Both the position numbers and the translations under genes were made by a program. Of a stretch of 64,000 nt of DNA, positions 1-64,000 are shown in pieces. Numbering within the stretch: the stretch's first letter is position 1; the number at the start of each line of letters is the position of its first letter. The notes under the pieces were generated by a model that searched no databases, had not been told where the DNA came from, and saw only the letters and a program-made list of their open reading frames with translations. The DNA lies in the NCBI RefSeq assembly GCF_002968285.2, contig NZ_CP134400.1, positions 2,108,001 to 2,172,000 on the forward strand, in the 5' to 3' direction. Source of the stretch: Mycobacterium sp. ITM-2016-00318. GTDB lineage: Bacteria > Actinomycetota > Actinomycetes > Mycobacteriales > Mycobacteriaceae.

Positions 1-221
1 TCGTTCCATGATTTGGCGCCCATCTGCTTGGGCGTGGTCTCCGCCTGCAGCCGAGTCAGCAGCCGATGGGACTGAGTGGGCGCTTGGCATGTCAGTGTCT
101 CGAAATCGTCGATGACCGCGAGCAACTCGGTGCGATTCAACGCGTCGAGGTCGCAGGCGGCGAAGGCGTCGTAGGCGGCGCGCAGGTTCGCCATCGCCTC
201 TCGTACCGCAGCCGCTGACAT
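1..221 (-). CDS. DUF222 / HNH endonuclease family protein (13E12-type), N-terminal part
   Basis: Only about 73 N-terminal residues lie in the window; the gene continues past the left edge. They include the stretches AMANLRAAYDAFAACDLDAL, LAVIDDFETLTCQ and TPKQMGAKSW, which I recognise from mycobacterial DUF222 proteins. These proteins normally carry a C-terminal HNH nuclease domain, not visible here. The family is multicopy in mycobacteria and includes the REP13E12 genes linked to prophage-like elements, so the copy may mark a recombination-prone site. The start is taken at the ATG at 221. An in-frame ATG at 236 would add five residues. The function of individual copies is unknown. Confidence 0.7.
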   Translation of the reverse strand, partial: MSAAAVREAMANLRAAYDAFAACDLDALNRTELLAVIDDFETLTCQAPTQSHRLLTRLQAETTPKQMGAKSWN

Positions 222-317
222 AGTTCGAACATACATTCGACTGCCGACACATCCAGTAACTCAAGCTGCGGTCGTGACTTGATCGAGGCCCGGAGCGCGC
301 CGGTAGGTTTTACGCGC

Positions 318-1310
318 ATGAAGCTTTCGTGCGCCTTGGTCACCACCGTCGACTCGCCGGAACTGATCGCCGAGGCGGAACGGCTCGGCTACCACCGGGC
401 GTGGCTGTACGACTCGCCCGCGATCACCTCAGACGTGTGGATGGCGCTGGCGCTGGCGGCGCAGCGGACGTCGACGATCGGCCTCGGACCGGGAGTGCTG
501 GTACCGAGCCTGCGCCACCCCATGACGAATGCGGCCGCCATCGCCACCCTCGCCGCGCTTGCGCCCAGCCGGGTCGCGGTCGCTCTCGGGTCAGGCTTCA
601 CCGGCCGCTACATTCTCGGAAAACGGCCGCTCCCATGGGCATTCGTCGAGCGGTACGTGACCGCGCTGCGGGCGTTGCTACGCGGTGACACCGTGCAGTG
701 GGAAGACGCCCCGATCCGCATGCTGCACACCGAGGGGTTCGTCGCCGACCGTCCCGTCGAGGTCGAGGTGCTCATCGGAGCCGACGGCCCCAAAGGCACC
801 GCGGTCGCCGAACGGGTGGCCGACGGGGTCTTCGCCGCGGGCGTGCCGAACCCGGCGGCAGCGGGCAGACCCTATTCGCTGCTGCAGTTCGGCACGGTGC
901 TCGACGACGGCGAAGACTGCCACAGTGAGCGCGTACTGCAGCGCGCCGGGCACGGCCTTGCCGTGGTGTTTCACGCCCTGTTCGAACGCAACGGGCCCGA
1001 CGCCGTTCGCGCGCTACCCGGCGGCAAGGAATGGGTGCGGGCCATCGAGGCGATTCCACCCGCCGAACGTCACCTCGTCACCCATGAAGGTCATCTCGTC
1101 CGGCTAACCGCTGTGGACACCGAGGCGGTCGCGCTGGCGGCCGACCTGCTTCCGCAGTTCACTTTCAGCGGGACGGCCGGCCAACTCCGGGCACGCGTCG
1201 CCGAATACGAGGCGGGCGGCGTGACCGAGCTCGTCTATCAGCCCGCAGGCCCCGATATCGCAGGAGAACTCGGCCGCATGATGGCCGCCGTCGGTGACCC
1301 TTCGTCCTGA
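318..1310 (+). CDS. LLM-class (F420-type) oxidoreductase
   Basis: This is a 330-residue protein of the bacterial luciferase-like monooxygenase fold. Mycobacterial members mostly use F420, less often FMN. Visible marks are the early strand MKLSCALVTTVDSPELI, the AERLGYHRAWLYDSP segment after the first helix, and IGLGPGVLVPSLRHPM with RVAVALGSGFTGR in the middle of the barrel. An in-frame start at 279 exists, but the first strand of the fold begins at the ATG at 318, so I used that. It stands alone, read towards rlmN, with a decayed transporter fragment downstream. The substrate cannot be read from sequence. Confidence 0.8.
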   Translation: MKLSCALVTTVDSPELIAEAERLGYHRAWLYDSPAITSDVWMALALAAQRTSTIGLGPGVLVPSLRHPMTNAAAIATLAALAPSRVAVALGSGFTGRYILGKRPLPWAFVERYVTALRALLRGDTVQWEDAPIRMLHTEGFVADRPVEVEVLIGADGPKGTAVAERVADGVFAAGVPNPAAAGRPYSLLQFGTVLDDGEDCHSERVLQRAGHGLAVVFHALFERNGPDAVRALPGGKEWVRAIEAIPPAERHLVTHEGHLVRLTAVDTEAVALAADLLPQFTFSGTAGQLRARVAEYEAGGVTELVYQPAGPDIAGELGRMMAAVGDPSS

Positions 1311-1504
1311 CGCTGTTTACGGGACACGCGAGCGTTCAGCCAACACGCCGCCGCGCCGACGCCCAGCCCGACGGCGATTCCAATGTCCGGCCGTTGACCG
1401 AGCATCAGCCAGGAGAGCACCCCGGCAACGGCGGGAATCACCGCGAACAGCATCGCCACCGCCGCCGCGCCGTAATTGCCGATCGCGCGCACGCCAATCA
1501 ATTT
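1308..1504 (-). pseudogene. Remnant of an EamA/DMT-type transporter (C-terminal end)
   Basis: On the minus strand, the stretch from about 1504 to 1308 encodes two hydrophobic helices, AVAMLFAVIPAVAGVLSWLM and IAVGLGVGAAACW, separated by LGQRPD. This is the layout of the last two membrane helices of an EamA-family permease. No upstream part of a transporter is present, because the frame runs straight into the divergent 5' end of rlmN. I therefore read it as a truncated relic rather than a working gene. Its 3' end overlaps the end of the LLM gene by a few bases. Confidence 0.45.
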
Positions 1505-1538
1505 CCGCCAGCTGTGGATGGGATACTGACAAAAGCCC

Positions 1539-2654
1539 ATGCCAACCTCTCTGCCGCTGATTTTCGATCCGCCGCGACGCTCGATGCCGCCGCGCCACTT
1601 CGCCGACTTCGACGAGGCCGGTCGCGTCGACGCCGTCGCTGAGCTCGGCCTGCCGAAGTTCCGTGCCAAACAGCTGGCCAACCAGTATTACGGCCGGTTC
1701 ATTGCCGACCCGCGCGACATGACCGACCTGCCCGCCGCGGCGCGTGAACAGGTGGCCGAGGCGTTGTTCCCCCGGTTGCTCGACGCCGCGCAGGAGATCG
1801 AATGCGATGCGGGGGAGACCCGCAAGATGCTGTGGCGCGCGGTGGACGGCACGACGTTCGAGTCGGTGCTGATGCGCTACCCACAGCGCAACACGGTGTG
1901 CATCTCGTCGCAGGCGGGATGTGGGATGGCGTGTCCCTTCTGCGCTACCGGGCAGGGCGGCCTCAAGCGCAATCTGTCGACGGCCGAGATCCTCGAACAG
2001 GTGCGTGCCGCCGCGGTGGAACTGCGCGACCGCGACGGCGACGGGATCGCGCGCGGCGGCCGCCTCTCGAACATCGTGTTCATGGGGATGGGTGAGCCGC
2101 TGGCCAACTACAACCGAGTGCTCGCGGCGGTTCGCCGCATCACCGCACCGCCGCCGAACGGCTTCGGCATCTCGGCGCGTTCGGTGACGGTGTCGACGGT
2201 CGGACTGGCACCGGCGATCCGCAAGCTGGCCGACGAGCGTCTCGGCGTGACACTGGCGTTGTCACTGCACGCTCCTGACGACGAGCTGCGCGACACGTTG
2301 GTGCCGGTGAACAACCGGTGGAAGGTGTCCGAAGCTCTCGACGCCGCACGGTATTACGCAGATGTGACAGGCAGACGGGTGTCGATCGAATACGCACTGA
2401 TCCGCGATGTCAACGATCAACCATGGCGAGCCGATCTGCTGGGCAAACGTCTGCACGGCGCGCTGGGTCCGCTGGTGCACGTCAACTTGATTCCGCTGAA
2501 CCCGACGCCGGGCAGCGAGTGGGACGCCAGTCCCAAGGCGGCCGAACGCGAGTTCGTCAGGCGCGTCCGCGAGCGCGGGGTGTCGTGCACCGTGCGAGAT
2601 ACCCGTGGCCGCGAAATCGCCGCCGCCTGTGGGCAATTGGCAGCTCAGAGCTGA
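1539..2654 (+). CDS. rlmN: 23S rRNA/tRNA adenine-C2 methyltransferase RlmN
   Basis: Radical-SAM dual-specificity methyltransferase that modifies A2503 of 23S rRNA and A37 of some tRNAs. The 371 residues match the family length. The iron-sulfur cluster motif CxxxCxxC is at Cys128, Cys132 and Cys135 (CGMACPFC). The methyl-carrier cysteine is Cys364 in AAACGQLA, and the second catalytic cysteine region is [19 protein letters not shown] and LSLHAPDD are also conserved. The start at 1539 agrees with my memory of the M. tuberculosis protein Rv2880c. Housekeeping gene; it marks the left boundary of conserved mycobacterial gene order in this window. Confidence 0.97.
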
Positions 2655-3076
2655 TCATCGCGCGGGGAGCCAGCCGTCCACACCATCTCCTCGCGCAGGC
2701 TTCTGCTGCGCCAGCCGTCCGGGGTGCGAACCAGGTCGTGGTGGTAATAGCCGCCGAACACGGCGGTCTCGGCAACGCCGGAGAAACGCGTCGGGTTGTA
2801 GAACATCGCGCGGACCCGCGCGGTGTCGCCGTCGATGGTCGACTCGACGTTGGTGATGTAGTGCATGCTCATCGTGACCAGTTCTGAGAACATGCCGGTC
2901 AAGAACTCGATCGCTTCGTCGACTGAGCCCACGAACACGTCAGCCGAGTAGTCGATGTGGGCGTCGTCGGTGAACACCGATCGGTACAGTTCCCAATCCT
3001 TGGTGTCGACGGCGCGCGCGTATCTGTTGAGGAGCGCGACGATCGCGAGTTCGTCGCTGACGGGTTGCGAGGCCAT
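2645..3076 (-). CDS. SnoaL/NTF2-like family protein
   Basis: A 143-residue small alpha+beta protein of the SnoaL-like superfamily. It opens with [36 protein letters not shown], the helix-helix-strand entry of that fold, and ends with [20 protein letters not shown]. Relatives include ring-hydroxylating dioxygenase beta subunits, ketosteroid isomerases and dehydratases, so a small isomerase, dehydratase or binding role in ring or lipid breakdown is plausible but unproven. Its start abuts the stop of the TetR gene upstream, so the two are probably cotranscribed. Its 3' end overlaps rlmN by about 10 bp in convergent orientation. Confidence 0.8.
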
Positions 3077-3633
3077 CAGGTGGCCGGCTTGATACCGACC
3101 GCGTGACGCAGCTGCGCAAGGAACTGGTCATCGTCGTCGCTGCGAACGATGTAGTGCGAGATCGCAACCCGGATGGCCGTCGCGGCCTTGATATCGCTGT
3201 TGGCTCCCGACAGCAGCTTCCGCAGCCGGGCCCGCATGATCGGGATGATCCGCGTCAGCTGCGTGATGACGACTTCCGGCTCGATGTCGACCAGCCGCAC
3301 ACCCGAGTAGGAGTGCTGATAGGAGACGATGAACCTCAGTGCCGCGTCGAGCTTGTCGGTGCCTCGCAGTCCCGCGGTGGCGCGGCCGATGCCGGTGTCG
3401 AACATCTCGCGCTCGTAGACGCCGAACGCGTGCAGCAACTCGCTCTTGTCGGCGAACCAGCGGTACAGCGTGGGACGCGATACGCCTGCCTGCAGCGCCA
3501 CCTCGGAAAGGCTGAGCTTGGTCTGTCCGCTGCGGCCGAGCACCTCAGCGGTGGCCACCAGGATTCGGCGCCGGGTCGAGGTGTCTTCGGCGTCGCCCGG
3601 TGCTTCCTTGCGGTCGCGCAGCGGTTCGTTCAC
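3076..3633 (-). CDS. TetR-family transcriptional regulator (twin A)
   Basis: A regulator of about 185 residues. The DNA-binding domain is at the N terminus: TRRRILVATAEVLGRSGQTK, then helix-turn-helix LSLSEVALQAGVSRPTLYRWFADKSELL. The C-terminal half is a ligand-sensing helical domain ending in DDDDQFLAQLRHAVGIKPAT. A longer in-frame reading from 3777 would overlap the upstream kinase gene, so I used the GTG at 3633. The protein is clearly paralogous to the regulator at 6016-6558 throughout its length, including the shared SRPTLYRWFA and VRSDDDDQFLAQLRHA stretches. See the operator findings for its likely sites. Confidence 0.88.
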   Translation of the reverse strand: MNEPLRDRKEAPGDAEDTSTRRRILVATAEVLGRSGQTKLSLSEVALQAGVSRPTLYRWFADKSELLHAFGVYEREMFDTGIGRATAGLRGTDKLDAALRFIVSYQHSYSGVRLVDIEPEVVITQLTRIIPIMRARLRKLLSGANSDIKAATAIRVAISHYIVRSDDDDQFLAQLRHAVGIKPAT

Positions 3634-3676
3634 GTCAGGCCTCACTCGTCGGGATTCAAAGATCGTAGAGCCTGGG

Positions 3677-4792
3677 TCACAGTGACTTCTCCAAGAGTGC
3701 GACCGTGTCGAGGTCTTCGAGCGCGGCGACGCCTCGCCGCAGGCCCTCCATCGCGATGGCCTCGGCCTGCATACCACCCATCCCCGCGGTGATCAGCGGC
3801 GCGACGTAGGCATAGAGCGCGCCGGAGCGGTAGCGGTCCCACAACTCGTCGCGACCGAGTTCGGGGCCGCCTGCGCCTGACAGGGCTCGGCGATAGCTGT
3901 CGAGCAGTTCCCGCTGGTGCGATCGACGGTCGTCCGTCGTCATGCTCGTGACGAGTGCGTAGGCCAGTTCGCGGCCGGGGTGCCCGCGTCGCACGAACTG
4001 CCAGTCCAACAGCCCCGCCTGGCCGTTGCGGAAGTAGATGTTTCCGGGGTGGGCGTCACCGTGGGTCACGGTGTTCGGCGTCCTGTCCATGACGGCGGCG
4101 ACCGCGCGGTAGTTGTCGGCGATGAACCGGCCGTGCTCGACGGGGACATCGGTCTTTTCGACGAGTCGACGCACCGACGTCTTCAACAGTGGGCCCGTCA
4201 CGAGCGCCGCGGTGTCGGCCGAGATGCTGTAGATCCAGTCGGGCACCCGCTCCCAGTACGTCGCGTGCAGACGGGCCAGCAGCTCGACCACCTGGCTTAC
4301 CTGATCGGGGGTGAGCGGATGAAGAGTGTCGGGGAATTCGCAGTGGTCGACGGCCAGGTCCTCGAGCACGAGCACGAAGCGGCCGGTGACCGAATCGAAC
4401 TCGGAGCCGTAATAGCGCGGAACGTTGGACAGTTCCGGGGCGAGCTCTCGGTAGAACCGCGTCTCGGTCTCGGCCAGCCTGCCCAACTCGCCCATGAGAC
4501 GGGTCGCCGAGGTTTCTGCTGCCATCTTGACGAACGCCGACGCCGGCACGCCGTCTCCGGTCAGGGCCAGCCTGGCGCGTGACGATGTCCCCGCATCGCC
4601 GTCGATGACCGACACCGACGTCACGGTGGTGCCCATGATCCGTGAGAGAGCTCGGGCGTCGAGATCACCGATCGTGCGGGGCAGCGAGCGCATGCGTCCG
4701 ACGGTCAGGTCGGCCGCGACTCTCTGCATACCGCGACCCAGATGGGCGGCCAGCCCGATGACGGGTCCGACCCGGCCTGCTGTCTGCGGCAC
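3677..4792 (-). CDS. Phosphotransferase of the aminoglycoside/choline-kinase-like fold
   Basis: A 371-residue APH-fold kinase. The catalytic loop is VTHGDAHPGNIYF (HxDxHxxN type), followed by the metal-binding DWQ of LLDWQFVRRGHPGRELAY. LVLEDLAV resembles the hinge. Such proteins phosphorylate small hydroxyl compounds; several lie in lipid and steroid catabolic clusters. The substrate here is unknown. AGGAGG at 4798-4803 is at ideal distance from the GTG at 4792, so that start is preferred to the GTG at 4798. It is divergent from the CoA-transferase gene across a palindromic operator at 4829-4854. Confidence 0.8.
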   Translation of the reverse strand: MPQTAGRVGPVIGLAAHLGRGMQRVAADLTVGRMRSLPRTIGDLDARALSRIMGTTVTSVSVIDGDAGTSSRARLALTGDGVPASAFVKMAAETSATRLMGELGRLAETETRFYRELAPELSNVPRYYGSEFDSVTGRFVLVLEDLAVDHCEFPDTLHPLTPDQVSQVVELLARLHATYWERVPDWIYSISADTAALVTGPLLKTSVRRLVEKTDVPVEHGRFIADNYRAVAAVMDRTPNTVTHGDAHPGNIYFRNGQAGLLDWQFVRRGHPGRELAYALVTSMTTDDRRSHQRELLDSYRRALSGAGGPELGRDELWDRYRSGALYAYVAPLITAGMGGMQAEAIAMEGLRRGVAALEDLDTVALLEKSL

Positions 4793-4828
4793 CGCCACCT
4801 CCTAGTCTTGGTCTGGAGCCAGGCAAGC

Positions 4829-4854
4829 TTTACAAACTCGCCTAGGTTTGTAAA
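4829..4854. promoter_or_regulatory. Perfect palindromic operator TTTACA-N14-TGTAAA
   Basis: TTTACAAAC and GTTTGTAAA are exact inverted repeats separated by 8 bp. The site lies between the divergent kinase and CoA-transferase genes, 20 bp before the CoA-transferase start. Six further sites with the same half-site and 14-nt spacing occur upstream of other genes in the region. A TetR dimer, most simply one of the twins encoded nearby, is the likely binder. That link is inferred. Confidence 0.75.
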
Positions 4855-4874
4855 CCCCTGGAGGAGGGATCGAC

Positions 4875-6035
4875 ATGGCCGGACCTTTGGAGGGCATCCG
4901 AGTCGTCGAACTCGGCGTGTGGGTCGCGGGCCCCGCGGCGGGCGGCATCCTGGCCGACTGGGGAGCCGACGTGGTCAAGATCGAACCGCCGACGGGCGAC
5001 CCGGCTCGCATGTTCGGCCGGATGCTGGGCCTCGAGGATGGCGCGAGCCCGCCGTTCGAGATGGACAACCGCGGTAAGCGCAGCGTGGCGCTCGATCTCA
5101 CGACCGACGACGATCGAGGTCTCGCGCTCGAGTTGGTCGGCGGTGCCGATGTTTTCATCACCAACGTCCGGCCTGGCGCGCTTGGCCGCATCGGACTGGA
5201 CTTCGAGACGGTTGCCGAACTCAACCCCCGTCTGATCTACGGGCTGATCACCGGTTACGGGACGGCCGGGCCGGACGCCGACCGCGCCGCTTACGACGTC
5301 GCAGCGTTCTGGGCGCGGGCCGGGCTGGCGCATCTGCTGACGCGCCCAGGCGACACTCCGCCCTTCCAGCGCGGCGGCATGGGGGACCACACGGCGGGAA
5401 TGACGTTGGTGGCCGCGGTATCCGCCGCACTCGTCGCCCGTGCGCGCACCGGCGTCGGCCAACTGGTGTCCACCTCGCTGTACCGACAGGGCGCCTACAC
5501 CGTCAGCTTCGACCTGAACACGTTCCTCATGACAGGCCACGCCATCGCGATCGGGCAGCGCGAGTCCATGGCCAACCCCTGCATGAACAACTACGCCGCG
5601 GCGGACGGCAAGCGGTTCTGGATCGTCGGCCTCGAGGTCGATCGGCACTGGGGGCCACTGTGCCGGGTCGTTCGACGCCCCGACTGGCTTGCCACCTATC
5701 CGCGACCACGCGACCGGGCGGCCAACTCGGTGGAGATCATCGGCGCGCTCGACGAGATCTTCGCGACCAGGCCACTTGACGAGTGGGCGGAACTGTTTGC
5801 GGCTGAACCGGATTTCTTCTGGTCGCCGATCAACTCGGTCGAGGATGTCATCGCCGACGAGCAGTTCCACGCCGCCGGCGGCATCGTGTATGTGCCAGAC
5901 GGCGATTCCAGCGTTCCGATGGTGGCCACCCCCGCCGACTTCCACGGCACCCCGTGGGAGACCCGCTCTGCCGCGCCCGCGGTGGGCCAACACACAGAGG
6001 AAGTGCTCGCCGAGCTCAGGTCGCGGCGTGCTTGA
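4875..6035 (+). CDS. Family III CoA transferase (CaiB/BaiF type)
   Basis: 386 residues, typical length. The family start GPLEGIRVVELGVWVAGPAAGGILADWGADVVKIEPPTGDPAR is present. The nucleotide-binding RGKRSVALDL and DVFITNVRPGALGRIGLD region follow, where the Asp that carries the CoA thioester in this family is expected. Further on is GYGTAGPDADRAAYD. The enzyme moves CoA from one acyl-CoA to a carboxylic acid and so activates a substrate for beta-oxidation-like breakdown. A strong ribosome site, GGAGGAGGG, precedes the ATG. The palindromic operator just upstream suggests substrate-induced expression. Confidence 0.92.
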   Translation: MAGPLEGIRVVELGVWVAGPAAGGILADWGADVVKIEPPTGDPARMFGRMLGLEDGASPPFEMDNRGKRSVALDLTTDDDRGLALELVGGADVFITNVRPGALGRIGLDFETVAELNPRLIYGLITGYGTAGPDADRAAYDVAAFWARAGLAHLLTRPGDTPPFQRGGMGDHTAGMTLVAAVSAALVARARTGVGQLVSTSLYRQGAYTVSFDLNTFLMTGHAIAIGQRESMANPCMNNYAAADGKRFWIVGLEVDRHWGPLCRVVRRPDWLATYPRPRDRAANSVEIIGALDEIFATRPLDEWAELFAAEPDFFWSPINSVEDVIADEQFHAAGGIVYVPDGDSSVPMVATPADFHGTPWETRSAAPAVGQHTEEVLAELRSRRA

Positions 6036-6558
6036 CGCCAGCGGCATGGCGTAGTTGTGCGAGGAACTGGTCGTCGTCATCGCTGCGAACCAGGTAGTGC
6101 GACACCGCGACTCGGACTGCTGTCGCCACCGCGAGCGCGGCGTCGGGCCCCTGCGCGAGACGCTCGAGGCGATCGCGCATCAGCGGGATGGCACGGGCCA
6201 GTCGCCGGATGACCTGTGCCGGTTCGATGTCGATCATCCGCAGGCCGGGATAGGACTGCTGGTACTCGACGATGACGCGCAGCGCGGCATCGAGCTTTTC
6301 GCCTGCAGGCAGTCCTGCGGTCGCGTCGGCGACGGCGCGTTCGTAGTACTTGCGTTCCCAGACCACGAAGCCGTCGAGCAGATCCCGCTTCGACGCGAAC
6401 CAGCGATAGAGGGTCGGCCGTGAAACACCTGCCTGCAGCGCCACCTCTGACAGGCTCAACTTCGTCATGCCGTTGCGGCCCAGCACCTCAGCGGTCGCGG
6501 CGAGGATCCGTTGACGCGTCGAGTTGTCGTCCTCGACCGCCGCGTCCTTCATCGGCAT
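6016..6558 (-). CDS. TetR-family transcriptional regulator (twin B)
   Basis: A 180-residue TetR protein, paralogue of the regulator at 3076-3633. The helix-turn-helix is LSLSEVALQAGVSRPTLYRWFASKRDLL, and the C terminus reads SHYLVRSDDDDQFLAQLRHAAGVKHAAT. The ATG at 6558 (MPMKDAA) is used; an in-frame ATG at 6552 is also possible. Its 3' end overlaps the convergent CoA-transferase gene by 20 bp. The 5' end starts 4 bp from a TTTACA-N14-TGTCAC site shared with the divergent ferredoxin gene, the arrangement expected of an autoregulated repressor. Confidence 0.88.
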   Translation of the reverse strand: MPMKDAAVEDDNSTRQRILAATAEVLGRNGMTKLSLSEVALQAGVSRPTLYRWFASKRDLLDGFVVWERKYYERAVADATAGLPAGEKLDAALRVIVEYQQSYPGLRMIDIEPAQVIRRLARAIPLMRDRLERLAQGPDAALAVATAVRVAVSHYLVRSDDDDQFLAQLRHAAGVKHAAT

Positions 6559-6561
6559 AGC

Positions 6562-6590
6562 TTTACAAAAATCCAGTGAAATGTCACGCT
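6562..6590 (+). promoter_or_regulatory. Operator/promoter element TTTACA-N14-TGTCACGCT
   Basis: The element sits between twin TetR B (minus) and the ferredoxin gene (plus). TTTACA at 6562-6567 could be a -35 hexamer, with CACGCT at 6585-6590 in the -10 position after a 17-nt spacer. The outer hexamers also form a degenerate copy of the palindrome at 4829. The ferredoxin ATG is about 41 nt downstream behind AGGAGGG. Confidence 0.65.
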
Positions 6591-6631
6591 GAGTCTGTTT
6601 CGGCAGCCGCCCACGTTCGGCAGGAGGGATC

Positions 6632-6823
6632 ATGCGGGTCGAAGTGGACCTCGACAGGTGCACGGGACACGGCATCTGCGAATCGATCGCCGAGGACGTG
6701 TTCGAGGTGCAGGACGACGGCACGGTGCGCATCGAGGGGGATGAGCGGCCCGAGTCCGACCGCGACCGCATGCAGGGGGCCGTAACGCAGTGTCCCGCTG
6801 CGGCCCTGCGCCTGGTGGATTGA
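6632..6823 (+). CDS. Ferredoxin, [3Fe-4S] type
   Basis: A 63-residue electron carrier. The cluster motif is CTGHGIC (Cys10, His13, Cys16) with a later CP (VTQCPAAAL). His replaces the second of the usual four cysteines, which is the mark of the [3Fe-4S] ferredoxins that serve mycobacterial P450s and related oxygenases. Two P450 genes lie 2.7 and 14 kb away, but no ferredoxin reductase is present in the window. The start follows AGGAGGG at good spacing. A shared element at 6562-6590 suggests coregulation with the 8.6-13.9 kb operon. Confidence 0.92.
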   Translation: MRVEVDLDRCTGHGICESIAEDVFEVQDDGTVRIEGDERPESDRDRMQGAVTQCPAAALRLVD

Positions 6824-6824
6824 T

Positions 6825-6885
6825 CGCGAGATAGCATTCACGGCTGTGGAATGCGCGAGATCACGACCAGGAATGCTATTTCGCG
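6825..6885. terminator. Bidirectional hairpin terminator
   Basis: CGCGAGATAGCATTC at 6825-6839 pairs with GAATGCTATTTCGCG at 6871-6885 with one mismatch, around a 31-nt loop. It lies between the convergent ferredoxin and thioesterase genes. Long GC-rich intergenic hairpins of this kind are common between convergent mycobacterial genes. Confidence 0.65.
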
Positions 6886-6893
6886 GGTAGTTA

Positions 6894-7709
6894 CTAACGG
6901 CCGGGCATGGGGCGCATCAGCACGGACTGCTGGATCGCTCCGATGGCGCCCGCCTCGTCGAAAAGCGTGCCGATAGTGGTGCCGATACCGTCGGGGCCAT
7001 AGCTGGTTTCGGCGCGAACGCCGATCCACTCCCCATCGGGAATCCGGTGCACATGCGCAACCAGATCGGTGTTCATGAACATCCACTTCCGGATGTCGAG
7101 CTTGGACCCGATCCCGTTGGCGCAGTCGGCGACCGCAAACAGCCGCTCGAGCGCGGTCATGTTCTCGCCCTTGACCAGATCGACCTCCGGCTTGATCCAT
7201 GATTCGCGGGGTCCCTCGTTCAGCGGCTCGGTCAGCCATCGCCAATCTAGGCTGTGCACGTAGTTGCGATCCCAGTCCTTCTTCAGGTCGCGGCTCCACG
7301 CTTCGGCGACGGGTCGCAGCGCGGGAGCAGGGGCCTGCAGGAGGCCAGTGGTGTCGAGCTTCTGCAGCCGCCATCCGCTCGCCCTGGCGACAGGACGCGG
7401 CTGACCGTCGGGTCCTACTCCCAACATCTCGGCGCTGATCAGCTCGATCTGCTTGCCGGACCGCTCCCGCTGCGCACGCACCCAGATGTCGCCTTCGGCG
7501 GGCACGGGCCCCAACAGGTCGACCAGCACCCGGCTGAGACGGGTGTCGTCGCGCGCCTCGCAGCGTTCCAACGCGCGGGTCAACAGGGCCGAGACCGGTG
7601 CGCCGTGCTGGATCGCGGCCGTCCACGTGCTGCGCACCAGGTCGGTCGCGACGAATCTTTCGCCCTGCGGGTCGTTTTCGTCGACAAGCTCGTAGTACGA
7701 GTCACTCAT
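6894..7709 (-). CDS. Thioesterase-fold protein (TesB-like, double hotdog)
   Basis: 271 residues. The layout fits the acyl-CoA thioesterase-like double hotdog. FVATDLVRSTWTAAIQHGAPVSALLTRALER opens the first domain, and LVAHVHRIPDGEWIGVRAETSYGPDGIGTTIGTLFDEAGAIGAIQQSVLMRPM closes the second and contains the typical end strands. The expected activity is acyl-CoA hydrolysis, substrate unknown. The start overlaps the stop of the SMP-30 gene by 4 bp (ATGA), so the two are translated as one unit. Confidence 0.78.
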   Translation of the reverse strand: MSDSYYELVDENDPQGERFVATDLVRSTWTAAIQHGAPVSALLTRALERCEARDDTRLSRVLVDLLGPVPAEGDIWVRAQRERSGKQIELISAEMLGVGPDGQPRPVARASGWRLQKLDTTGLLQAPAPALRPVAEAWSRDLKKDWDRNYVHSLDWRWLTEPLNEGPRESWIKPEVDLVKGENMTALERLFAVADCANGIGSKLDIRKWMFMNTDLVAHVHRIPDGEWIGVRAETSYGPDGIGTTIGTLFDEAGAIGAIQQSVLMRPMPGR

Positions 7710-8524
7710 GGCAGGCCGGCTCCTGGGATGTCGACGGCGGTCACATCGAGTCGCGACAGTTTCGTCCCGAGAAGCCGTTGGGGATAGGCATCGGTACTCG
7801 ACAGCAGGAACAGCGTGCGGCGCTCCGGTCCACCGAGCGTGCAGGCGATCGCAGTGCGGTCACCGATGTCGATGCGATCGGTCACCGTGCCGCCCTCAAT
7901 GATTCGCTCGAACTGGTGGGCCAGCGTCATCGCCGCCCATACGCCGCCTTCTGCGTCGAGCGTGATGCCGTCGGGCGGCCCGTCGAGCCCGTCGGCGAAG
8001 ACCCGCCGATCCGAAAGCGATCCGTCGCCGCCGACAGCGAACGCGGTCAGACGCCTGCCGACCGACTCGGCGACGATCAGCGTCGATCCGTCCGGCGTGA
8101 TGACCATCCCGTTCGGGAAGTCGAGGTCCTCTGCCACGACGCTGACAGCGTTGTCGGGGTCCACCCGCACGATGACGCCGCCTTCGAACGCCTGCGAGCC
8201 GATGTAGGCGCGGCCATGCTCATCGACGACCATGTCGCCGATGCTCGCGGGCACGATGTCGGACAGGTCGGCGACGGCGTCCACGCTCTCGCCGTCATAG
8301 CGCAGCAGTGTGCGGTTCTCGGTGGAGGCGATCAGCAGCGACCCGTCGGGCCGAAACCCCAGCCCCGACGGGGCATGTCCGACAAGGGGCAGCGTGGTCA
8401 GATCACCCTGCAGGTCGACGGTGTGCACCGCCTCGCCGAGCATGTCGGAGAACCACAGCAGCCCCTCGAACCAGCGGGGGCCCTCCCCGAAGCAGAATCC
8501 GTTCGCCAGGGGCGTGAGGCTCAT
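7706..8524 (-). CDS. SMP-30/gluconolactonase-family lactonase
   Basis: 272 residues forming a six-bladed propeller. Metal-binding and family signatures include CFGEGPRWFEGLLWFSD near the start, DLDFPNGMVITPDGSTLIVAES in the middle and AEGGVWAAM later. Members hydrolyse lactones or act as calcium-dependent esterases. In a catabolic region a lactone opened after a Baeyer-Villiger or P450 step is a fair guess. It is first in a two-gene operon with the thioesterase-fold gene and divergent from the P450 operon across a shared operator at 8533-8561. Confidence 0.87.
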   Translation of the reverse strand: MSLTPLANGFCFGEGPRWFEGLLWFSDMLGEAVHTVDLQGDLTTLPLVGHAPSGLGFRPDGSLLIASTENRTLLRYDGESVDAVADLSDIVPASIGDMVVDEHGRAYIGSQAFEGGVIVRVDPDNAVSVVAEDLDFPNGMVITPDGSTLIVAESVGRRLTAFAVGGDGSLSDRRVFADGLDGPPDGITLDAEGGVWAAMTLAHQFERIIEGGTVTDRIDIGDRTAIACTLGGPERRTLFLLSSTDAYPQRLLGTKLSRLDVTAVDIPGAGLP

Positions 8525-8532
8525 CCGGTACC

Positions 8533-8561
8533 TTTACAAAACACGTCGTAAGTGTCACGCT
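8533..8561 (+). promoter_or_regulatory. Operator/promoter element TTTACA-N14-TGTCACGCT
   Basis: Same form as the sites at 6562 and 15607: TTTACA 8533-8538, 14 nt, TGTCACGCT 8553-8561. It lies between the SMP-30 gene and the plus-strand operon. CACGCT ends 6 nt before a GTG at 8568, the distance expected for a leaderless transcript. Confidence 0.68.
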
Positions 8562-8567
8562 CGCACC

Positions 8568-8597
8568 GTGTCGATGTCAAACAGGTGCTGGTCATGA
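8568..8597 (+). CDS. Possible 9-codon leaderless upstream ORF
   Basis: A GTG exactly 6 nt after the putative -10 opens a nine-codon frame reading VSMSNRCWS. Its TGA (8595-8597) overlaps the ATG of the next gene at 8594 as ATGA. This looks like a leaderless leader peptide coupled to translation of the operon. It may be chance, since the frame is short and codon use gives no support. Confidence 0.35.
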   Translation: MSMSNRCWS

Positions 8598-9337
8598 ACA
8601 TGAAGAAGTATCACAGCCATACCCTCATGTACCTGCACGAGACCATCGATCTCGGCTCCGGGCGCAGCGAGCAGTTCACCGCCGACGAGCGCTCGCGCGA
8701 AGACATATTCACCCAGGTTTTCAGCGACGTCTACCAGCCGATGATGGAAGAGCTCGGCGCGCGGCTGTTCGCGATCTGGGGGACGACACCGTTCAACGGG
8801 CACTGGCCGCAGGTGACTGTCGTCTGGGAGATCGACGCGTTCGCCGACTATGCGCGGATCGGTCGGGCGCAGTCACGAGGCGGCAGTCACGAGGCACCGT
8901 TCGGCACGTGGCGTGCGTTCCTGTCGGAGACCGGAGCCCGCGGCGAGGGCCGCATCATGTACGCGGGCAGGAGTAACAACACGCTGGCGCAGCTGAAGGA
9001 CGCGGGCTTCAGTGCTGGCCTCGTCATCCAGGAGATCATGCAGACCAAGCCTGGACGCCAGGACGACTACATCCGCGAGTTGGAGCGGCTGTATGTCCCG
9101 TGGTCGGAGAGCACCGGCAAGATGTGGCTCGGCTCGTTCATCACGACCTTCCGGTTCAACGAGGTCATTCACTACTGGGCGCTCGAGGGCGACTGGGCGT
9201 GCTTCGAAAACCACTACCCGTCTTGGAAAGACAGTCCGCCCGCCGAGATCGTCACCTGGATGAGCGTCGCGCCCGCACTTCGCGACGGATGGGAGGACTC
9301 GATCCTGCAGGCGCTACCCCCATCACCGCTGCAATGA
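8594..9337 (+). CDS. Uncharacterised protein, NIPSNAP-like duplicated barrel
   Basis: 247 residues that I cannot assign with certainty. The text has two similar halves: YLHETIDLGSGRSEQF through VVWEIDAFADYARIG, and VIQEIMQTKPGRQDDYIRELERLYVPW through IHYWALEGDWACFENHYPSW. Each half has the strand-helix pattern of a dimeric alpha/beta barrel such as NIPSNAP. It is first in a tightly packed operon (8594-13935), ending in a 4-bp overlap with the P450. A role as an oxygenase partner or substrate-binding protein is a guess from context. Confidence 0.65.
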   Translation: MNMKKYHSHTLMYLHETIDLGSGRSEQFTADERSREDIFTQVFSDVYQPMMEELGARLFAIWGTTPFNGHWPQVTVVWEIDAFADYARIGRAQSRGGSHEAPFGTWRAFLSETGARGEGRIMYAGRSNNTLAQLKDAGFSAGLVIQEIMQTKPGRQDDYIRELERLYVPWSESTGKMWLGSFITTFRFNEVIHYWALEGDWACFENHYPSWKDSPPAEIVTWMSVAPALRDGWEDSILQALPPSPLQ

Positions 9338-10575
9338 ACACGCCCGTGCGCCAACAGTTCTCATACGACCCTTTCGATCCTGCGGTGATGGCCGACCCGC
9401 TGCCGTATTACCGCATCCTGCGCGACCACCACCCGGTTTACTACATCGAGAAGTGGGACACATACGCCTTGTCGCGGTTCTCCGACATCTGGGAGGTGCT
9501 GGAGATCAACGACGGAACCTTCGTCGCATCGGAGGGGACACTGCCCGCCGCAACGGTTCTGGCTGCTCACAATGACGGCCCGGTGGCCGATCCGCCGCTG
9601 CATCCCATGCCGTTTCACGCGAACTTCGACAGCCCGATCTACGACAGCGTTCGGCGGTGCACTTCTGTTCCGTTCCGTCCGAGATCTGTCGCCAAGCTCG
9701 CCGACCGCATTCGTACGCTGGCCAACGAGCGCCTCGACGAACTGCTGCCGCGCGGAACCTTCGACCTCACCCAGGAGTACGGAGGCATTGTCGCCGCATC
9801 GGTGGTGTGCGAATTGCTCGGCCTTCCGGTCGATCTCGCCGCCGACATACTGGCCACCGTCAACGCGGGCAGCCTCGCCCAGCCCGGAAGCGGAGTCGAG
9901 GTGGCCAACGCCCGACCCGGATACCTTGAGTATCTGGTGCCGATTGTGCAGCGCAGCCGAAGCGGTGGCGGTGACGACCTCCCGATCGCCGCCAACCTCG
10001 TCGACTACCGGTTGCCTGACGGCTCCCCGTTGTCCGACATCGAGGCGGCCACCCAGATGCTCGGCGTCTTCATCGGCGGCACCGAAACCGTGCCGAAGAT
10101 CGTCGCGCACGGCCTGTGGGAGTTGGGCCTGCGGTCCGACCAGATGGCCGCCGTCCGTGCTGATCTGAACGCAGGAGTACCGAAGGTGCGGGAAGAGATG
10201 ATCCGCTACTGCGCGCCCGCCCAATGGTTCGCCCGCACCGTCCGCAAACCGTTCACCGTTGGCGACACCACCATCCAACCGGGTCAACGAATCATCATGC
10301 TGCTCGCTTCGGCCAACCGCGATGAGCGCGAGTACCCCGATCCGGACGCATTCATCTGGGATCGAACGATCGAGCGACTCTTGGCATTCGGCCGCGGACA
10401 GCACTTCTGTCTCGGCGTGCACCTGGCCCGGCTCGAAATCACGGTCATGGTGACCGAGTGGCTCAAACGGGTGCCCGACTTTCGGGTCCTGCGTGACTCG
10501 GCGTCGCGGCCGCCGTCGAGCTTCCAGTGGGGCTGGAACCGTGTTCCCGTCGACGTCCAGGTGGAGGGCGGCTGA
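9334..10575 (+). CDS. Cytochrome P450 (operon 1)
   Basis: 413 residues. The haem loop FGRGQHFCLGVHLARLE holds the thiolate cysteine, the K-helix ExxR is EMIR in VREEMIRYCAPAQWFAR, and the I-helix is MLGVFIGGTETVPKI, where GGTET replaces the usual AGxDT. It is a class I bacterial P450 that needs a ferredoxin and a reductase; the [3Fe-4S] ferredoxin at 6632 is a natural partner. It overlaps the previous gene by 4 bp (ATGA), and the ADH gene starts 1 bp after its stop. Family number and substrate cannot be given from sequence alone. Confidence 0.94.
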   Translation: MNTPVRQQFSYDPFDPAVMADPLPYYRILRDHHPVYYIEKWDTYALSRFSDIWEVLEINDGTFVASEGTLPAATVLAAHNDGPVADPPLHPMPFHANFDSPIYDSVRRCTSVPFRPRSVAKLADRIRTLANERLDELLPRGTFDLTQEYGGIVAASVVCELLGLPVDLAADILATVNAGSLAQPGSGVEVANARPGYLEYLVPIVQRSRSGGGDDLPIAANLVDYRLPDGSPLSDIEAATQMLGVFIGGTETVPKIVAHGLWELGLRSDQMAAVRADLNAGVPKVREEMIRYCAPAQWFARTVRKPFTVGDTTIQPGQRIIMLLASANRDEREYPDPDAFIWDRTIERLLAFGRGQHFCLGVHLARLEITVMVTEWLKRVPDFRVLRDSASRPPSSFQWGWNRVPVDVQVEGG

Positions 10576-10576
10576 G

Positions 10577-11545
10577 GTGTGGTCGTATCGGCTGGTGGCC
10601 CCGTACACCCTTGAGCGGACCGACATTCCGGAGAAGACGCCGGAGTCGCTCGCCGACGGTCAGGTGCTCGTCCGGTTCATGGCGGCGGGGGTGTGCGGCA
10701 GCGACCTTCCCGGCTTCCGCGGTGCCAAGGGTCGGCTTCCCGGCGATGTGGGAACGAGCGCGGCCGAAATGGACGGCTTCCCGATTCACGAGATCGTCGG
10801 GGAAGTCGTCGCCGGCAGGCACAGCAGCCACGAGATCGGCGACCGCGTCGTCGGGTGGGCATCAGGCTTCGACGGGTTGATGGAGTACATCACCGCCGAC
10901 GGTGACGGCCTTGCGCCGTTCGACCCGTCGTTGTCGCCACAGCATGCGGTGGCGCTGCAACCGCTGGCATGCGTGCTGTATGCGATCGAACAGCTTCCGG
11001 AGCTGTCGGGACGCCACGTCGCCGTAATCGGCCAGGGCTCGATCGGTCTGCTGTTCTCCTATGCGGTCAAGGCCGCAGGAGCGCGGCGTGTCACCGGGGT
11101 GGATCCGATCGACCGCGACCGCGTCGCCAAGGAGTTCGGTGTGGACACCGTCGTCCGCGCCACGAGCGACCGGTGGGTCAGCCACCTCGATGCGCACGAC
11201 AAGCCCGACATCGTGATCGAAGCCGTCGGTCATCAGGTCGCCACGCTCGGCCACGCGATCGAAGCGGCCGCGTTCGGGGGCACCGTCTTCTACTTCGGTG
11301 TCGCCGACGACGACAGCTACCCGATCAGCATGCGCACCATGCTGCGGAACAACCTGACGCTGAAATCCGGTGTGACAGTCGACCGTCGCCGCATGCTGAA
11401 TGCCGCAGGCGAGTTCGCGCGTGACCATCCGGAGTTACTCTCCGCGTATGTCACTCACACGTTCAGCGTCGACGACGTACAGCAGGCTTTCGAGCTGGCG
11501 AGCAGGCCGGCACCGGACCGCATCAAGATAGCGCTGGTTCGATGA
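10577..11545 (+). CDS. Zinc-type medium-chain alcohol dehydrogenase
   Basis: 322 residues of the MDR family. The GroES-like half has GVCGSD, with the catalytic zinc Cys, and FPIHEIVGEVVAGRH, the position of the GHE motif. The Rossmann half has VAVIGQGSIGLL and ends VQQAFELASRPAPDRIKIAL. The four-cysteine structural zinc loop is not present, as in some sorbitol- and threonine-dehydrogenase relatives. It probably oxidises the alcohol produced by the P450 encoded just before it. The GTG start lies 1 bp after the P450 stop, and the 3' end overlaps the aldolase gene by 4 bp. Confidence 0.88.
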   Translation: MWSYRLVAPYTLERTDIPEKTPESLADGQVLVRFMAAGVCGSDLPGFRGAKGRLPGDVGTSAAEMDGFPIHEIVGEVVAGRHSSHEIGDRVVGWASGFDGLMEYITADGDGLAPFDPSLSPQHAVALQPLACVLYAIEQLPELSGRHVAVIGQGSIGLLFSYAVKAAGARRVTGVDPIDRDRVAKEFGVDTVVRATSDRWVSHLDAHDKPDIVIEAVGHQVATLGHAIEAAAFGGTVFYFGVADDDSYPISMRTMLRNNLTLKSGVTVDRRRMLNAAGEFARDHPELLSAYVTHTFSVDDVQQAFELASRPAPDRIKIALVR

Positions 11546-12288
11546 TGCGCAGCAGGCTGCAGGAAGCCCTCGCCGCCAAGGAGCGGATATTCGGCGGCTG
11601 GGTGGTCGGACCCACCAACATCGGACCCGAAGAGTTCGCTGCGGCCGGATACGACTACGTCGGGATCGACATCCAGCACGGCTATCTCGACGACGTCGAC
11701 GTCGCGTTGCTGCTGCGCAGGCTCGAGCACGTTCCCATCGCCACCGCGGTGCGGCTGCCGTCGGCCGACCCGGCGCCGATCGGCCGCGTGCTCGACGCGG
11801 GCGCCGACGCGGTCATCATCGCCATGGTCGAGTCGCCCGAGCAGGCGGCCGCCGCCGTCGCGGCGACCCGGTATGCACCCGAGGGAGTGCGCAGCTTCGG
11901 GCCCCTGCGCGCGAGCCTCGGTGTCGATCCTGCCGATCACGAAGCGAGGACGAGCGTCTTCGCGATGATCGAGACCGCGAAAGGTCTTGCGGCGCTCGAC
12001 GACATCTGCGCGGTGCCGGGTCTGACCGGTGTCTATGTCGGTCCCGCCGACCTCGCGATGTCGCTGGGGCACCGCCCGGCCGAGAGCCTGACCACGCCTG
12101 CCGTTCTCGACGCGGTCGCGCGCATTCGGTCCGCCGTGTCTGACGCCGGCCTCGTTCCCGCCATTCACGCCAACGCGGGTAAGCCAGGGAAGGCCATGGC
12201 CGACATGGGCTTTCGGATGATCAGCCTCGCATCGGAATCGCAGGCCTTGCGGCGTGGCGCCGCCGAACACCTCGAGGAGGCGCAGTGA
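11542..12288 (+). CDS. HpcH/HpaI-family aldolase
   Basis: 248 residues, a class II (metal-dependent) pyruvate aldolase. Typical segments are FGGWVVGPTNIGPEEFAAAGYDYVGIDIQHGYLDD, IATAVRLP, AVIIAMVESPEQAAAAV, VFAMIETAKGL (metal Glu) and GVYVGPADLAMSLG (metal Asp). Such enzymes split 4-hydroxy-2-oxo acids into pyruvate and an aldehyde at the end of meta-cleavage or related routes. The gene is in the middle of operon 1 with 4-bp overlaps on both sides and could also serve the extradiol operon at 21-25.7 kb. Confidence 0.9.
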   Translation: MMRSRLQEALAAKERIFGGWVVGPTNIGPEEFAAAGYDYVGIDIQHGYLDDVDVALLLRRLEHVPIATAVRLPSADPAPIGRVLDAGADAVIIAMVESPEQAAAAVAATRYAPEGVRSFGPLRASLGVDPADHEARTSVFAMIETAKGLAALDDICAVPGLTGVYVGPADLAMSLGHRPAESLTTPAVLDAVARIRSAVSDAGLVPAIHANAGKPGKAMADMGFRMISLASESQALRRGAAEHLEEAQ

Positions 12289-13007
12289 CCGACCGGGTCG
12301 CGCTGGTGACCGGAGCCGCGCGAGGACAGGGTGCGGCGATCGTCAGACGGCTGCACGACGACGGGTATCTCGTCGCCGCATGCGATGTGCGTGCCGACGA
12401 GCTGGCGGCATCGATCGACGGCCTTGACGGGGTGGCCGCGGTGTCGCTCGACGTCACGTCCGAAGAGCAGTGGAACGCCGCCGTGCGCGAGATCGTCGAG
12501 CGGTTCGGATCCTTGACGACCTTGATCAACAACGCGGGCATCTTGCATCGGGCGTCGCTTGAGGACGAGACTCCCGCAGGCTTCGAGGGCAGCTGGCGGT
12601 TCAACTGCCTGGGACCGTTCCTCGGAATCCGTTCCACCCTCGCGCATCTCCGCGTCGCCGACGGCGCGGCCATCGTGAACACGTGCAGCACCGGCGCGAT
12701 CCGGCCGTTCCCCAATCACACCGCGTACGGCTCGTCGAAGTGGGCGCTGCGCGGGCTCACGCAGGCGGCCGCTGCGGAGCTGGCTCCGGCGGGCATTCGC
12801 GTCAACGCCGTCTTCCCTGGTCCGATCGCGACACCGATGCTCGATGCCGCGACGCAGGCGCGCCTCGCGGAGGCGGCGGCTTTCGGGCGGATCGGCGAAC
12901 CGCGCGAGGTCGCCGACGCCGTAGCGTTCTTGGCGTCCCAGCAGGCCTCGTTCATCACCGGGTCCGAGCTCGTCATCGACGGTGGCCAGATCCTGAAGAT
13001 CGGGTGA
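12285..13007 (+). CDS. Short-chain dehydrogenase/reductase
   Basis: 240 residues, classical SDR. Cofactor motif VTGAARGQGAAI is at the N terminus, NNAGIL follows, the active site has Ser in NTCSTG with YGSSK, and the C-terminal SELVIDGGQ closes the fold. It starts with GTG overlapping the aldolase stop by 4 bp. In operon 1 it probably oxidises or reduces a hydroxyl/ketone intermediate. No mycofactocin-type insertion is seen, unlike the SDR at 30062. Confidence 0.92.
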   Translation: MTDRVALVTGAARGQGAAIVRRLHDDGYLVAACDVRADELAASIDGLDGVAAVSLDVTSEEQWNAAVREIVERFGSLTTLINNAGILHRASLEDETPAGFEGSWRFNCLGPFLGIRSTLAHLRVADGAAIVNTCSTGAIRPFPNHTAYGSSKWALRGLTQAAAAELAPAGIRVNAVFPGPIATPMLDAATQARLAEAAAFGRIGEPREVADAVAFLASQQASFITGSELVIDGGQILKIG

Positions 13008-13011
13008 CACC

Positions 13012-13935
13012 GTGGCCACGTCGGTGTCCGAGCGGCTCGACCCCGCTCTTCGTCACCTCGCCGGGATGCGGGTCGATCTCTCGGCCGAAGTGCTTCCCGT
13101 GTTTCGCGACTCACTGAACCGGCGTCGGCGCGACGAGATGCGCACGATCGACGTCACCGACGTCGCCATCGAGGAGTTGCGGGCGGGTTCCGTGCCGGTT
13201 CGCATCTATCGAGGCGGGCCGTCGCCTGCCCCGGCGGTGATCTATTGCCACTCGGGCGGTTTCGTAGTGGGCAACCTCGACATCGACCATCGCCAGTGCG
13301 TGGAACTCGCCAGACGCGGCCGATGCACCGTCATCTCCGTCGACTACCGGCTGGCACCCGAGCATCCGTTCCCCGCTGCCATCGACGATGCGACGGCGGT
13401 ACTCCACTGGTCGTCCGACAACGCGAGCCGACTGCAGATCGACACCGATCGACTGGCGGTGGCAGGCAACAGCGCAGGTGGTGCGTTGGCGGCCTGTCTC
13501 GCGCAGCGCCACGCCTCGCGAATCCAGTTCCAGCTGTTACATCAACCCGTGCTGGACGACCGGCCCACCCCCTCGGCGGAGGAGTTCGACTCCACGCCCG
13601 GATTCGACGGGCCTGCCGTCGCATCGATGTGGCGTCTCTATCTGTCCGGCGCCGAGGGCTCGGCAGACGCCGCCCCTGGCCGCAGCGAGGAACTCGCCGG
13701 CCTGCCGAGCGCGCTGATCACCTGTTCGGAGCTGGACCCGCTGCGAGACGAAGCGATCGACTACGCGATGCGTCTCTTGCAGGCGGGCGTGGCGACCGAG
13801 ATGCACGTGTACGCGCGCACCTGTCACGGCTTCGATTCTTTTTTGCCGGAGTGGGAGACCAGCCGACAGCTGTATGCGTTACAGGGAACTGCATTGGCAC
13901 AGGCCTTCGGGCAAATTGTCGATCACGCTCGGTGA
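13012..13935 (+). CDS. Alpha/beta hydrolase of the hormone-sensitive-lipase family
   Basis: 307 residues. Oxyanion segment is CHSGGFVVG (HGGG variant), the nucleophile elbow is GNSAGG, the acid is in SELDPLRDEAIDYA and the histidine is in RTCHGFDSF. These form the expected Ser-Asp-His triad of the LipH/LipN-like esterase group. It is the last gene of operon 1, 4 bp after the SDR, starting at GTG 13012. It may cleave an ester or lactone intermediate, or release an acyl group from imported substrate. Confidence 0.9.
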   Translation: MATSVSERLDPALRHLAGMRVDLSAEVLPVFRDSLNRRRRDEMRTIDVTDVAIEELRAGSVPVRIYRGGPSPAPAVIYCHSGGFVVGNLDIDHRQCVELARRGRCTVISVDYRLAPEHPFPAAIDDATAVLHWSSDNASRLQIDTDRLAVAGNSAGGALAACLAQRHASRIQFQLLHQPVLDDRPTPSAEEFDSTPGFDGPAVASMWRLYLSGAEGSADAAPGRSEELAGLPSALITCSELDPLRDEAIDYAMRLLQAGVATEMHVYARTCHGFDSFLPEWETSRQLYALQGTALAQAFGQIVDHAR

Positions 13936-14169
13936 GTTCTGCGACCAGTGCTGATTTAACCATTAAACTCCGCCCGACTCATGATCAAATTAGCGAAATC
14001 CTTGATCAATCGAATTGTCGGCGGAGTAAATAAGGCTTGCGGTATTCCCGGCCGCCCGAGCAAACAAAACATTCTCTCGATATGGCTTTACCAATCCCGA
14101 TCCGTGTGTAAAACTTTGCCTCAACCGGGGGGTTAGCTGGGTCGCATTGGCAAATGGAGGGGTTCTGTC
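13936..14169 (+). other. AT-richer intergenic region
   Basis: This 234-bp stretch is clearly more AT-rich than its surroundings and holds no coding frame I can support. It contains the operator-like site at 14087-14112. Its right end has TGGAGGGG, the ribosome site for the secreted repeat protein. No clear terminator for operon 1 was seen. Confidence 0.6.
14087..14112. promoter_or_regulatory. Operator-like site TTTACC-N14-TGTAAA
   Basis: TTTACC (14087-14092) and TGTAAA (14107-14112) are separated by 14 nt, the same spacing as the perfect palindrome at 4829, with one half-site mismatch. It lies about 60 bp before the start of the secreted repeat protein gene, so it may bring that gene into the same regulon. 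Confidence 0.55.
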
Positions 14170-15600
14170 ATGGGTAAGCACAACAAGCCGCGGGGTATTA
14201 ATCGGGGCGGGCAGATCGCGGTCGCGGCGGCAGCGGCGACCGTGCTCGCGGGATGGGCGGCTCCGGTTGCCTACGCCGACGACGGCGCCGACACCGATAC
14301 CGGCTCGAATGCCGTCAGCAGGACGGCCGGCGCGGTCAAAGATGCAGTGGACTCCGTGCGGAAGACGGCGCGCGACGTCGGTTCCTCAGTGCGGGGCGCT
14401 GCGCGGGACTCAATGCAGGTCGGCTCCGGTGGCGCTGGCAGCTTACTGCGTCCCAAGTCCAACAGCCCGAGGTCGACGCTTTCGGCACAGCAAACCACCG
14501 GCGATACGCAACGCAATACTGTCGCGCCCGCCCTCGTGGCGCCCACGACTCCGGACAACGCCACGGGTTCGGTGACCATCCCCATTGTGGACGTCACTCT
14601 GCCGGGTCTGCCGGACGGGCCGACGTTCGCCCTGCCCACGCCGAGTCCCGGAATCCCGCCTGGTTTCGGCTCCCAGGGCAGCAACTTCTTCGGCCCCCTC
14701 GGTGCAGCAACCAACGGCAATAACCTGTTCGGGCTGAACTTCTTCAACATCGGCGATAACAACCTTCTAACCGCCAACAACATCGGCACGGGTCTTCAGG
14801 GTGTTGTCGCCGGAGACCGTAACTTCCTGGCGGGTAACCAGGTGATCGTGCCGACGAGTTTTGGCACCAACTTCGGCTGGATGGGTGACGACAACGGTGA
14901 CTTTGATCTGAACCTGCCCGACAGCCCAGGCGACCTGCTGAACCTGAACCCGTTCGAGATTCTGGCTTTAGAGCCGTCCGGTAACAACATCGTCGCCAGC
15001 CCCTTCAGCTACGGCAACAACACCTTCATCATGGGTGACGGCAACGACGGCACCGCGAACAACATCATGTTGGGTGCGGGCAACTCCGGCAACAACATGC
15101 ACTGGATCGGAGACAATGCCGACGGCGCCGGGAACAACATTGTCACCGGGATCGGCAGCCTCGGCAACAACATGTCGATCATCGGAGACAACAGCAACGA
15201 GTCAGGCAACAACTTCAATCTCGGCGCATTCGGCTTCGCCAACAATATGGGCCTTATCGGCAGCGCTGCCACCAGATCCGGCAACAACACCAACGTGTCG
15301 CCATTCGGTGGGTTCGCGCAGAATTTCGTGGTGGTAGGCGATGGCGCTGACTATTCCGGCAACAACTCCAACGTATCCGCGTTCGGTGGGTTCGCCCAGA
15401 ACATCGCGCTGATCGGCAGTGGGGCTGACGGATCCGGTAACAACTTCGGCATCTTCAACTTCGCGCTCGTCGGAAGCGGCGTCGAGGATGCCGGCAACAA
15501 CGAGGGCGGCGGCTTCAACTTCGCGATCTTCCCGAACGCAGGCCAGAACTGCACGGGCCCGGCCTGCTTCAACTTCTTCGGAGCGCAGTTCGGGAACTGA
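14170..15600 (+). CDS. Secreted Asn/Gly-rich repeat protein
   Basis: 476 residues, not assigned to a family I know. The N terminus (GKHNKPRGINRGGQIAVAAA) is a signal peptide, with likely cleavage after AYA at residue 36. A charged, Ala/Ser-rich stretch follows (about 37-110), then a Pro-rich linker (PTPSPGIPPGF). From about residue 185 the chain is rich in GNN, NNL and NNI. Residues 271-444 form repeats of 25-26 residues of the type SGNN-x(7-9)-NN/QN-x(3)-IGDG-x(5). Hydrophobic residues alternate, which suggests a beta-solenoid. The C terminus has a Cys pair (NCTGPAC). Likely an exported or surface protein. A ribosome site TGGAGGGG precedes the ATG. Confidence 0.8.
   Translation: MGKHNKPRGINRGGQIAVAAAAATVLAGWAAPVAYADDGADTDTGSNAVSRTAGAVKDAVDSVRKTARDVGSSVRGAARDSMQVGSGGAGSLLRPKSNSPRSTLSAQQTTGDTQRNTVAPALVAPTTPDNATGSVTIPIVDVTLPGLPDGPTFALPTPSPGIPPGFGSQGSNFFGPLGAATNGNNLFGLNFFNIGDNNLLTANNIGTGLQGVVAGDRNFLAGNQVIVPTSFGTNFGWMGDDNGDFDLNLPDSPGDLLNLNPFEILALEPSGNNIVASPFSYGNNTFIMGDGNDGTANNIMLGAGNSGNNMHWIGDNADGAGNNIVTGIGSLGNNMSIIGDNSNESGNNFNLGAFGFANNMGLIGSAATRSGNNTNVSPFGGFAQNFVVVGDGADYSGNNSNVSAFGGFAQNIALIGSGADGSGNNFGIFNFALVGSGVEDAGNNEGGGFNFAIFPNAGQNCTGPACFNFFGAQFGN
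14980..15501 (+). repeat. Seven-unit in-frame repeat coding for GNN-type units
   Basis: The segment encodes about seven successive units of 25-26 residues, each beginning SGNN or AGNN and carrying an internal I-G-D or I-G-S turn. The last two complete units (ending ADYSG and ADGSG) are the most alike and both contain NVSxFGGFAQN, which suggests recent duplication. Confidence 0.75.
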
Positions 15601-15606
15601 CCTGCC

Positions 15607-15635
15607 TTTACAGGTAGGCGTGCAAGTGTCACGCT
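15607..15635 (+). promoter_or_regulatory. Leaderless promoter/operator TTTACA-N14-TGTCACGCT
   Basis: TTTACA 15607-15612, 14 nt, TGTCACGCT 15627-15635, then 7 nt to the ATG at 15643. The distance from CACGCT to the ATG leaves no room for a 5' leader, so the acyl-CoA dehydrogenase mRNA is probably leaderless. Confidence 0.7.
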
Positions 15636-15642
15636 AGCGGGG

Positions 15643-16806
15643 ATGGACTTCTCCCGTGTGGCACTGTCCGACGACGACGAATCGTTCAGGGACGACCTCA
15701 GGTCGTTCCTGAACGACATCGTCACCGACGAGGTCCTCGCGCGTGACCGCGCGACCGGCGAGAACTTCGACGAGGGCGTGCATCTCGCACTCGGCAAGGC
15801 CGGTTACCTCGCCGCCGATTTCAAGACCGGCACCGACGGCGGCTTCAGTCGAATCCGTAAACGGATCTGGGACCTGGAGATCGGCCGCGCCCACACCCCG
15901 TGGTTTCACTGGGGGACGACGGCGATGGTGGCGCGCGCTGTCGAGGCGTTCGGCTCACCCGAGCTCAAGGAGGAGGTGCTCGAGCGCACCCTGGCCGGTG
16001 AGTTCCGGCTGTGCTTGGGCTACACCGAACCCGAGGGCGGCTCTGACGTCGCCACCGCCAAGACCCGTGCTGTCCGCGATGGTGACGAGTGGGTCATCAA
16101 CGGCTCGAAGATGTTCACGTCGAACGCGCAGAACGCGTCGTACGTCTACCTGATCACGAACACGGACCCGGACGCACCGAAGCACCAGAGCCTCACCATG
16201 TTCCTCGTTCCGCTCGACTCGCCCGGTGTGGAGATTCAAGCGCTGCGGACGGTCGACGGTGACCGCACCAACATCACCTACTACAGCGACGTCCGCGTTC
16301 CCGACCGGTACCGCATCGGCGAGGCGAACGCGGGCTGGTCTGTGCTTCGCGATGCGCTGAACGACGAACACGGCACCGTCGAGCGCGGCGATGACGGGTT
16401 GCAGAAGATCGCCGCCATGTCTGAGCACGTCCTGGTGCTCGCCGAGGCGCTCGACAAGGTCGCGTCGCTTACGGCCGACGAGGATTCGGTGAGGTTCCGG
16501 CTCGGACGCGGTATCGCCCGCATGGAGGCCGCGATGAGCACGCCGGACATGTTCGGCAGGGTCGCAAATGCGCAAGTCATGCGCGATGTCTCACCGGATC
16601 TGATGGACATTCTCGGGACGGCATCGAGTCTGCCAGGGGATGAGAAGGGGGCCGTCGGCGACGGCGGCGCCGAGTACGCGTTCCGGCTGGCCGGGCCGAC
16701 CGGCATCTACGGCGGCACGCTCGAGGTGTTCCGGAACATGATCGCCCAGCACGCACTCGGCCTCGGCAGGCCGAACTACTCGCCGCCGGCGCGGAACAGT
16801 TCCTAG
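15643..16806 (+). CDS. Acyl-CoA dehydrogenase (FadE-type)
   Basis: 387 residues with the standard three-domain layout. Family signatures are CLGYTEPEGGSDVATAKTRAVRDGDEWVINGSKMFTS in the FAD/substrate strand region and the C-terminal GPTGIYGGTLEVFRNMIAQHALGLGRP. The enzyme would introduce an alpha,beta double bond into an acyl-CoA using FAD. The C-terminal form resembles the FadE proteins of sterol and terpenoid side-chain or ring breakdown more than straight fatty-acid enzymes, but this is only an impression. It overlaps the convergent LLM gene by 4 bp and has a leaderless promoter shared with the proposed regulon. Confidence 0.92.
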   Translation: MDFSRVALSDDDESFRDDLRSFLNDIVTDEVLARDRATGENFDEGVHLALGKAGYLAADFKTGTDGGFSRIRKRIWDLEIGRAHTPWFHWGTTAMVARAVEAFGSPELKEEVLERTLAGEFRLCLGYTEPEGGSDVATAKTRAVRDGDEWVINGSKMFTSNAQNASYVYLITNTDPDAPKHQSLTMFLVPLDSPGVEIQALRTVDGDRTNITYYSDVRVPDRYRIGEANAGWSVLRDALNDEHGTVERGDDGLQKIAAMSEHVLVLAEALDKVASLTADEDSVRFRLGRGIARMEAAMSTPDMFGRVANAQVMRDVSPDLMDILGTASSLPGDEKGAVGDGGAEYAFRLAGPTGIYGGTLEVFRNMIAQHALGLGRPNYSPPARNSS

Positions 16807-17735
16807 AGGCGGGCGATAACCCCCGACGCCAGCAATTCCAGCGTCTCGTCGGAGCCGCGGTCATGCGTGAACAGCACGATCTGACCGAAGCCCATGTCCT
16901 GTAGTTGGTTGAGGCGATCGACGATCGCGGGCGGCGTGCCGATCAGACCGCCTTCGTGCAGCCCGAAAGCAGGAATCCCGAAACGCTTTTCGGCGAGCTG
17001 TCGGACACGGGGCAGTGACGCGTCATCGGGCGCCAGCGCCATCACCGCCTCGATCGACATGACAATGGTGGCCGGGTCGCGGCCGATGTCTTCGCACTGC
17101 TGTCGAAGCACCGCGATCTTGTGATCGAGTTCGCCGAGCGCGTACGTCGGCACGTTCCACACATCGGCGTAACGGGCCACCAGCGGCAAGGTGTACTTCT
17201 CACCGACGCCGCCCACCACGATCGGTGGGCGCGGCTGTTGCACCGGTCCCGGTTTGATCGGCATGTCCGTCACCGTGAAGTGCTTGCCTGCGAAATCGAT
17301 CCGCTCGTCGGTGAAGGCCTGTTGCAATATCTCGAGTGTCTCGCCGAGCCGCTCTGAGCGCTGCGCGAACGTGCCCCATTCCATTCCGACACGCGCATGC
17401 TCATCCTCGATCGACCCGCTTCCGATCCCCAGTTGGAGGCGGCCCGCCGATATCTGGTCGAGGGTGGTGGCCATCTTCGCCAGCACAGCAGGATGGCGAA
17501 ATTGGTTGCACAAAACCATGTGCCCGACCTGAATGTGCTCGGTTCGGCTGAGCAGGGCGGTTGCCAGAGTCCACGCCTCGAGCGAGGGATAGTCGGGCGC
17601 GCCGGGTCCGTAGAGGTGGTCGTAGAGCCACAACGAGTCGATTCCGAGTTCCTCGCAGCGCAGTGCGCGGTGGAGAACATCGGCGTAGCTGAATCCCATC
17701 TGGGGTAGGTACACCCCGATTTCGGCCCTTGTCAT
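16803..17735 (-). CDS. LLM-class F420-type oxidoreductase
   Basis: 310 residues of the luciferase-like fold. Signatures are IGVYLPQMGFSYADVLHRALRCEELGIDSLWLYDHLYGP at the start, LGIGSGSIEDEHARVGMEWGTFAQRSERLGETLEIL in the middle and PPIVVGGVGEKYTLPLVARYADVWN. This set is typical of mycobacterial F420-dependent enzymes. The ATG at 17735 overlaps the stop of the MaoC gene by 4 bp; a longer reading to 17951 lies inside that gene and is rejected. Likely role: reduction or oxidation of a ring or enoyl intermediate in the same pathway. Confidence 0.88.
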   Translation of the reverse strand: MTRAEIGVYLPQMGFSYADVLHRALRCEELGIDSLWLYDHLYGPGAPDYPSLEAWTLATALLSRTEHIQVGHMVLCNQFRHPAVLAKMATTLDQISAGRLQLGIGSGSIEDEHARVGMEWGTFAQRSERLGETLEILQQAFTDERIDFAGKHFTVTDMPIKPGPVQQPRPPIVVGGVGEKYTLPLVARYADVWNVPTYALGELDHKIAVLRQQCEDIGRDPATIVMSIEAVMALAPDDASLPRVRQLAEKRFGIPAFGLHEGGLIGTPPAIVDRLNQLQDMGFGQIVLFTHDRGSDETLELLASGVIARL

Positions 17736-18559
17736 GCGTGAAGTTCCAGCCTTCCGTGAGTGATGGTCGTGGCGCCGCCTGCGACGGCGTCGAATGCGAA
17801 GCAACGGTCTTCGATGCCATAGGCGTTCACCGTCAGCTCGCAGTCCAACGGTGTAGGGGAGGCGAACCGGACCGCCACCCGGGATACGCGGCTCGGGTCG
17901 TCGACGCCGAGCAGGGCGAGCAGTCGGTGCGTGCAGATCGCCATGGTGCACAGGCCGTGTGCGAAGACGAACTCGAAGCCCGCCGCACGCGCGACCTCGA
18001 TGTCAAAATGGTGTGGCGACCAGTCGCCGGAGACCTCGGCGTAGCGGTGTGCAGTCTGCTCGTCGATGTGGACGGTGGTCGACCCGAGAGCGCTTCGGCG
18101 GGCGGCGTCGGGAAAGCGATGACCAGCGGGCATGGTCCCTAGATCGGGTAGGCCGTCGAGTCCGAGCAGCACCATCGTCCACCACTGCTCTACGGCGACC
18201 ACGCCGTCGGTGTCGACCTGTTCCAGATGCACGGCGACCTGCGTGCCGGCTCGCGACGTCCGCATCCCGGTGATCTGCGACCACGTCGTCAACGACTCGC
18301 CGGGTTCGAGGCGGCGGTGCGCCACGATGTCGTGGTCGCCATGCACACCGCCACGGACCCGCGCCCAGGCTTCTGCGGGCACATCGCCCCTCACGGCGTT
18401 CACGGCATCGAACACCAGAATCACCGGGAACGTCGCGGGAACCACGCGTCCCGCGAGCACCGGAGCGGTGTCGTCGCCGGTGGCGGCGGCATAGGCCGTG
18501 ATGGTGTCCGGCGCCAATCGGCCGGGATACGGGCCGTGTCGCGCAGGGTTGACCGTCAT
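17732..18559 (-). CDS. MaoC-like enoyl-CoA hydratase (double hotdog)
   Basis: 275 residues. The C-terminal hotdog carries the hydratase-2 motif YAEVSGDWSPHHFDIEVARAAGFEFVFAHGLCTMAICTH, with the Asp/His catalytic pair in place. The N-terminal half is a second, degenerate hotdog, as in R-specific 2-enoyl-CoA hydratases of mycobacteria and peroxisomes. It would hydrate the enoyl-CoA made by an acyl-CoA dehydrogenase such as the one at 15643. It is first in a two-gene operon with the LLM enzyme and divergent from another LLM gene. Confidence 0.9.
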   Translation of the reverse strand: MTVNPARHGPYPGRLAPDTITAYAAATGDDTAPVLAGRVVPATFPVILVFDAVNAVRGDVPAEAWARVRGGVHGDHDIVAHRRLEPGESLTTWSQITGMRTSRAGTQVAVHLEQVDTDGVVAVEQWWTMVLLGLDGLPDLGTMPAGHRFPDAARRSALGSTTVHIDEQTAHRYAEVSGDWSPHHFDIEVARAAGFEFVFAHGLCTMAICTHRLLALLGVDDPSRVSRVAVRFASPTPLDCELTVNAYGIEDRCFAFDAVAGGATTITHGRLELHA

Positions 18560-18623
18560 ATGAGTGGCATGGTAACGACATTCTCAACTTTGGAGAAGCT
18601 AATTCACGTAAAGGCGGCGGCTG

Positions 18624-19544
18624 ATGAAGTTCACGTTCACCCACCCGATGCACAGCCACCCCTACAACCCCGAACTGGTCACGGGCTCGGGAATCGCGGC
18701 CGTCGCGGCCGCGGCCGAGAGTGCGGGCTTTCACGGATTCGGCTTCACTGACCATCCGGCCCCGTCGCAACGGTGGTTGGAGGCAGGCGGGCACGACGCC
18801 GTCGACCCGTTCGTCGCGATGGGATACGCCGCCGCACACACCACGACGCTGCGACTGATCCCTAATATCGTGGTTCTGCCGTACCGCAATCCCTTCGTGG
18901 TCGCGAAGGCGGGCGCAACGCTGGATCTGCTGTCCGACGGTCGATTCACCCTTGCGGTGGGCGTCGGCTACCTCAAGCGCGAGTTCACCGCACTCGGCGT
19001 CGAATTCGACGAACGGGCCGCTCTCGTCGAGGAGGCGCTCGAGGTGATACGTGCTATCTGGACCACCGATGACCTCACCTACGAGGGCCGCCACTTCACC
19101 GCGAAGGGCATCACGGCCCACCCGCGCCCGGTCAGTACGCCACATCCACCGATCTGGATCGGCGGCAACACCGCGGCCGCCCGTCGGCGCGTCGCGGTTC
19201 ACGGTGACGGCTGGTGCCCGTTCCCCGCGCCGGCGATGCTCGCTCAGACAGCCCGCACAGCGTCGCTCGAGTCGGTGGAGGGGCTCGCCGACGGCATCGA
19301 CGACCTCAAGCGCCGGTTGGACTCCGCGGGTCGGGACTGGTCGACGATCGACATCACGTTCACCAACATCGGCGGCGGCAACCCGGCCGACGTCGACTTC
19401 AACGCCGACGCCTACCTGTCGGCGCTCGAGAAGCTCGCAGCGGTCGGGGTCACCTGGGTGCAGGTCACAGTGCCCGGCGACAGCCTTGCGCACGCGGTCG
19501 ATGTCATCGAACGTTTCGGCAGCTCGGTCATCCGGGCCGCCTAG
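18624..19544 (+). CDS. LLM-class F420-dependent oxidoreductase (TIGR03619-like)
   Basis: 306 residues. Signatures: FTDHPAPSQRWLEAGGHDAVDPFVAMGYAAAHTTTLRLIPNIVVLPYRNPFVVAKAGATLDLLSDGRFTLAVGVGYLKREFTALGVEF and HPRPVSTPHPPIWIGGNTAAARRR. This pattern is typical of F420 enzymes with short N termini. It is similar in layout to the gene at 32243. It lies divergent to the MaoC gene and convergent with a thioesterase gene. Substrate unknown. Confidence 0.9.
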   Translation: MKFTFTHPMHSHPYNPELVTGSGIAAVAAAAESAGFHGFGFTDHPAPSQRWLEAGGHDAVDPFVAMGYAAAHTTTLRLIPNIVVLPYRNPFVVAKAGATLDLLSDGRFTLAVGVGYLKREFTALGVEFDERAALVEEALEVIRAIWTTDDLTYEGRHFTAKGITAHPRPVSTPHPPIWIGGNTAAARRRVAVHGDGWCPFPAPAMLAQTARTASLESVEGLADGIDDLKRRLDSAGRDWSTIDITFTNIGGGNPADVDFNADAYLSALEKLAAVGVTWVQVTVPGDSLAHAVDVIERFGSSVIRAA

Positions 19545-19547
19545 CGC

Positions 19548-20363
19548 TCACCGGTAGGCGGTGACCCGGCCGACGAGCGCGATCTGACCGTCGGCGCCGA
19601 TCGCCTGCGCTTCGGCGACCCCGCTGCGCCTGCCGACTCGCAGCGCCGTTGCGGCATAACGCGATTGGTCGCCGCTGAAGAACTGCCGCAGGAAGTTCAC
19701 CCGTAACGACGCGGTGTTCAAGGGGTGTTCGGGTCGGTCGGCGTTCAGGGCGGCGCACGCCGCGAGCTCGAGCCCGGCCGCGGCCACCCCGCCGTGCACG
19801 ATCGCGAGGCTGTTGTTCAGCACCGGATTGGGTTGCTGGTGAATCACCGATGAGCCGTTGTCGTGCCCGAGGCGCAGCGCCATGATCTCGCCGAGCTCGG
19901 TCGGCCGTTGACCTGTCTCGGGCTCGGGCCATTCCTGCGGAAATTCGCCTGGATGTTTGACGTAAACCGACCGGACCGTGCCGACGCCGATGACCTCATC
20001 GTCCAGTGCGAGCTCACACATGCCGAACGCGGACGAGGCCCTTGTGCCGATGGGCCGCCCGGTGGCGACCACGGGTACGTCGGGGCCTTGCGCGATGACG
20101 GTCAACGCGGTCGGAGTCAGCTCGAGCGACAACTCGCTGGACACGGTCCACTCGTCGTCGGCGCGGCGGTAGTGGTTGACCAGCCCCGCGACGTGGTCGA
20201 CCAACACCGCGAGCGGTCCGGCGGTCGGTGTCAAGGTCGCCGGGTTGACCAAGCCCTTCACCGGCATCGAGCTGACGAACGGATCGGGGCTGTCCACAAG
20301 GTTGGCGATGCCGAACCGGCCAAGGGCGGTATTGGTTCCGTAAAGCAGCGGCGCTTCGGTCAT
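19548..20363 (-). CDS. PaaI-like thioesterase-fold protein (double hotdog)
   Basis: 271 residues with two hotdog halves. The second half has NNSLAIVHGGVAAAGLELAACAALN, the HGG signature of PaaI-type acyl-CoA thioesterases, followed by SLRVNFLRQFFSGDQSRYAATALRVGRRSGVAEAQAIG. It probably releases CoA from an intermediate or a dead-end product. The ATG overlaps the stop of the SnoaL-like gene upstream by 4 bp, so both are transcribed from the leaderless promoter at 20858-20886. Confidence 0.85.
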   Translation of the reverse strand: MTEAPLLYGTNTALGRFGIANLVDSPDPFVSSMPVKGLVNPATLTPTAGPLAVLVDHVAGLVNHYRRADDEWTVSSELSLELTPTALTVIAQGPDVPVVATGRPIGTRASSAFGMCELALDDEVIGVGTVRSVYVKHPGEFPQEWPEPETGQRPTELGEIMALRLGHDNGSSVIHQQPNPVLNNSLAIVHGGVAAAGLELAACAALNADRPEHPLNTASLRVNFLRQFFSGDQSRYAATALRVGRRSGVAEAQAIGADGQIALVGRVTAYR

Positions 20364-20851
20364 TTCATCACCCGGCCGGCGGCCCTACCGATCAACCGCC
20401 GCAGCCGGGGCGAGACATACACCGCGACAACGCCGTTGAAGATGTCCTCGCGCAGCCGGGTCAGCGTCGAGCTCGTGATGAGCCACTTCCCTTCGAGTTT
20501 CTCGTAGGTCTCGGCATAGTGTCCGTAGCCGCGTAGGTTCACGGCGGGCCCGAAGCGGACGACATCTTCGAGCGCCCACACGCCGCGCGCGCTGGTGGTC
20601 GACGTCAGCTCGATCTCGGGCGCGTGGACCTGATGCACCGTGGCCTGGTTCCGCAGGCCTTTGCGGGAGAAGGCGACGAATTCGTCGGCGCCGCGGATGA
20701 TCTTGCCGCCCGCCTGCGACGTGTCGCTGAGGAAATCGTCGCTGAACAACTTCCGCCACGCGTCCCAGTCTTTGCTGTCCAGAAGCCGACAGTAGCGGGC
20801 CTTGAGCTGCTTGATCGCCTCGATCTCCAGCAGCGCAGTGGCGTCGTCCAT
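20360..20851 (-). CDS. SnoaL/NTF2-like family protein
   Basis: 163 residues. The start EIEAIKQLKARYCRLLDSKDWDAWRKLFSDDFLSDTS is a standard SnoaL_4-type opening, followed by VHQVHAPEIELTSTTSARGVWALEDVVRF and a central-pocket strand GHYAETYEKLEGKWLITSSTLTRLR. The ATG at 20851 is 6 nt after a putative -10 and so is the natural leaderless start; a longer reading to 20917 would run through the promoter. It shares the fold with the protein at 2645 but they are not close. Catalytic role unknown. Confidence 0.85.
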   Translation of the reverse strand: MDDATALLEIEAIKQLKARYCRLLDSKDWDAWRKLFSDDFLSDTSQAGGKIIRGADEFVAFSRKGLRNQATVHQVHAPEIELTSTTSARGVWALEDVVRFGPAVNLRGYGHYAETYEKLEGKWLITSSTLTRLREDIFNGVVAVYVSPRLRRLIGRAAGRVMK

Positions 20852-20857
20852 GAGCAG

Positions 20858-20886
20858 AGAGTGACAGTTGGCTAGACAATTGTAAA
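20858..20886 (-). promoter_or_regulatory. Leaderless promoter/operator TTTACA-N14-TGTCACTCT
   Basis: Read on the minus strand: TTTACA (20886-20881), 14 nt, TGTCACTCT (20866-20858), then 6 nt to the ATG at 20851. Spacing is identical to the plus-strand copies at 6562, 8533 and 15607. Confidence 0.7.
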
Positions 20887-20932
20887 GTTGGCGTGGCGAC
20901 TCTGCGGGGTCGGCCATGCGACGTGGTCGCCG

Positions 20933-22126
20933 CTAAGGGATGAGCTTGAGCGGCATGCGTTCGTGGCGCCGAATGACATTGTTGAGCGCCCACGTCGGCT
21001 CCGCCGTCAGCTCGATCCGTTCGACGCGCTCGAGCAGCGCGCGCAGCATCGCCGACGTCTCCAGTCGCGCCAGACTCTGTCCGGCGCACGCGTGTGCTCC
21101 CTGCCCGAAGCCGAGATGGCGGTTGGCGTCGCGGCGGATGTCGAAGGTGTCCGGGTCGTCCCACTCGCGTTCGTCGCGGTTCGCCGACGCATACAGCACC
21201 AAAAGGCGCGCGCCCGCCGGGATTCGGACATCGGCGATCTCCGTGTCACACCGTGCGTGACGCGCGAACGCTCGCAGCGGAGCCTCGTATCGGACGACCT
21301 CGTTGACCGCGTTGTTGATCAGCGAGGGATCATCCTTGAGCGTCTGCCACTGCTCGGGGTGTGTCGCGAACAGATACAGCGCGCTGGAGATGGCGCTGAT
21401 GGTGGTGTCCAGCGACGGCGCGATGTAGTCGATCATCAGCGGCGCGCATTCATCATGCGACAGCTCGCCGGCATCCGCGGCGATGAGCAGCTCATGGGCC
21501 ATACTGCCCTCGATCACGCTCCGTTGACGGACCACCCGTTTGGCGAACCAAAGCATCTGCAGGGAGGCGGGGGTTGACTTCACGGCCTGCTTGTTCAACG
21601 GGCCAAGGACGTCGAAAGTGGCCGCGCCCCAGCGCAATAGCTTGTCGCGTTTGTCGCGCGGCCAGCCGACCAGGTCGGGTACCACCGCGTGCGGTAGCGC
21701 AGAGGCCACGTCGTTGACGCCGTCCACCTCGCCCCGCTCGACGGCTGCGGTGACGACATCGGCGGCGAGCTGGTCGACGTTGTCGCTGATGTCCCGCAGT
21801 GCGCGGGGCAGCATCCGGTGGGCCACCAGCTTGCGTCGCCGATCGTGTTCGGCGCCGTCGCTGATGAGCGTCGTGCCGCGGGACAGCCGATTGGTGAACG
21901 GGTTCAGCGCCACACCCTTGCCCGATACGAAGGTCTGGTCGTCGCGCAGAACCGCCTTGCATTCGGCGAACCGGGGAAGCGCATAGAGCCGGTGCCTGGA
22001 CAGCCATACCACCGGACCCTGCTTGCGCATTCGCGCGTAGTGCGGATATGGATCGACGATCGCGGCGGGGGTATAGATGTTCGCCGGATACACCGGCACG
22101 CCGTTCGGCGCCGTGATGCGCATCAT
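20933..22126 (-). CDS. Cytochrome P450 (operon 2)
   Basis: 397 residues. The haem loop is GFGQGAHACAGQSLARLE, the ExxR is EVVR in NEVVRYEAPLRAFAR, and the I-helix is MIDYIAPSLDTTISAISSAL, in which PSLDTT replaces the normal AGxDT oxygen-activating patch. ASANRDEREWDDPDTFDIRR is the usual meander segment. It overlaps the FAD monooxygenase stop by 4 bp, so it is the fourth gene of the extradiol operon. The start is the ATG at 22126 or the next at 22123. It is not a close copy of the P450 at 9334. Confidence 0.93.
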   Translation of the reverse strand: MMRITAPNGVPVYPANIYTPAAIVDPYPHYARMRKQGPVVWLSRHRLYALPRFAECKAVLRDDQTFVSGKGVALNPFTNRLSRGTTLISDGAEHDRRRKLVAHRMLPRALRDISDNVDQLAADVVTAAVERGEVDGVNDVASALPHAVVPDLVGWPRDKRDKLLRWGAATFDVLGPLNKQAVKSTPASLQMLWFAKRVVRQRSVIEGSMAHELLIAADAGELSHDECAPLMIDYIAPSLDTTISAISSALYLFATHPEQWQTLKDDPSLINNAVNEVVRYEAPLRAFARHARCDTEIADVRIPAGARLLVLYASANRDEREWDDPDTFDIRRDANRHLGFGQGAHACAGQSLARLETSAMLRALLERVERIELTAEPTWALNNVIRRHERMPLKLIP

Positions 22127-23652
22127 CGTTCCCCTCGGGCAGGCGTGAATGTCGGTGTTGAGCCACACAATCTGTCGATGTTCCGGCCTGCCCGCATCAC
22201 GGTGCGGTCCGGCCGCACCACCGCAGCCGTCGAATGGCTGCGGTGCAGCCAGTCGGCGAGTTCTGTTCCGGCCGCCGCGAAATAAACCACCGTGCCACGC
22301 TTCTCGAGGTCTGCGCGTCGCGAGGCGTCGACGGGCACAGCTGAGATGAGCGCGAAGCCGTTTCCGACACTGTCGTCGAGTCGACGGCCTTCAGACAGCA
22401 CCGGGTTCGGGCAGAGGGTGCCTGTCAGTGACCCGTGCCTGCGTGCTGGGCGAACCATTGCGGAGCGGTGCAGTGCCGGGGTCCTGCTGTCGACGACCTT
22501 GTCGCGAAGGCCCGGAATGTGGTGCAGCCGCGGAACGACCATGCGCCGAACCAGATCGCCGAACTCGCCGCCGGCGGTCATCGACCGCCCGACGTTGAGC
22601 GCGAGCCTGATCAAGACGCGGGTGTGCGGCTTGCGTTCCTGCTCGTAGCTGTCCAGAACGTTCTCGGGAAGCTCACCGGCGAGAACACCCGCCAGCTTCC
22701 ACGACAGGTTCATCGCATCACGAAGCCCCGCACCCATGCCCTGCCCGATGAACGGCGGAGTGAGGTGTGCAGCGTCTCCGAGCAGGAAGACGTTGTCGCG
22801 CCGCCATTTGTCGGCGATCTGCGCCCGAAAGGTGTACTCAGTGACACGGATCAGGTCGAGTTGGTCGTCGCGGGCAACAGCTGTCCACGGTGCGATCAGC
22901 GGTCGTAGTTGCGTCAGGCTCGCGTAGTCCTCGACGGTTTCGCCGGGCAGCAACCGGAACTCCCAGCGGTAGCGGGTGTCTCCTATCCGCATGTACGTGC
23001 CCGCACGTACCGGATCGCACACCTGGTGCACGCCCTCCCACTGGTGGAGGTCGACCTCGGTGGCGACGTCGACGACGAGCCAACGTTGCTCGAACTTGAG
23101 ATCTCTCATACACGAGCCTATTTCGCCGCGCACCACGCTGTTGGCGCCGTCGCAGCCCAGCACGTAGGCGGCGTCGATGGTGTGCTCGTGACCGTTGACG
23201 CGGTCGCTGTACGTCACCCGCACGCAGCCATCTTCGTGATCGGCGATGCCGGTGACTTCGGCATCGGGACGAAGAGTTGCACGCGGATACCGTTTGAGGT
23301 TGGTCCGCAGCAGCGCCTCGAACTCCGGCTGGTCGAACATGTTGGCCTGCGGGAATCCGTTCACACTGTGAGCGGTGTTGCGGCGGAATTCGGCCAGCAC
23401 GCGCATGGTGTTGTCCAGCAGTCGAAGACCGTGCGCCGGGCGCGAGATCGCGGCGAATTCCTCGGCGATGCCCAACCTCGCGACGATGCGGTAGATCTCG
23501 TCGTCGAGGTGCACGGCGCGCGGCTGCGGGTAGACGTCGGCCCATCGGTCGAGCACGACGGTCTCGACGCCGTACTGCGCCAGCAGGGTTGCGGCGGTGA
23601 TGCCCGTCGGGCCCGCGCCGACGATCACGACCGGGATGCGGGAGTGCGTCAC
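22123..23652 (-). CDS. FAD-dependent aromatic hydroxylase (MhpA/PheA type)
   Basis: 509 residues, class A flavoprotein monooxygenase. The dinucleotide site VIVGAGPTGITAATLLAQYGV is at the N terminus, a DG-type segment is YVLGCDGANSVVRGEIG, and the FAD ribityl motif is GDAAHLTPPFIGQGMGAGLRDAMNLSWKL. The C-terminal domain is thioredoxin-like, as in phenol and 3-hydroxyphenylpropionate hydroxylases. It would hydroxylate a phenolic ring next to an existing hydroxyl, giving a catechol for the extradiol enzyme encoded two genes upstream. It overlaps both neighbours by 4 bp. Confidence 0.93.
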   Translation of the reverse strand: MTHSRIPVVIVGAGPTGITAATLLAQYGVETVVLDRWADVYPQPRAVHLDDEIYRIVARLGIAEEFAAISRPAHGLRLLDNTMRVLAEFRRNTAHSVNGFPQANMFDQPEFEALLRTNLKRYPRATLRPDAEVTGIADHEDGCVRVTYSDRVNGHEHTIDAAYVLGCDGANSVVRGEIGSCMRDLKFEQRWLVVDVATEVDLHQWEGVHQVCDPVRAGTYMRIGDTRYRWEFRLLPGETVEDYASLTQLRPLIAPWTAVARDDQLDLIRVTEYTFRAQIADKWRRDNVFLLGDAAHLTPPFIGQGMGAGLRDAMNLSWKLAGVLAGELPENVLDSYEQERKPHTRVLIRLALNVGRSMTAGGEFGDLVRRMVVPRLHHIPGLRDKVVDSRTPALHRSAMVRPARRHGSLTGTLCPNPVLSEGRRLDDSVGNGFALISAVPVDASRRADLEKRGTVVYFAAAGTELADWLHRSHSTAAVVRPDRTVMRAGRNIDRLCGSTPTFTPARGER

Positions 23653-24587
23653 CCGTACCTCACGACGGCGCGCTGTGAGCCCAGGTCGATGGCGCCGTCG
23701 TCGGTCGCGATCACCGATTCCACGACATCGCCGTCATGCAGGTACTTGGTGTTGCCTGCCTGGCGCTTGAAGAACGCCTTCCACTTCACGGCGGGTGGCA
23801 GCAGGTTACCGATGATCTCGATCGGCTTCGCAGGTGCGCTGAGCGCGGTGCCTGCCGGGGTGCCGGTCATCACCAGATCGCCCGCATCGAGGGGTTGGAA
23901 TCGGGTCAGCGCCTGCAGCGCCTGTAGCGGGCGGTAGATCATGTCGCCGTCGACGACCATGTCCTGTCGGACCTCGCCGTTGACCCGCAGCTGCAGCCGC
24001 AGATCGCCGAAGCGCTTGAGCTCGTCAGCATCCAGGAGGACGAGCGCGGGTCCGACCGGCGTGAAGGTGGGGTAGGACTTCGCTTCGTAGAACTGGGTCT
24101 GGGGAAGTTGGATGTCCCGTGCGGACACGTCGTTGGTGACGACGAGTCCGGCGACGTAGTCGGCCAGATTCGCCTCGGTGACCGTTGCGCCAACGGGCAG
24201 CTCGCGCGCCATCACGAGACCGATCTCGACCTCGTAGTCCAAAAATCGGACGTGCGGCGGCTTGACGATGTCATCATGCGGCCCGCTGATCGACCCGGAC
24301 GACTTGCGGAAGAACGTCAACGGGATGGACTTCGGGTTCATTCCGGCGTCGGTGACGTGCGAGGCGTAGTTCGTCATCTGCGCCACGACGCGGCACGGCG
24401 CAGTGACCGGTGACCGCAACTCCAGCGTCTCGACGGGCACGATGTCGCTGCTATGCGCCGCGGCCTCGATGGCGGACCGGTCGGTGAGTAGTTCACGGGT
24501 GGTGCGCGCCGTCGTCGCGATTTGTGCTGCGCCAGTCGCGGTTTGAGCCCACCATGCGTCGGCGGTGCGGAGAATGGAAGTGGTCAC
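23649..24587 (-). CDS. Fumarylacetoacetate hydrolase family protein
   Basis: 312 residues. The metal site is visible in FLDYEVEIGLVMARELPVGATV and NDVSARDIQLPQTQFYEAKSYPTFTPVGP, and the C-terminal LVMTGTPAGTALSAP is the FAH signature. Family members hydrolyse or decarboxylate 2-oxo acids, or hydrate 2-oxopent-4-enoate. Placed between an extradiol dioxygenase and a ring hydroxylase, it most likely handles the ring-fission product. Start and stop overlap its neighbours by 4 bp. The long N-terminal arm (about 90 residues) is usual for the gentisate/catechol-type members. Confidence 0.92.
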   Translation of the reverse strand: MTTSILRTADAWWAQTATGAAQIATTARTTRELLTDRSAIEAAAHSSDIVPVETLELRSPVTAPCRVVAQMTNYASHVTDAGMNPKSIPLTFFRKSSGSISGPHDDIVKPPHVRFLDYEVEIGLVMARELPVGATVTEANLADYVAGLVVTNDVSARDIQLPQTQFYEAKSYPTFTPVGPALVLLDADELKRFGDLRLQLRVNGEVRQDMVVDGDMIYRPLQALQALTRFQPLDAGDLVMTGTPAGTALSAPAKPIEIIGNLLPPAVKWKAFFKRQAGNTKYLHDGDVVESVIATDDGAIDLGSQRAVVRYG

Positions 24588-25714
24588 GAACTGGCTACTT
24601 TCAGAAGGCCGCGCAGGCGGGTGAGGGTGAACTCGTTGTCGCTACGGAGTGCGTTGACGACGGAGAGCGCTTCATGGGGAAGCGCCTTGGGCGTAATACC
24701 GAGGAAGTCCTTGGTGACCGGAGGGCCCCATTGAGCGAGGCCGGTGGCCGTGAACGGCGCCCAGCCGGGCTCGAGCCTGTTGTCGAACATGTCGCCGTCG
24801 GCGAAATGCTCGACGAGGAAGCCGTCCGGATCGCGCCAGTAGTCGAACAGCTGGCTGCCCTGAATGTGGCGGCCGATTCCCCAGGACCGGAAATACCCGC
24901 TGTCCCTGAGGTATTCGCCGCCCGCGGCGAGCGCGTCGAGATCGCACACCTGGTATGCCGAGTGCACGTATCGATTGCTGGGCCCCAACGCCAGGGCGAC
25001 GGTGTGGTGGTCGGCGGGGACCGAGCCGCGATCGCAGCGGATGAAGCTCATCACCGGCCCGCGGGCGCGCTGGCCCGGGTAGAAGAGGAAGTCGCTGACG
25101 ATCATTCCGAGGGTGTCGAGGTAGAAGTCAAGCGCCTCAAGATATTTGGTGGTCTGCAGGACGACGTGGCCGAGCCGCTGGACGCCTGCGGGTATCCGCG
25201 GCGGGCGTTGGGTGGCGTTGGTGCGATTGAGTTGGTGGCCGACGTTGACCACGAGCGGCTGCTGCGGGGTGAGCTCGGGCAACTCGTGTGTGCCCGCGAC
25301 CACCCGAACCGGCAAGCCGCCCGGGTCGATCAGGTGGACGGAGATGCCTCCGATCGATTCCGGCATTGGCGTGGCCCCCGCTCCAGTGGCTTCGGCCAGT
25401 CGGAGGACGTCGACCTCGTCGACCGCCTTGAACGCCGTTCCTACGAAGCGCGACCTGGCGCCGCGTCGCAGCAGTACGCACGGCGTGCCGGCGTCCGTGC
25501 CGCGCAGCTGGAGCTCGTCGGGCGTGCGCAGCACGGTGGTGAAGCCGAATGCCCGAGCGAACGCCTCAGCGCCGTCCAGGTCGGGCTTCTCGAACTCGAG
25601 CCACGCGATGTCGGTGACCTTGATGACCGGATTGCGCCCACGACCGGTGTGCTCGCCGGGTAGTGCACCCTGCTCGCTATGCAGCTCGTTGTGGGCGCCT
25701 ACGGTGCCGCTCAT
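24584..25714 (-). CDS. Type I extradiol ring-cleavage dioxygenase (VOC fold)
   Basis: 376 residues, two glyoxalase/VOC modules. The active iron site is in the second module: His in RLGHVVLQTTKYLEA, His in RYVHSAYQVCDL and Glu in GFLVEHFADGD. TDIAWLEFEKPDLDGAEAFARAFGF opens the first module. It would cleave a catechol between a hydroxylated and an adjacent carbon. It is the first gene of the operon continuing to 20933. GAGGAGG lies just before the ATG. The upstream region shared with the TetR gene at 25821 carries two TGACGA-type sites. Confidence 0.93.
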   Translation of the reverse strand: MSGTVGAHNELHSEQGALPGEHTGRGRNPVIKVTDIAWLEFEKPDLDGAEAFARAFGFTTVLRTPDELQLRGTDAGTPCVLLRRGARSRFVGTAFKAVDEVDVLRLAEATGAGATPMPESIGGISVHLIDPGGLPVRVVAGTHELPELTPQQPLVVNVGHQLNRTNATQRPPRIPAGVQRLGHVVLQTTKYLEALDFYLDTLGMIVSDFLFYPGQRARGPVMSFIRCDRGSVPADHHTVALALGPSNRYVHSAYQVCDLDALAAGGEYLRDSGYFRSWGIGRHIQGSQLFDYWRDPDGFLVEHFADGDMFDNRLEPGWAPFTATGLAQWGPPVTKDFLGITPKALPHEALSVVNALRSDNEFTLTRLRGLLKVASS

Positions 25715-25733
25715 CGGAACCTCCTCAAGAAGT

Positions 25734-25747
25734 TGACGAAATCGTCA
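25734..25747. promoter_or_regulatory. TetR-type operator TGACGA-AA-TCGTCA
   Basis: Exact 6-bp inverted repeats separated by 2 bp, 20 bp upstream of the dioxygenase start and about 74 bp upstream of the divergent TetR start. Likely target of that TetR. Confidence 0.6.
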
Positions 25748-25777
25748 CATGCCGGGATCGCATCAGTCAACTCTTTC

Positions 25778-25791
25778 TGACGAAATCCTCA
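25778..25791. promoter_or_regulatory. Second, imperfect TGACGA-AA-TCCTCA site
   Basis: A copy of the 25734 site with one mismatch in the right arm. The two centres are 44 bp apart, about four helical turns, which would suit two dimers on one DNA face between the divergent promoters. Confidence 0.5.
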
Positions 25792-25808
25792 AAACTGACT
25801 ACCCCTGC

Positions 25809-25814
25809 TACCGT
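25809..25814 (+). promoter_or_regulatory. Probable -10 box (TACCGT) of a leaderless TetR transcript
   Basis: TACCGT fits the mycobacterial TAnnnT pattern and ends 6 nt before the GTG at 25821. AGGAGG fills exactly those 6 nt and touches the start codon, so it is too close to serve as a normal ribosome site. Confidence 0.45.
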
Positions 25815-25820
25815 AGGAGG

Positions 25821-26483
25821 GTGACCGATCCGTCCGAGGCGCCCGTCAACCGCCTCGAGCGCCGCAAGCAGCGCACCCGCGCCGCGCTCGTCAAGGCTGC
25901 TCAGAGCTTCATTGCCGCGGGCAAGGTCAATGTTCCGGTTCTCGAGATCACCCAGGCCGCCGACGTCGGCATGGGGTCGTTCTACAACCACTTCGACAGC
26001 AAGGAGCAGTTGTTCGAAGCCGCCGTCGCCGAGGTGCTCGATGCCCACGGCGCGCTGCTGGACCACCTGACCTCGTCGATCGACGACCCCGCGGAGACCT
26101 TCGCGAGCAGTTTCCGGCTCACCGGGCGGCTCTTCCGCAGGCGCCCGCAGGAGAGCCAGATCCTGCTGGCCAACGGGATCGCGCTGCTGTCGTCGGACCT
26201 CGGGTTGGCGCCGCGCGCGCTGCGTGACATCGAAGCGGCCGTGCGAGCGAGGCGATTCACGATCGACGACCCCGAATTGGCGCTTTCGGTCGCGGGCGGT
26301 GCCCTTCTCGGGCTGGGCAACTTGCTTCGCAATCAACCCGACCGCGACGACGGGGCCGCGGCCGACGCAGTGACCGAGGACGTTCTGCGGCTGTTCGGCC
26401 TGCCCGCCGACGAGGCCCGTGAGATCTGCCGCCGACCCCTACCCGACCTGGACGGTCTGGAGCTACCCGACTCCGCGGCCTGA
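25821..26483 (+). CDS. TetR-family regulator of the extradiol operon
   Basis: 220 residues. DNA-binding N terminus: RRKQRTRAALVKAAQSFIAAGKVNVPVLEITQAADVGMGSFYNHFDSKEQLFEAAVAEVL. The GxGSFYNHF recognition helix is typical of this family. It is not close to the twin TetR proteins at 3076 and 6016. The GTG at 25821 is preferred, because an in-frame start at 25749 would lie inside the operator region. Divergence from the dioxygenase operon and the paired palindromes argue for local repression released by an aromatic or CoA-linked inducer. Confidence 0.9.
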   Translation: MTDPSEAPVNRLERRKQRTRAALVKAAQSFIAAGKVNVPVLEITQAADVGMGSFYNHFDSKEQLFEAAVAEVLDAHGALLDHLTSSIDDPAETFASSFRLTGRLFRRRPQESQILLANGIALLSSDLGLAPRALRDIEAAVRARRFTIDDPELALSVAGGALLGLGNLLRNQPDRDDGAAADAVTEDVLRLFGLPADEAREICRRPLPDLDGLELPDSAA

Positions 26484-26636
26484 TTTGTCGGTGCGAGCGC
26501 TACCTCATGCCCGACGAAAAATTTTGACACCAGGGGCGATCATGGCGATGACCAGGGCGAACGCGGCGTAGAGCCGCCCTGAAACCCTCATGCGCGATTT
26601 GCGCCGGACGCCTATGTCGGGCTTTCATATCTTGTT

Positions 26637-27422
26637 ATGCCTGAATTGGACCGTCGCAGCATGATGTATCTGTCGGGACTCGGCCTCCTGTCGGCGGCTG
26701 TACCGCTACCGAAAGCTGGAGCAGCCTCGACCTACGTATTCGAGGACAACTTCGACGGACCTGCGGGTTCGGCGCCCGACGGCTCGAAGTGGATGATCTC
26801 CAAGGCCCGCGAGTCGATGCAGGACCCGACGTTCTGGGAGTTGCCCGAAAACGTCGGCCAGTACCGCGACGACCGCCGCAACGTGTACGTGGACGGCAAG
26901 TCCAACCTCGTCATCAAGGCGTTCAAAGAGGGCAACACGTATTACGGCGGCAAGATCAACACCAGGTGGGAAGGGACCATCGGCCACACCTGGGAGGCCC
27001 GCATCAAGTTCGAGTGCCTGACCCCCGGTGCGTGGCCCGCATTCTGGTTGTCCAGTGACGCCAACGGCGAGATCGACATCATCGAGTGGTACGGCAACGG
27101 CGAGTGGGCGTCCGGCACCACCGTCCATACCCTGGCCAACGGCTCCGAGTTCGCTACCCACAATCTCGCGGTGGACACCGCGTGGCACACCTGGCGAGTC
27201 AAGTGGGACGAATCCGGCATGAGCTTCTGGCAGGACTACACCGAGGGCGCGGCACCGTACTTCACCGTTCCGGCGAACTCGCTGGGGGATTGGGCGTTCA
27301 ACAACCCGGGCTACAAGCTGTATCCGATCTTGAACCTCGCGATCGCCGGTTCCGGTGGCGGGGACCCCAGCGGCGGCACCTATCCCTGCCAGATGCTCGT
27401 CGACTGGATTCGCGTCTGGTAG
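26637..27422 (+). CDS. Secreted glycoside hydrolase family 16 protein
   Basis: 261 residues. The catalytic motif is GEIDIIEWYGNGE, the ExDxxE of GH16 with nucleophile and acid/base glutamates. PAFWLSS precedes it and AVDTAWHTWRVKWDESGMSFWQD follows, as in laminarinase-type enzymes. The N terminus DRRSMMYLSGLGLLSAAVPLPKAGAA is an export signal with a twin-arginine look but without a full RRxFL motif. The expected substrate is a beta-1,3-glucan. M. tuberculosis Rv0315 is a relative. TCATAT or TATCTT just before the ATG may be the -10 of a leaderless transcript. Confidence 0.92.
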   Translation: MPELDRRSMMYLSGLGLLSAAVPLPKAGAASTYVFEDNFDGPAGSAPDGSKWMISKARESMQDPTFWELPENVGQYRDDRRNVYVDGKSNLVIKAFKEGNTYYGGKINTRWEGTIGHTWEARIKFECLTPGAWPAFWLSSDANGEIDIIEWYGNGEWASGTTVHTLANGSEFATHNLAVDTAWHTWRVKWDESGMSFWQDYTEGAAPYFTVPANSLGDWAFNNPGYKLYPILNLAIAGSGGGDPSGGTYPCQMLVDWIRVW

Positions 27423-27426
27423 TCGC

Positions 27427-27475
27427 GATTTCGGCGCGCGCAGTCACGCTCAGCGTGACCCAGCGCGCCGAAATC
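27427..27475. terminator. Nested hairpin terminator between convergent genes
   Basis: GATTTCGGCGCGC (27427-27439) pairs with GCGCGCCGAAATC (27463-27475), and an inner stem GTCACGCT/AGCGTGAC (27443-27450, 27452-27459) closes on a 1-nt loop. It follows the GH16 stop and contains the stop codon of the DUF427 gene, so it serves both directions. Confidence 0.75.
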
Positions 27476-28151
27476 ACCAGCTCGGGAGTTCGGCCACGAC
27501 GTCGGCACGGGTGGTGTCGAACGCGAAATGCCCCCTGAGAGGCTCGGTTTCGGGCAGCGGATCGTCATAGCTCCATGCGACGTCGTCGACGACGGAGTCG
27601 CCGATCACCGCCGACCAGTACGTGGCCCAGCCCTTGTAATTGCAGTAGCTGCTGGTTTCCGAACGTCGCAACACATCGGTGCGCACATGTGACGGCGCGA
27701 CGTAGAGCAGCGGTGCAAGCGCCGTCTCGAAGACGATCATCGTGTCCGAGGTGTCGACAAGCGTCGTGCCGCCGACGGTGACCCGCAGCGCGCGGCTCGT
27801 CGGGCGGCAGTCGACTCGGTGGTAGGGGTTCGGCGGGTAGTGGACGAGGGTGCGTCCCTCTTCGACCCAGGTGTCCACCGCGTCCCACGCGACGTGCACG
27901 TATCCCGGCGCCTCCGCGACGGGTTCGTGGGGGAGGCCGCCGACCACGTCGGGCGGGAACGCGAACTGCAGTGGTCGTCCGGCCCGATGCACGAGCAGCG
28001 CCCGTTCCGTATCGAGCACTACTGAGCCGTCGCGCAACGCCTGGACGCGACGCGGGTGGGGTTCGACGAACACCACGTCGTCGGGCAGCGGCGGTGCGAA
28101 CCAGCCGGCGGGATCCTTGCTCAACGGACCGCGTCCGGTGACGAGACTCAT
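27474..28151 (-). CDS. DUF427 family protein
   Basis: 225 residues built from two DUF427 beta-rich modules. The clearest is the second: YHRVDCRPTSRALRVTVGGTTLVDTSDTMIVFETALAPLLYVAPSHVRTDVLRRSETSSYCNYKGWATYWSAVIGD. The SxYCxYKGxAxYW signature is diagnostic. The function of the family is not established. The ATG at 28151 is used rather than the upstream TTG at 28157. It is divergent from the WS/DGAT gene, with a weak copy of the regional operator between them. Confidence 0.9.
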   Translation of the reverse strand: MSLVTGRGPLSKDPAGWFAPPLPDDVVFVEPHPRRVQALRDGSVVLDTERALLVHRAGRPLQFAFPPDVVGGLPHEPVAEAPGYVHVAWDAVDTWVEEGRTLVHYPPNPYHRVDCRPTSRALRVTVGGTTLVDTSDTMIVFETALAPLLYVAPSHVRTDVLRRSETSSYCNYKGWATYWSAVIGDSVVDDVAWSYDDPLPETEPLRGHFAFDTTRADVVAELPSW

Positions 28152-28160
28152 TCCCAAAGC

Positions 28161-28189
28161 CTGACAAAAGACCGGCCAACCGTCACGCT
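28161..28189 (+). promoter_or_regulatory. Weak copy of the regional operator, CTGACA-N14-CGTCACGCT
   Basis: Same 14-nt spacing and the same GTCACGCT right part as the stronger sites, but the left hexamer is CTGACA. It lies between DUF427 (minus) and WS/DGAT (plus), about 105 bp before the latter. Confidence 0.45.
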
Positions 28190-28294
28190 CCGGGTGTCAC
28201 TTTCCCCGAAGCGGCCTGCGGTGGCCTCATAGAGAGTCAAATGGCGGGGTACATGTGTCGGTGTGTCGGGGGTTGACGACGGATTGGGGTGGGC

Positions 28295-29725
28295 GTGAAA
28301 CGACTCAACGGCGTGGACGCCTTGATGCTGTACATCGAAACACCCGAGGTCCACATGCACACGCTCAAGATCGGCATCCTCGATGTGTCTGGCCTGGGCG
28401 GATTCAGCTTCGACCTTTTCCGTCAGGTCGCGTTCCCGCGGCTGGCGGCCATGGCGCCGCTTCGCTATCAGCTCGTCGACATCCCGATGAAGCTGCATCA
28501 CCCGATGTGGGTGATCAACGAAGAGATCGATTTCGACTATCACGTCCGTCCGATCCGGGTGCCCGCCCCTGGTGGACGTCGTGAGCTGGACCAGCTGATC
28601 GGCGAGATCGCCAGCACGCCGTTGGACCGCAGTCGACCACTGTGGGAGATGTACGTCGCCGAGGGTTTGGCAGACGACCGCATCGCGATCATTCACAAGG
28701 TCCACCATGTGCTTGCTGACGGGACGGCGTCGGCGAACCAGATGGCGATGGCGATCCAGTCGCAGGTGCCGTCGGGGATCATGGGCGTATTCGAAGAGCC
28801 CGACATCGCGCGCACCTCGCCTGCGCTGCTCAAGGCGGCCGCGCGCGATCACGTCAGGCTGATCCGGAAGCTGCCCCGACTGGTCAACGAGACCGCGTCG
28901 GGGATATCGCGAGTGCGGCGCCGGTCGAAGGAACGCGGCGAGCAACCCGATCTCGCGCGTAATTTCTCCCCGCCCGACTGCTTCATCAACCATGTGGTGA
29001 CCCCTGGGCGCCGCTTCGCGACCGCGCCGCTGTCGCTGACGGACGTCAAAGAGGTGTCCAAGCGCCTTGGCGTCACCCTCAACGACATCGTCCTCGCGAT
29101 GTCGGCGGGAGCGCTGCGCAAGCTCCTGCTGCGGTACGACGGCAAGGCCGACGCCCCGTTGATCGCCGGCGTGCCGGTCAGCACCAACCCGTCGACGGAG
29201 CGGTTGGCGGGCAACGAGTTCACCTACATCACGCCGTCGCTGCCCGTGCACATCGCCGACCCGCTCGAGCGGGTCAGGGTGACCGCCTTGTCGACCACCA
29301 TCGCCAAGGAGAACCACCAACTGCTCGGCCCTACGATCCTGCCTGCGTGGCTGTCCTATCTTCCGCCTTCGCTCGCGCCGCCCGTGTTCCGCAAGCAGGC
29401 CCAGCGACTGGAATCGGCCAGCGTCATGAACCTGACCATCTCGAACGTGCGGGGGCCGCGCGAACGAGGCTTCATCGAGGGTGCGACGGTCAGCGAGATC
29501 TATTCGGTGGGACCGGTCGTCGTGGGCAGCGGCATGAACATCACGGTGTGGAGCTACGTCGACCAGCTCGCCATCTCGGTGCTCACCGATGACCGCACGC
29601 TCGACGATCCGCACGAGGCGACCGACGCGATGCTCGAGGCGTTCAGCGAGATCCGCGAGGCAGCGGGCATCACCGGCGACCTGACGCCGGTGGGCGCGGT
29701 GTTGCCGCTGGCCGCGGCGACCTGA
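28295..29725 (+). CDS. Wax ester synthase/diacylglycerol acyltransferase (WS/DGAT)
   Basis: 476 residues. The active-site motif HHVLADG (HHxxxDG) begins at His137. KRLNGVDALMLYIETPEVHMHTLKIGILD is the family N terminus, and VMNLTISNVRGPRERGFIEGATVSEIYSVGPVVVGSGMNITVWSYVDQL is the conserved C-terminal block with the NVRGP motif. It transfers acyl groups from acyl-CoA to diacylglycerol or long alcohols for storage lipid. GTG codons at 28289 and 28295 are both possible; the second gives the usual KRLNG start. One of several Tgs paralogues expected in a mycobacterium. Confidence 0.93.
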   Translation: MKRLNGVDALMLYIETPEVHMHTLKIGILDVSGLGGFSFDLFRQVAFPRLAAMAPLRYQLVDIPMKLHHPMWVINEEIDFDYHVRPIRVPAPGGRRELDQLIGEIASTPLDRSRPLWEMYVAEGLADDRIAIIHKVHHVLADGTASANQMAMAIQSQVPSGIMGVFEEPDIARTSPALLKAAARDHVRLIRKLPRLVNETASGISRVRRRSKERGEQPDLARNFSPPDCFINHVVTPGRRFATAPLSLTDVKEVSKRLGVTLNDIVLAMSAGALRKLLLRYDGKADAPLIAGVPVSTNPSTERLAGNEFTYITPSLPVHIADPLERVRVTALSTTIAKENHQLLGPTILPAWLSYLPPSLAPPVFRKQAQRLESASVMNLTISNVRGPRERGFIEGATVSEIYSVGPVVVGSGMNITVWSYVDQLAISVLTDDRTLDDPHEATDAMLEAFSEIREAAGITGDLTPVGAVLPLAAAT

Positions 29726-29729
29726 GGCG

Positions 29730-29984
29730 CTAGCGGGTCCAGCCGCGGCGGCGCAGCCACCAGTCGCGGAAGACGACACCGAAAATCACGATGGCGAATG
29801 CGACCAGGAAGATGTCCTCGACGCGCCCGACGTGGTTGCCCTTCAGCATCGCCAGGATGAACAGGCCGGATAGAATGCCGCCGATCTGAACCGCCTTGTG
29901 GCTCTCCTTGGACCAACCCCATGCCGCCGACGGCACGTCCTCGATGTCGACACCATTGGTCTTGTCCAACTCGGTGCTCACCAC
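29730..29984 (-). CDS. DUF2631 small membrane protein (Rv2876-like)
   Basis: 84 residues: an acidic N-terminal tail, then two membrane helices (AVQIGGILSGLFILAML and DIFLVAFAIVIFGVVF) with a short loop, ending in RDWWLRRRGWTR. The GWSKESHK segment before the first helix is typical. Its function is unknown. From memory the M. tuberculosis orthologue Rv2876 lies next to mpt70; here a 4.5-kb block lies between them. The gene is convergent with WS/DGAT. Confidence 0.85.
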   Translation of the reverse strand: MVSTELDKTNGVDIEDVPSAAWGWSKESHKAVQIGGILSGLFILAMLKGNHVGRVEDIFLVAFAIVIFGVVFRDWWLRRRGWTR

Positions 29985-30033
29985 GGCTGCTCCTCACGGT
30001 CGGGTTTGGCTGACGACATTCTTTCATAGGGCT

Positions 30034-30051
30034 ACTACGCGTCGCCGTAGT
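30034..30051. promoter_or_regulatory. Palindrome ACTACG-N6-CGTAGT upstream of an SDR gene
   Basis: Exact 6-bp inverted repeats with a 6-bp spacer, 10 bp before the start of the mycofactocin-type SDR gene. A repressor site is likely, but no matching regulator gene is adjacent. Confidence 0.5.
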
Positions 30052-30061
30052 GTGGTGCGTC

Positions 30062-30895
30062 ATGACGGGACAGTTCGAGGGCAAGGTGGTCTTCATCTCC
30101 GGAGCGGCGCGGGGTCAGGGCCGATCACACGCGGTCCGGTTCGCGCAGGAAGGCGCCGACGTCATCGCCGTCGATCTGTGCGACCAGCTCGACAGCGTCG
30201 CGTACCCGATGCCGACCCGCGAGGACCTCGACGAGACCATCAACCTCGTCGAGAAGGCCGGTCGACGCATCGTCGCCGAGCAGGCCGACGTGCGCGACTT
30301 CGAACGGCTCAAGGACGTCGTCGCCAACGGCGTCGCCGAATTCGGCCGAATAGACTTCGTGCTCGCCAACGCCGGCATCTTCCCGGCCGCAGGACCGCAG
30401 CGACTGGACATCTCGTCCTTCGTCGACGCCATCGACGTCAACCTCAAGGGCGTCTACTTCACGATCGAGGCGGCGCTGCCGGCGATGTTGGAGCATGGCG
30501 AGGGCGGGGCGATCGTCATCACCAGCTCGGCGGCGGGATTCAAATCGGTCAGCACCACCTTCGACACCATCAGTCACGGTGCAGCGGGGTACACGGCCGC
30601 CAAGCACGGCGTCATCGGGGTGATGCGCCATTACGCTACATCGTTGGCCGAGAAGAACATTCGGGTGAACTCTGTGCATCCTGGCGGCGTCGCGACGCCG
30701 ATGATCATCAACGAGGCGATGGGCCTTCTCGTCGGCGATCAGCCCGAGTTCGGTGAGGCGCAGCGACCGAAGCTGTCCATGCCGCCGATGGAGCCGTCGG
30801 AGGTCACCGACGCGATCGTGTACTTCTGCGGCCGCTCGGGCCGCCATGTCACGGGTGTCGCACTACCTCTGGACGGCGGCCTGACGCTCAAGTGA
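30062..30895 (+). CDS. Mycofactocin-type short-chain dehydrogenase
   Basis: 277 residues. The cofactor motif ISGAARGQGRSHAVRFAQEGADVIAVDLC is followed by an insertion (DSVAYPMPTREDLDETINLVEKAGRR) between the second strand and the AEQADVRD segment. This insertion marks SDRs that hold NAD tightly and pass electrons to mycofactocin. Active-site residues are ITSSAAGFKS and YTAAKHGV; LPLDGGLTLK closes the fold. The substrate is probably a lipid or terpenoid alcohol. It overlaps the convergent photolyase gene by 8 bp. Confidence 0.9.
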   Translation: MTGQFEGKVVFISGAARGQGRSHAVRFAQEGADVIAVDLCDQLDSVAYPMPTREDLDETINLVEKAGRRIVAEQADVRDFERLKDVVANGVAEFGRIDFVLANAGIFPAAGPQRLDISSFVDAIDVNLKGVYFTIEAALPAMLEHGEGGAIVITSSAAGFKSVSTTFDTISHGAAGYTAAKHGVIGVMRHYATSLAEKNIRVNSVHPGGVATPMIINEAMGLLVGDQPEFGEAQRPKLSMPPMEPSEVTDAIVYFCGRSGRHVTGVALPLDGGLTLK

Positions 30896-32180
30896 GGGCG
30901 CTGTAGCGGCGCAGCGCCTCGGCGCGCTCGGCTTTGTGGTTGACGATCGGGGCGGGGTAGTCGTCAGTGCCCAGCTCGGGAATCCAGCGTCGTGTGTACG
31001 TCCCGTCGGGGTCGAACTTGTCGCCCTGCGTGGTCGGGTTGAACACCCGGAAGTACGGTGCGGCATCGGTGCCGGTACCCGCCGCCCACTGCCAGCCATG
31101 CTGATTGTTGGCCATGTCGCCGTCCACCAGCTGCTCGAGAAACCAGCGCGCACCCCACTGCCACGGCAGGTGCAGGTCCTTGACGAGGAACGAGGCCGTG
31201 ATCATCCGCACACGGTTGTGCATCCAGCCGGTCTCCGAAAGCTGGCGCATGCCGGCGTCGACGATCGGATAACCCGTCCTGCCCGCCTTCCACGCTTCGA
31301 ACGTCTTCTTCGCCGCGGCGTCTTCGTTCACCTTCATTGAGTCGAAGTTCTTGTTCCAGTTCCACCAGACGCTGTCGGGCCACTCGTTGACCACCGATGC
31401 GTAGAAATCGCGAAAAGCCAACTCCCGCAAGTACGCCTGCGCACCCTTGCCTCCGCCGAGGTCGACGACCATGGTGCGGGGGTGAATGGTGCCGAACTTC
31501 AGATGCGCCGACATCCGGCTGGTGGCAGGCAAATCGGGCCGGTTGCGGTCGTCGGCGTAGCCGGCGAGATCCTCGCTCACGAAATTCTTCCACTGCTTCA
31601 GCGCGGCCTGCTCGCCCGCGGGCAGATCGAGTTCCACTCCGAGGTCGGGTATTTCGACTCCACCCGTGATGCCGGCCGGGTCGATCCATTTCGCCGTCTT
31701 CGGACCCGACTTCGCCGGTGCTCGCCAGCCGTGTTTCCGCCATGCGCCGAAGAACGGGGTGAAGACCTTGTACGGCTCACCGCTGTCCTTGACGACGCGG
31801 CCGGGAGAGGCCAGATACGGCGACCCGGACGTTTCGAGCGGAATGTCGCCCAGCGCGTCGCGGACCGCCTCGTCGCGCCGGCGGCCGAACGGGGTGAAGT
31901 CGCCCGAGACATGCACGGCGGTGGCGCCGACGGATTCGGCCAGCGCAGGGATGCGCTCGTCGGGCCGCCCGCGGGTGACCATCAGCTTGCCGTCGAGCTC
32001 CTCGTCGAGTGAGCGCAGCGCGTCGTAGAGGTACTGCAGGCGCCTCGGGCCCGATGATGCCTTCAGCCGCGGGTCAAGAACGTAGCAGGCCAGCACCTCG
32101 CCGTCGGCGTCCGCGGCGTCCAGCAACGCGGGCAGATCATGCAGCCGAAGGTCGCGCCTGAACCACATCAGGGTGGGCAT
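30888..32180 (-). CDS. phr: Deoxyribodipyrimidine photolyase
   Basis: 430 residues, class I CPD photolyase. The N-terminal photolyase domain starts TLMWFRRDLRLHDLPALLDAA. The FAD domain has ATSRMSAHLKFGTIHPRTM, ELAFRDFYASVVNEWPDSVWWNWN, GRTGYPIVDAGMRQLSETGWMHNRVRMITASFLVKDLHLPWQWGARWFLEQLVDGDMANNQHGWQWAAGTGTDAAPYFRVFNP. These contain the FAD-binding and DNA-binding residues. It repairs UV pyrimidine dimers using light. M. tuberculosis lacks a photolyase, so it fits an environmental species. It stands alone. Confidence 0.96.
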   Translation of the reverse strand: MPTLMWFRRDLRLHDLPALLDAADADGEVLACYVLDPRLKASSGPRRLQYLYDALRSLDEELDGKLMVTRGRPDERIPALAESVGATAVHVSGDFTPFGRRRDEAVRDALGDIPLETSGSPYLASPGRVVKDSGEPYKVFTPFFGAWRKHGWRAPAKSGPKTAKWIDPAGITGGVEIPDLGVELDLPAGEQAALKQWKNFVSEDLAGYADDRNRPDLPATSRMSAHLKFGTIHPRTMVVDLGGGKGAQAYLRELAFRDFYASVVNEWPDSVWWNWNKNFDSMKVNEDAAAKKTFEAWKAGRTGYPIVDAGMRQLSETGWMHNRVRMITASFLVKDLHLPWQWGARWFLEQLVDGDMANNQHGWQWAAGTGTDAAPYFRVFNPTTQGDKFDPDGTYTRRWIPELGTDDYPAPIVNHKAERAEALRRYSALT

Positions 32181-32242
32181 GGGATTGATGCTGCCCGAAA
32201 TTCGCGATAGGCAAACGGGGACAACCGACGGAAGGGTGACGC

Positions 32243-33112
32243 ATGCAGTTCTGGTCCGGTACGGCTTTCATGGACCCGTTGGAGGCCGTGCCGGTCGCCA
32301 AGATGCTCGATGAAGCGGGGTACGACGGGATCGTCACCTCGGATCACATGATCTATCCGCGCGAGCTGTCGTCGCCGTACCCCGATTCGGAAACTGGGAA
32401 GCCGGGCTGGGAACCCGACAACCCGTGGCCGGATCCCTGGGTGTTCACCGGCGCGATGGCTGCGGTGACACACCGCCTGCGCTTCTCGAACGCGGTCTAC
32501 ATCGCGCCCGCCCGTCCTCTCCTCGAAGTGGCCAAGCTCGTCGCGGCGGCCGCCGTCGTGTCACAGGGGCGAGTGGCGCTTGCGGCAGGGGTCGGCTGGA
32601 TGCGCGAGGAGTACGACCTGATGGGTCAGGACTTCGCCACCCGCGGCAAGCGGCTCGACGAGATGATCCCCGCGCTGCGGGAGCTGTGGAAGGGCGGCTG
32701 GGTGTCGTGGAATGGAGAGCACTATCAGGTGCCCGAGATGATGATCGAACCCCACCCGCCGGCACCCGTACCTGTCTACTGCGGTGGGGAGTCTGATGCC
32801 GCGCTGCGCCGTGCCGCGCGGTTGTGCGACGGCTGGGTCGGCTACGCCTACGGATTCGACGACGCGGTCGGATACGCCGGGAGGCTGACTGCGCTGCGCA
32901 GGGAGTACGGGCGCGAGGACGAACCGTTCGACATTCTGCTTGCGCTTCTCGAACCGCCATCGGTTGATGTGTATCGCCGCGCAGAAGACGCGGGCATCAC
33001 CCAGGTGATGGTGCGGCCCTGGTTCGGTCAGGAGACCGGTGCGGCCGGTGCGGAGGCCTACCGGCCGGCGATCGAGGATTTCGCCGAGAACTTCATCCAA
33101 AAGTGCAGGTGA
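32243..33112 (+). CDS. LLM-class F420-dependent oxidoreductase
   Basis: 289 residues. Signatures are QFWSGTAFMDPLEAVPVAKMLDEAGYDGIVTSDHMIYPRELSSPYPDSETGKPGWEPDNPWPDPWVFTGAMAAVTHRLRFSNAVYIAPARPLLEVAKLVAAAAVVSQGRVALAAGVGWMREEYDLMGQDFATRGKRLDEM, an F420-enzyme layout. It is divergent from the photolyase with 62 bp between starts. Substrate unknown. Four LLM genes in this window point to heavy use of F420 chemistry in the region. Confidence 0.9.
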   Translation: MQFWSGTAFMDPLEAVPVAKMLDEAGYDGIVTSDHMIYPRELSSPYPDSETGKPGWEPDNPWPDPWVFTGAMAAVTHRLRFSNAVYIAPARPLLEVAKLVAAAAVVSQGRVALAAGVGWMREEYDLMGQDFATRGKRLDEMIPALRELWKGGWVSWNGEHYQVPEMMIEPHPPAPVPVYCGGESDAALRRAARLCDGWVGYAYGFDDAVGYAGRLTALRREYGREDEPFDILLALLEPPSVDVYRRAEDAGITQVMVRPWFGQETGAAGAEAYRPAIEDFAENFIQKCR

Positions 33113-33140
33113 ATCCCGCACAGCAGGCGTGACATTGCAC

Positions 33141-33159
33141 TGACATCAAAGTGATGTCA
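33141..33159. promoter_or_regulatory. Palindromic operator TGACATCA-AAG-TGATGTCA
   Basis: Exact 8-bp inverted repeats around a 3-bp centre, ending 10 bp before the RHH-like gene. Placement and symmetry fit autoregulation by the ribbon-helix-helix protein. Confidence 0.65.
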
Positions 33160-33169
33160 CCATGACACA

Positions 33170-33640
33170 ATGGACTTGCAGCCGTACGTCGACGCGGTGC
33201 GTCATCAGCTTGGTGTCGCCGCCGCTGCCGGGGGAGTCGACGCGGAGGCTCTCGCCGACCGCCTGACCGCGCCGCTGGATTCGGCGCTTCGCCTTGCCTT
33301 GCTCGAGGCGCTTTCAGATGCGGCCGAGGAGATCACCCGCGAACTCGCGCCGCGATCGGTGGACGTGCGACTGCGCGGACGCGACCCGCAGTTCACTGTC
33401 AGTGCCGACGAGGATTCGCCCGACCACGCGCCTCCGGTCCCGGACGCCACCGACGACGGCGGTACGTGGCGGGTGACACTGCGGCTTCCGGAAAGCCTGC
33501 GGTCCGCTGTCGACGCGGCCGCCCGCGCCGAGGGCCTATCGGTGAATGCCTGGCTGGGCCGTGCCGTCGCGTCGGCGCTCGGCGGCAGGCGCCGTGCACG
33601 CGCCGATACCGACAAGCACTTCAGCGGCTGGGTTCGCTGA
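33170..33640 (+). CDS. HicB/Arc-like ribbon-helix-helix protein
   Basis: 156 residues. The C-terminal half, WRVTLRLPESLRSAVDAAARAEGLSVNAWLGRAVASALGG, is a ribbon-helix-helix DNA-binding domain of the HicB-antitoxin or Arc type. The N-terminal half is a helical region, DLQPYVDAVRHQLGVAA and LRLALLEALSDAAEEI, probably for dimerisation. No HicA toxin lies next to it; the following gene encodes a DUF4097 protein 25 bp downstream, in a pairing I have seen in other mycobacteria. It probably represses its own operon through the palindrome at 33141. Confidence 0.82.
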   Translation: MDLQPYVDAVRHQLGVAAAAGGVDAEALADRLTAPLDSALRLALLEALSDAAEEITRELAPRSVDVRLRGRDPQFTVSADEDSPDHAPPVPDATDDGGTWRVTLRLPESLRSAVDAAARAEGLSVNAWLGRAVASALGGRRRARADTDKHFSGWVR

Positions 33641-33665
33641 CAACAGAGACAACCGAGGAGAGAAC

Positions 33666-34469
33666 ATGCCGAGATACCCGACCTCGCAGCCGATCACGGC
33701 CTCCGTCGAGATCGTCAGCGGTGTCGTGCACGTGGTCGCGACAGACCGCGAAGACACGGTCGTCGAGGTGAGTCCACGCGACCCGGATTGCGCCGCGGAC
33801 GTCCGCGTAGCCGAGAATGCGCGTGTCGACTTCCGCAACGGCACCCTCACCGTGTCGGCGGGCAGGCGCTTCGTCTCGCTCGGTCGGGGCGGTGCCGTCG
33901 TCGTCGAGATCGAGTTGCCGTCGAGGTCCCGTCTCCACGTGTCGTCCGCATCCGCCCGACTTCATGCCGAAGGTGTCTACGGCGACTGCCGCTCAGCCAC
34001 CGCCAGCGGCGACGTGGCCATCGAATCGGTCACCGGAAACGTGAAGGCGGACAGTGCCTCCGGTGGCATCACAGTCGACGTGCTCGACGGCGTGGCGGTC
34101 GTGTCGACCGCGTCGGGCGATGCTGCCTTCGGTGAGGTCAGCGGTGACGTCAGGTTGCGGGCGGCCAGTGGTTCGCTGTCGGTCCGACGACTCCGCGGAA
34201 CAGTCAACGCGCAGACCGCTTCCGGCGACGTTGCAGTGGCCGCAGCGGTGAACGGTGAGATTTCGGTGCAGACCGCCAGCGGCGATGTCGAGGTCGGCAT
34301 CGGGGAGGGCACCGTGGCCCGGCTCGAACTGCGGACTCATTCGGGGACAGTGAGGAACGGCCTCGAGTCGACCGACGGACCCGGCCAGGCCGAGGAGACT
34401 CTCGGCGTCAACGTGCGGACCGGCTCGGGTGACGTGACGGTGCGACGCGCCACGGTGGCAGCGGTCTAA
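33666..34469 (+). CDS. DUF4097 beta-strand repeat protein
   Basis: 267 residues, almost wholly short beta repeats of the type ATASGDVAIESVTGNVKADSASGGITV, with the recurring S/T-A-S-G-D turn, as in the DUF4097/DUF4098 adhesin-like families. No signal peptide is visible (start MPRYPTSQPITASVEIVSG), so it seems cytosolic or non-classically placed. Role unknown; such proteins often sit with regulators of envelope stress. The start follows GAGGAGAG, 25 bp after the RHH gene, so the two form an operon. Confidence 0.85.
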   Translation: MPRYPTSQPITASVEIVSGVVHVVATDREDTVVEVSPRDPDCAADVRVAENARVDFRNGTLTVSAGRRFVSLGRGGAVVVEIELPSRSRLHVSSASARLHAEGVYGDCRSATASGDVAIESVTGNVKADSASGGITVDVLDGVAVVSTASGDAAFGEVSGDVRLRAASGSLSVRRLRGTVNAQTASGDVAVAAAVNGEISVQTASGDVEVGIGEGTVARLELRTHSGTVRNGLESTDGPGQAEETLGVNVRTGSGDVTVRRATVAAV

Positions 34470-34477
34470 CCCGACGG

Positions 34478-34508
34478 CGGCGGCCCGGTCGTAGAGACCG
34501 GGCCGCCG
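34478..34508. terminator. Strong hairpin terminator
   Basis: CGGCGGCCCGGTC (34478-34490) pairs perfectly with GACCGGGCCGCCG (34496-34508) on a 5-nt loop, between the convergent DUF4097 and mpt70 genes. Confidence 0.8.
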
Positions 34509-34531
34509 GGCGTATTCGTCTGTGCTGGAAC

Positions 34532-35116
34532 CTAGTTCGTCGGGGGCATCAACACGGTGTCGATCATGTACACCTGCGCGTTGGCGGTCGACACGCCACC
34601 GCAGACAACCGAGGCGTCGTTGACCTTGAGGCCACCGCCCATCCCGGTCACGTTGACGTCGGCGCCCTGCACGGTCTTGTGTGTGCCGACGACCTGCATC
34701 GGGCTGGCCTGACCCGGTACCACGTGGTACGTCAGGATGCTGGTGAGCAGCGCGGAGTCGGTCTTGAGCTTCTCGATGGTCGCCGGGTCGATCTTGGCGA
34801 ATGCGTCGTCTGTGGGGGCGAAGACCGTGAACTCGCCGCCGTTGAGCGTGTCGACGAGATTTACGTTCGGGTTGAGTTGCCCCGAAATCGCTTTCGTGAG
34901 TGTTGTCAGCATCGGATTGTTGGAGGCGGCGACCGCTACCGGGTCCATCGCCATCCCGGCGACCGAGCCAGGACCGGTCGGCACCTTCTCGGCATAGGCG
35001 GTACAGGCGGTCCCGACCAGTTCGGCCGACGCACTGCCTGCGGTGGTCAGGGACATGCCCATGGCCGCCGCTGCCGCAAGGCCCGCGACCGCAACGGTCC
35101 TCTTCACATTCTTCAT
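34532..35116 (-). CDS. mpt70: Secreted fasciclin-domain protein MPT70-like
   Basis: 194 residues. Signal peptide with likely cleavage after ASA at residue 31, then one fasciclin (FAS1) domain: [62 protein letters not shown] through YMIDTVLMP. Two cysteines (TACTAY and VVCGG) fit the known disulfide of MPT70. In M. tuberculosis the protein is a major secreted antigen under SigK control. The SigK-like promoter at 35181-35207 gives a leader of about 60 nt. The fasciclin domain is very like that of mpt83 in this window. Confidence 0.95.
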
Positions 35117-35180
35117 CGGTTATCCACTTCCTGTTAGCGGACGACACCGGCTGTCGTCTCTGTTCGGGTTTCCGTAAGGA

Positions 35181-35207
35181 ATTCGGAGCCCGGACACGTG
35201 CGGATTG
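35181..35207 (-). promoter_or_regulatory. SigK-like promoter of mpt70
   Basis: On the minus strand CAATCC (35207-35202), 15 nt, CCGAAT (35186-35181). The -10 matches the known SigK consensus CCGAAT, and the -35 differs from CCATCC by one base. Confidence 0.75.
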
Positions 35208-35249
35208 GTCTCGAGCCGAATCGGTTTCACATCGGGGCCCGATCCGCCG

Positions 35250-37007
35250 TCAGCCATAGGTGAACGAGAACGCTTGCAGACCTCGGCTCAATCGCACCTC
35301 GAGCTCTCCGCGACCGACGTCGCCGCGCGCTACGAGCTGGTATGACGTCGGCGCGCCGGTGATCGGCACCGTCCTCGATCGGCCATTGCCGATGACGGTG
35401 ACAGTGCCCTCGCCGCCGGCGACGATGTAGACGTTCTTCGCGTTGTACTTCAGCGCGATCCGCGAGTCATCCGACTCGGCCGTCGCGCCCTGATAGTCGA
35501 GCCTCCAACGACCGCGGTAGGCGAAGGTGTCGTCGGCGAGCCGCAAGGGGTAGACGAAGTCTGTGGTGCCTTCGTCATAGGTGTCGGGCCCGCCGTAGTT
35601 CACCATCTTGCCCACCCCGAGGTACGTCTCGGGTGTCTGTCCCGCCGTGGGAGTCTGATCGACCGAAGCGGTCGCAGCGGGCAGATCCTCATCGGGGTTC
35701 GCGTTGAGTAGCAGCTGCCTGATCAGGTTCTCGGTGACGTCGTAGTCGCCCTCGCCGAACTTGATATGGCGCACAGTGCCGTTCGCGTCGATCAGGTACT
35801 CCGCCGGCCAGTAACGGTTGCGGTAGTTCGTCCACGTCGACAGGTTGTTGTCGAGCGCGACCGGGTAGGTGATTCCGAGTTCGGCGGCGCCGCTGGCGAC
35901 ATTGGCGCGGTTCTTCTCGAAGGCGTACTCGGGGCTGTGCACACCGATGACCTCGAATCCGGCGTCTCTGTACTTGGCGTACCAGTCGACCACGTGCGGG
36001 ATGGCGCGCTGGCAGTTGATGCACGAGTAAGCCCAGAAGTCGACGAGCACGACCTTGCCGCGCAAGGAGCCGAGGTCGACGGAAGCACCGCCCGGTGTGT
36101 TCAAGTATCCGGCGATGCCTTTGATATCCGGTGCGGTACCGCAGCGTTCGAGCTGTGCGGCGCCGTTGGTGCAGTTCGACAGCTCGCGGTTCTGATCGTT
36201 CACCAGGCCGCCGAGATCGAGTTTTTTTCGGACCTCGTCGGACGCGACGACCTTGTCCTGAAGCGAGCCGGTGTAGTCGGGGATCGCCCGCTGTAATTTG
36301 GCCGGCATATTGAACACCAGGACCAGCGCGAAGACCAGCATCACGATGCCGCCGATCACCCGGATGCGGCGCTGATGGCGGCGGAAGCTGCCGACCCGTT
36401 CGGCCACCCGCTGACCGGCCAGCGCGAAGAACAGCAGGGGAAGGGCGGCGCCGACAGCGAAGGCGATCGTCAACGCGACGGTGTCGAGGCCGATCGAGCC
36501 GGTCGCACCCGCAACCACGATCGCGGCGAGCACGGGGCCCGCACACGGCACGTACAGCACGCCGAGCGCCAGGCCCAGCCCGAAACCGCTCTTGCCGTCG
36601 CTCATGTGAAGCGTTGGGATACGGCTGAACGGCTTTTCCAGGATCTGTTCGAAGCGCGGAAAGACGAGGCCGAGGCCGATGGCGGTCAACGCGACGAGGC
36701 CGGCCCATCTGATCGCGTCCTGCGGGAGATGCAGCAGCGACAGCGCAGACGTTCCGACGAGCGTGACCACGCTGAAGCTCAGCACCAAACCGCCGATCAC
36801 CCGGTAGGGCCGTAACCGCTCCGACAGCGCAGGCTTCGCCGCGACGGCGACAGCGGTGCCGCCGCCCGCATCGGAGACCGAGTCGGTGTCCTGTGAGCGG
36901 GAACCGTGCGTGCCGGAGAAGAAGATCACCGGAAGCACCGGCAGGATGCACGGCGAGACGCCGGTGATCAAACCCCCCAAGCAGCCGATCAGTACCAGCG
37001 TGAGCAT
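35250..37007 (-). CDS. dipZ: DipZ: CcdA-thioredoxin-type membrane thiol carrier
   Basis: 585 residues. Membrane half: [29 protein letters not shown], with the CcdA-type PCILP cysteine, and later [15 protein letters not shown], six or so helices in total to about residue 250. The outer half has a thioredoxin fold with Cys329-Ile-Asn-Cys332 in [21 protein letters not shown], and a C-terminal beta-rich domain ending in [10 protein letters not shown]. It passes reducing power across the membrane to extracellular partners, probably including the neighbouring MPT proteins. A SigK-like -10 lies 7 nt before the ATG, so its mRNA may be leaderless. Confidence 0.95.
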
Positions 37008-37014
37008 GTCGGAT

Positions 37015-37041
37015 ATTCGCAGCGGCAGCGCATTTGGATTG
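37015..37041 (-). promoter_or_regulatory. SigK-like promoter of dipZ
   Basis: On the minus strand CAATCC (37041-37036), 15 nt, GCGAAT (37020-37015), then 7 nt to the dipZ ATG. Same spacing as the promoters of mpt70 and mpt83. Confidence 0.7.
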
Positions 37042-37056
37042 GTCTAGGCACAAAGA

Positions 37057-37083
37057 GCCCCCGACACTCGCAGTGCCGGGGGC
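37057..37083 (-). terminator. Hairpin terminator of mpt83
   Basis: GCCCCCGACACT (37057-37068) pairs with AGTGCCGGGGGC (37072-37083) with one mismatch on a 3-nt loop. On the minus strand it is followed by TCTTTGT. It separates mpt83 from dipZ, so dipZ relies on its own promoter. Confidence 0.7.
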
Positions 37084-37098
37084 CTTTGCGTCGGTCGG

Positions 37099-37770
37099 TT
37101 ATGCCGCAGGTGGCATCAGCACGGTGTCGATCATGTACACCTGTGCATTGGCGGTCGAGACGGCGCCGCACACCAGCCCGGCGTCATTCACCTTGAGGCC
37201 GTTGCCTTCTCCGGTCACGTTGACCTCGGCGCCCTGCACTGTCTTGTGTGTGCCGACGACCTTCGCCGGACTGGCCTGGCCGGGCACCACGTGGTAGGTC
37301 AAGATGCCGGTCAACAGATCCTTGTCGGTCTTGAGCTTCTCGATGGTCGCCGGGTCGATCTTGGCGAACGCGTCGTCGGTCGGGGCGAACACCGTGAACT
37401 CACCGCCGTTGAGCGTGTCGACCAGGTTCACCTGTGGGTTGAGCTGACCCGACAGCGCCTGCGTCAGGGTCTTGAGCATCGGGTTGTTCGACGCCGCCAC
37501 AGTCACCGGGTCCTGTGCCATGCCCGCGACCGAGCCGGGGCCCTCGGGCACCTGCTTGGCGTAGGCCGCACAACCCGAACCGATGAGGTTCGCCGCCGGA
37601 TCGGCCTTCGCCGACGACGTGGGCGCAGGTGCAGCGGAGGACGATTCTGCCGCCGCCGAAGAAGATGTCTCGGATTCGGTCGAGCTGTCGGTCGAACACG
37701 CCGACAGGCCGAGTACCGCCAGTGCCGCGATAGTGGCTGCCGTCAGCGTGCTGCGTTGAACATTTCTCAT
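37099..37770 (-). CDS. mpt83: Fasciclin-domain lipoprotein MPT83-like
   Basis: 223 residues. Lipoprotein signal with lipobox LSAC (Cys25), then a Ser/Ala-rich, low-complexity linker (about 26-60) that should span the envelope, then the FAS1 domain: [35 protein letters not shown] to [15 protein letters not shown]83 is the cell-surface counterpart of MPT70. The ATG at 37770 is taken by homology and has AAGGAGT upstream. A GTG at 37824, exactly 6 nt after the SigK-like -10, would give a leaderless form with 18 extra residues. Confidence 0.95.
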
Positions 37771-37830
37771 TTGGTGCTCTGACTCCTTGGTCACGGACGT
37801 TGTGGCCGCCCATTGGCATGACACGGGTGC

Positions 37831-37857
37831 ATTCGACGTCAGGCCGGTCGCGGATGG
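37831..37857 (-). promoter_or_regulatory. SigK-like promoter of mpt83
   Basis: On the minus strand CCATCC (37857-37852, exact -35 consensus), 15 nt, TCGAAT (37836-37831). It overlaps the divergent 5' region of dxr. Confidence 0.78.
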
Positions 37858-37927
37858 GCGCGCGACGGGTCACGTCATACTTGGGTCACTTTCGGCCGGG
37901 CACGCCGAACAGCGGCACAATGGGGCG

Positions 37928-39223
37928 GTGAGCACAGCGGACGCGAGGAGCAGAACAGGCACAGCGGACGGGAGGAGCACGACAGGCACAGCGGACGCGA
38001 GGAGCAGAACAGGCACAGCGGACGCGAGGAGCACGGAAGGCACAGCGGACGCGAGGAGCAGAACAAGCCAGCGCCTGCGGGTGCTGATCCTCGGCAGTAC
38101 GGGTTCCATCGGCACCCAGGCGCTCGACGTCATCGCCGCCAACCCCGACCGCTTCGAGGTGGTCGGCCTGGCCGCAGGCGGCGGAAACCCCGATCTGCTG
38201 GCCCGTCAGCGCTCGGAGACCGGCGTCACGAACATCGCCGTCGCGGACGTCGACGCGGCGGAGAAAGTCGGCGACGTCACCTACAGCGGCGCGGAGGCCG
38301 CCACGTCGCTGGTGGAGAACACCGAAGCCGACATCGTGCTCAATGCGCTGGTGGGCGCGCTCGGCCTGCCGCCGACGCTGGCGGCGCTGGCCAGCGGTGC
38401 GCGGCTGGCGCTGGCGAACAAGGAATCGCTGATTGCGGGCGGCCCGCTGGTGTTGAAGGCGGCCGCGCCCGGGCAGATCGTGCCCGTCGACTCCGAGCAT
38501 TCCGCGATCGCCCAATGCCTGAGGGGCGGCACCCCCGACGAAGTCGCCAAGATCGTGCTGACCGCCTCGGGCGGACCGTTCCGGGGGTGGACCGCCGAGC
38601 GCCTCGAAGACGTGACCCCCGAGCAGGCAGGCGCCCATCCGACCTGGTCGATGGGCCCGATGAACACGCTCAACTCGGCGTCGCTGGTCAACAAGGGCCT
38701 CGAGCTGATCGAGACGCATCTGCTGTTCGGCATACCGTACGAGCGGATCGAGGTGGTCGTGCACCCGCAGTCGATCGTGCACTCGATGGTGACGTTCACC
38801 GACGGCTCGACGATCGCCCAGGCCAGCCCGCCGGACATGAAGCTGCCGATCGCGCTGGCCCTCGGCTGGCCGTCGCGGGTGCCCGCCGCGGCGCAGGCCT
38901 GCGACTTCACCAGCGCCTCGACCTGGGATTTCGAGCCGCTGGACGCTGCCGTATTTCCGGCCGTCGAACTGGCCAGGGAGTCTGGCCAGCGCGGTGGCTG
39001 CCTGACCGCGGTCTACAACGCGGCCAACGAAGAGGCGGCCGCGGCCTTTCTGGACGGCCGGATCAGGTTCCCCAGAATCGTGCGAACCATCGCCGACGTG
39101 CTGCACGCCGCAGACCAGTGGGCCGCAGAACCAGCTACCGTGGAAGAAGTACTTGACGCGCAGCGCTGGGCCCGGGACAGGGCAAGGGGCGCGGTTTCTC
39201 GGGAGGTTGTCGCCACAAAATGA
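37928..39223 (+). CDS. dxr: 1-deoxy-D-xylulose 5-phosphate reductoisomerase
   Basis: 431 residues from the GTG at 37928. Second step of the MEP isoprenoid pathway: NADPH-dependent conversion of DXP to MEP, the fosmidomycin target. NADPH site is [17 protein letters not shown]; substrate and metal residues lie in [68 protein letters not shown]. The catalytic core begins about residue 47 (RLRVLILG). Residues 2-46 are five nine-residue repeats (ADARSRTGT type) not expected in the family. An in-frame start at 37787 is also open but lies across the mpt83 promoter. It overlaps rip1 by 4 bp. Confidence 0.96.
37932..38066 (+). repeat. Five 27-bp tandem repeats inside the 5' end of dxr
   Basis: Exactly five 27-bp units (37932, 37959, 37986, 38013, 38040), each starting GCACAGCGGACG. 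Because 27 is a multiple of three, the array stays in frame and encodes five nonapeptides. Units differ from each other at only a few positions. Confidence 0.9.
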
Positions 39224-40446
39224 TGTGGGTCATCGGCGTCGTGCTGTTCGCGCTGGGCATTTTGATCTCAGTGGCGCTACACGAGTGTGGGCATATGTGG
39301 GTGGCGCGTGCGACGGGAATGAAGGTGCGCCGCTACTTCGTCGGTTTCGGTCCTACCCTGTGGTCCACCCGCCGACCCAACAAGCTCGGCTCCACCGAAT
39401 ACGGCGTCAAGGCCATCCCGCTCGGCGGGTTCTGCGACATCGCGGGGATGACGTCGATCGACGAGATAGCGCCAGAAGACCGCCCGTATGCCATGTACAA
39501 GCAGAAGACATGGAAACGGGCCGCGGTGCTCTTCGCCGGTCCGGGAATGAACTTCATCGTCGGCCTTGTGATCCTCTACGGCATCGCACTGTATTGGGGT
39601 CTACCCAACCTGACCCCCCAGCCGGCCGCCTACGTCAGCCAGACCTCCTGTGTCGCACCGGAGATCAGTAAAGGGAAGTACGCCGCGTGCACAGGTGGCG
39701 GTCCAGCCGCCGCCGCCGGGATCAAGCAGGGCGACGTTATCGTCAAGGTCGGCGACACCGATGTCTCCAACCCCGACGAGATGGTCGCCGCCGTCCGCGA
39801 GGCCAGCGGCCCGACGCCGTTCGTCGTCGAGCGCGACGGTCAGCAGATCAGCACGGTCGTCGACGTCGGCAAAACCCAGCGCTTCACCTCGGACACCGCC
39901 ACAACCCCGTCGACGGTCGGCGCGGTAGGGGTGTCGGCGTCCGAAGTCGGGCCAGTCGAGTACACGCAGTACAACCCGGTGACCGCGATCCCCGGCACGG
40001 CGGCGTTCACCGGTGACCTGGTCGTCGAACTGGGCAAGGCGCTGGCGAAGATCCCCACCAAGATCGGCGCACTGGTGCAGTCCATCGGAGGCGGCGAACG
40101 CGATCCGGAAACCCCGATCAGCGTCGTCGGCGCATCCCGCATCGGCGGTGACGCGTTCGAACGCGGGCTCTACCTCGCGTTCTGGTTCTTCCTCGCACAG
40201 CTGAACTTCGTGCTCGGGGCGGTCAACCTGGTACCGCTGCTGCCGTTCGACGGCGGTCACATCGCGGTGGCCTTCTTCGAAAAGATTCGCAATGTGATCC
40301 GCAAGGCACGCGGTATGGCCGCCGCGGCTCCGGTCAACTACCTGAAGTTGATGCCCGCGACCTACGTGATCCTCGTGTTCGTCGTCGGGTACATGGCGCT
40401 GACCGTGACCGCCGACTTCGTCAACCCTCTCAAACCTTTCGAGTAG
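39220..40446 (+). CDS. rip1: Site-2 intramembrane metalloprotease Rip1
   Basis: 408 residues. The zinc motif HECGH (His21, Glu22, His25) sits in the first membrane helix, the third ligand Asp344 is in [12 protein letters not shown], and a PDZ domain lies between ([28 protein letters not shown]). Further helices are [20 protein letters not shown] and [15 protein letters not shown]. It cuts anti-sigma factors within the membrane in regulated proteolysis; in M. tuberculosis the SigK anti-sigma factor is one target, which ties it to the neighbouring mpt genes. It lies between dxr and ispG, as in other mycobacteria. Confidence 0.96.
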
Positions 40447-40454
40447 GAGACCTC

Positions 40455-41606
40455 ATGTCCGTCGGCTTAGGCATGCCGGCACCACCCGTACCCACGTTGG
40501 CGCCGCGGCGAAAAACCCGTCAGCTCATGGTCGGCGACGTTGGCATCGGCAGCGACTACCCGGTCGCGGTGCAGTCGATGTGCACCACCAAGACCCACGA
40601 CGTGAACTCGACGCTGCAGCAGATCGCCGAGCTCACCGCCTCTGGCTGCGATATCGTCCGCGTCGCATGCCCCCGACAGGAGGACGCCGACGCACTGCCC
40701 GCGATCGCTGCCAAGGCGAACATCCCCGTCATCGCCGACATCCACTTCCAGCCGAAGTACATCTTCGCCGCGATCGACGCCGGCTGCGCGGCGGTGCGCG
40801 TGAACCCCGGAAACATCAAGGAGTTCGACGGCCGGGTCAAGGAGGTCGCCAAAGCCGCCGGCGCGGCGGGCATTCCGATCCGCATCGGCGTCAACGCCGG
40901 ATCGCTGGACAAGCGGTTCATGGAGAAGTACGGCAAGGCCACCCCTGAGGCGCTCGTGGAGTCTGCGCTGTGGGAGGCGTCGCTGTTCGAGGACCACGGC
41001 TTCGGCGACATCAAGATCAGCGTCAAACACAACGACCCCGTGGTCATGGTCGCCGCGTACGAACAGCTCGCCGCGCAGTGCGATTACCCGCTGCACCTCG
41101 GCGTCACCGAGGCGGGCCCGGCGTTCCAAGGCACCATCAAGTCTTCCGTCGCGTTCGGTGCGCTGCTGTCGCGGGGGATCGGGGACACCATCCGGGTGTC
41201 GCTGTCGGCGCCGCCCATCGAGGAAGTCAAGGTGGGCAATCAGATCCTGGAATCGCTGAACCTGCGGCCACGCAGGCTGGAGATCGTGTCCTGCCCGTCG
41301 TGCGGGCGCGCCCAGGTCGACGTGTACACGTTGGCCAACGAGGTCACCGCGGGCCTCGAGGGGATGGAGGTCCCGCTGCGTGTCGCGGTCATGGGCTGCG
41401 TGGTCAACGGACCGGGCGAAGCGCGCGAGGCCGATCTCGGCGTGGCGTCCGGAAACGGCAAGGGACAGATCTTCGTCAAGGGTGAGGTCATCAAGACCGT
41501 GCCTGAGCACCAGATCGTGGAGACTCTGATCGAAGAGGCGATGCGAATCGCCGAGGAGCGGGGGGTCGAAGATTCTGCCGGTTCGCCCGTGGTCACCGTA
41601 AGCTGA
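40455..41606 (+). CDS. ispG: 4-hydroxy-3-methylbut-2-enyl diphosphate synthase IspG
   Basis: 383 residues, iron-sulfur enzyme of the MEP pathway that converts MEcPP to HMBPP. The TIM-barrel opening is [45 protein letters not shown]. The [4Fe-4S] ligands are in the C-terminal domain: [10 protein letters not shown] and [18 protein letters not shown]. It follows rip1 by 8 bp, with AGGAGA before the ATG, so dxr-rip1-ispG form one operon with two MEP-pathway enzymes. Confidence 0.97.
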
Positions 41607-41660
41607 ACGTGATTCCTGTGCCTGGAGTCACCACGCCCTGAGGCCGCAGAAAGAGTCCCG

Positions 41661-42515
41661 ATGTCGGCTCCGCCGCTATTCCGCTTCGTCGACGAGCGAC
41701 GGGTCTCGGTGGTGCGCGACGTCGCGGCGGTCCGGCAGGTGCTCGACGCCGACCCGGTCGGTTGCTGCATGGTGGACTCCCGGGTCGCCGAGCACGGCGT
41801 CGACCCCAGCGCCATCGGCGGCGAGCTGTGGACGCGCGGCCGGGCCACCGAATCGCTCTGCTATGCCGGTGCCAATCTCATCCCCTTGCGCGGCGTGGCC
41901 GCCGACCTGCACGCGTTCGCCGACAAGGCGGTCAGCTCCGCGCGGCGCTGCTCGTCGCTCGTCGGCCGTGCCGAGTTGGTGCTGCCGATGTGGCGCAGGC
42001 TCGAACACGCGTGGGGGCCTGCCCGCGACGTGCGCGACCGCCAGCCACTGATGGCGCTGGCGACCGCACCGCAGTGTCCGGTGGACCCTGCGGTGCGCCC
42101 GGTGCGCATGGAGGACCTCGACGTCTACCTGGTCGCCGCCGTCGACATGTTCATCGGGGAGGTCGGCATCGATCCGCGCATCGGCGACGGCGGCCGCGGC
42201 TACCGGCGGCGCGTCGCGGGGCTGATCGCGGCTGGGCGGGCATGGGCGCGGTTCGAGCGCGGCCAGGTGGTGTTCAAGGCCGAAGTCGGATCGCAGTCAC
42301 CAGCGGTCGGTCAGATCCAGGGCGTCTGGGTGCATCCCGACTGGCGCGGTCAGGGCCTTGGCACGGCGGGAACGGCCACGCTGGCCGCCGCCGTGGTGCG
42401 CAGCGGGCGCATCGCGAGCCTGTATGTCAACGACTTCAACACCGTCGCCCGCGCGACCTACGACCGGATTGGCTTCGCCGAGGTCGGCACCTTCGCCACC
42501 GTCTTGCTGGACTGA
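41661..42515 (+). CDS. GNAT acetyltransferase with DUF4081 domain (Rv2867c-like)
   Basis: 284 residues. The N-terminal half (about 1-135) is the DUF4081 domain, including CYAGANLIPLRGVAADLHAFAD. The C-terminal half is a GNAT fold with the acetyl-CoA loop VWVHPDWRGQGLGTAGTATLAAAV and the last strand SLYVNDFNTVARATYDRIGFAEVGTF. The acceptor is not known. It follows ispG in the same direction, as in M. tuberculosis, 54 bp downstream, and may be cotranscribed. Confidence 0.9.
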   Translation: MSAPPLFRFVDERRVSVVRDVAAVRQVLDADPVGCCMVDSRVAEHGVDPSAIGGELWTRGRATESLCYAGANLIPLRGVAADLHAFADKAVSSARRCSSLVGRAELVLPMWRRLEHAWGPARDVRDRQPLMALATAPQCPVDPAVRPVRMEDLDVYLVAAVDMFIGEVGIDPRIGDGGRGYRRRVAGLIAAGRAWARFERGQVVFKAEVGSQSPAVGQIQGVWVHPDWRGQGLGTAGTATLAAAVVRSGRIASLYVNDFNTVARATYDRIGFAEVGTFATVLLD

Positions 42516-42539
42516 GTCGCCGGCACGTCGTTGGTTCTT

Positions 42540-42617
42540 ATGCTCCTCGCGTGCGCGGGTTAGTTTTATGCTCCTCGCGTGCGCGGTGGTTGGTTTTTAT
42601 GCTCCTCGCGTGCGCGG
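42540..42617. repeat. Three direct repeats ATGCTCCTCGCGTGCGCGG
   Basis: The 19-bp unit occurs at 42540-42558, 42568-42586 and 42599-42617, with T-rich linkers between. It fills the gap before the GyrA-like/GNAT gene. Read on the other strand, the core differs from the dxr repeat core at 2 of 19 positions. Confidence 0.8.
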
Positions 42618-42634
42618 TGGTTACGCTTCACGCC

Positions 42635-43306
42635 ATGACCGACGACGCGCAGAAAGCCGAACGCAGAGAGATCGCCGACGCGCTCGTGCGCGCGCTCGAA
42701 CGGCGCCACGAACTCCTCGACGTCATCGTCGAGTCCGAGGATTACGACGCGGCGGTCCGGGCGATCGCGTCCATGCTCTCGACGACGCACGTCGCGGGCG
42801 AGGCGGTCCTTCGACTCTCGTTCGATCGGCTGACAAAGGTTTCGCGACGCCGGATCCGCGACGAACTCAATGATCTCAACCACGAGCTGAGCTTCATGAT
42901 CGGGGAGCGGCAGCGGAGCCCGGGCGAGAACCTGCAGCTTCGTCCGTTCTCGGCGGACACCGACCGCGACATCTTCGCCGCCCGCACCGAGGACGTCCGC
43001 GCGGCAGGCGACGGGTCCGGCGCTCCCGCGGGCCATCTCGATGACGAGATCCGCGCGGCCGTCGGCCGGGTGCACGCCGAAGAAGCGGTATGGCTGGTGG
43101 CGACCGACGGCACTGAGAAAATCGGCATGGTGTTCGGCGAATTGGCCGGCGGCGAGGTCAACGTGCGCATCTGGATCAGCCCATCGCACCGCAAGCAGGG
43201 TTACGGCACTGCGGCGCTCCGGAAGTCCCGTTCGGAGATGGCGGCGTACTTCCCTGCGGTGCCGCTGGTCGTCCGCGCACCCGCTGCGGGACCTTTCGGC
43301 GCCTGA
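42635..43306 (+). CDS. GNAT protein with GyrA-like helical N-terminal domain
   Basis: 223 residues. Residues 8-90 (DALVRALERRHELLDVIVESEDYDAAVRAIASML to RRIRDELNDLNHEL) read like the coiled-coil/helical domain of DNA gyrase subunit A. The LL-x(9)-AEAVL-x-LSF-x-RLTK pattern resembles the GyrA QAxAILxMxLxRLT region. The rest is a GNAT fold with VWLVATDGTEKIGMVFGELAGGEVNVRIWISPSHRKQGYGTAAL as substrate and acetyl-CoA segments. The gyrase breakage domain is absent. A frame open into the upstream repeats exists, but the ATG at 42635 is the natural start. Function unknown. Confidence 0.75.
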   Translation: MTDDAQKAERREIADALVRALERRHELLDVIVESEDYDAAVRAIASMLSTTHVAGEAVLRLSFDRLTKVSRRRIRDELNDLNHELSFMIGERQRSPGENLQLRPFSADTDRDIFAARTEDVRAAGDGSGAPAGHLDDEIRAAVGRVHAEEAVWLVATDGTEKIGMVFGELAGGEVNVRIWISPSHRKQGYGTAALRKSRSEMAAYFPAVPLVVRAPAAGPFGA

Positions 43307-43359
43307 CTCGTGGCGCGCCTCCGCCGATTTGAGGTCTCAGTTTCTTAACATTTGCCTCA

Positions 43360-45177
43360 ATGGCAACATTATTCACATCTGCAACGCGTATGGCGGGCCT
43401 GCTTGCGGTCGTGGTGACGTCGGTATCTTTGAGCTCCTGCACCCCCAAGCCGAACGGGCCGACACCAGCGGCGCAAGAGTTCTTCTTCGCGCTGGCCAAG
43501 GGCGACACCGGCGGTGCCTCGGCACTGACCGACCGTCCGGAGGACGCCAGGGCCGCGCTGAATCAGGCATGGAAAGGCCTGCAGGCCTCGTCGCTGCACG
43601 CACAGGTATTGGGGTCGAAGTTCGCCGAGGACACGGGCACGGTGTCCTACCGCTACACGTGGCACCTGCCGAAGAGTCGAACCTGGACCTACGACGGCCA
43701 GCTCAGCATGGTGCGCAACGAGGGACGTTGGGAGGTGCGGTGGACGACCACCGGCCTTCATCCCAAACTCGGTGAGCACCAGACATTCGCGCTGCGTGCC
43801 GACCCGCCGCGGCGGGCATCGGTCAACGAGCGCAGCGGCAGCGACGTACTGGTGCCCGGCAATCTGTATCACTTCGCGTTGGATGCCAGGAGCGCGGGCG
43901 CCTACCTGATGACAACGGCGACCGCAGTCGTCGATTCGCTGCGGCCGTTCGACGACACCCTGGACGCGCAGCGCCTCGCCGAGGAGGCGAGTTCGTCGCC
44001 GGGCCCGCTGAGCCTGATCACCCTTCGGCAATCCGACCGCGACCAGGTTGCCGCCGTGCTGGGCGAGCGGCCCGGGCTGGTCATCACGCCGCAAGCCGAA
44101 TTGCTGCCCACCGACGAGACTTTCGCGCCAGCGATCATCGGTGAGGTCAAGAAGGCGGTGGTCGACGACCTCGACGGTCAGGCAGGCTGGCGGATCGTCA
44201 GCGTGAACCAGAACGGCGTCGACTCCGACATCCTCAACGAGGTGGCGCCCGCGCCCTCGCCGTCTGTCACCATCAGCCTGGATCGCGCCGTGCAGAACGC
44301 CGCCCAGAACGCCGTCGACGGCATCGGCGGCAAGAAGGCGATGATCGTCGCGATCAAGCCGTCGACCGGTGAGATCCTCGCCGTCGCACAGAACGCCGCC
44401 GCCGACGTCGACGGGCCTGCCGCGACAACGGGTCTGTACCCGCCGGGGTCGACGTTCAAGATCATCACCGCGGGCGCGGCCATCGAACGCGACATGGCAA
44501 CGCCCAACACGCTTCTCGGCTGCCCGGGCACCGTGGATATCGGGCACCGGACGGTACCGAACTACGGTGGGTTCGACCTCGGGGTGGTGCCGATGTCGCG
44601 GGCCTTCGCCAGTTCCTGCAACACCACCTTCGCCGAGTTGGCCAGCCAGATGCCGCCGCGCGGCCTTACCCAGGCCGCCGCCCAGTACGGGATCGGCGCC
44701 GACTACAACATCGAGGGCATCAGCACAGTGACCGGTTCGGTGCCGCCGACGGTGAACCTCGCCGAGCGCACCGAGGACGGCTTCGGCCAGGGCAAGGTAC
44801 TGGTCAGCCCGTTCGGTATGGCGATGGCGGCGGCCACGGTCGCAGCGGGCAAAACCCCTGTGCCGCAACTGATCGAAGGTCGCCAGACCGCTGTCACCGG
44901 TGACGTGTCTCCGATCACACCCAAGATGCTCGACGGGCTGCGGCCGATGATGCAGCTCGTGGTCACCAACGGCACCGCCAAGGATCTCAACGGGATGGGC
45001 GATGTGCGCGGCAAGACCGGCGAGGCCGAGTTCAACGGCGGTTCGCACTCCTGGTTTGCCGGCTACCGCGGCGATATGGCGTTCGCCGCGCTGATCGTCG
45101 GGGGCGGCAGCTCGGAGTACGCGGTGCGGATGCTGCGATGGATGCTCGAGGGCCTGCCGCCGGATTATCTCGCTTAG
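43360..45177 (+). CDS. Penicillin-binding lipoprotein (class B-like, Rv2864c type)
   Basis: 605 residues. Lipobox LSSC (Cys27); then an NTF2-like N-terminal domain as in MecA-type PBPs (AAQEFFFALAKGDTGGASALT); a PBP dimerisation domain; and the transpeptidase domain with Ser364-x-x-Lys367 (PPGSTFKII), SCN (Ser419-Cys-Asn421) and KTG (Lys552). It cross-links peptidoglycan outside the membrane. A lipid anchor instead of a transmembrane helix is the mycobacterial form. In M. tuberculosis Rv2864c is the counterpart. Confidence 0.95.
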   Translation: MATLFTSATRMAGLLAVVVTSVSLSSCTPKPNGPTPAAQEFFFALAKGDTGGASALTDRPEDARAALNQAWKGLQASSLHAQVLGSKFAEDTGTVSYRYTWHLPKSRTWTYDGQLSMVRNEGRWEVRWTTTGLHPKLGEHQTFALRADPPRRASVNERSGSDVLVPGNLYHFALDARSAGAYLMTTATAVVDSLRPFDDTLDAQRLAEEASSSPGPLSLITLRQSDRDQVAAVLGERPGLVITPQAELLPTDETFAPAIIGEVKKAVVDDLDGQAGWRIVSVNQNGVDSDILNEVAPAPSPSVTISLDRAVQNAAQNAVDGIGGKKAMIVAIKPSTGEILAVAQNAAADVDGPAATTGLYPPGSTFKIITAGAAIERDMATPNTLLGCPGTVDIGHRTVPNYGGFDLGVVPMSRAFASSCNTTFAELASQMPPRGLTQAAAQYGIGADYNIEGISTVTGSVPPTVNLAERTEDGFGQGKVLVSPFGMAMAAATVAAGKTPVPQLIEGRQTAVTGDVSPITPKMLDGLRPMMQLVVTNGTAKDLNGMGDVRGKTGEAEFNGGSHSWFAGYRGDMAFAALIVGGGSSEYAVRMLRWMLEGLPPDYLA

Positions 45178-45222
45178 CGATAACAACGCAACGGTTGACG
45201 AGTGCTTGGGCCGCGACGCGGA

Positions 45223-46404
45223 TTACTTCAGCGGCTCGCTCGGGACGTGATAGCGCTCCTGATAGCCCGCCACCTGCTCGCGTAACCGGTCTGCGTCAAG
45301 GCCGGTATCGGCCCAGCAGTAGCGGCCCCCGCCGGCGTCGCCGGGGTGGGCCGCCAGGTGATCGCGCATCCGCCGTTCGGCGGTCGGGGTCAGCTCACGG
45401 TCAAGCCTGCCGTAGAGCGATCTGATCGTCGCGAACGGATCACGCATGAAATCGGCGAACTGCACGTCGATCACCTGGCCCGGCGACAGCGAGTCGCGCA
45501 GTGTCATCCCGCGCTCCAGCCCGACCACTATCTCCTCGCAGGACTGCACGGCGCAGTCGGGAATCGACGTTTCATCCGACGCCATCCGGCGCAGGTGGTT
45601 GGTCAACGCGCTGACCGACGAGATGACCTTAAGCGGGTCGCGGTGCGTCTGCACGATCACCGCGTCGGGGTAGGTCGCCACCAGCGCGTCGAGTGTCCAC
45701 AGGTGCGCGGGCGATTTCAGCAGCCACTGACCGCTGACACCGGACTGTAAGTGCTGCAGGAAGATTCGGTGATACCGGTACGCGTGCCGATGGTCGGCCT
45801 CGTACAGAAGCCATTTGTAGTAGGCCGGCAGCCGGTACTGAACCGAGAAGATCATGCTGCAGAACTGCGAGGCGGTGATCCGCACACACTCCTGGCCGAC
45901 CTGCGCTCCCATCGGGTGCCAGTCCATGAAGCCGGGAATGATATGTTCGCTCATCTCGAGCGTGGCCTGAGTTTCGGCGATCCGCGGGTCGGTGTCGTAG
46001 GTGTCGGGCTGTGGCACCGGCAGAGGTGCGTCGACCTCCCAGGTGAGCGGCGGTCGCAGTTGCGGGTCCTTGGCAAGAAGATCGAACAGGATCGTGGTTC
46101 CGGTGCGGGGCTGTCCGACGATGAAGATCGGCCGTTCGATCCTCTGCTCGGCGATCTCGGGATTCGCCTTGCGCCACTCGACGACCTGTAGCCGGTTCTT
46201 CAACGCGCGCACGATATCCAGCGCGGCGATCTCCACCCCGAGGTCGTTGAGTCGCGCGTCGGCGACGAACCCTTCGCACAGCAGGCCCAGCCCCTCGCGC
46301 CACGTCTCCTTCTCGTCGAAGTCGGCGCCGAAGTCGTCGCTGCCCGCCCATTCGCAGGCCTGCGCGACCAGTACCTCCTGGTCGAACCGGTCGGCGGCGC
46401 TCAC
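45223..46404 (-). CDS. Sulfotransferase family protein
   Basis: 393 residues. The 5'-phosphosulfate loop is PIFIVGQPRTGTTILFDLLAKDP, and the 3'-phosphate region is VIVQTHRDPLKVISSVSAL. LLKSPAHLWTLDALVATYPDA is also typical of the large mycobacterial sulfotransferase paralogue group. The acceptor is unknown; many members may not sulfate at all. The GTG at 46404 overlaps the stop of the DUF1214 gene by 4 bp, which rules out the longer frame reading into that gene. Confidence 0.88.
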   Translation of the reverse strand: MSAADRFDQEVLVAQACEWAGSDDFGADFDEKETWREGLGLLCEGFVADARLNDLGVEIAALDIVRALKNRLQVVEWRKANPEIAEQRIERPIFIVGQPRTGTTILFDLLAKDPQLRPPLTWEVDAPLPVPQPDTYDTDPRIAETQATLEMSEHIIPGFMDWHPMGAQVGQECVRITASQFCSMIFSVQYRLPAYYKWLLYEADHRHAYRYHRIFLQHLQSGVSGQWLLKSPAHLWTLDALVATYPDAVIVQTHRDPLKVISSVSALTNHLRRMASDETSIPDCAVQSCEEIVVGLERGMTLRDSLSPGQVIDVQFADFMRDPFATIRSLYGRLDRELTPTAERRMRDHLAAHPGDAGGGRYCWADTGLDADRLREQVAGYQERYHVPSEPLK

Positions 46405-47489
46405 CGCGCCGCCCCACCGCGACGTACCTCGACCGACACGTTCGGCGGATCGGGGTTGTCCAGCCAGCGGAACACCACGAAGCCGCGGTGCCGTCCGCCG
46501 GTGTCCAACCAGTGGCCGTGGTCGAAATCCCTTGCGCCGATGGCGATCCGCACGACGCCGTCGGCGTCGGGTGACACCCCCTTGTTGGTGACGGAGCTGT
46601 GCCTGCGGCGCGGCTCGAGGCATTCGTGCCAGATGTTCTCCAGCGTGATGTTCCAGTAGCGGGTGTCCGGCGGTTCGAACTGGATGACCAGCGACTCGTC
46701 GGGAGCCAGTCGGAAGGTGCCGATCATGTACAGGTTGTCCGGAGTAGTGTCGGCGGCGCCCAGGTCGGCGGGTTCGGCGGTGACGAGGGTGTTCGGCTGC
46801 GTCAGCAGTTCGGGTTTGATCGTGCGGTGCAGCGTGGTCAGCTTCATGATGGTCCACGCCATCGCGGTGAACTGTTCTGCCGCTTCGTCGTCCGACAGCG
46901 CCAGCGGCGATTGCGGCTCGGTGAGCGGCTCGATGCGCAGCGTCGCCGACTGTTCGCTATCGGCGTCGGCGATGTACTCGCGCACGACGATCGAGGTCGC
47001 GTCGTCGGGAATCTGCACCCATTGCGCGCCGTTGAGGTCAGCCGGCTCCGCAGCGGAGAACACCAACGCGAACGCGCCGCCGTCGAGCTTCAGGTCGGTG
47101 TCGCTGACGTAGGCGGCCATCCGTCGCGGCGTCATACCCGTGCCCGCGAGCACCTGAAATCCGAGATAGGCGGTGCTGCCTCGTGTTCCCGTGACGCGAT
47201 AGCCGCGGTCGCCGCGGATCATCGCCAGCAGATACCTGCCGTCGGGGTTGGGTCCGCCGACGAGCCGGGTGGGTGAGCACATGTCGAAGAACCACGGCAG
47301 GTCGGGATCGGCCTCAACGGATAACTCCGAGCACAGCGCGGTGACGCGGGAGACGACAGCGAGGCCCTCGCGCAGCTCGCGTTCGTTCTCCGCGTCTTCC
47401 GTCACGATCGCGGTGATATCGCCGATCATCTTCTGCACGAACGCCCATGCTTCGACGGTCTTGGGCGCTCTGGAGTCATTCGGCGTCAT
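46401..47489 (-). CDS. DUF1214-domain protein
   Basis: 362 residues. The C-terminal part, TPDNLYMIGTFRLAPDESLVIQFEPPDTRYWNITLENIWHECLEPRRRHSSVTNKGVSPDADGVVRIAIGARDFDHGHWLDTGGRHRGFVVFRWLDNPD, is the DUF1214 jelly-roll-like domain. The N-terminal part has RYLLAMIRGDRGYRVTGTRGSTAYLGFQVL. It is often found with sulfotransferase-like genes in mycobacteria, and here the two overlap by 4 bp. Function not established. Confidence 0.85.
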   Translation of the reverse strand: MTPNDSRAPKTVEAWAFVQKMIGDITAIVTEDAENERELREGLAVVSRVTALCSELSVEADPDLPWFFDMCSPTRLVGGPNPDGRYLLAMIRGDRGYRVTGTRGSTAYLGFQVLAGTGMTPRRMAAYVSDTDLKLDGGAFALVFSAAEPADLNGAQWVQIPDDATSIVVREYIADADSEQSATLRIEPLTEPQSPLALSDDEAAEQFTAMAWTIMKLTTLHRTIKPELLTQPNTLVTAEPADLGAADTTPDNLYMIGTFRLAPDESLVIQFEPPDTRYWNITLENIWHECLEPRRRHSSVTNKGVSPDADGVVRIAIGARDFDHGHWLDTGGRHRGFVVFRWLDNPDPPNVSVEVRRGGAAR

Positions 47490-47531
47490 GAAGACACACC
47501 TATCAACATCGCTGTTGTCGCCATGGCCGAA

Positions 47532-50500
47532 TCAGTTATTTAACCCCGCCGACCGGCGTGCCGCTTCCTGAGCCAGCTGAACCCGCGACGTCAAGCCGAG
47601 CTTGGTATAGACACGGGTGAGGTGCGATTGCACCGTTCGCGGCGACACGAATAGCCGCTGCGCGATGTCCTTGTTTGCGAGCCCTTCGCTGACAAGCCAC
47701 ACGACGTCAAGCTCGGACGGGGTCAGCGACGCCCAGCCGCTCGACGGCCGCCTTCGTTCGCCGCGGCCGCGCTGCGCGTAGGCGATCGCCTCGTCGGTCG
47801 ACAGGGCGGCACCTTCTGCCCAGGCTGATTGAAAATCCTTGTCGTCTAATGCAGTTTGGAGTTCTGTCAGCAATGCTTGGTAATCGGCCTCATAGATCTT
47901 GAAGCGGACTTCGCCGGTGCGGTGCCGAATGCCCTCCGCCGCACCGACGAGCCGGGCCGCTTCGCAATGGCTGGCGGTGTGGCACGCGAGAGTACCGAGG
48001 ATCTCAAGGATGTTGGGTACGCCTAGATACGCTCCGACGCCTACGCTGCACCCGAGGGCGCCGTGGGCGTCTTGCTCTGCTCGATCCGGGTTGCCGTCAG
48101 CTATTTCGACGCGGGCGCGGGTTGTCAGTGCCGCTGCTCGATTCCACCCTGACGTAGCCGCGAGGCCATCATCTATCCGGCGTCGAGCCTCAGTGAGGTC
48201 ACCGCGCGCCAGGGCGGCCTCGGCGATCAGCGGGCTATTGAGGTTAGCGGTCCCCTGAAGACCACTGAAGTGGGACCATGCAGCCGCAGCCGCGTCTGAC
48301 GCCCGTGCGATGTCACCAGCGGCAAGGTGCGCGATCATGATCTCTACGTAGACAGCACCGACGAAGACATCGCCGAGTTCCTCAGCGGACTCAATCGCCC
48401 CCTCAGCGGATGCCTGCGCCGTACTCAGGTCTCCCCGATATGCGAGCGCCTGCGGCAGGATGAGAAGAGCCGTGACCTGCGAGATACCGTCATGGTGGGC
48501 CTCGGCGTCGGCGACCACCCCGTGCAGCAGCTCGATCGCCGAGGTCAGATCGGCCTGCATCACGTACGCGGTTGCAAGCCGCCACCCGCATTGGCGTGAT
48601 CCGAAGCGGTCGCCGATGGCTTCGGCGATCTCGCGCCCTTCTTCGGCAGAGGCCCGCAATGCGATGGGATTGCCGGTGACCAAGGCGGATTGAGCTTGCT
48701 GAGCCAGAATTTGCGACAACCTCCATTTGTCCCCGAGGGCTCGGGCCAGGTCAATCGCTTCGGAAAGGTAGCGCAGCGCCACGTCGGTGTCGTAGACAGC
48801 GGCGCTGCCACATGCAGTGAGGGCTCTGACGAGGAGTGGGGGGTCGTCGAGGTCGCGCGCGAGCGCAAGAGCCTGCTCTGCGTGTTCCAACTCGTAGTTG
48901 TTGACCCACGCGTCGAGGATGGCTTTGTCGGCGAGCACCCGAGCGCGCGCGTGTGGCGTTAACTCGCCGAGGCTTGGGGTGCCGTACTCCAGAACGGCAT
49001 TGAACCACGCCAGCCCCTCCTGAATGCGACTGCGCGACAGCCACAACGGCATCAGCGACGACGCCAGTTCCAGTGCGCGCGCGGTCTCGCCCGATTCGAT
49101 GCTCCAGCCGAATGCACTTCGCAGATTGTCCATTTCCTCGTCGGCCTGCTGCACACGCTGCTCATAGTCAGAACGTGCTGGCGCGTCGAGCAGGGCCGCC
49201 AACGCGTTGTAGTGGTCGCGGTGGCGTACCCTTACGGCTTCGGCCTCGCCGGACTCGCCGAGCTTCTCCTGCGCGTACTGCCGAACTGTCTCGAGCAGCC
49301 GGTACCGCGTTCGTCCGCCGCTGTTTTCGGCGGTCACCAACGACTTGTCGACCAGCAGCGCCAGTTGGTCGAGGATTTGGTAACGCTCGACCTCGGCATC
49401 GCCCGCGACGGACTGCGCGGCGTCGAGGTCGAAACCGCCGAGGAATACCGCGAGCCGACGAAACAGAATTCTCTCGGGCTCCGTGAGCAACGCATGCGAC
49501 CAATCGACTGAGGCGCGCAATGTCTGCTGCCTGCGCACCGCCGTCCGTGCACCTCCGGTCAGGAGACGGAACCGGTCGTGCAGGCCGCCGACGATCTCCT
49601 CCAGCGAGAGAGCGCGGACGCGTGCGGCGGCCAACTCGATCGCCAGCGGCATGCCGTCGAGCCTTTTGCAGATCTCGGTGACGGTGACGACGTTGTCGTC
49701 GCCGACGGTGAAATCGGGCCGGACCCGCCGCGCGCGGTCGGCGAACAGATCGATGGCCTCGTCGGCGAGCGAAAGCGACGGCACCTGGAACGTAACCTCA
49801 CCCGGCACACCCGTCGACTCACGGCTGGTGGCCAGGATCTGTAGGCCCTGGCACCTCGCCAGCAGCTCTGCAGCCAACGACGCGGCGGCGTCGAGCAGGT
49901 GCTCGCAGTTGTCCAGCACGACCAGCGTCTGCCGGTCGCTGACGAACTTCACGAGCGTTTCCATCGTCGAACGGCCCGGCTGGTCCGGAAGGCCGAGCGC
50001 ACGAGCCACTGCCACCGGCACCACGGCTTCATGGGTGACGGGAGCCAGGTCCACGTAGTGGACGCCGTCGCGATATTCGCGCGCGGTGTCGGCCGCGATC
50101 CGGATCGCCAACCGTGTCTTGCCTGCGCCGCCCGCGCCTGTCAATGTGACGATCCTGTTGTCAGCCAACAATTGGCGAACGTCTGTGATCTGTACGACGC
50201 GGCCGACAAAGCTCGTCAGTTGAACGGGAAGGTTTCGGGTGTCGGCGCTCTTCGACACTCGCAACGGCGGAAACTCGTTGTGCAGGTCGGGGTGGCACAG
50301 CTGCGAAACACGTTCAGGCCGAGGCAGATCCCGTAACTCGTGCGAACCCAGGTCCATCAACCAGGCATCGTCGGGCAGCCAGTCGGCGATCAGCTGCTCG
50401 GTCGAGCCCGACAGCACGGTTTGCCCGCCGTGCGCGAGGTCCCGCAGCCGTGCCGTTCTGTTGATCGTCGGGCCGATGTAATTACCCTCATCGCGCAGCT

Positions 50501-50795
50501 GGACCTGGCCGGTGTGCACACCGATGCGCAGTCGGATCGGCGACAACGGTGCGCGCTGCAGATCGAGTGCGCATGCCACCGCGTCACTGGCCCGGGCGAA
50601 CGCTGCGACGAAGCTGTCGCCCTCGCCCTGCTCGACGGGCCGCACCCCACCGTGGACGGCGAGTAGGTCGCCGAGGGTGGTGTCGAGGGCGGCGACGGTG
50701 GCCGTCATCTGGTCCGGCTGGGTCTGCCAAAGCCGCGTTGAGCCCTCGACGTCGGCCAGCAGCAACGTCACAGTCCCGGTCGGCAGTTCGCCCAT
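47532..50795 (-). CDS. Cyclase-domain/ATPase/TPR/LuxR multidomain regulator
   Basis: About 1087 residues. N terminus: a class III nucleotide-cyclase-like domain (TGTVTLLLADVEGSTRLW, QGEGDSFVAAF, GPTINRTARL) with both metal-binding Asp residues but no Lys at the usual base-selecting position. Next a signal-transduction ATPase: Walker A GAGGAGKTRL, Walker B LVVLDNCEHLL. Then a long TPR-like helical region, and a C-terminal LuxR helix-turn-helix (LTPSELDVVWLVSEGLANKDIAQRLFVSPRTVQSHLTRVYTKLG). Start uncertain: ATG at 50837, 50849 and 50873 are also in frame; 50795 matches the usual family start. Divergent from a DUF1707 gene. Confidence 0.87.
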   Translation of the reverse strand: MGELPTGTVTLLLADVEGSTRLWQTQPDQMTATVAALDTTLGDLLAVHGGVRPVEQGEGDSFVAAFARASDAVACALDLQRAPLSPIRLRIGVHTGQVQLRDEGNYIGPTINRTARLRDLAHGGQTVLSGSTEQLIADWLPDDAWLMDLGSHELRDLPRPERVSQLCHPDLHNEFPPLRVSKSADTRNLPVQLTSFVGRVVQITDVRQLLADNRIVTLTGAGGAGKTRLAIRIAADTAREYRDGVHYVDLAPVTHEAVVPVAVARALGLPDQPGRSTMETLVKFVSDRQTLVVLDNCEHLLDAAASLAAELLARCQGLQILATSRESTGVPGEVTFQVPSLSLADEAIDLFADRARRVRPDFTVGDDNVVTVTEICKRLDGMPLAIELAAARVRALSLEEIVGGLHDRFRLLTGGARTAVRRQQTLRASVDWSHALLTEPERILFRRLAVFLGGFDLDAAQSVAGDAEVERYQILDQLALLVDKSLVTAENSGGRTRYRLLETVRQYAQEKLGESGEAEAVRVRHRDHYNALAALLDAPARSDYEQRVQQADEEMDNLRSAFGWSIESGETARALELASSLMPLWLSRSRIQEGLAWFNAVLEYGTPSLGELTPHARARVLADKAILDAWVNNYELEHAEQALALARDLDDPPLLVRALTACGSAAVYDTDVALRYLSEAIDLARALGDKWRLSQILAQQAQSALVTGNPIALRASAEEGREIAEAIGDRFGSRQCGWRLATAYVMQADLTSAIELLHGVVADAEAHHDGISQVTALLILPQALAYRGDLSTAQASAEGAIESAEELGDVFVGAVYVEIMIAHLAAGDIARASDAAAAAWSHFSGLQGTANLNSPLIAEAALARGDLTEARRRIDDGLAATSGWNRAAALTTRARVEIADGNPDRAEQDAHGALGCSVGVGAYLGVPNILEILGTLACHTASHCEAARLVGAAEGIRHRTGEVRFKIYEADYQALLTELQTALDDKDFQSAWAEGAALSTDEAIAYAQRGRGERRRPSSGWASLTPSELDVVWLVSEGLANKDIAQRLFVSPRTVQSHLTRVYTKLGLTSRVQLAQEAARRSAGLNN

Positions 50796-50945
50796 GACCT
50801 CGCCTACAACCAGGTCGGTCCATTCGGATGCGATCATGCTAGTCAGCATCGAGCGGTTGAAGTTCGGAAACATCAGCGAAATGGCGCAAACATCGCAGTA
50901 GCCTCGCTGAGCTGTCGGTGGCGACGGCGGTATTTTGGAAGGGCC

Positions 50946-51530
50946 ATGACCGGGACAAACGAGCACGCAGCGGTGCTGCGCGTATCCGACGCCGACCGCA
51001 ACGGCACGTTGCGCAGGCTCCACAACGCGGTCGCCCTTGGGCTGATCGACATCGACGAGTTCGAGGAGCGCTCGGCGCTGGTGTCGCAGGCCCGGCTGCG
51101 CTCCGACCTGGACACGCTGGTGGGCGACCTGCCGGGGCCCGGCGCGATCGTCACCTCCGCCACCGACAAGGTCGAGCTGCGCGGCGTGATGGGCTCGCTC
51201 AAGCGTCAAGGCGAATGGACCGTCCCGACCCGGCTGGCGTTGTATCGGCGGATGGGTTCCGTCGACCTTGACCTCACCGGCGCCCGCTTCGCCGGTCCCA
51301 TGGTTGTGGTCGAACTCGACATGAAATTCGGCGGGCTGGATCTCCGGCTCCCCGAGGGCGCCAGCGCCTCGATCGACGACGTCGAAGTCGTGGTGGGAAG
51401 TGCCAAGGATCACCGAAGGGATGCGCCAGGTGAGGGCACACCGCACGTCATCCTGACCGGCAAAGTGGTCTGCGGCTCGGTCGATATACGCGGACCGCGC
51501 AAGTCGCTCCTGCGCCGCGACCGCCGCTAG
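50946..51530 (+). CDS. DUF1707/DUF2154-type protein (Rv2862c-like)
   Basis: 194 residues. The N-terminal DUF1707 domain is LRVSDADRNGTLRRLHNAVALGLIDIDEFEERSALVSQARLRSDLDTLVGDLPG. The C-terminal half is a beta-rich domain (VELRGVMGSLKRQGEWTVP, RMGSVDLDLTGARF, VVGSAKD) like the cell-wall-active antibiotic response proteins. It probably senses or reports on envelope stress. Its place just before mapB agrees with Rv2862c of M. tuberculosis. Confidence 0.87.
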   Translation: MTGTNEHAAVLRVSDADRNGTLRRLHNAVALGLIDIDEFEERSALVSQARLRSDLDTLVGDLPGPGAIVTSATDKVELRGVMGSLKRQGEWTVPTRLALYRRMGSVDLDLTGARFAGPMVVVELDMKFGGLDLRLPEGASASIDDVEVVVGSAKDHRRDAPGEGTPHVILTGKVVCGSVDIRGPRKSLLRRDRR

Positions 51531-51566
51531 CGCTTGAACAGCGGCGACCCGTTCCCCGCGAGTCGC

Positions 51567-51572
51567 TATCCT
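51567..51572 (+). promoter_or_regulatory. -10 box TATCCT of a leaderless mapB transcript
   Basis: TATCCT ends exactly 6 nt before the ATG at 51579, with no ribosome site between. It fits a mycobacterial leaderless promoter. No clear -35 was found. Confidence 0.5.
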
Positions 51573-51578
51573 GGCGTG

Positions 51579-52436
51579 ATGCCTGTTCGCACCGCACTTC
51601 GTCCCGGCGTGGTTTCGCCGACCCTTCCGGTGCCCAAGTCGATCGAGCGTCCCGAATACGTGGGAAAGGCGACGGCAAGGGAGGGCACCGAACCGTGGGT
51701 GCAGACGCCCGAGGTGATCGAGAAGATGCGGGTGGCGGGCCGAATCGCGGCACGGGCACTCGCCGAGGCGGGTAAGGCCGTCGCGCCGGGTGTCACCACC
51801 GATGCACTCGACCGGATCGCCCACGAATACATGGTCGATCACGGCGCCTACCCGTCGACGCTGGGCTACAAGGGCTATCCGAAGTCCTGCTGCACCTCGC
51901 TCAACGAGGTCATCTGCCACGGCATCCCGGACTCGACCGTGATCGAGGACGGCGACATCGTCAACATCGACGTGACCGCATACATCGACGGTGTACACGG
52001 TGACACCAACGCAACGTTTTTGGCAGGCGACGTCAGTGAGGAGCACCGGCTGCTCGTCGAGCGCACGCACGAGGCGACGATGCGCGCGATCAAGGCCGTC
52101 CGTCCCGGCCGTGCACTGTCGGTCGTCGGGCGGGTCATCGAGTCGTACGCGAACCGCTTCGGCTACAACGTCGTTCGCGACTTCACCGGCCACGGCATCG
52201 GCACCACGTTCCACAACGGGCTCGTGGTCCTGCACTACGACCAGCCCGCGGTGGAGACGATCCTCGAGCTGGGGATGACCTTCACAATCGAGCCGATGAT
52301 CAACCTCGGCGCGCTGGACTACGAGATCTGGGACGACGACTGGACCGTCGTCACGAAGGACAAGATGTGGACCGCGCAATTCGAGCACACGCTCGTGGTC
52401 ACCGACGACGGCGCCGAGATCCTCACCCAGCCGTGA
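51579..52436 (+). CDS. mapB: Methionine aminopeptidase (MapB type)
   Basis: 285 residues, type I, with the N-terminal PxxP extension ([24 protein letters not shown]) of the Actinobacteria type Ic form. Metal and catalytic residues: ICHGIPD (His), [19 protein letters not shown] (two Asp), [13 protein letters not shown] (His), TIEPMIN (Glu) and FEHTLVV (Glu, His). It removes the initiator methionine. From memory, M. tuberculosis mapB (Rv2861c) lies directly between Rv2862c and glnA4; here a block of other genes, including cobQ, separates it from glnA4. Confidence 0.96.
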
Positions 52437-52438
52437 AA

Positions 52439-52515
52439 TTTTTCCGGCGAGCAGACGCAAACGTTCCCCAAACGGCGGTAAAAAGGGCACTTTTGCGTCT
52501 GCTCGCCGGGAAAAA
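52439..52515. terminator. Long hairpin immediately before the cobQ start codon
   Basis: A 23-nt left arm (52439-52461, core GGCGAGCAGACGC) pairs with the right arm at 52492-52515 with a single one-base bulge. It should terminate mapB. Its right arm ends at the base before the cobQ GTG. Confidence 0.7.
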
Positions 52516-54003
52516 GTGAGCGGGGCGCTTCTGGTCGCAGGCACCAGTTCGGACGCCGGAAAGTCGATGGTGGTCGCCGGGCTGTGCCGGCTGCTGGCCA
52601 GCAAGGGCGTCGCCGTGGCGCCGTTCAAAGCGCAGAACATGTCGAACAACTCGGCGGTCACCGTCGAGGGCGGGGAGATCGGCCGGGCGCAGGCGATGCA
52701 GGCGCGCGCTGCGGGGTTGGCGCCCAGCGTGCGCTTCAACCCGATACTGCTGAAGCCGGGCAGTGACCGCACGTCGCAACTGGTGGTGCGGGGGCGCGTC
52801 GCGGCAACGGTTGCCGCGGGCGACTACTTCACCCACCGCGACCGCCTTGCCGCGGTTGTCAACCGCGAACTGGCGCAACTGCGAAGCGAATTCGACGCGG
52901 TCATCTGCGAAGGTGCTGGATCGCCCGCCGAGGTCAACCTTCGCGCAACCGATCTCGCCAACATGGGACTGGCACGCGCTGCCAATCTTCCCGTCATCCT
53001 GGTCGGCGACATCGACCGCGGCGGGCTGCTCGCCCACCTCTTCGGTACGGTCGCCGTGCTCGCGCCGGAGGACCAGGCGCTGATCGCGGGATTCGTGGTG
53101 AACAAGTTTCGCGGCGACCCGGCACTGCTGGCACCGGGCCTGACGCAACTGGCGGACCTGACCGGCCGGCCCACCTACGGTGTCCTCCCGTTCGAGGACG
53201 AATTCTGGCTCGACACAGAGGATTCGGTGTCGGTACAGGCCCACCGCGTTGTCGGACAGCCGCAGCCGCCGGTCGGGGAGCAGTGGCTGCGCGTCGCCGC
53301 GATCAGGCTGCCCCGCATTTCCAACTCCACCGATGTGGAGGCACTGGCGTGCGAGCCCGGCGTGCTGGTGCGCTGGGTGACCGATCCCGCCGACCTGCCC
53401 GACGCCGATGTCATCGTCATCCCAGGCAGCAAGTCGACCGTCGCCGACCTCGGCTGGCTGCGTGAACGCGGGCTGGCTGACGGCATCGTCGCCCACGCCC
53501 GCGCAGACAGGCCGGTGCTGGGTATTTGCGGCGGTTTTCAGATGCTGTGCCGCCGCATCGACGACGCCGTCGAATCCCGCGCTGGCGGGGTGGACGGTCT
53601 CGGGCTCCTCGACGCCGACATCGAGTTTGCGGCTGAAAAGACATTGCGCCGCCACGACGCCCCGCTGCACGGCTACGAGATCCACCACGGCCAGGTGTCG
53701 CGATGCGCTGACGACGAGTGGCTGGGCGTGGGAATCCGCGACGCCGCGGTGTACGGCACGCATTGGCACGGCCTACTCGACAACGACGAGGTACGCAGAC
53801 GGTGGCTCTCCGACGCCGCCACGGCCGCCGGGCGGAGCGGGTTCACCGCCGCAGACGACGTCGACGTCTCGGCGCGGCGGGACGCTCAACTGGACCTGAT
53901 GGCCGATCTACTGGCGGGCCACGTCGACATCGACGCGATAGTCGGGCTGCTGGAGAACGGTCCGCCAGCGCGGCCGGCCATCGTCAGCACCCTGCGTCGG
54001 TAG
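52516..54003 (+). CDS. cobQ: Cobyric acid synthase CobQ
   Basis: 495 residues. Amidates four side chains of adenosylcobyrinic acid a,c-diamide in coenzyme B12 assembly, using glutamine and ATP. N-terminal ATP half: [64 protein letters not shown]-terminal glutamine amidotransferase half: Cys338 in [11 protein letters not shown] and His418 in YGTHWHGLL. The GTG at 52516 gives the normal family start (SGALLVAGT) and I see no better one, yet it directly abuts a hairpin arm. No other cob gene lies in the window. Confidence 0.95.
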
Positions 54004-54012
54004 CCTTGGCCC

Positions 54013-54681
54013 ATGATCAGCCGGTGTGTGGGGGCGCCAGCGTTGACGCTTCTGCTGGCCGCCGCCGGCTGCGCCAACACCGTCGCAGGCACCGCGACGT
54101 GGCCCGGCCCGCGACTGGACCGAACCGTCCTGACCGCGGCGGAATTCCCCCAGGGCGTGCAATACGACCGCATCGTCGACAAGCCCGGCCAGCCCGACGG
54201 CGAAGGCGGGCCACCCGCCATGCTGTCGAAGCCCGAAGGGTGTTCCGACGGGCTCACCAGAGTCATCGCCGTTTCAGCGGAGCGCGGTGCGGGCAGCGCG
54301 GCGAAGTACAACGTCGCCTACGACGGCGCGCGCATCGTGATGACGGTGCTCACGTGGAATCTGGATCTGGACGAGCTCTCAGCAACGGCGCAGCGGTGCG
54401 CGTCGTACCAGACCTTCTTCGACCCGTCGTCGGACGGCATTCCGATGACCACCACCGAACTCCAGACTTCACGACGAGACGCGCTCACCTACCAGCAGAC
54501 GATGGACCTAAACGGGGCGAAGAGCAGTGTGTTCTTCTCCTTCGAAAACGTCGGCACGATGGCGGTGTTCGGGATCGCTTTTCCCACACCGAATCCGGGG
54601 ATCGCTGTCAAAGGACCGCTGCCGCAGACCTTTATGGACGTCCACGACAAACAGGCCGACCGCTTGCTGCAAAACGGCTGA
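54013..54681 (+). CDS. Mycobacterial lipoprotein, unknown function
   Basis: 222 residues. Lipobox AAGC (Cys20), followed by ANTVAGTATWPG, the CxxxVxGxA pattern common to many Lpp/Lpr lipoproteins. The mature part contains four spaced hydrophobic strands but no motif I recognise. SVFFSFENVGTMAVFGIAFP near the C terminus resembles DUF5642-like or LpqN-like folds only loosely. It starts 9 bp after cobQ and may be cotranscribed by position only. Function unknown. Confidence 0.75.
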   Translation: MISRCVGAPALTLLLAAAGCANTVAGTATWPGPRLDRTVLTAAEFPQGVQYDRIVDKPGQPDGEGGPPAMLSKPEGCSDGLTRVIAVSAERGAGSAAKYNVAYDGARIVMTVLTWNLDLDELSATAQRCASYQTFFDPSSDGIPMTTTELQTSRRDALTYQQTMDLNGAKSSVFFSFENVGTMAVFGIAFPTPNPGIAVKGPLPQTFMDVHDKQADRLLQNG

Positions 54682-54743
54682 ATGAGCGGTTGGGAGCCGC
54701 GCAAAACCGCCCGCCGATCAGTGCCGGGTTGTAGCGTGACCGA

Positions 54744-55307
54744 ATGCCTTCGACGATGGTCACCGTCGACGGTTTCCCCGTTCCCGTCGATGTCGCCGGC
54801 CCGGAAAAGGGATCCGTCGTGGTGTTGCTCGGCGCCGCGCAGCAGGCGGCATCGGCGTATGACGCCGTGTGCCAACGGCTGCACACCGCGTCCTTGCGGA
54901 CCATCGTGGTTGGCCCCGATCCGCGGCTGACCGCCAAGTCGGTCGTCGGCATCATGGACATGCTCGACGTGCAGTGGGGGTTGTTGGTCGGCGACCGGAT
55001 TGGCGGCGAGATGGCGTGGGAACTGGCCGCCACCCGTCTGGACCGCTTCATCGGCCTCGTCGTGATCGACCGCGGTCATCCTCGGGTCGCCGACCAGTCC
55101 GGCGTGATCCGCGACGAGCACTGCCCGCCGGTGGAGATGAACACGACCGCTCTGGTCAGCACGCCCGCGGCGCGGGCCGTGGCCCGCGCAAGCCAGCGTT
55201 TCGTCTACGGCGACTTCCGGCTGGTCGAACTGCTCGGGCGGCGCAACGCCCAGGAGTCCACGGCGCAGCTGGCCGCCGAGATCGTGTTGCGCACCAGCAC
55301 CTGGTGA
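54744..55307 (+). CDS. Alpha/beta-hydrolase-like protein lacking the nucleophile
   Basis: 187 residues, short for the family. VVLLGAAQQAASAYDAVCQRLHTASLRTIVVGP and WGLLVGDRIGGEMAWELAATRLDRFIGLVVIDRGHPRV match the alpha/beta-hydrolase core. The nucleophile elbow that should read GxSxG is GDRIGG, with Asp-Arg in place of Ser, so esterase chemistry is unlikely. The late His region is also missing. TAGCGT 6 nt before the ATG may be a leaderless -10. It could be a binding or scaffold protein. It ends 5 bp from the convergent ngg gene. Confidence 0.65.
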   Translation: MPSTMVTVDGFPVPVDVAGPEKGSVVVLLGAAQQAASAYDAVCQRLHTASLRTIVVGPDPRLTAKSVVGIMDMLDVQWGLLVGDRIGGEMAWELAATRLDRFIGLVVIDRGHPRVADQSGVIRDEHCPPVEMNTTALVSTPAARAVARASQRFVYGDFRLVELLGRRNAQESTAQLAAEIVLRTSTW

Positions 55308-55312
55308 AGCCG

Positions 55313-57169
55313 CTATTCAGGGGCCTCGGTAGGGGTCCAGGCCTGCGGCAGGCCTGGCGTGGTCGGGAACAGGTAGTCGACGAAGGCCGCGGCGGTCGGC
55401 TGCGGCTCGTGGTTGGCCAACCCCGGCCGCTCATTGGCCTCGATGAACACGTACTCGTCCGCCGTCACCTCGGGCACCAGCAGATCGATGCCGGTGACCG
55501 GGATACCGATCGCCTCTGCCGCCGCGACCGCCACTCGGCACAGCTCCGGGTGCACCTCGGCGGTCACGTCGTGGATGGTGCCGCCCTGATGCAGGTTCGC
55601 GGTGCGCCGCACGCGCAACCGCTGCCCCTCGGGCAACACGTCATCAAATGACCAACCGGCCTCGGCCACGGTCGACTCCGTGACGGCGTCGACCGGGATG
55701 CGCGACTCGCCGCCGGTGGCGGCGGCGCGACGCCGGCTCTGCGTCTCGATCAGCTCACGAATGGTGTGGTGTCCGGTGCCGACGATCTCGGCGGGTCTGC
55801 GGATCGCGGCCGCGACCACCTTGCCGTCGATCACCACAAGCCGAAGGTCGTCGCCGTTGGCGCGCTGCTCGATGAGCACCTCGGGATGCTGCTCGCGGGC
55901 CCAGGCAAGTGCGCTGTCGAGTTCGTCGGGGCCGGCGACCCCGACGGTGATGCCCTTGCCCTGTTCGCCTCTCGTCGGTTTGACCACGACATCGCCGACC
56001 TCGGCGAGAAATTCGTGGTCCCCTTCGTCGAAGGTGGCCAGCCTGCCCCTCGGCACCTTGATGCCCGCTTCGCCGACGATCCGCCGGGTCTGCCGCTTGT
56101 CGTCACAGCGACTCATCGCCACCGCGGACGTGAACTCGGACAACGATTCCCGGGTCACCACGCTGCGGCCCCCGTAGGACAGCCGCATCTCGCCCGCACC
56201 GGCGTCGAGCACCTCGACCCAGATGCCGCGGCGCATGGCCTCGTCGGCGATGATGCGCGCGTAGGGGTTGAGGTCGTCGACCGTCTCGGGGGGATGGGTG
56301 AACAGGGGCTCGTTGATCGCGTTCTTGCGCTTGACGGCCATCACCGGAACCCGCTGGAACCCGAGTTTCTCGTACAGCCCGATCGCGGCCACGTTGTCGT
56401 GCGTCACCGACAGATCCATGTACGACCGGCCCCGGTCGCGATAGATCGTGGCGAGCGCGCGGGTCAACGCCGCGCCCACACCCGGCAGGCTGATGCTCGG
56501 GTCGACGGCCAGGGTCCACAGGCTCGTGCCGTTCTCCGGGTCGGCGAACAGCCGCTTGTGATCGACGCCGGTGACGGTGCCCACCACGGAGCCGTCGTCG
56601 GCGCGTACCGCGATGAGGTAGTCCACCGATTCGCTGTCGCGATGGTTCTTCCAGATGACGTCGGTCGGCGCGGGCACCATCCCGCAGCGGACATAGACCT
56701 GGTTGATCGCGTCGGCTTCGGCCACGTCGCGCAGCGCGCGCACCGTGAAGCCGGTGGGCGGGGAAGTCGGCTCGTCGTCCTCGGAGAAGCGCAGCCGGTA
56801 GGTGTGGCTGGGGTCGATGAACAGTTCGGCGGGCGCTCTCGACACCAGCACGTGTGGCTCGCGGGCGTAGATGCAGATGTCGCGTCTGCCGTGGGTCTCG
56901 CCGCGCAGTACCTCGGCGAGCTTTTCGGCGTCGGCGAAGGTCTGCCCGAAAATGAGCCGCCCCCAGCCGAGTTCGAGGACGACATCGTCGGCCATCTCGT
57001 CGATCAGATGTGGCGGCGACGCGTCGTGCAATCCCAAGGTGATCGCTTCGGTGTGGTCTATGTCTGTTGCGTGGCTCCCGCTCGTCCCTTGCCGTGCGGG
57101 CCGGGGCCCACCGGTCCTCGCTTCGCTGCGATTCTCCTTCGCATTCGCTTCGCCGGGAGCCGCGCTCAC
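55313..57169 (-). CDS. ngg: N-acetylglutaminylglutamine synthetase (GNAT-ATP-grasp)
   Basis: About 618 residues. N-terminal GNAT acetyltransferase (TLAVDPSISLPGVGAALTRALATIYRDRGRSYMDLSVTHDNVAAIGLYEKLGFQRV), then an ATP-grasp ligase (VGDVVVKPTRGEQGKGITVGVAG, LIEQRANGDDLRLVVIDGKVVAAAIRR, GIDLLVPEVTADEYVFIEANERPGLANHE). This two-domain order is that of the enzyme that acetylates glutamine and joins a second one. The GTG at 57169 overlaps the asnO stop by 4 bp. The first 35 or so residues are low in complexity, so the true start may be further in. Confidence 0.9.
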   Translation of the reverse strand: MSAAPGEANAKENRSEARTGGPRPARQGTSGSHATDIDHTEAITLGLHDASPPHLIDEMADDVVLELGWGRLIFGQTFADAEKLAEVLRGETHGRRDICIYAREPHVLVSRAPAELFIDPSHTYRLRFSEDDEPTSPPTGFTVRALRDVAEADAINQVYVRCGMVPAPTDVIWKNHRDSESVDYLIAVRADDGSVVGTVTGVDHKRLFADPENGTSLWTLAVDPSISLPGVGAALTRALATIYRDRGRSYMDLSVTHDNVAAIGLYEKLGFQRVPVMAVKRKNAINEPLFTHPPETVDDLNPYARIIADEAMRRGIWVEVLDAGAGEMRLSYGGRSVVTRESLSEFTSAVAMSRCDDKRQTRRIVGEAGIKVPRGRLATFDEGDHEFLAEVGDVVVKPTRGEQGKGITVGVAGPDELDSALAWAREQHPEVLIEQRANGDDLRLVVIDGKVVAAAIRRPAEIVGTGHHTIRELIETQSRRRAAATGGESRIPVDAVTESTVAEAGWSFDDVLPEGQRLRVRRTANLHQGGTIHDVTAEVHPELCRVAVAAAEAIGIPVTGIDLLVPEVTADEYVFIEANERPGLANHEPQPTAAAFVDYLFPTTPGLPQAWTPTEAPE

Positions 57170-58974
57170 GCCGCTGCCCCCGTGATGCCGTGCCGCTGCA
57201 GCCATAGTTCGAGCAGCGCTATCTGCCACAGTTCGTTGCCGCGCAGCGGGGTCAGCCTGCCGTTGGGGTCCGCCAGCAGTGCATCGACCGCCTCCGGCCG
57301 GAACAGGCCGCGCTCCTTGGCGACCGGTGCGTACAGCGCGTCGCGCACCAGATCGAGGTAGGGGCCTTCGAGGTGGGTCAGTGCCGGCACCGGGAAGTAG
57401 CCCTTCGGGCGGTCGATCACCTCGGACGGAATGACCCTGCGCGCGGCTTCCTTGAGCACGCCCTTACCGCCCTGTGCGGTCTTGAGATCCGGCGGGCAGG
57501 TGGCGGCCAACTCGACGAGTTCGTGGTCGAGGAAAGGCACTCGACCCTCTAAACCCCAGGCCATGGTCATGTTGTCTACCCGTTTGACGGGGTCGTCAAC
57601 CAGCATGACGGTGGTGTCCAGCCGCAGCGCGCGGTCCACGCCCGACTGTGCGCCCTCCCGGGCGAAGTGCTCGCTGACGAACCGCCCGCTCGGGTCGTCG
57701 TCGGCGATGTAGTTGGCCGCCGCGAGGCTGCGAACACCCACAGGGTCGCGGTCGAAGAAGGCACCCCGATAGGCGGCCACCGCACCGTCGAGGGAGGCGG
57801 CTGCCGGCTCGCCCATCGGCGGATACCAGTGGTAGCCCGCGAACACCTCGTCGGCGCCCTGACCGGACTGCACCACCTTGACGTGTTTGGCGACTTCCTG
57901 GCTGAGCAGATAGAAGGCGACGCAGTCATGGCTGACCATCGGTTCGCTCATCGCGCCGATGGCGCCGTCGAGCGCGGGCAGCATGCGATCGGTACCGATG
58001 CGGATCTGATGGTGGTCGGTGCCGAACCGGTCGGCGATGATGTCCGACCAGGTGAACTCGTCACCCTCGACGTCGCCGACGGACTCGAAGCCGATCGAGA
58101 ACGTCGACAGATGGTTCTGGCCGGCCTCTGCTAGCAGGCCGACGATGAGGCTGGAGTCGACGCCGCCGGACAGTAGGCAGCCGACCGGGACGTCGGCAAC
58201 CATTCGGCGGTCGACCGCAACCCGCAGAGAGTCCAGAACCGCGTCCTCCCAGTCCTTTTCGGACCAGTCCTTGCGGTCGTCGCGGCGGCTGAAGTCGGGC
58301 GTCCAGTAGGTGACCTCGCTGCGACGGCCGTCCGGTTCGATGGCGACCAGCGTCGCGGGCGGAATCTTGGAGACGCCGCGCAGGATGGTGCGCGGCGGCG
58401 GCACCACGGAGTGGAAGGTGAGGTAGTGGTGCAGCGCGACGGGATCGATGCGGGTGTCGATGCCGCCACCTGCCACCAGTGCCGGCAGCGACGAGGCGAA
58501 GCGGACGCGGTGGGCGTCCTCGCTGATGTAGAGCGGTTTGATGCCGAGCCGATCGCGTCCGAGCAGGACTCGCCCGCTGTCGCGTTCGACGATCGCGAAC
58601 GCGAACATTCCGTACAGCCGGTCGACGAAGCGGTCACCCCAGTGGTGGTAGGCCTTCAGCAGCACCTCGGTGTCGCTGTGGGAGAAGAACCGGTAGCCGT
58701 GCTGTTCGGACAGCTCATGCCGCAGCTGCTGATAGTTGTAGATGCACCCGTTCCAGGCGATGGCCAGGCCGAGCTCGCTGTCCACCATCGGCTGCGCGCC
58801 CGCTTCGGACAGGTCGATGATCTTCAGGCGGCGGTGCCCGAGCGCGACTCGACCCTGCGACCACGCACCCGCCGCATCGGGGCCGCGAGGGGCCATCGCC
58901 TCGGCCATGGCCGACACCGCCGCAAGATCAGGCGTTCGGCCGTCGAGTCGCACCTCGCCGGTGGCTCCACACAT
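57166..58974 (-). CDS. asnO: N-acetylglutaminylglutamine amidotransferase (AsnB-like)
   Basis: 602 residues. Class II glutamine amidotransferase domain with the N-terminal nucleophile Cys2 (MCGATGEVRLDG) and GHRRLKIIDLS, followed by an asparagine-synthetase ATP pyrophosphatase domain (GCLLSGGVDSSLIVGLLAEAG, VVQSGQGADEVFAGYHWY). With ngg encoded directly after it, the expected reaction is amidation of N-acetylglutaminylglutamine to NAGGN, a dipeptide osmolyte. A general AsnB role is the alternative; linkage to ngg argues against it. Confidence 0.92.
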   Translation of the reverse strand: MCGATGEVRLDGRTPDLAAVSAMAEAMAPRGPDAAGAWSQGRVALGHRRLKIIDLSEAGAQPMVDSELGLAIAWNGCIYNYQQLRHELSEQHGYRFFSHSDTEVLLKAYHHWGDRFVDRLYGMFAFAIVERDSGRVLLGRDRLGIKPLYISEDAHRVRFASSLPALVAGGGIDTRIDPVALHHYLTFHSVVPPPRTILRGVSKIPPATLVAIEPDGRRSEVTYWTPDFSRRDDRKDWSEKDWEDAVLDSLRVAVDRRMVADVPVGCLLSGGVDSSLIVGLLAEAGQNHLSTFSIGFESVGDVEGDEFTWSDIIADRFGTDHHQIRIGTDRMLPALDGAIGAMSEPMVSHDCVAFYLLSQEVAKHVKVVQSGQGADEVFAGYHWYPPMGEPAAASLDGAVAAYRGAFFDRDPVGVRSLAAANYIADDDPSGRFVSEHFAREGAQSGVDRALRLDTTVMLVDDPVKRVDNMTMAWGLEGRVPFLDHELVELAATCPPDLKTAQGGKGVLKEAARRVIPSEVIDRPKGYFPVPALTHLEGPYLDLVRDALYAPVAKERGLFRPEAVDALLADPNGRLTPLRGNELWQIALLELWLQRHGITGAAA

Positions 58975-59039
58975 CGTTTCGACCCTACCGTTCGGCGCCC
59001 CTTCGGGCGCACGGATGGCTTATTGCCCGATGGGAGGGG

Positions 59040-60608
59040 TTAAGAAACGCCCTCCAACTCGCCTGTCTCGTCGATCTGCTTGACGGGCCCGGTGAACCAG
59101 TTCTTCACCGATGCGTGCCAGTAGATGTACAGCAGGATCAGGACGCCACCAACCAGGAGCGGGGTGTAGTTGACGAACTTCCACTCGAAGCTCGGATCCC
59201 ACGGCATCCCGCCGAGCGAGGTCGGGAACATCGCGATTATCGACGTGATGATGATCTCGATGATGGCCACGGGAGCCATCCACTTGTGGTGCCCGCGCAG
59301 ATTCCATCTACCGAGCGGGAAGTCGTCACCCATCTTCCAGCGCAGGTAGATGGGTACCGCGAAGCAAAGGTAGAGGCCGACGACGCCGATGGACACCACC
59401 GCGAAGAACGCGACCGGAACCGGTGCGCCGTTGATGTCGACCTCGACAAGGGCGGGCAGGGTGATGGTCGCCGCAAGGATCGCGGTGACCATGACGCCGT
59501 TGGCGGGAATCCTCTTCGAACTCAGCGCCGACCACAGCTGGTGACCGGGTACGGCGCGGTCGCGGCTGAACGCGAACAGCATGCGCGATGCGCTCGTCTG
59601 GCAGGCCGTGGTGCAGAAGAACTGGCCCGCGGCGGAGATCAACAGGACTATCGCGACCCACTTGGAGTCCATCGCCTGGGTGAAGATCGTGACCACCGCG
59701 CCGCCGCCGGCCGACACCTCGTCGGAGTCCTGCACCGCGAAGAGGAACGTCACCAGCAGGATCCAGCCGCCGATCGCCGAGTAGAAGATCGACCGCCAGA
59801 TGCCCTTGGCCGCGCCGTCGGCCGCGCTTTTCGTCTCCTCGGAGAGGTGTGCCGACGCGTCGTAGCCGGTGATCGTGTACTGGGTGAGGATCGCGGCGAT
59901 CGGCAGGCAGAAGAACAGGAAGCCGATGCTCGAGGTGGAGCCGCCGAACATGCCGCTGTTGTTGATTGTCTTGGCGAAGACGTCGCTGATGCTGGCGTGC
60001 TGCTCAGGGATGAGCCACAGGATGAGGATGACCACCGCGGCGCCCGCCACGTGCCACCACACCGAGATGTTGTTGATAACGGCCAACAGGTGGCTGGAGA
60101 AGATGTTGATGATCGCCGAGGCGGCCAGGATGATCACGAACAGGATGAACGTCCGGGTCAGGCTGTAGCCCGCGAGCCAGCCTTCGCTGAACGTGCCGAG
60201 CGTCAGGTCCAGGAACGTCGCGCAGCCGTAGGCCACGGATGCCAGGATGGCGATCAAACCGATCAGGTTCAGCCAGCCGGTGTAGAACCCCGCCTTGGGG
60301 CCGCCCAACTTGCTTGCCCACCAATAAATCCCGCCGGAAGTGGGGAATGCCGACACGAGTTCGGACATACACAGCCCGATGATCAGGATGAAGAGGGAGA
60401 CGAGTGGCCAGCCCCACGCGATCGCCGCCGGTCCGCCGTTGTTCCACCCGAGCCCGAACGACGTGAAACACCCCGCGAGGATCGAGATGATCGAGAACGA
60501 GATCGCGAAGTTCGAGAAACCCGACCAGGACCGCGACAACTCCTGGACATAGCCGAGGCTGGCGAGGTGTTTCTCGTCGTCGTCTAGATGTTCGTGGCCC
60601 TCTGGCAC
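59040..60608 (-). CDS. APC-superfamily amino-acid/amine permease
   Basis: 522 residues with about twelve membrane helices. Signatures: SWSGFSNFAISFSIISILAGCFTSFGLGWNNGGPAAIAWGW in helix 1, MSELVSAFPTSGGIYWWASKLGGPKAGFYTGWLNLIG in helices 2-3, and GYDASAHLSEETKSAADGAAKGIWRSIFYSAIGGW. These fit GABA/polyamine-type permeases (bacterial amino acid/choline transporters). The GTG at 60608 has AAGGAGA at ideal spacing, so longer readings are rejected. It is divergent from the glnA4 operon and may feed that pathway with an amine. Confidence 0.93.
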   Translation of the reverse strand: MPEGHEHLDDDEKHLASLGYVQELSRSWSGFSNFAISFSIISILAGCFTSFGLGWNNGGPAAIAWGWPLVSLFILIIGLCMSELVSAFPTSGGIYWWASKLGGPKAGFYTGWLNLIGLIAILASVAYGCATFLDLTLGTFSEGWLAGYSLTRTFILFVIILAASAIINIFSSHLLAVINNISVWWHVAGAAVVILILWLIPEQHASISDVFAKTINNSGMFGGSTSSIGFLFFCLPIAAILTQYTITGYDASAHLSEETKSAADGAAKGIWRSIFYSAIGGWILLVTFLFAVQDSDEVSAGGGAVVTIFTQAMDSKWVAIVLLISAAGQFFCTTACQTSASRMLFAFSRDRAVPGHQLWSALSSKRIPANGVMVTAILAATITLPALVEVDINGAPVPVAFFAVVSIGVVGLYLCFAVPIYLRWKMGDDFPLGRWNLRGHHKWMAPVAIIEIIITSIIAMFPTSLGGMPWDPSFEWKFVNYTPLLVGGVLILLYIYWHASVKNWFTGPVKQIDETGELEGVS

Positions 60609-60952
60609 GGCGATTCTCCTTCGCGGGGTGGGGATGGAACTCGCATAGGCACAATAAAGCGCCAAAGGTCTGTTGTCCTACCTTTGGCCATGACGACTGC
60701 GTAAATCTTGCTTCATGGGGAGTGACCTGCGGTTCACCCCGGGGGTTGCGCTCGAATACTCCGCGGTCCGTGGCCGTGGCCGATTTCGGGGCCGCGAGGG
60801 GTAGCTGGGCGCGACAGTAGGCCGGCCGACGCCGACATGAACGCATATGCCTGATCTAATGGTCTAATTACCCACCTTTAACCGGTGAGGGTTTGGTAAA
60901 ACTACGTGGTCGCCCACGACCGAAGGCGGGTCCCGATGGTTGAGTTCTCGGC
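60609..60952. other. Divergent regulatory region between permease and glnA4
   Basis: 344 bp with no supportable gene. The right third is AT-rich. TAAT-N6-ATTA at 60857-60870 and TTTAACC/GGTAAA at 60878-60884 and 60895-60900 are weak inverted motifs that could be operators for a GntR- or TetR-type regulator of both operons. No clear terminator or riboswitch was seen. Confidence 0.5.
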
Positions 60953-62311
60953 ATGACTGGAATGTTGTCGCAGACCGAGTTGGAATCGTTGATCGCCGCA
61001 GGCGACATCGACACCGTGATCGTCGCCTTCTGCGATATGCAGGGCCGGCTGATCGGCAAGCGCGTTGCGGCGCGGTTGTGGGTGGAAGACGTCGCCGCCC
61101 ACGGCGCGGAGTGCTGTAACTATCTGCTCGCGGTCGACGTCGACATGAACACCGTGGACGGCTATGCGATCTCCAGTTGGGAGACCGGATACGGCGACAT
61201 GGTGATGACGCCGGACTTCTCCACCCTTCGCCTGGTGCCCTGGCTGCCTGCCACTGCGCTGGCGATGGCCGACCTGTCGTGGACGGACGGCAGGCCGGTG
61301 ACCCAGGCGCCGCGCAGCATCTTGAACAAGCAGATCGCCCGGTTGGCCGACAAGGGTCTGGTGCCCTACATCGGCACCGAACTCGAGTTCATCGTCTTCG
61401 ACGACAGCTACCGGGCGGCATGGGCGGCGGGCTATCGCGACCTGACGCCTGCCACGGACTACAACGTCGACTACGCGATGCACGCGTCCACCCGGATGGA
61501 GCCACTGCTGCGCGACATCCGCAACGGCATGGACGGTGCGGGCATGTACTGCGAAGGCGTCAAGGGCGAATGCAACCTCGGGCAGCAGGAGATCGCCTTC
61601 CGCTACGACCATGCGCGCGTCACCTGCGACAACCACACGATCTACAAGAACGGCGCGAAAGAGATCGCGGACAAACACGGCAAGAGCCTGACGTTCATGG
61701 CGAAATTTGATGAACGGGAAGGCAACAGCTGTCACATCCACATCTCGTTGCGCGGCGCCGACGGCAGCGCCGTGTTCGCCGACGAGGACGCATCCGACGG
61801 CATGTCGCCGATGTTCCGCAGCTTCATCGCGGGCCAGCTCGCGACGCTTCGTGATTTCACCCTCTTCTACGCGCCGAACATCAACTCCTACAAGCGTTTC
61901 GTGGAGGGCAGTTTCGCTCCGACCGCGATCGCGTGGGGAATGGACAACCGGACCTGTGCGCTGCGCATCGTCGGGCACGGTCACGGAATGCGCATGGAGT
62001 GTCGGGCGCCTGGCGGTGACGTCAACCAGTACTTGGCGGTGTCTGCGCTGATTGCGGGCGGCCTGTACGGAATCGAGAACGAGCTGGAGCTCCCGGAACC
62101 GTTGGCGGGCAACGCCTATACCAGTGGCGCCGAACATCTGCCGACGACGTTGGCCGAAGCCGCCGACCTCCTCGACAAATCGGAGATCGCGCGCGAACAG
62201 TTCGGCGACGAGGTGATCGATCACTACCTGAACTACGCCGACGTCGAACTGAAGGCGTTCAACTCGACCGTCACCGACTGGGAAAGGGTGCGTGGATTTG
62301 AGCGCCTTTAG
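60953..62311 (+). CDS. glnA4: Glutamine synthetase-like ligase GlnA4
   Basis: 452 residues, GS type I fold. Metal and substrate segments: YIGTELEFIVFDD, GAGMYCEGVKGECNLGQQEIAFRYD, GNSCHIHISLRG, VEGSFAPTAIAWGMDNRTCALRIVGHGHGMRMECRAPGGDVNQYLAVSALIAGGLYGIE. The adenylylation Tyr site of true GlnA1 is not evident. GlnA4-type enzymes join glutamate to an amine (gamma-glutamylation of ethanolamine or a polyamine) rather than ammonium. The next two genes encode a gamma-glutamyl hydrolase-like protein and an aldehyde dehydrogenase, which fits such a route. ATG at 60962 is an alternative start. Confidence 0.93.
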   Translation: MTGMLSQTELESLIAAGDIDTVIVAFCDMQGRLIGKRVAARLWVEDVAAHGAECCNYLLAVDVDMNTVDGYAISSWETGYGDMVMTPDFSTLRLVPWLPATALAMADLSWTDGRPVTQAPRSILNKQIARLADKGLVPYIGTELEFIVFDDSYRAAWAAGYRDLTPATDYNVDYAMHASTRMEPLLRDIRNGMDGAGMYCEGVKGECNLGQQEIAFRYDHARVTCDNHTIYKNGAKEIADKHGKSLTFMAKFDEREGNSCHIHISLRGADGSAVFADEDASDGMSPMFRSFIAGQLATLRDFTLFYAPNINSYKRFVEGSFAPTAIAWGMDNRTCALRIVGHGHGMRMECRAPGGDVNQYLAVSALIAGGLYGIENELELPEPLAGNAYTSGAEHLPTTLAEAADLLDKSEIAREQFGDEVIDHYLNYADVELKAFNSTVTDWERVRGFERL

Positions 62312-63038
62312 CCCCGTGCTCGGCATGACCACATATCTGCAGCAGGCGCAGACAGGTGTGTGGGATGTGCACGCGACTTTCCTGCCCGCCATCTACCTGG
62401 AGGGCGTCAACCTCGCGGGCGGCACGGTGGTGCTGCTTCCGCCGCAGGCCGAAGACGCGGCGGACCGGGTGCTCGACGGGCTGGACGGCGTGATCATCAC
62501 CGGCGGACCCGATCTCGATCCGGCCGCCTACGGCCAGGCGCGGCATCCCAAGACCGACGAACCGGACGCAGCCAGGCGCGCGCGCGACGCCTGGGAGTAC
62601 GCCCTGGTTCACGGCGCGATCAGGCGCGGCATCCCGGTGCTCGGAATCTGCCGGGGCGCACAGGTGATCAACGTGGTGCTCGGCGGCACGCTGCACCAGC
62701 ATCTGCCCGACGTGCTCGGCCACCACAATCATCAGCAGGGCAACGCCGTCTTCTCCACATCGTCGGTGCGCACCGTCGCGGGCACGCGCCTGGCCGCGTT
62801 GATCGGCGAAACATCCGATGCGCAGTGCTACCACCACCAGGCCATCGATCGGCTCGGCGACGGCCTGATCGTCAGTGCCCAGGATGCCGAGGGCGTGATC
62901 GAGGGCATCGAGATACCAGGGCCGAACTTCGTTCTGGGAGTGCAGTGGCACCCCGAGGAACGACTCGACGATCTTCGTCTGTTCTCCGCAGTGGTGAACG
63001 CCGCCGCGCGGTACGCAACCGGAAAGGTGGACGCGTGA
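62292..63038 (+). CDS. Class I glutamine amidotransferase-like gamma-glutamyl hydrolase (Rv2859c type)
   Basis: 248 residues. Nucleophile Cys120 in PVLGICRGAQVINVVLGGTLHQHL, and His/Glu in VLGVQWHPEERLDD, make the triad. VIITGGPDLDPAAYG is the oxyanion strand. The fold matches PuuD, which removes the gamma-glutamyl group after amine oxidation. The GTG at 62292 overlaps glnA4 by 20 bp, and the stop overlaps the dehydrogenase start by 4 bp: one operon. Confidence 0.92.
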   Translation: MDLSAFSPVLGMTTYLQQAQTGVWDVHATFLPAIYLEGVNLAGGTVVLLPPQAEDAADRVLDGLDGVIITGGPDLDPAAYGQARHPKTDEPDAARRARDAWEYALVHGAIRRGIPVLGICRGAQVINVVLGGTLHQHLPDVLGHHNHQQGNAVFSTSSVRTVAGTRLAALIGETSDAQCYHHQAIDRLGDGLIVSAQDAEGVIEGIEIPGPNFVLGVQWHPEERLDDLRLFSAVVNAAARYATGKVDA

Positions 63039-64000
63039 CCTCCTCTACCCTGGTCAACCCCGCAACTGAGCAGGAGTTGCGGCAGGTCGAGCAGACCACC
63101 GCTGAGGCGGTCGACGACGCGGTGGCGCGAGCCAAAGTCGCACAGCGGCAGTGGGCCAGGCGAGCACCGGCGGACAAGGCGGCCGCTTTGCGCGCTTTTG
63201 CCGCCGTCGTCGATGCGCACGTCGACGAGTTGGCCGCTTTGGAGGTGGCCAACTCCGGCCATCCGATCGGCAACGCCGAGTGGGAGGCGGGCCACGTCCG
63301 CGACGTTCTGCAGTTTTACGCTGCGAGCCCAGAGCGGTTGTCCGGCAAGCAGATTCCTGTCGCGGGCGGGTTCGACGTCACCTTCAACGAGCCGATCGGC
63401 GTCGTCGGCGTCATCACGCCGTGGAACTTCCCGATGACGATCGCATCATGGGGCGTCGTGCCCGCACTCGCCGCGGGCAACGCGGTGCTGGTGAAGCCGG
63501 CCGAGTGGACACCGCTGACAACCATCCGGCTCGGCGAACTCGCCCTCGAGGCCGGCATTCCCGCCGATCTGTTTCAGGTGCTGCCCGGCAAGGGCTCGGT
63601 GGTGGGGGACCGGTTCGTCACCAACCCGGACATCGGCAAGATAGTTTTCACCGGGTCCACCGAAGTCGGTGTCGGCGTGATGGCCGGAGCCGCGAAGCAC
63701 ATCAAGCGGGTGACGCTGGAGCTCGGCGGCAAGAGCGCCAACATCGTCTTCGACGACTGCGATCTCGAGCGTGCGGCAGCCACCGCGCCGCACGGCGTGT
63801 TCGACAACGCGGGCCAGGACTGCTGCGCGCGCAGCCGCATCCTTGTGCAGCGCAATGTCTATGACCGGTTCATGGAGCTGCTCGAGCCTGCGGTCAAGGG
63901 CGTCGTCGTCGGTGATCCCTCGTCGAAGGAAACCGAGATGGGACCGTTGGTCTCCAAGACGCACTGGAACAGCGTCGCCTCCTACGTACCTGAAGACGCA
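63035..64000 (+). CDS. aldC: Aldehyde dehydrogenase, AldC-like (3' end outside the window)
   Basis: 322 codons of an ALDH that runs off the right edge; full length would be about 450-490. Seen: cofactor segment GVVGVITPWNFPMTIASWGVVPALAAGNAVLVKPAEWTPLT, FTGSTEVGVGVMAGAAKHIKRVTLELGGKSANIVF with general base Glu229, and catalytic Cys263 in DNAGQDCCARSRILVQ. It oxidises an aldehyde to an acid with NAD(P). In this operon gamma-glutamyl-aminoaldehyde is the likely substrate class. The GTG start overlaps the amidotransferase stop by 4 bp. Counterpart of Rv2858c. Confidence 0.9.
   Translation, partial: MTSSTLVNPATEQELRQVEQTTAEAVDDAVARAKVAQRQWARRAPADKAAALRAFAAVVDAHVDELAALEVANSGHPIGNAEWEAGHVRDVLQFYAASPERLSGKQIPVAGGFDVTFNEPIGVVGVITPWNFPMTIASWGVVPALAAGNAVLVKPAEWTPLTTIRLGELALEAGIPADLFQVLPGKGSVVGDRFVTNPDIGKIVFTGSTEVGVGVMAGAAKHIKRVTLELGGKSANIVFDDCDLERAAATAPHGVFDNAGQDCCARSRILVQRNVYDRFMELLEPAVKGVVVGDPSSKETEMGPLVSKTHWNSVASYVPEDA

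Follow-up and report, generated by a model that had tools for sequence, protein, structure and literature searches.

Two related TetR-family genes and seven copies of a widely spaced motif lie together in a 64,000-nt stretch of DNA from Mycobacterium sp. ITM-2016-00318 (contig NZ_CP134400.1, positions 2,108,001 to 2,172,000; hereafter the window), which raises the question of whether these sites are the operators of the two regulators. Such a regulon had been proposed in the initial annotation, and the conservation of the sites, their spacing and their linkage to TetR genes support the proposal. We consider it likely that the sites are promoter-embedded operators of two sister TetR-family repressors encoded among them.

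All seven reported sites were present in the window. The first (4829..4854, no strand assigned) lies between divergent genes for an APH/ecdysteroid-kinase-like protein (3677..4798, minus strand; PF01636, PF02958) and a CoA transferase family III protein (4875..6035, plus). It had been called a perfect palindrome, which is true of its two 9-bp arms and untrue of its 8-bp centre, and it was assigned to a palindromic class, A-A'; the CoA transferase matches PF02515. The kinase gene is the first of a leftward unit, a presumed operon with TetR1 (3076..3633, minus; 185 aa, GTG start assumed) and, at its end, a SnoaL-like gene (2645..3076, minus; PF13577). The second predicted operator (6562..6587, plus; matrix score, 46.2), of the asymmetric class A-B', separates the gene of TetR2 (6016..6558, minus; 180 aa) from that of a 63-aa 4Fe-4S ferredoxin (6632..6823, plus). 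The third, also asymmetric (8533..8558, plus; score, 46.9), separates an SMP-30/gluconolactonase-like gene (7706..8524, minus; PF08450), in a presumed operon with an acyl-CoA thioesterase gene (6894..7709, minus), from a rightward unit. This unit begins with a 246-aa protein without a Pfam match at 1e-5 (8597..9337, plus), for which a NIPSNAP-like identity was a guess borne out by no family search. It continues with a cytochrome P450 whose nearest solved relative is CYP130 (9334..10575, plus) and with Zn alcohol dehydrogenase-like, HpaI-type aldolase, SDR and LipP1-like esterase genes (10493..13935, plus), whose family matches lie below curated cut-offs.

The fourth site (14087..14112, plus), TTTACC-N14-TGTAAA, is a probable operator and the weakest of the seven by matrix score (-3.7; best of five shuffles, -5.1). 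It precedes a 476-aa Asn/Gly-rich protein with a signal-like start and no Pfam match at 1e-4 (14170..15600, plus). The fifth, predicted to be an asymmetric operator (15607..15632, plus; score, 26.4), is followed 10 nt downstream by the ATG of an acyl-CoA dehydrogenase gene (15643..16806, plus). The minus-strand site had been placed at 20858; it exists, but at 20861..20886 (asymmetric class; score, 27.8), 9 nt 5' of the ATG at 20851 (minus) of a SnoaL-like gene (20360..20851, minus) that is followed by a thioesterase gene (19548-20363, minus). The last predicted operator (28161..28186, plus; score, 16.0) lies between a DUF427 gene (minus) and a wax ester synthase/DGAT gene (28289..29725, plus; TIGR02946, above cut-off). 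The common form TTTACA-N14-TGTAAA/TGTCAC does not extend to this site, which is a degenerate CTGACA-N14-CGTCAC and was missed by a 3-mismatch search, yet its outer AGC/GCT triplets are kept. The orientation of the asymmetric sites in the window follows transcription. The statement that six of the seven sites precede catabolic or lipid genes holds provided that the ferredoxin is counted; the seventh is the site at 14087.

The consensus was AGCTTTACAAAW-N8-AARTGTCACGCT, a 32-bp dyad whose outer triplets mirror each other (AGC at the left end, GCT at the right) and whose gap is fixed at 14 nt. When the window was scored with a matrix derived from 126 unique sites in other species (the window left out, a near relative, L010, included), the seven sites ranked first to seventh (46.9 to -3.7). 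The highest score elsewhere in the window was -10.6, and the maxima were -6.8 for the reversed window and -5.1 for five block shuffles. When up to three mismatches to TTTACA-N14-TGTAAA were allowed, the window gave 6 matches compared to a mean of 1.66 and a maximum of 5 in 100 shuffles. The stricter TTTAC-N15-TGTMAM had 9 separate matches across the 5.46-Mb genome (reversed control, 1), 6 of them in this window and within one 16 kb (P 5e-14). A site at 2426450 of the chromosome is a possible distant member of the set. The sites were thus far commoner than in reversed or shuffled sequence, the comparison by which the proposal might have failed. The spacing was nearly invariant: at 74 TetR loci from other records, TTTACA-N-TGTCAC was found 163 times at a gap of 14, and the 12 other gap lengths in the range 8-20 gave 2 in all. 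By arm class, there were 163 A-B sites (TTTACA with TGTCAC), 41 palindromic A-A sites and no site with two TGTCAC arms; the collection of unique asymmetric sites reached 207. The asymmetric sites had been regarded as versions of the palindrome. Their asymmetry is real, but they are not decayed palindromes; they form a conserved class that is the commoner one elsewhere (163 vs 41).

TetR1 and TetR2 are separate open reading frames, and both carry the TetR N-terminal DNA-binding domain (PF00440). They are identical over the helix-turn-helix (21/21), nearly so over residues 13-57 (40/45), and diverged in the ligand domain (70/122 over the rest). Since the helix-turn-helix is identical, both proteins probably bind the same sites. 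Of the 59 TetR2 genes, the window counted, 56 had a site no more than 250 bp upstream, and TetR2 is probably autoregulated; TetR1 had such a site in only 7 of 72 cases and in the window lies downstream of the kinase gene. Several promoters near the regulators carry copies of one dyad, and TetR2 has a copy at its own promoter, the arrangement seen in a TetR-family regulon. Neither twin (P0001, P0002) matched an NCBIfam family at 1e-20 or passed the 280 bits of the KstR model NF033703; a third TetR protein, at 25749, reached 19.1 bits against that cut-off. A TetR2 structure predicted from five sequences had a mean pLDDT of 65.6, which was too low. For the TetR tree, 157 of 182 matches were kept, those containing stops, shorter than 150 aa or identical to others being left out.

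The motif core was found in 198 of the 248 genomes searched across the genus (reversed control, 0/248). Site and TetR homologue were both present in 197 genomes and both absent in 36; the site alone occurred in 1 and the TetR alone in 14 (Fisher 1e-30, with counts that are not independent because the genomes are related, and with 17 of the TetR-negative genomes assigned by exclusion). Presence therefore agreed in 233/248 genomes, and this figure, together with the sites upstream of the TetR2 genes, supports the twins as candidate binders. A first sample of 61 genomes had given 28 with both, 0 with the site only, 1 with the TetR only and 32 with neither. Since 13 first-look TetR candidates were scored per genome, the TetR copy numbers of the survey are lower bounds. 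The site-only case, G258, had two exact sites and a weak TetR match (E 4e-9) with no close homologue. In the 3.5 kb around the TetR gene of the 14 TetR-only genomes, a site with one or two changes was found in 3 (G026, G076, G077) and one with three changes in 2 (G078, G214); the other 9 had no site there with up to 3 changes. Five of the 14 TetRs had a stop inside the match and were taken for pseudogenes, an idea that was dropped, the stop being near the natural end (134 residues past the recognition motif, compared to 135-136 in the window).

The neighbours of the sites were also conserved. Of 74 loci retrieved solely by similarity to TetR2, 73 had a site and 55 had two TetR genes of the family, and the sites stood beside homologues of the same genes as in the window. 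Labels such as P450b denote here the window protein that gave the best tblastn or blastp match; orthology is not implied. Palindromic sites, each counted once, lay between APH and CaiB homologues in 37 of 41 cases; among 173 asymmetric sites, 52 had an SMP-30 homologue on their TTTACA side, and 35 had no window homologue mapped beside them. One exact asymmetric site in another locus lay between DUF427 and wax ester synthase/DGAT homologues.

Many targets, though not all, have their start codon 6 nt past a -10-like hexamer that is part of the site. At P450b homologues, an in-frame ATG or GTG began exactly 9 nt past TGTCAC in 28 of 56 places and at 8-10 nt in 39. At kinase homologues, the start was exactly 8 nt past TGTAAA in 30 of 43 places, and since those 30 carry TAAACT, it follows a perfect TANNNT by 6 nt. 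A start at 8-10 nt was absent from 17/56 P450b, 12/43 kinase, 31/39 CoA-transferase, 12/12 8597-type and 3/3 ferredoxin places, and within the window this signature was seen only at 15643 and 20851. Because of this distance, operator and promoter appear to coincide at many targets, which would often be leaderless.

We therefore propose the following mechanism as a reading of the sequence. At many targets, TTTACA would sit at -35, with the -10 (xAnnnT) inside the TGTCACGCT (or TGTAAACT) arm. Bound TetRs would keep RNA polymerase off the kinase-TetR1-SnoaL, CoA transferase, TetR2 and ferredoxin units, and would also shut the SMP-30-thioesterase, 8597-13935, acyl-CoA dehydrogenase and SnoaL-thioesterase units; the wax ester synthase gene and the 14170 gene may be blocked likewise. 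With about two helical turns between its half-sites, each site would accommodate two dimers. A pathway metabolite, possibly an acyl-CoA, would bind the diverged C-terminal domain and release the TetRs; the two sister repressors perhaps have two ligands. More tentatively, and with somewhat less than even confidence, we speculate that one DNA-reading head with diverged sensors on common operators makes an AND gate that needs two metabolites, an old duplication kept in many species, and that the unlike half-sites let one TetR dominate one site class.

Other readings of the sites were weighed against operators of two repressors. The motif could be a promoter type only, such as that of an alternative sigma factor, with the TetR genes merely two of its targets. 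The orientation of the window sites along transcription, the start codons 6 nt past the -10 position and the persistence of sites in G258 without a close TetR would suit this. However, half-sites mirrored as far as the outer AGC/GCT, a palindromic class, near-restriction to genomes with these TetRs and just 9 strict matches genome-wide make it very unlikely. G258, together with the genomes that have a TetR but no exact site, would also suit a regulator encoded elsewhere with the TetR genes as passengers of the cluster; the sites within 250 bp upstream of the TetR2 genes and the site/TetR agreement over the 248 genomes, in a co-occurrence count that covered the TetR genes of the cluster, render this highly improbable. 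If the TetRs were activators, the -10 of the asymmetric sites, CACGCT, which is poor by the consensus, would be weak as at activated promoters. We give little credence to activation, since the operator spans the -35 and -10 positions and so leaves no room for polymerase, and most studied TetR proteins are repressors.

The unlike half-sites might instead be read by a TetR1/TetR2 heterodimer, one subunit each, like the halves of the fused double TetR Mce3R, which binds a 25-bp asymmetric operator (PMC11667970). The lack of sites with two B arms and the loci with two TetR genes would agree with this. Nevertheless, the helix-turn-helix is identical in both proteins, and asymmetric sites are kept in two genomes with one family match, G094 (2 sites; all 97 candidates scored) and G016 (3 sites; 56/107 candidates scored), so that a heterodimer is unlikely.

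Operators of two sister repressors thus remain our preferred reading, and they resemble known systems in part. Like KstR and KstR2 (PMC3068626), these are TetR proteins that would repress a catabolic cluster from operators between divergent genes, with autoregulation and conservation across species. The operator form sets them apart: that of KstR2 is a 14-bp palindrome, AnCAAGnnCTTGnT (PMC3068626), whereas here the half-sites of TTTACA-N14-TGTCAC are 14 nt apart and mostly unlike, and two sister regulators share one cluster. With Mce3R they share the pairing of TetR modules and the asymmetry of the operator, which is 25 bp long there. Among four matches of TetR2 to sequences of solved structures, the second half of Mce3R ranked first (E 5e-7 over the whole chain, with no single stretch passing 1e-5). 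Mce3R is, however, a single polypeptide whose two recognition parts differ and act on a nonpalindromic sequence (PMC11667970), whereas the present proteins are separate chains of 185 and 180 aa with identical helix-turn-helices and a dyad operator. QacR-type operators, 28-bp palindromes bound by a tetramer (PMC4482099), are similar in length by description alone. Another mycobacterial TetR, Rv0067c (OxiR) of M. tuberculosis, represses an oxidoreductase gene (PMC10956863), and Table 2 of PMC4482099 lists a MEME motif for it. A TetR gene near 70 kb in the 4.3-Mb genome G016 had suggested orthology to Rv0067c. Around the single-copy relatives, the gene order is thioesterase, SMP-30, P450, ADH, aldolase, SDR, from which the surroundings of Rv0067c differ. 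Since the neighbours misfit and kinship was judged from gene order, the link was dropped rather than disproved.

As for the pathway, kinases and acyl-CoA dehydrogenases are paired in 4-hydroxy-acid catabolism, as LvaA/LvaC and ACAD10/11 (PMC11342911), and this is attractive because kinase, SMP-30-like and acyl-CoA dehydrogenase genes have sites. It stays a guess: the best solved relatives of the dehydrogenase among the matches listed (E up to 1e-35) were Tcur3483 and 4x28, and the kinase had no solved relative at 1e-5. Estrogen degradation (aed genes; PMC12507874) was weighed by description for the P450/dioxygenase part and set aside.

A limited search of open-access papers found no published description of the motif or the regulon. 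This catabolic cluster is widespread in mycobacteria, and we propose its operator, its two regulators and the genes they would control; the motif can be searched for in any genome of the genus. Since the operator appears to coincide with core promoters at many targets, transcription starts are predicted to the base, and the constraints of promoter and operator may be separable across some 200 related sites. The twin regulators would be a clean case of duplicated repressors that keep one DNA specificity and divide the sensing.

All seven sites listed in the initial annotation (4829, 6562, 8533, 14087, 15607, 20861 and 28161) were found in the window, which spans bases 2108001-2172000 of the 5.46-Mb chromosome; the minus-strand site was confirmed on that strand, with its coordinates corrected from 20858 to 20861-20886. 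When the palindromic pattern was searched with up to three mismatches, six matches were obtained in the window, versus a mean of 1.66 and a maximum of 5 in shuffled sequences, site 28161 being too degenerate for this search. Across the whole chromosome, TTTAC-N15-TGTMAM occurred at nine distinct places, six of them in 16 kb of the window (P about 5e-14 for the clustering), and the reversed control at one. Outside the window, the strict match at 1003087 lay inside a called ORF without Pfam match, and that at 4744410 was degenerate and upstream of a HIT-domain gene. The match at 2426450 carried the full TGTCACGCT, with an ORF lacking a Pfam match at 1e-5 downstream, and may be a distant regulon member. 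This place, far from the window (positions 2450-2475 of locus L127), is an exact TTTACATAT-type site, and similar TTTACATAT sites were found in the relatives G007, G012, G129 and G229. A scoring matrix was built from 126 unique sites of 74 loci, with the window left out and its near relative L010 kept in. In the matrix scan of the window, the seven sites took the top seven ranks, 28161 (16.0) included; site 14087 was the last of them, scoring -3.7 where five shuffles reached -5.1 at most.

In the proposed search of other mycobacteria, TTTACA-N14-TGTCACGCT was present in 198/248 genomes of the genus (completeness 90 or more, taken from a larger group) and its reversed control in 0/248. TTTAC-N15-TGTMAMGCT was found in 28 of 61 relatives, every one belonging to the window's genus (1 of 22 genera), and the reversed control in 2 of 61. 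In the 74 loci, fetched by similarity to TetR2 alone, a site was present in 73, and the reversed pattern was absent from their 1.31 Mb. In the named collection, the closest matches to the window TetR2 came from uncultured Mycobacteriaceae RBC062 (96%), then Mycolicibacterium stellerae (94%). The invariant spacing noted earlier also held, with a 14-nt gap in 163 cases versus 2 for 12 other lengths combined. The 207 unique asymmetric sites were also conserved at free positions on the left, with C before TTTACA (98%) and A at the two positions after it (81% and 92%). On the right, A stood two bases before TGTCAC in 91%, and G, C and T followed in 87%, 88% and 85%, values inflated because GCT was in the pattern used to fetch some loci. 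The outer triplets of these sites were mirrored, with AGC (71, 54 and 98%) at the left end and GCT at the right end, an indication that the binding protein reads a dyad. The operator set is real and conserved, and was seen only in the window's genus within the 61-genome sample.

The 74 loci held 163 asymmetric sites (TTTACA/TGTCAC), 41 palindromic ones (TTTACA/TGTAAA) and none with two TGTCAC-type arms. The palindromic sites sat between the kinase and CoA-transferase homologues in 37/41 cases. Of 173 asymmetric sites, 48 had a gene resembling the window's P450b on the TGTCAC side and TetR2 opposite, 52 had SMP-30 on the side of TTTACA, and at 35 neither flank had a mapped window homologue. Of the long loci, 29 of the 40 that carry both TetRs had a palindromic site, as did 1 of the 9 that carry TetR1 only, a skew that may reflect gene content instead of specificity.

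In the window, the site orientation matches transcription, with the TGTCAC side toward the genes at 6632 (+), 8597 (+), 15643 (+) and 20851 (-). The ATG follows TGTCAC by 10 nt at the acyl-CoA dehydrogenase gene and by 9 nt at the SnoaL-like gene, and the ferredoxin and 8597 starts lie farther away. In other species, an in-frame ATG/GTG stood exactly 9 nt after TGTCAC in 28/56 P450b places and at 8-10 nt in 39/56, and the kinase start stood exactly 8 nt after TGTAAA in 30/43. All of those 30 carry TGTAAACT, which places a perfect TAAACT 6 nt ahead of the start codon; one further kinase place has its start at 9 nt with.ANNNT, and among the 12 without a start at 8-10 nt, nine have.ANNNT one base on, two TANNNT and one neither. 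The mycobacterial -10 consensus is TANNNT and leaderless starts occur in mycobacteria; given both, TTTACA falls at the -35 position and the spacer is 16 or 17. Counting against the start-codon signature,.ANNNT was present in 56/56 P450b places whether a start followed or not, and CoA-transferase homologues had a start at 8-10 nt in only 8/39 places; none was found in 12 places for the 8597-type gene or 3 for ferredoxin. At targets with the signature, the putative operator is, as read from the sequence, the core promoter, and a TetR repressor bound there would have to exclude polymerase. Such an identity would explain the fixed orientation, but the absence of sites with two TGTCAC-type arms is not fully explained by it, because GTGACA would serve equally well as a -35. 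Our verdict is that the operators are embedded in promoters at many targets. That the sites are operators of two sister TetR repressors is a highly probable explanation, weakened slightly by the several target genes that lack the start-codon signature.

TetR2 homologues (E up to 1e-20) were detected in 211/248 genomes. The idea that TetRs are the binders was strengthened by their co-occurrence with the site: 197 genomes had both, one (G258) the site only, 14 TetR only and 36 neither (Fisher 1e-30, on site and TetR results matched by hand, with genomes treated as independent and kinship ignored). G258 has two exact sites without a close TetR, one adjoining SMP-30 and alcohol dehydrogenase homologues. 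Within the 3.5 kb around TetR in the 14 TetR-only genomes, near-sites with one or two changes were found in G026, G076 and G077 and with three changes in G078 and G214, and no near-site in the other nine. The twin TetRs, TetR1 (3076..3633, minus) and TetR2 (6016..6558, minus), are the most likely proteins to bind the candidate operators.

A tree of 157 TetR sequences was split into 90 and 67 (support 100/99), with the window TetR1 on the 90-sequence side and TetR2 on the 67-sequence side. The TetR relatives of the single-match genomes G094 and G016, and of Mycobacterium persicum and M. innocens loci where 20 kb hold a single TetR, group on the TetR1 side; the twins therefore most likely derive from one old duplication. 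The recognition region LSLSEVAxQAGVSRPTLYRWF is common to both sides, and the window twins are identical at 21/21 helix-turn-helix positions, 40/45 of residues 13-57 and 70/122 of the rest. The simplest inference is that they share DNA reading and differ in sensing.

With operon limits inferred from gene spacing, the predicted units are kinase-TetR1-SnoaL (-) and CoA transferase (+) from 4829; TetR2 (-) and ferredoxin (+) from 6562; SMP-30-thioesterase (-) and 8597 protein-P450-ADH-HpaI-type aldolase-SDR-esterase (+) from 8533; the 14170 protein; acyl-CoA dehydrogenase; SnoaL-thioesterase (-) from 20861; and perhaps wax ester synthase from 28161. Going by this gene set, a lipid-like substrate would be oxidised, activated with CoA and taken through beta-oxidation-like steps. 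The weakest site is followed by the gene at 14170-15600 for a repeat protein of 476 aa, rich in Asn and Gly, whose N-terminus is signal-like and for which no Pfam match was found at 1e-4. A leftward aromatic-degradation block (20933-25714) encodes a CYP199-like P450, an MhpA-like hydroxylase, an FAH-family protein and an extradiol dioxygenase. The matrix scan found no regulon site at the last three genes (22123-25714), and next to them is a third TetR, which has different repeats, so these genes are probably under separate control. Between the extradiol dioxygenase gene and the third TetR (ORF called from 25749), positions 25733-25792 contain a pair of similar TGACGA-rich stretches, TTGACGAAATCGTCA and TGACGAAATCCTCAA, possibly the operator of that TetR itself.

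Sites away from the main cluster were also seen in relatives: G094 has a separate exact site (L185, 4937-4962) upstream of a gene for an SDR of the NF006133 family, and G016 and G022 have similar ones. G089 has 13 exact sites, including 10 in a 63-kb stretch of its contig C4 (107660-170195), which suggests an expanded regulon.

Among known systems, the KstR2 operator is described as a 14-bp palindrome (PMC3068626), Mce3R as a fused double TetR with a 25-bp asymmetric operator (PMC11667970), and QacR as a tetramer on a 28-bp palindrome (stated in PMC4482099). Mce3R was the best of four solved-structure sequence matches of TetR2. The half-site centres here are separated by 20 bp, close to two turns of the helix, so two TetR dimers per predicted operator would be the natural guess. 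MEME motifs of mycobacterial TetRs are given in PMC4482099, and that set may contain this motif under another name. The system is of a familiar kind, a variant by its unlike half-sites, leaderless-promoter overlap and conserved regulator pair.
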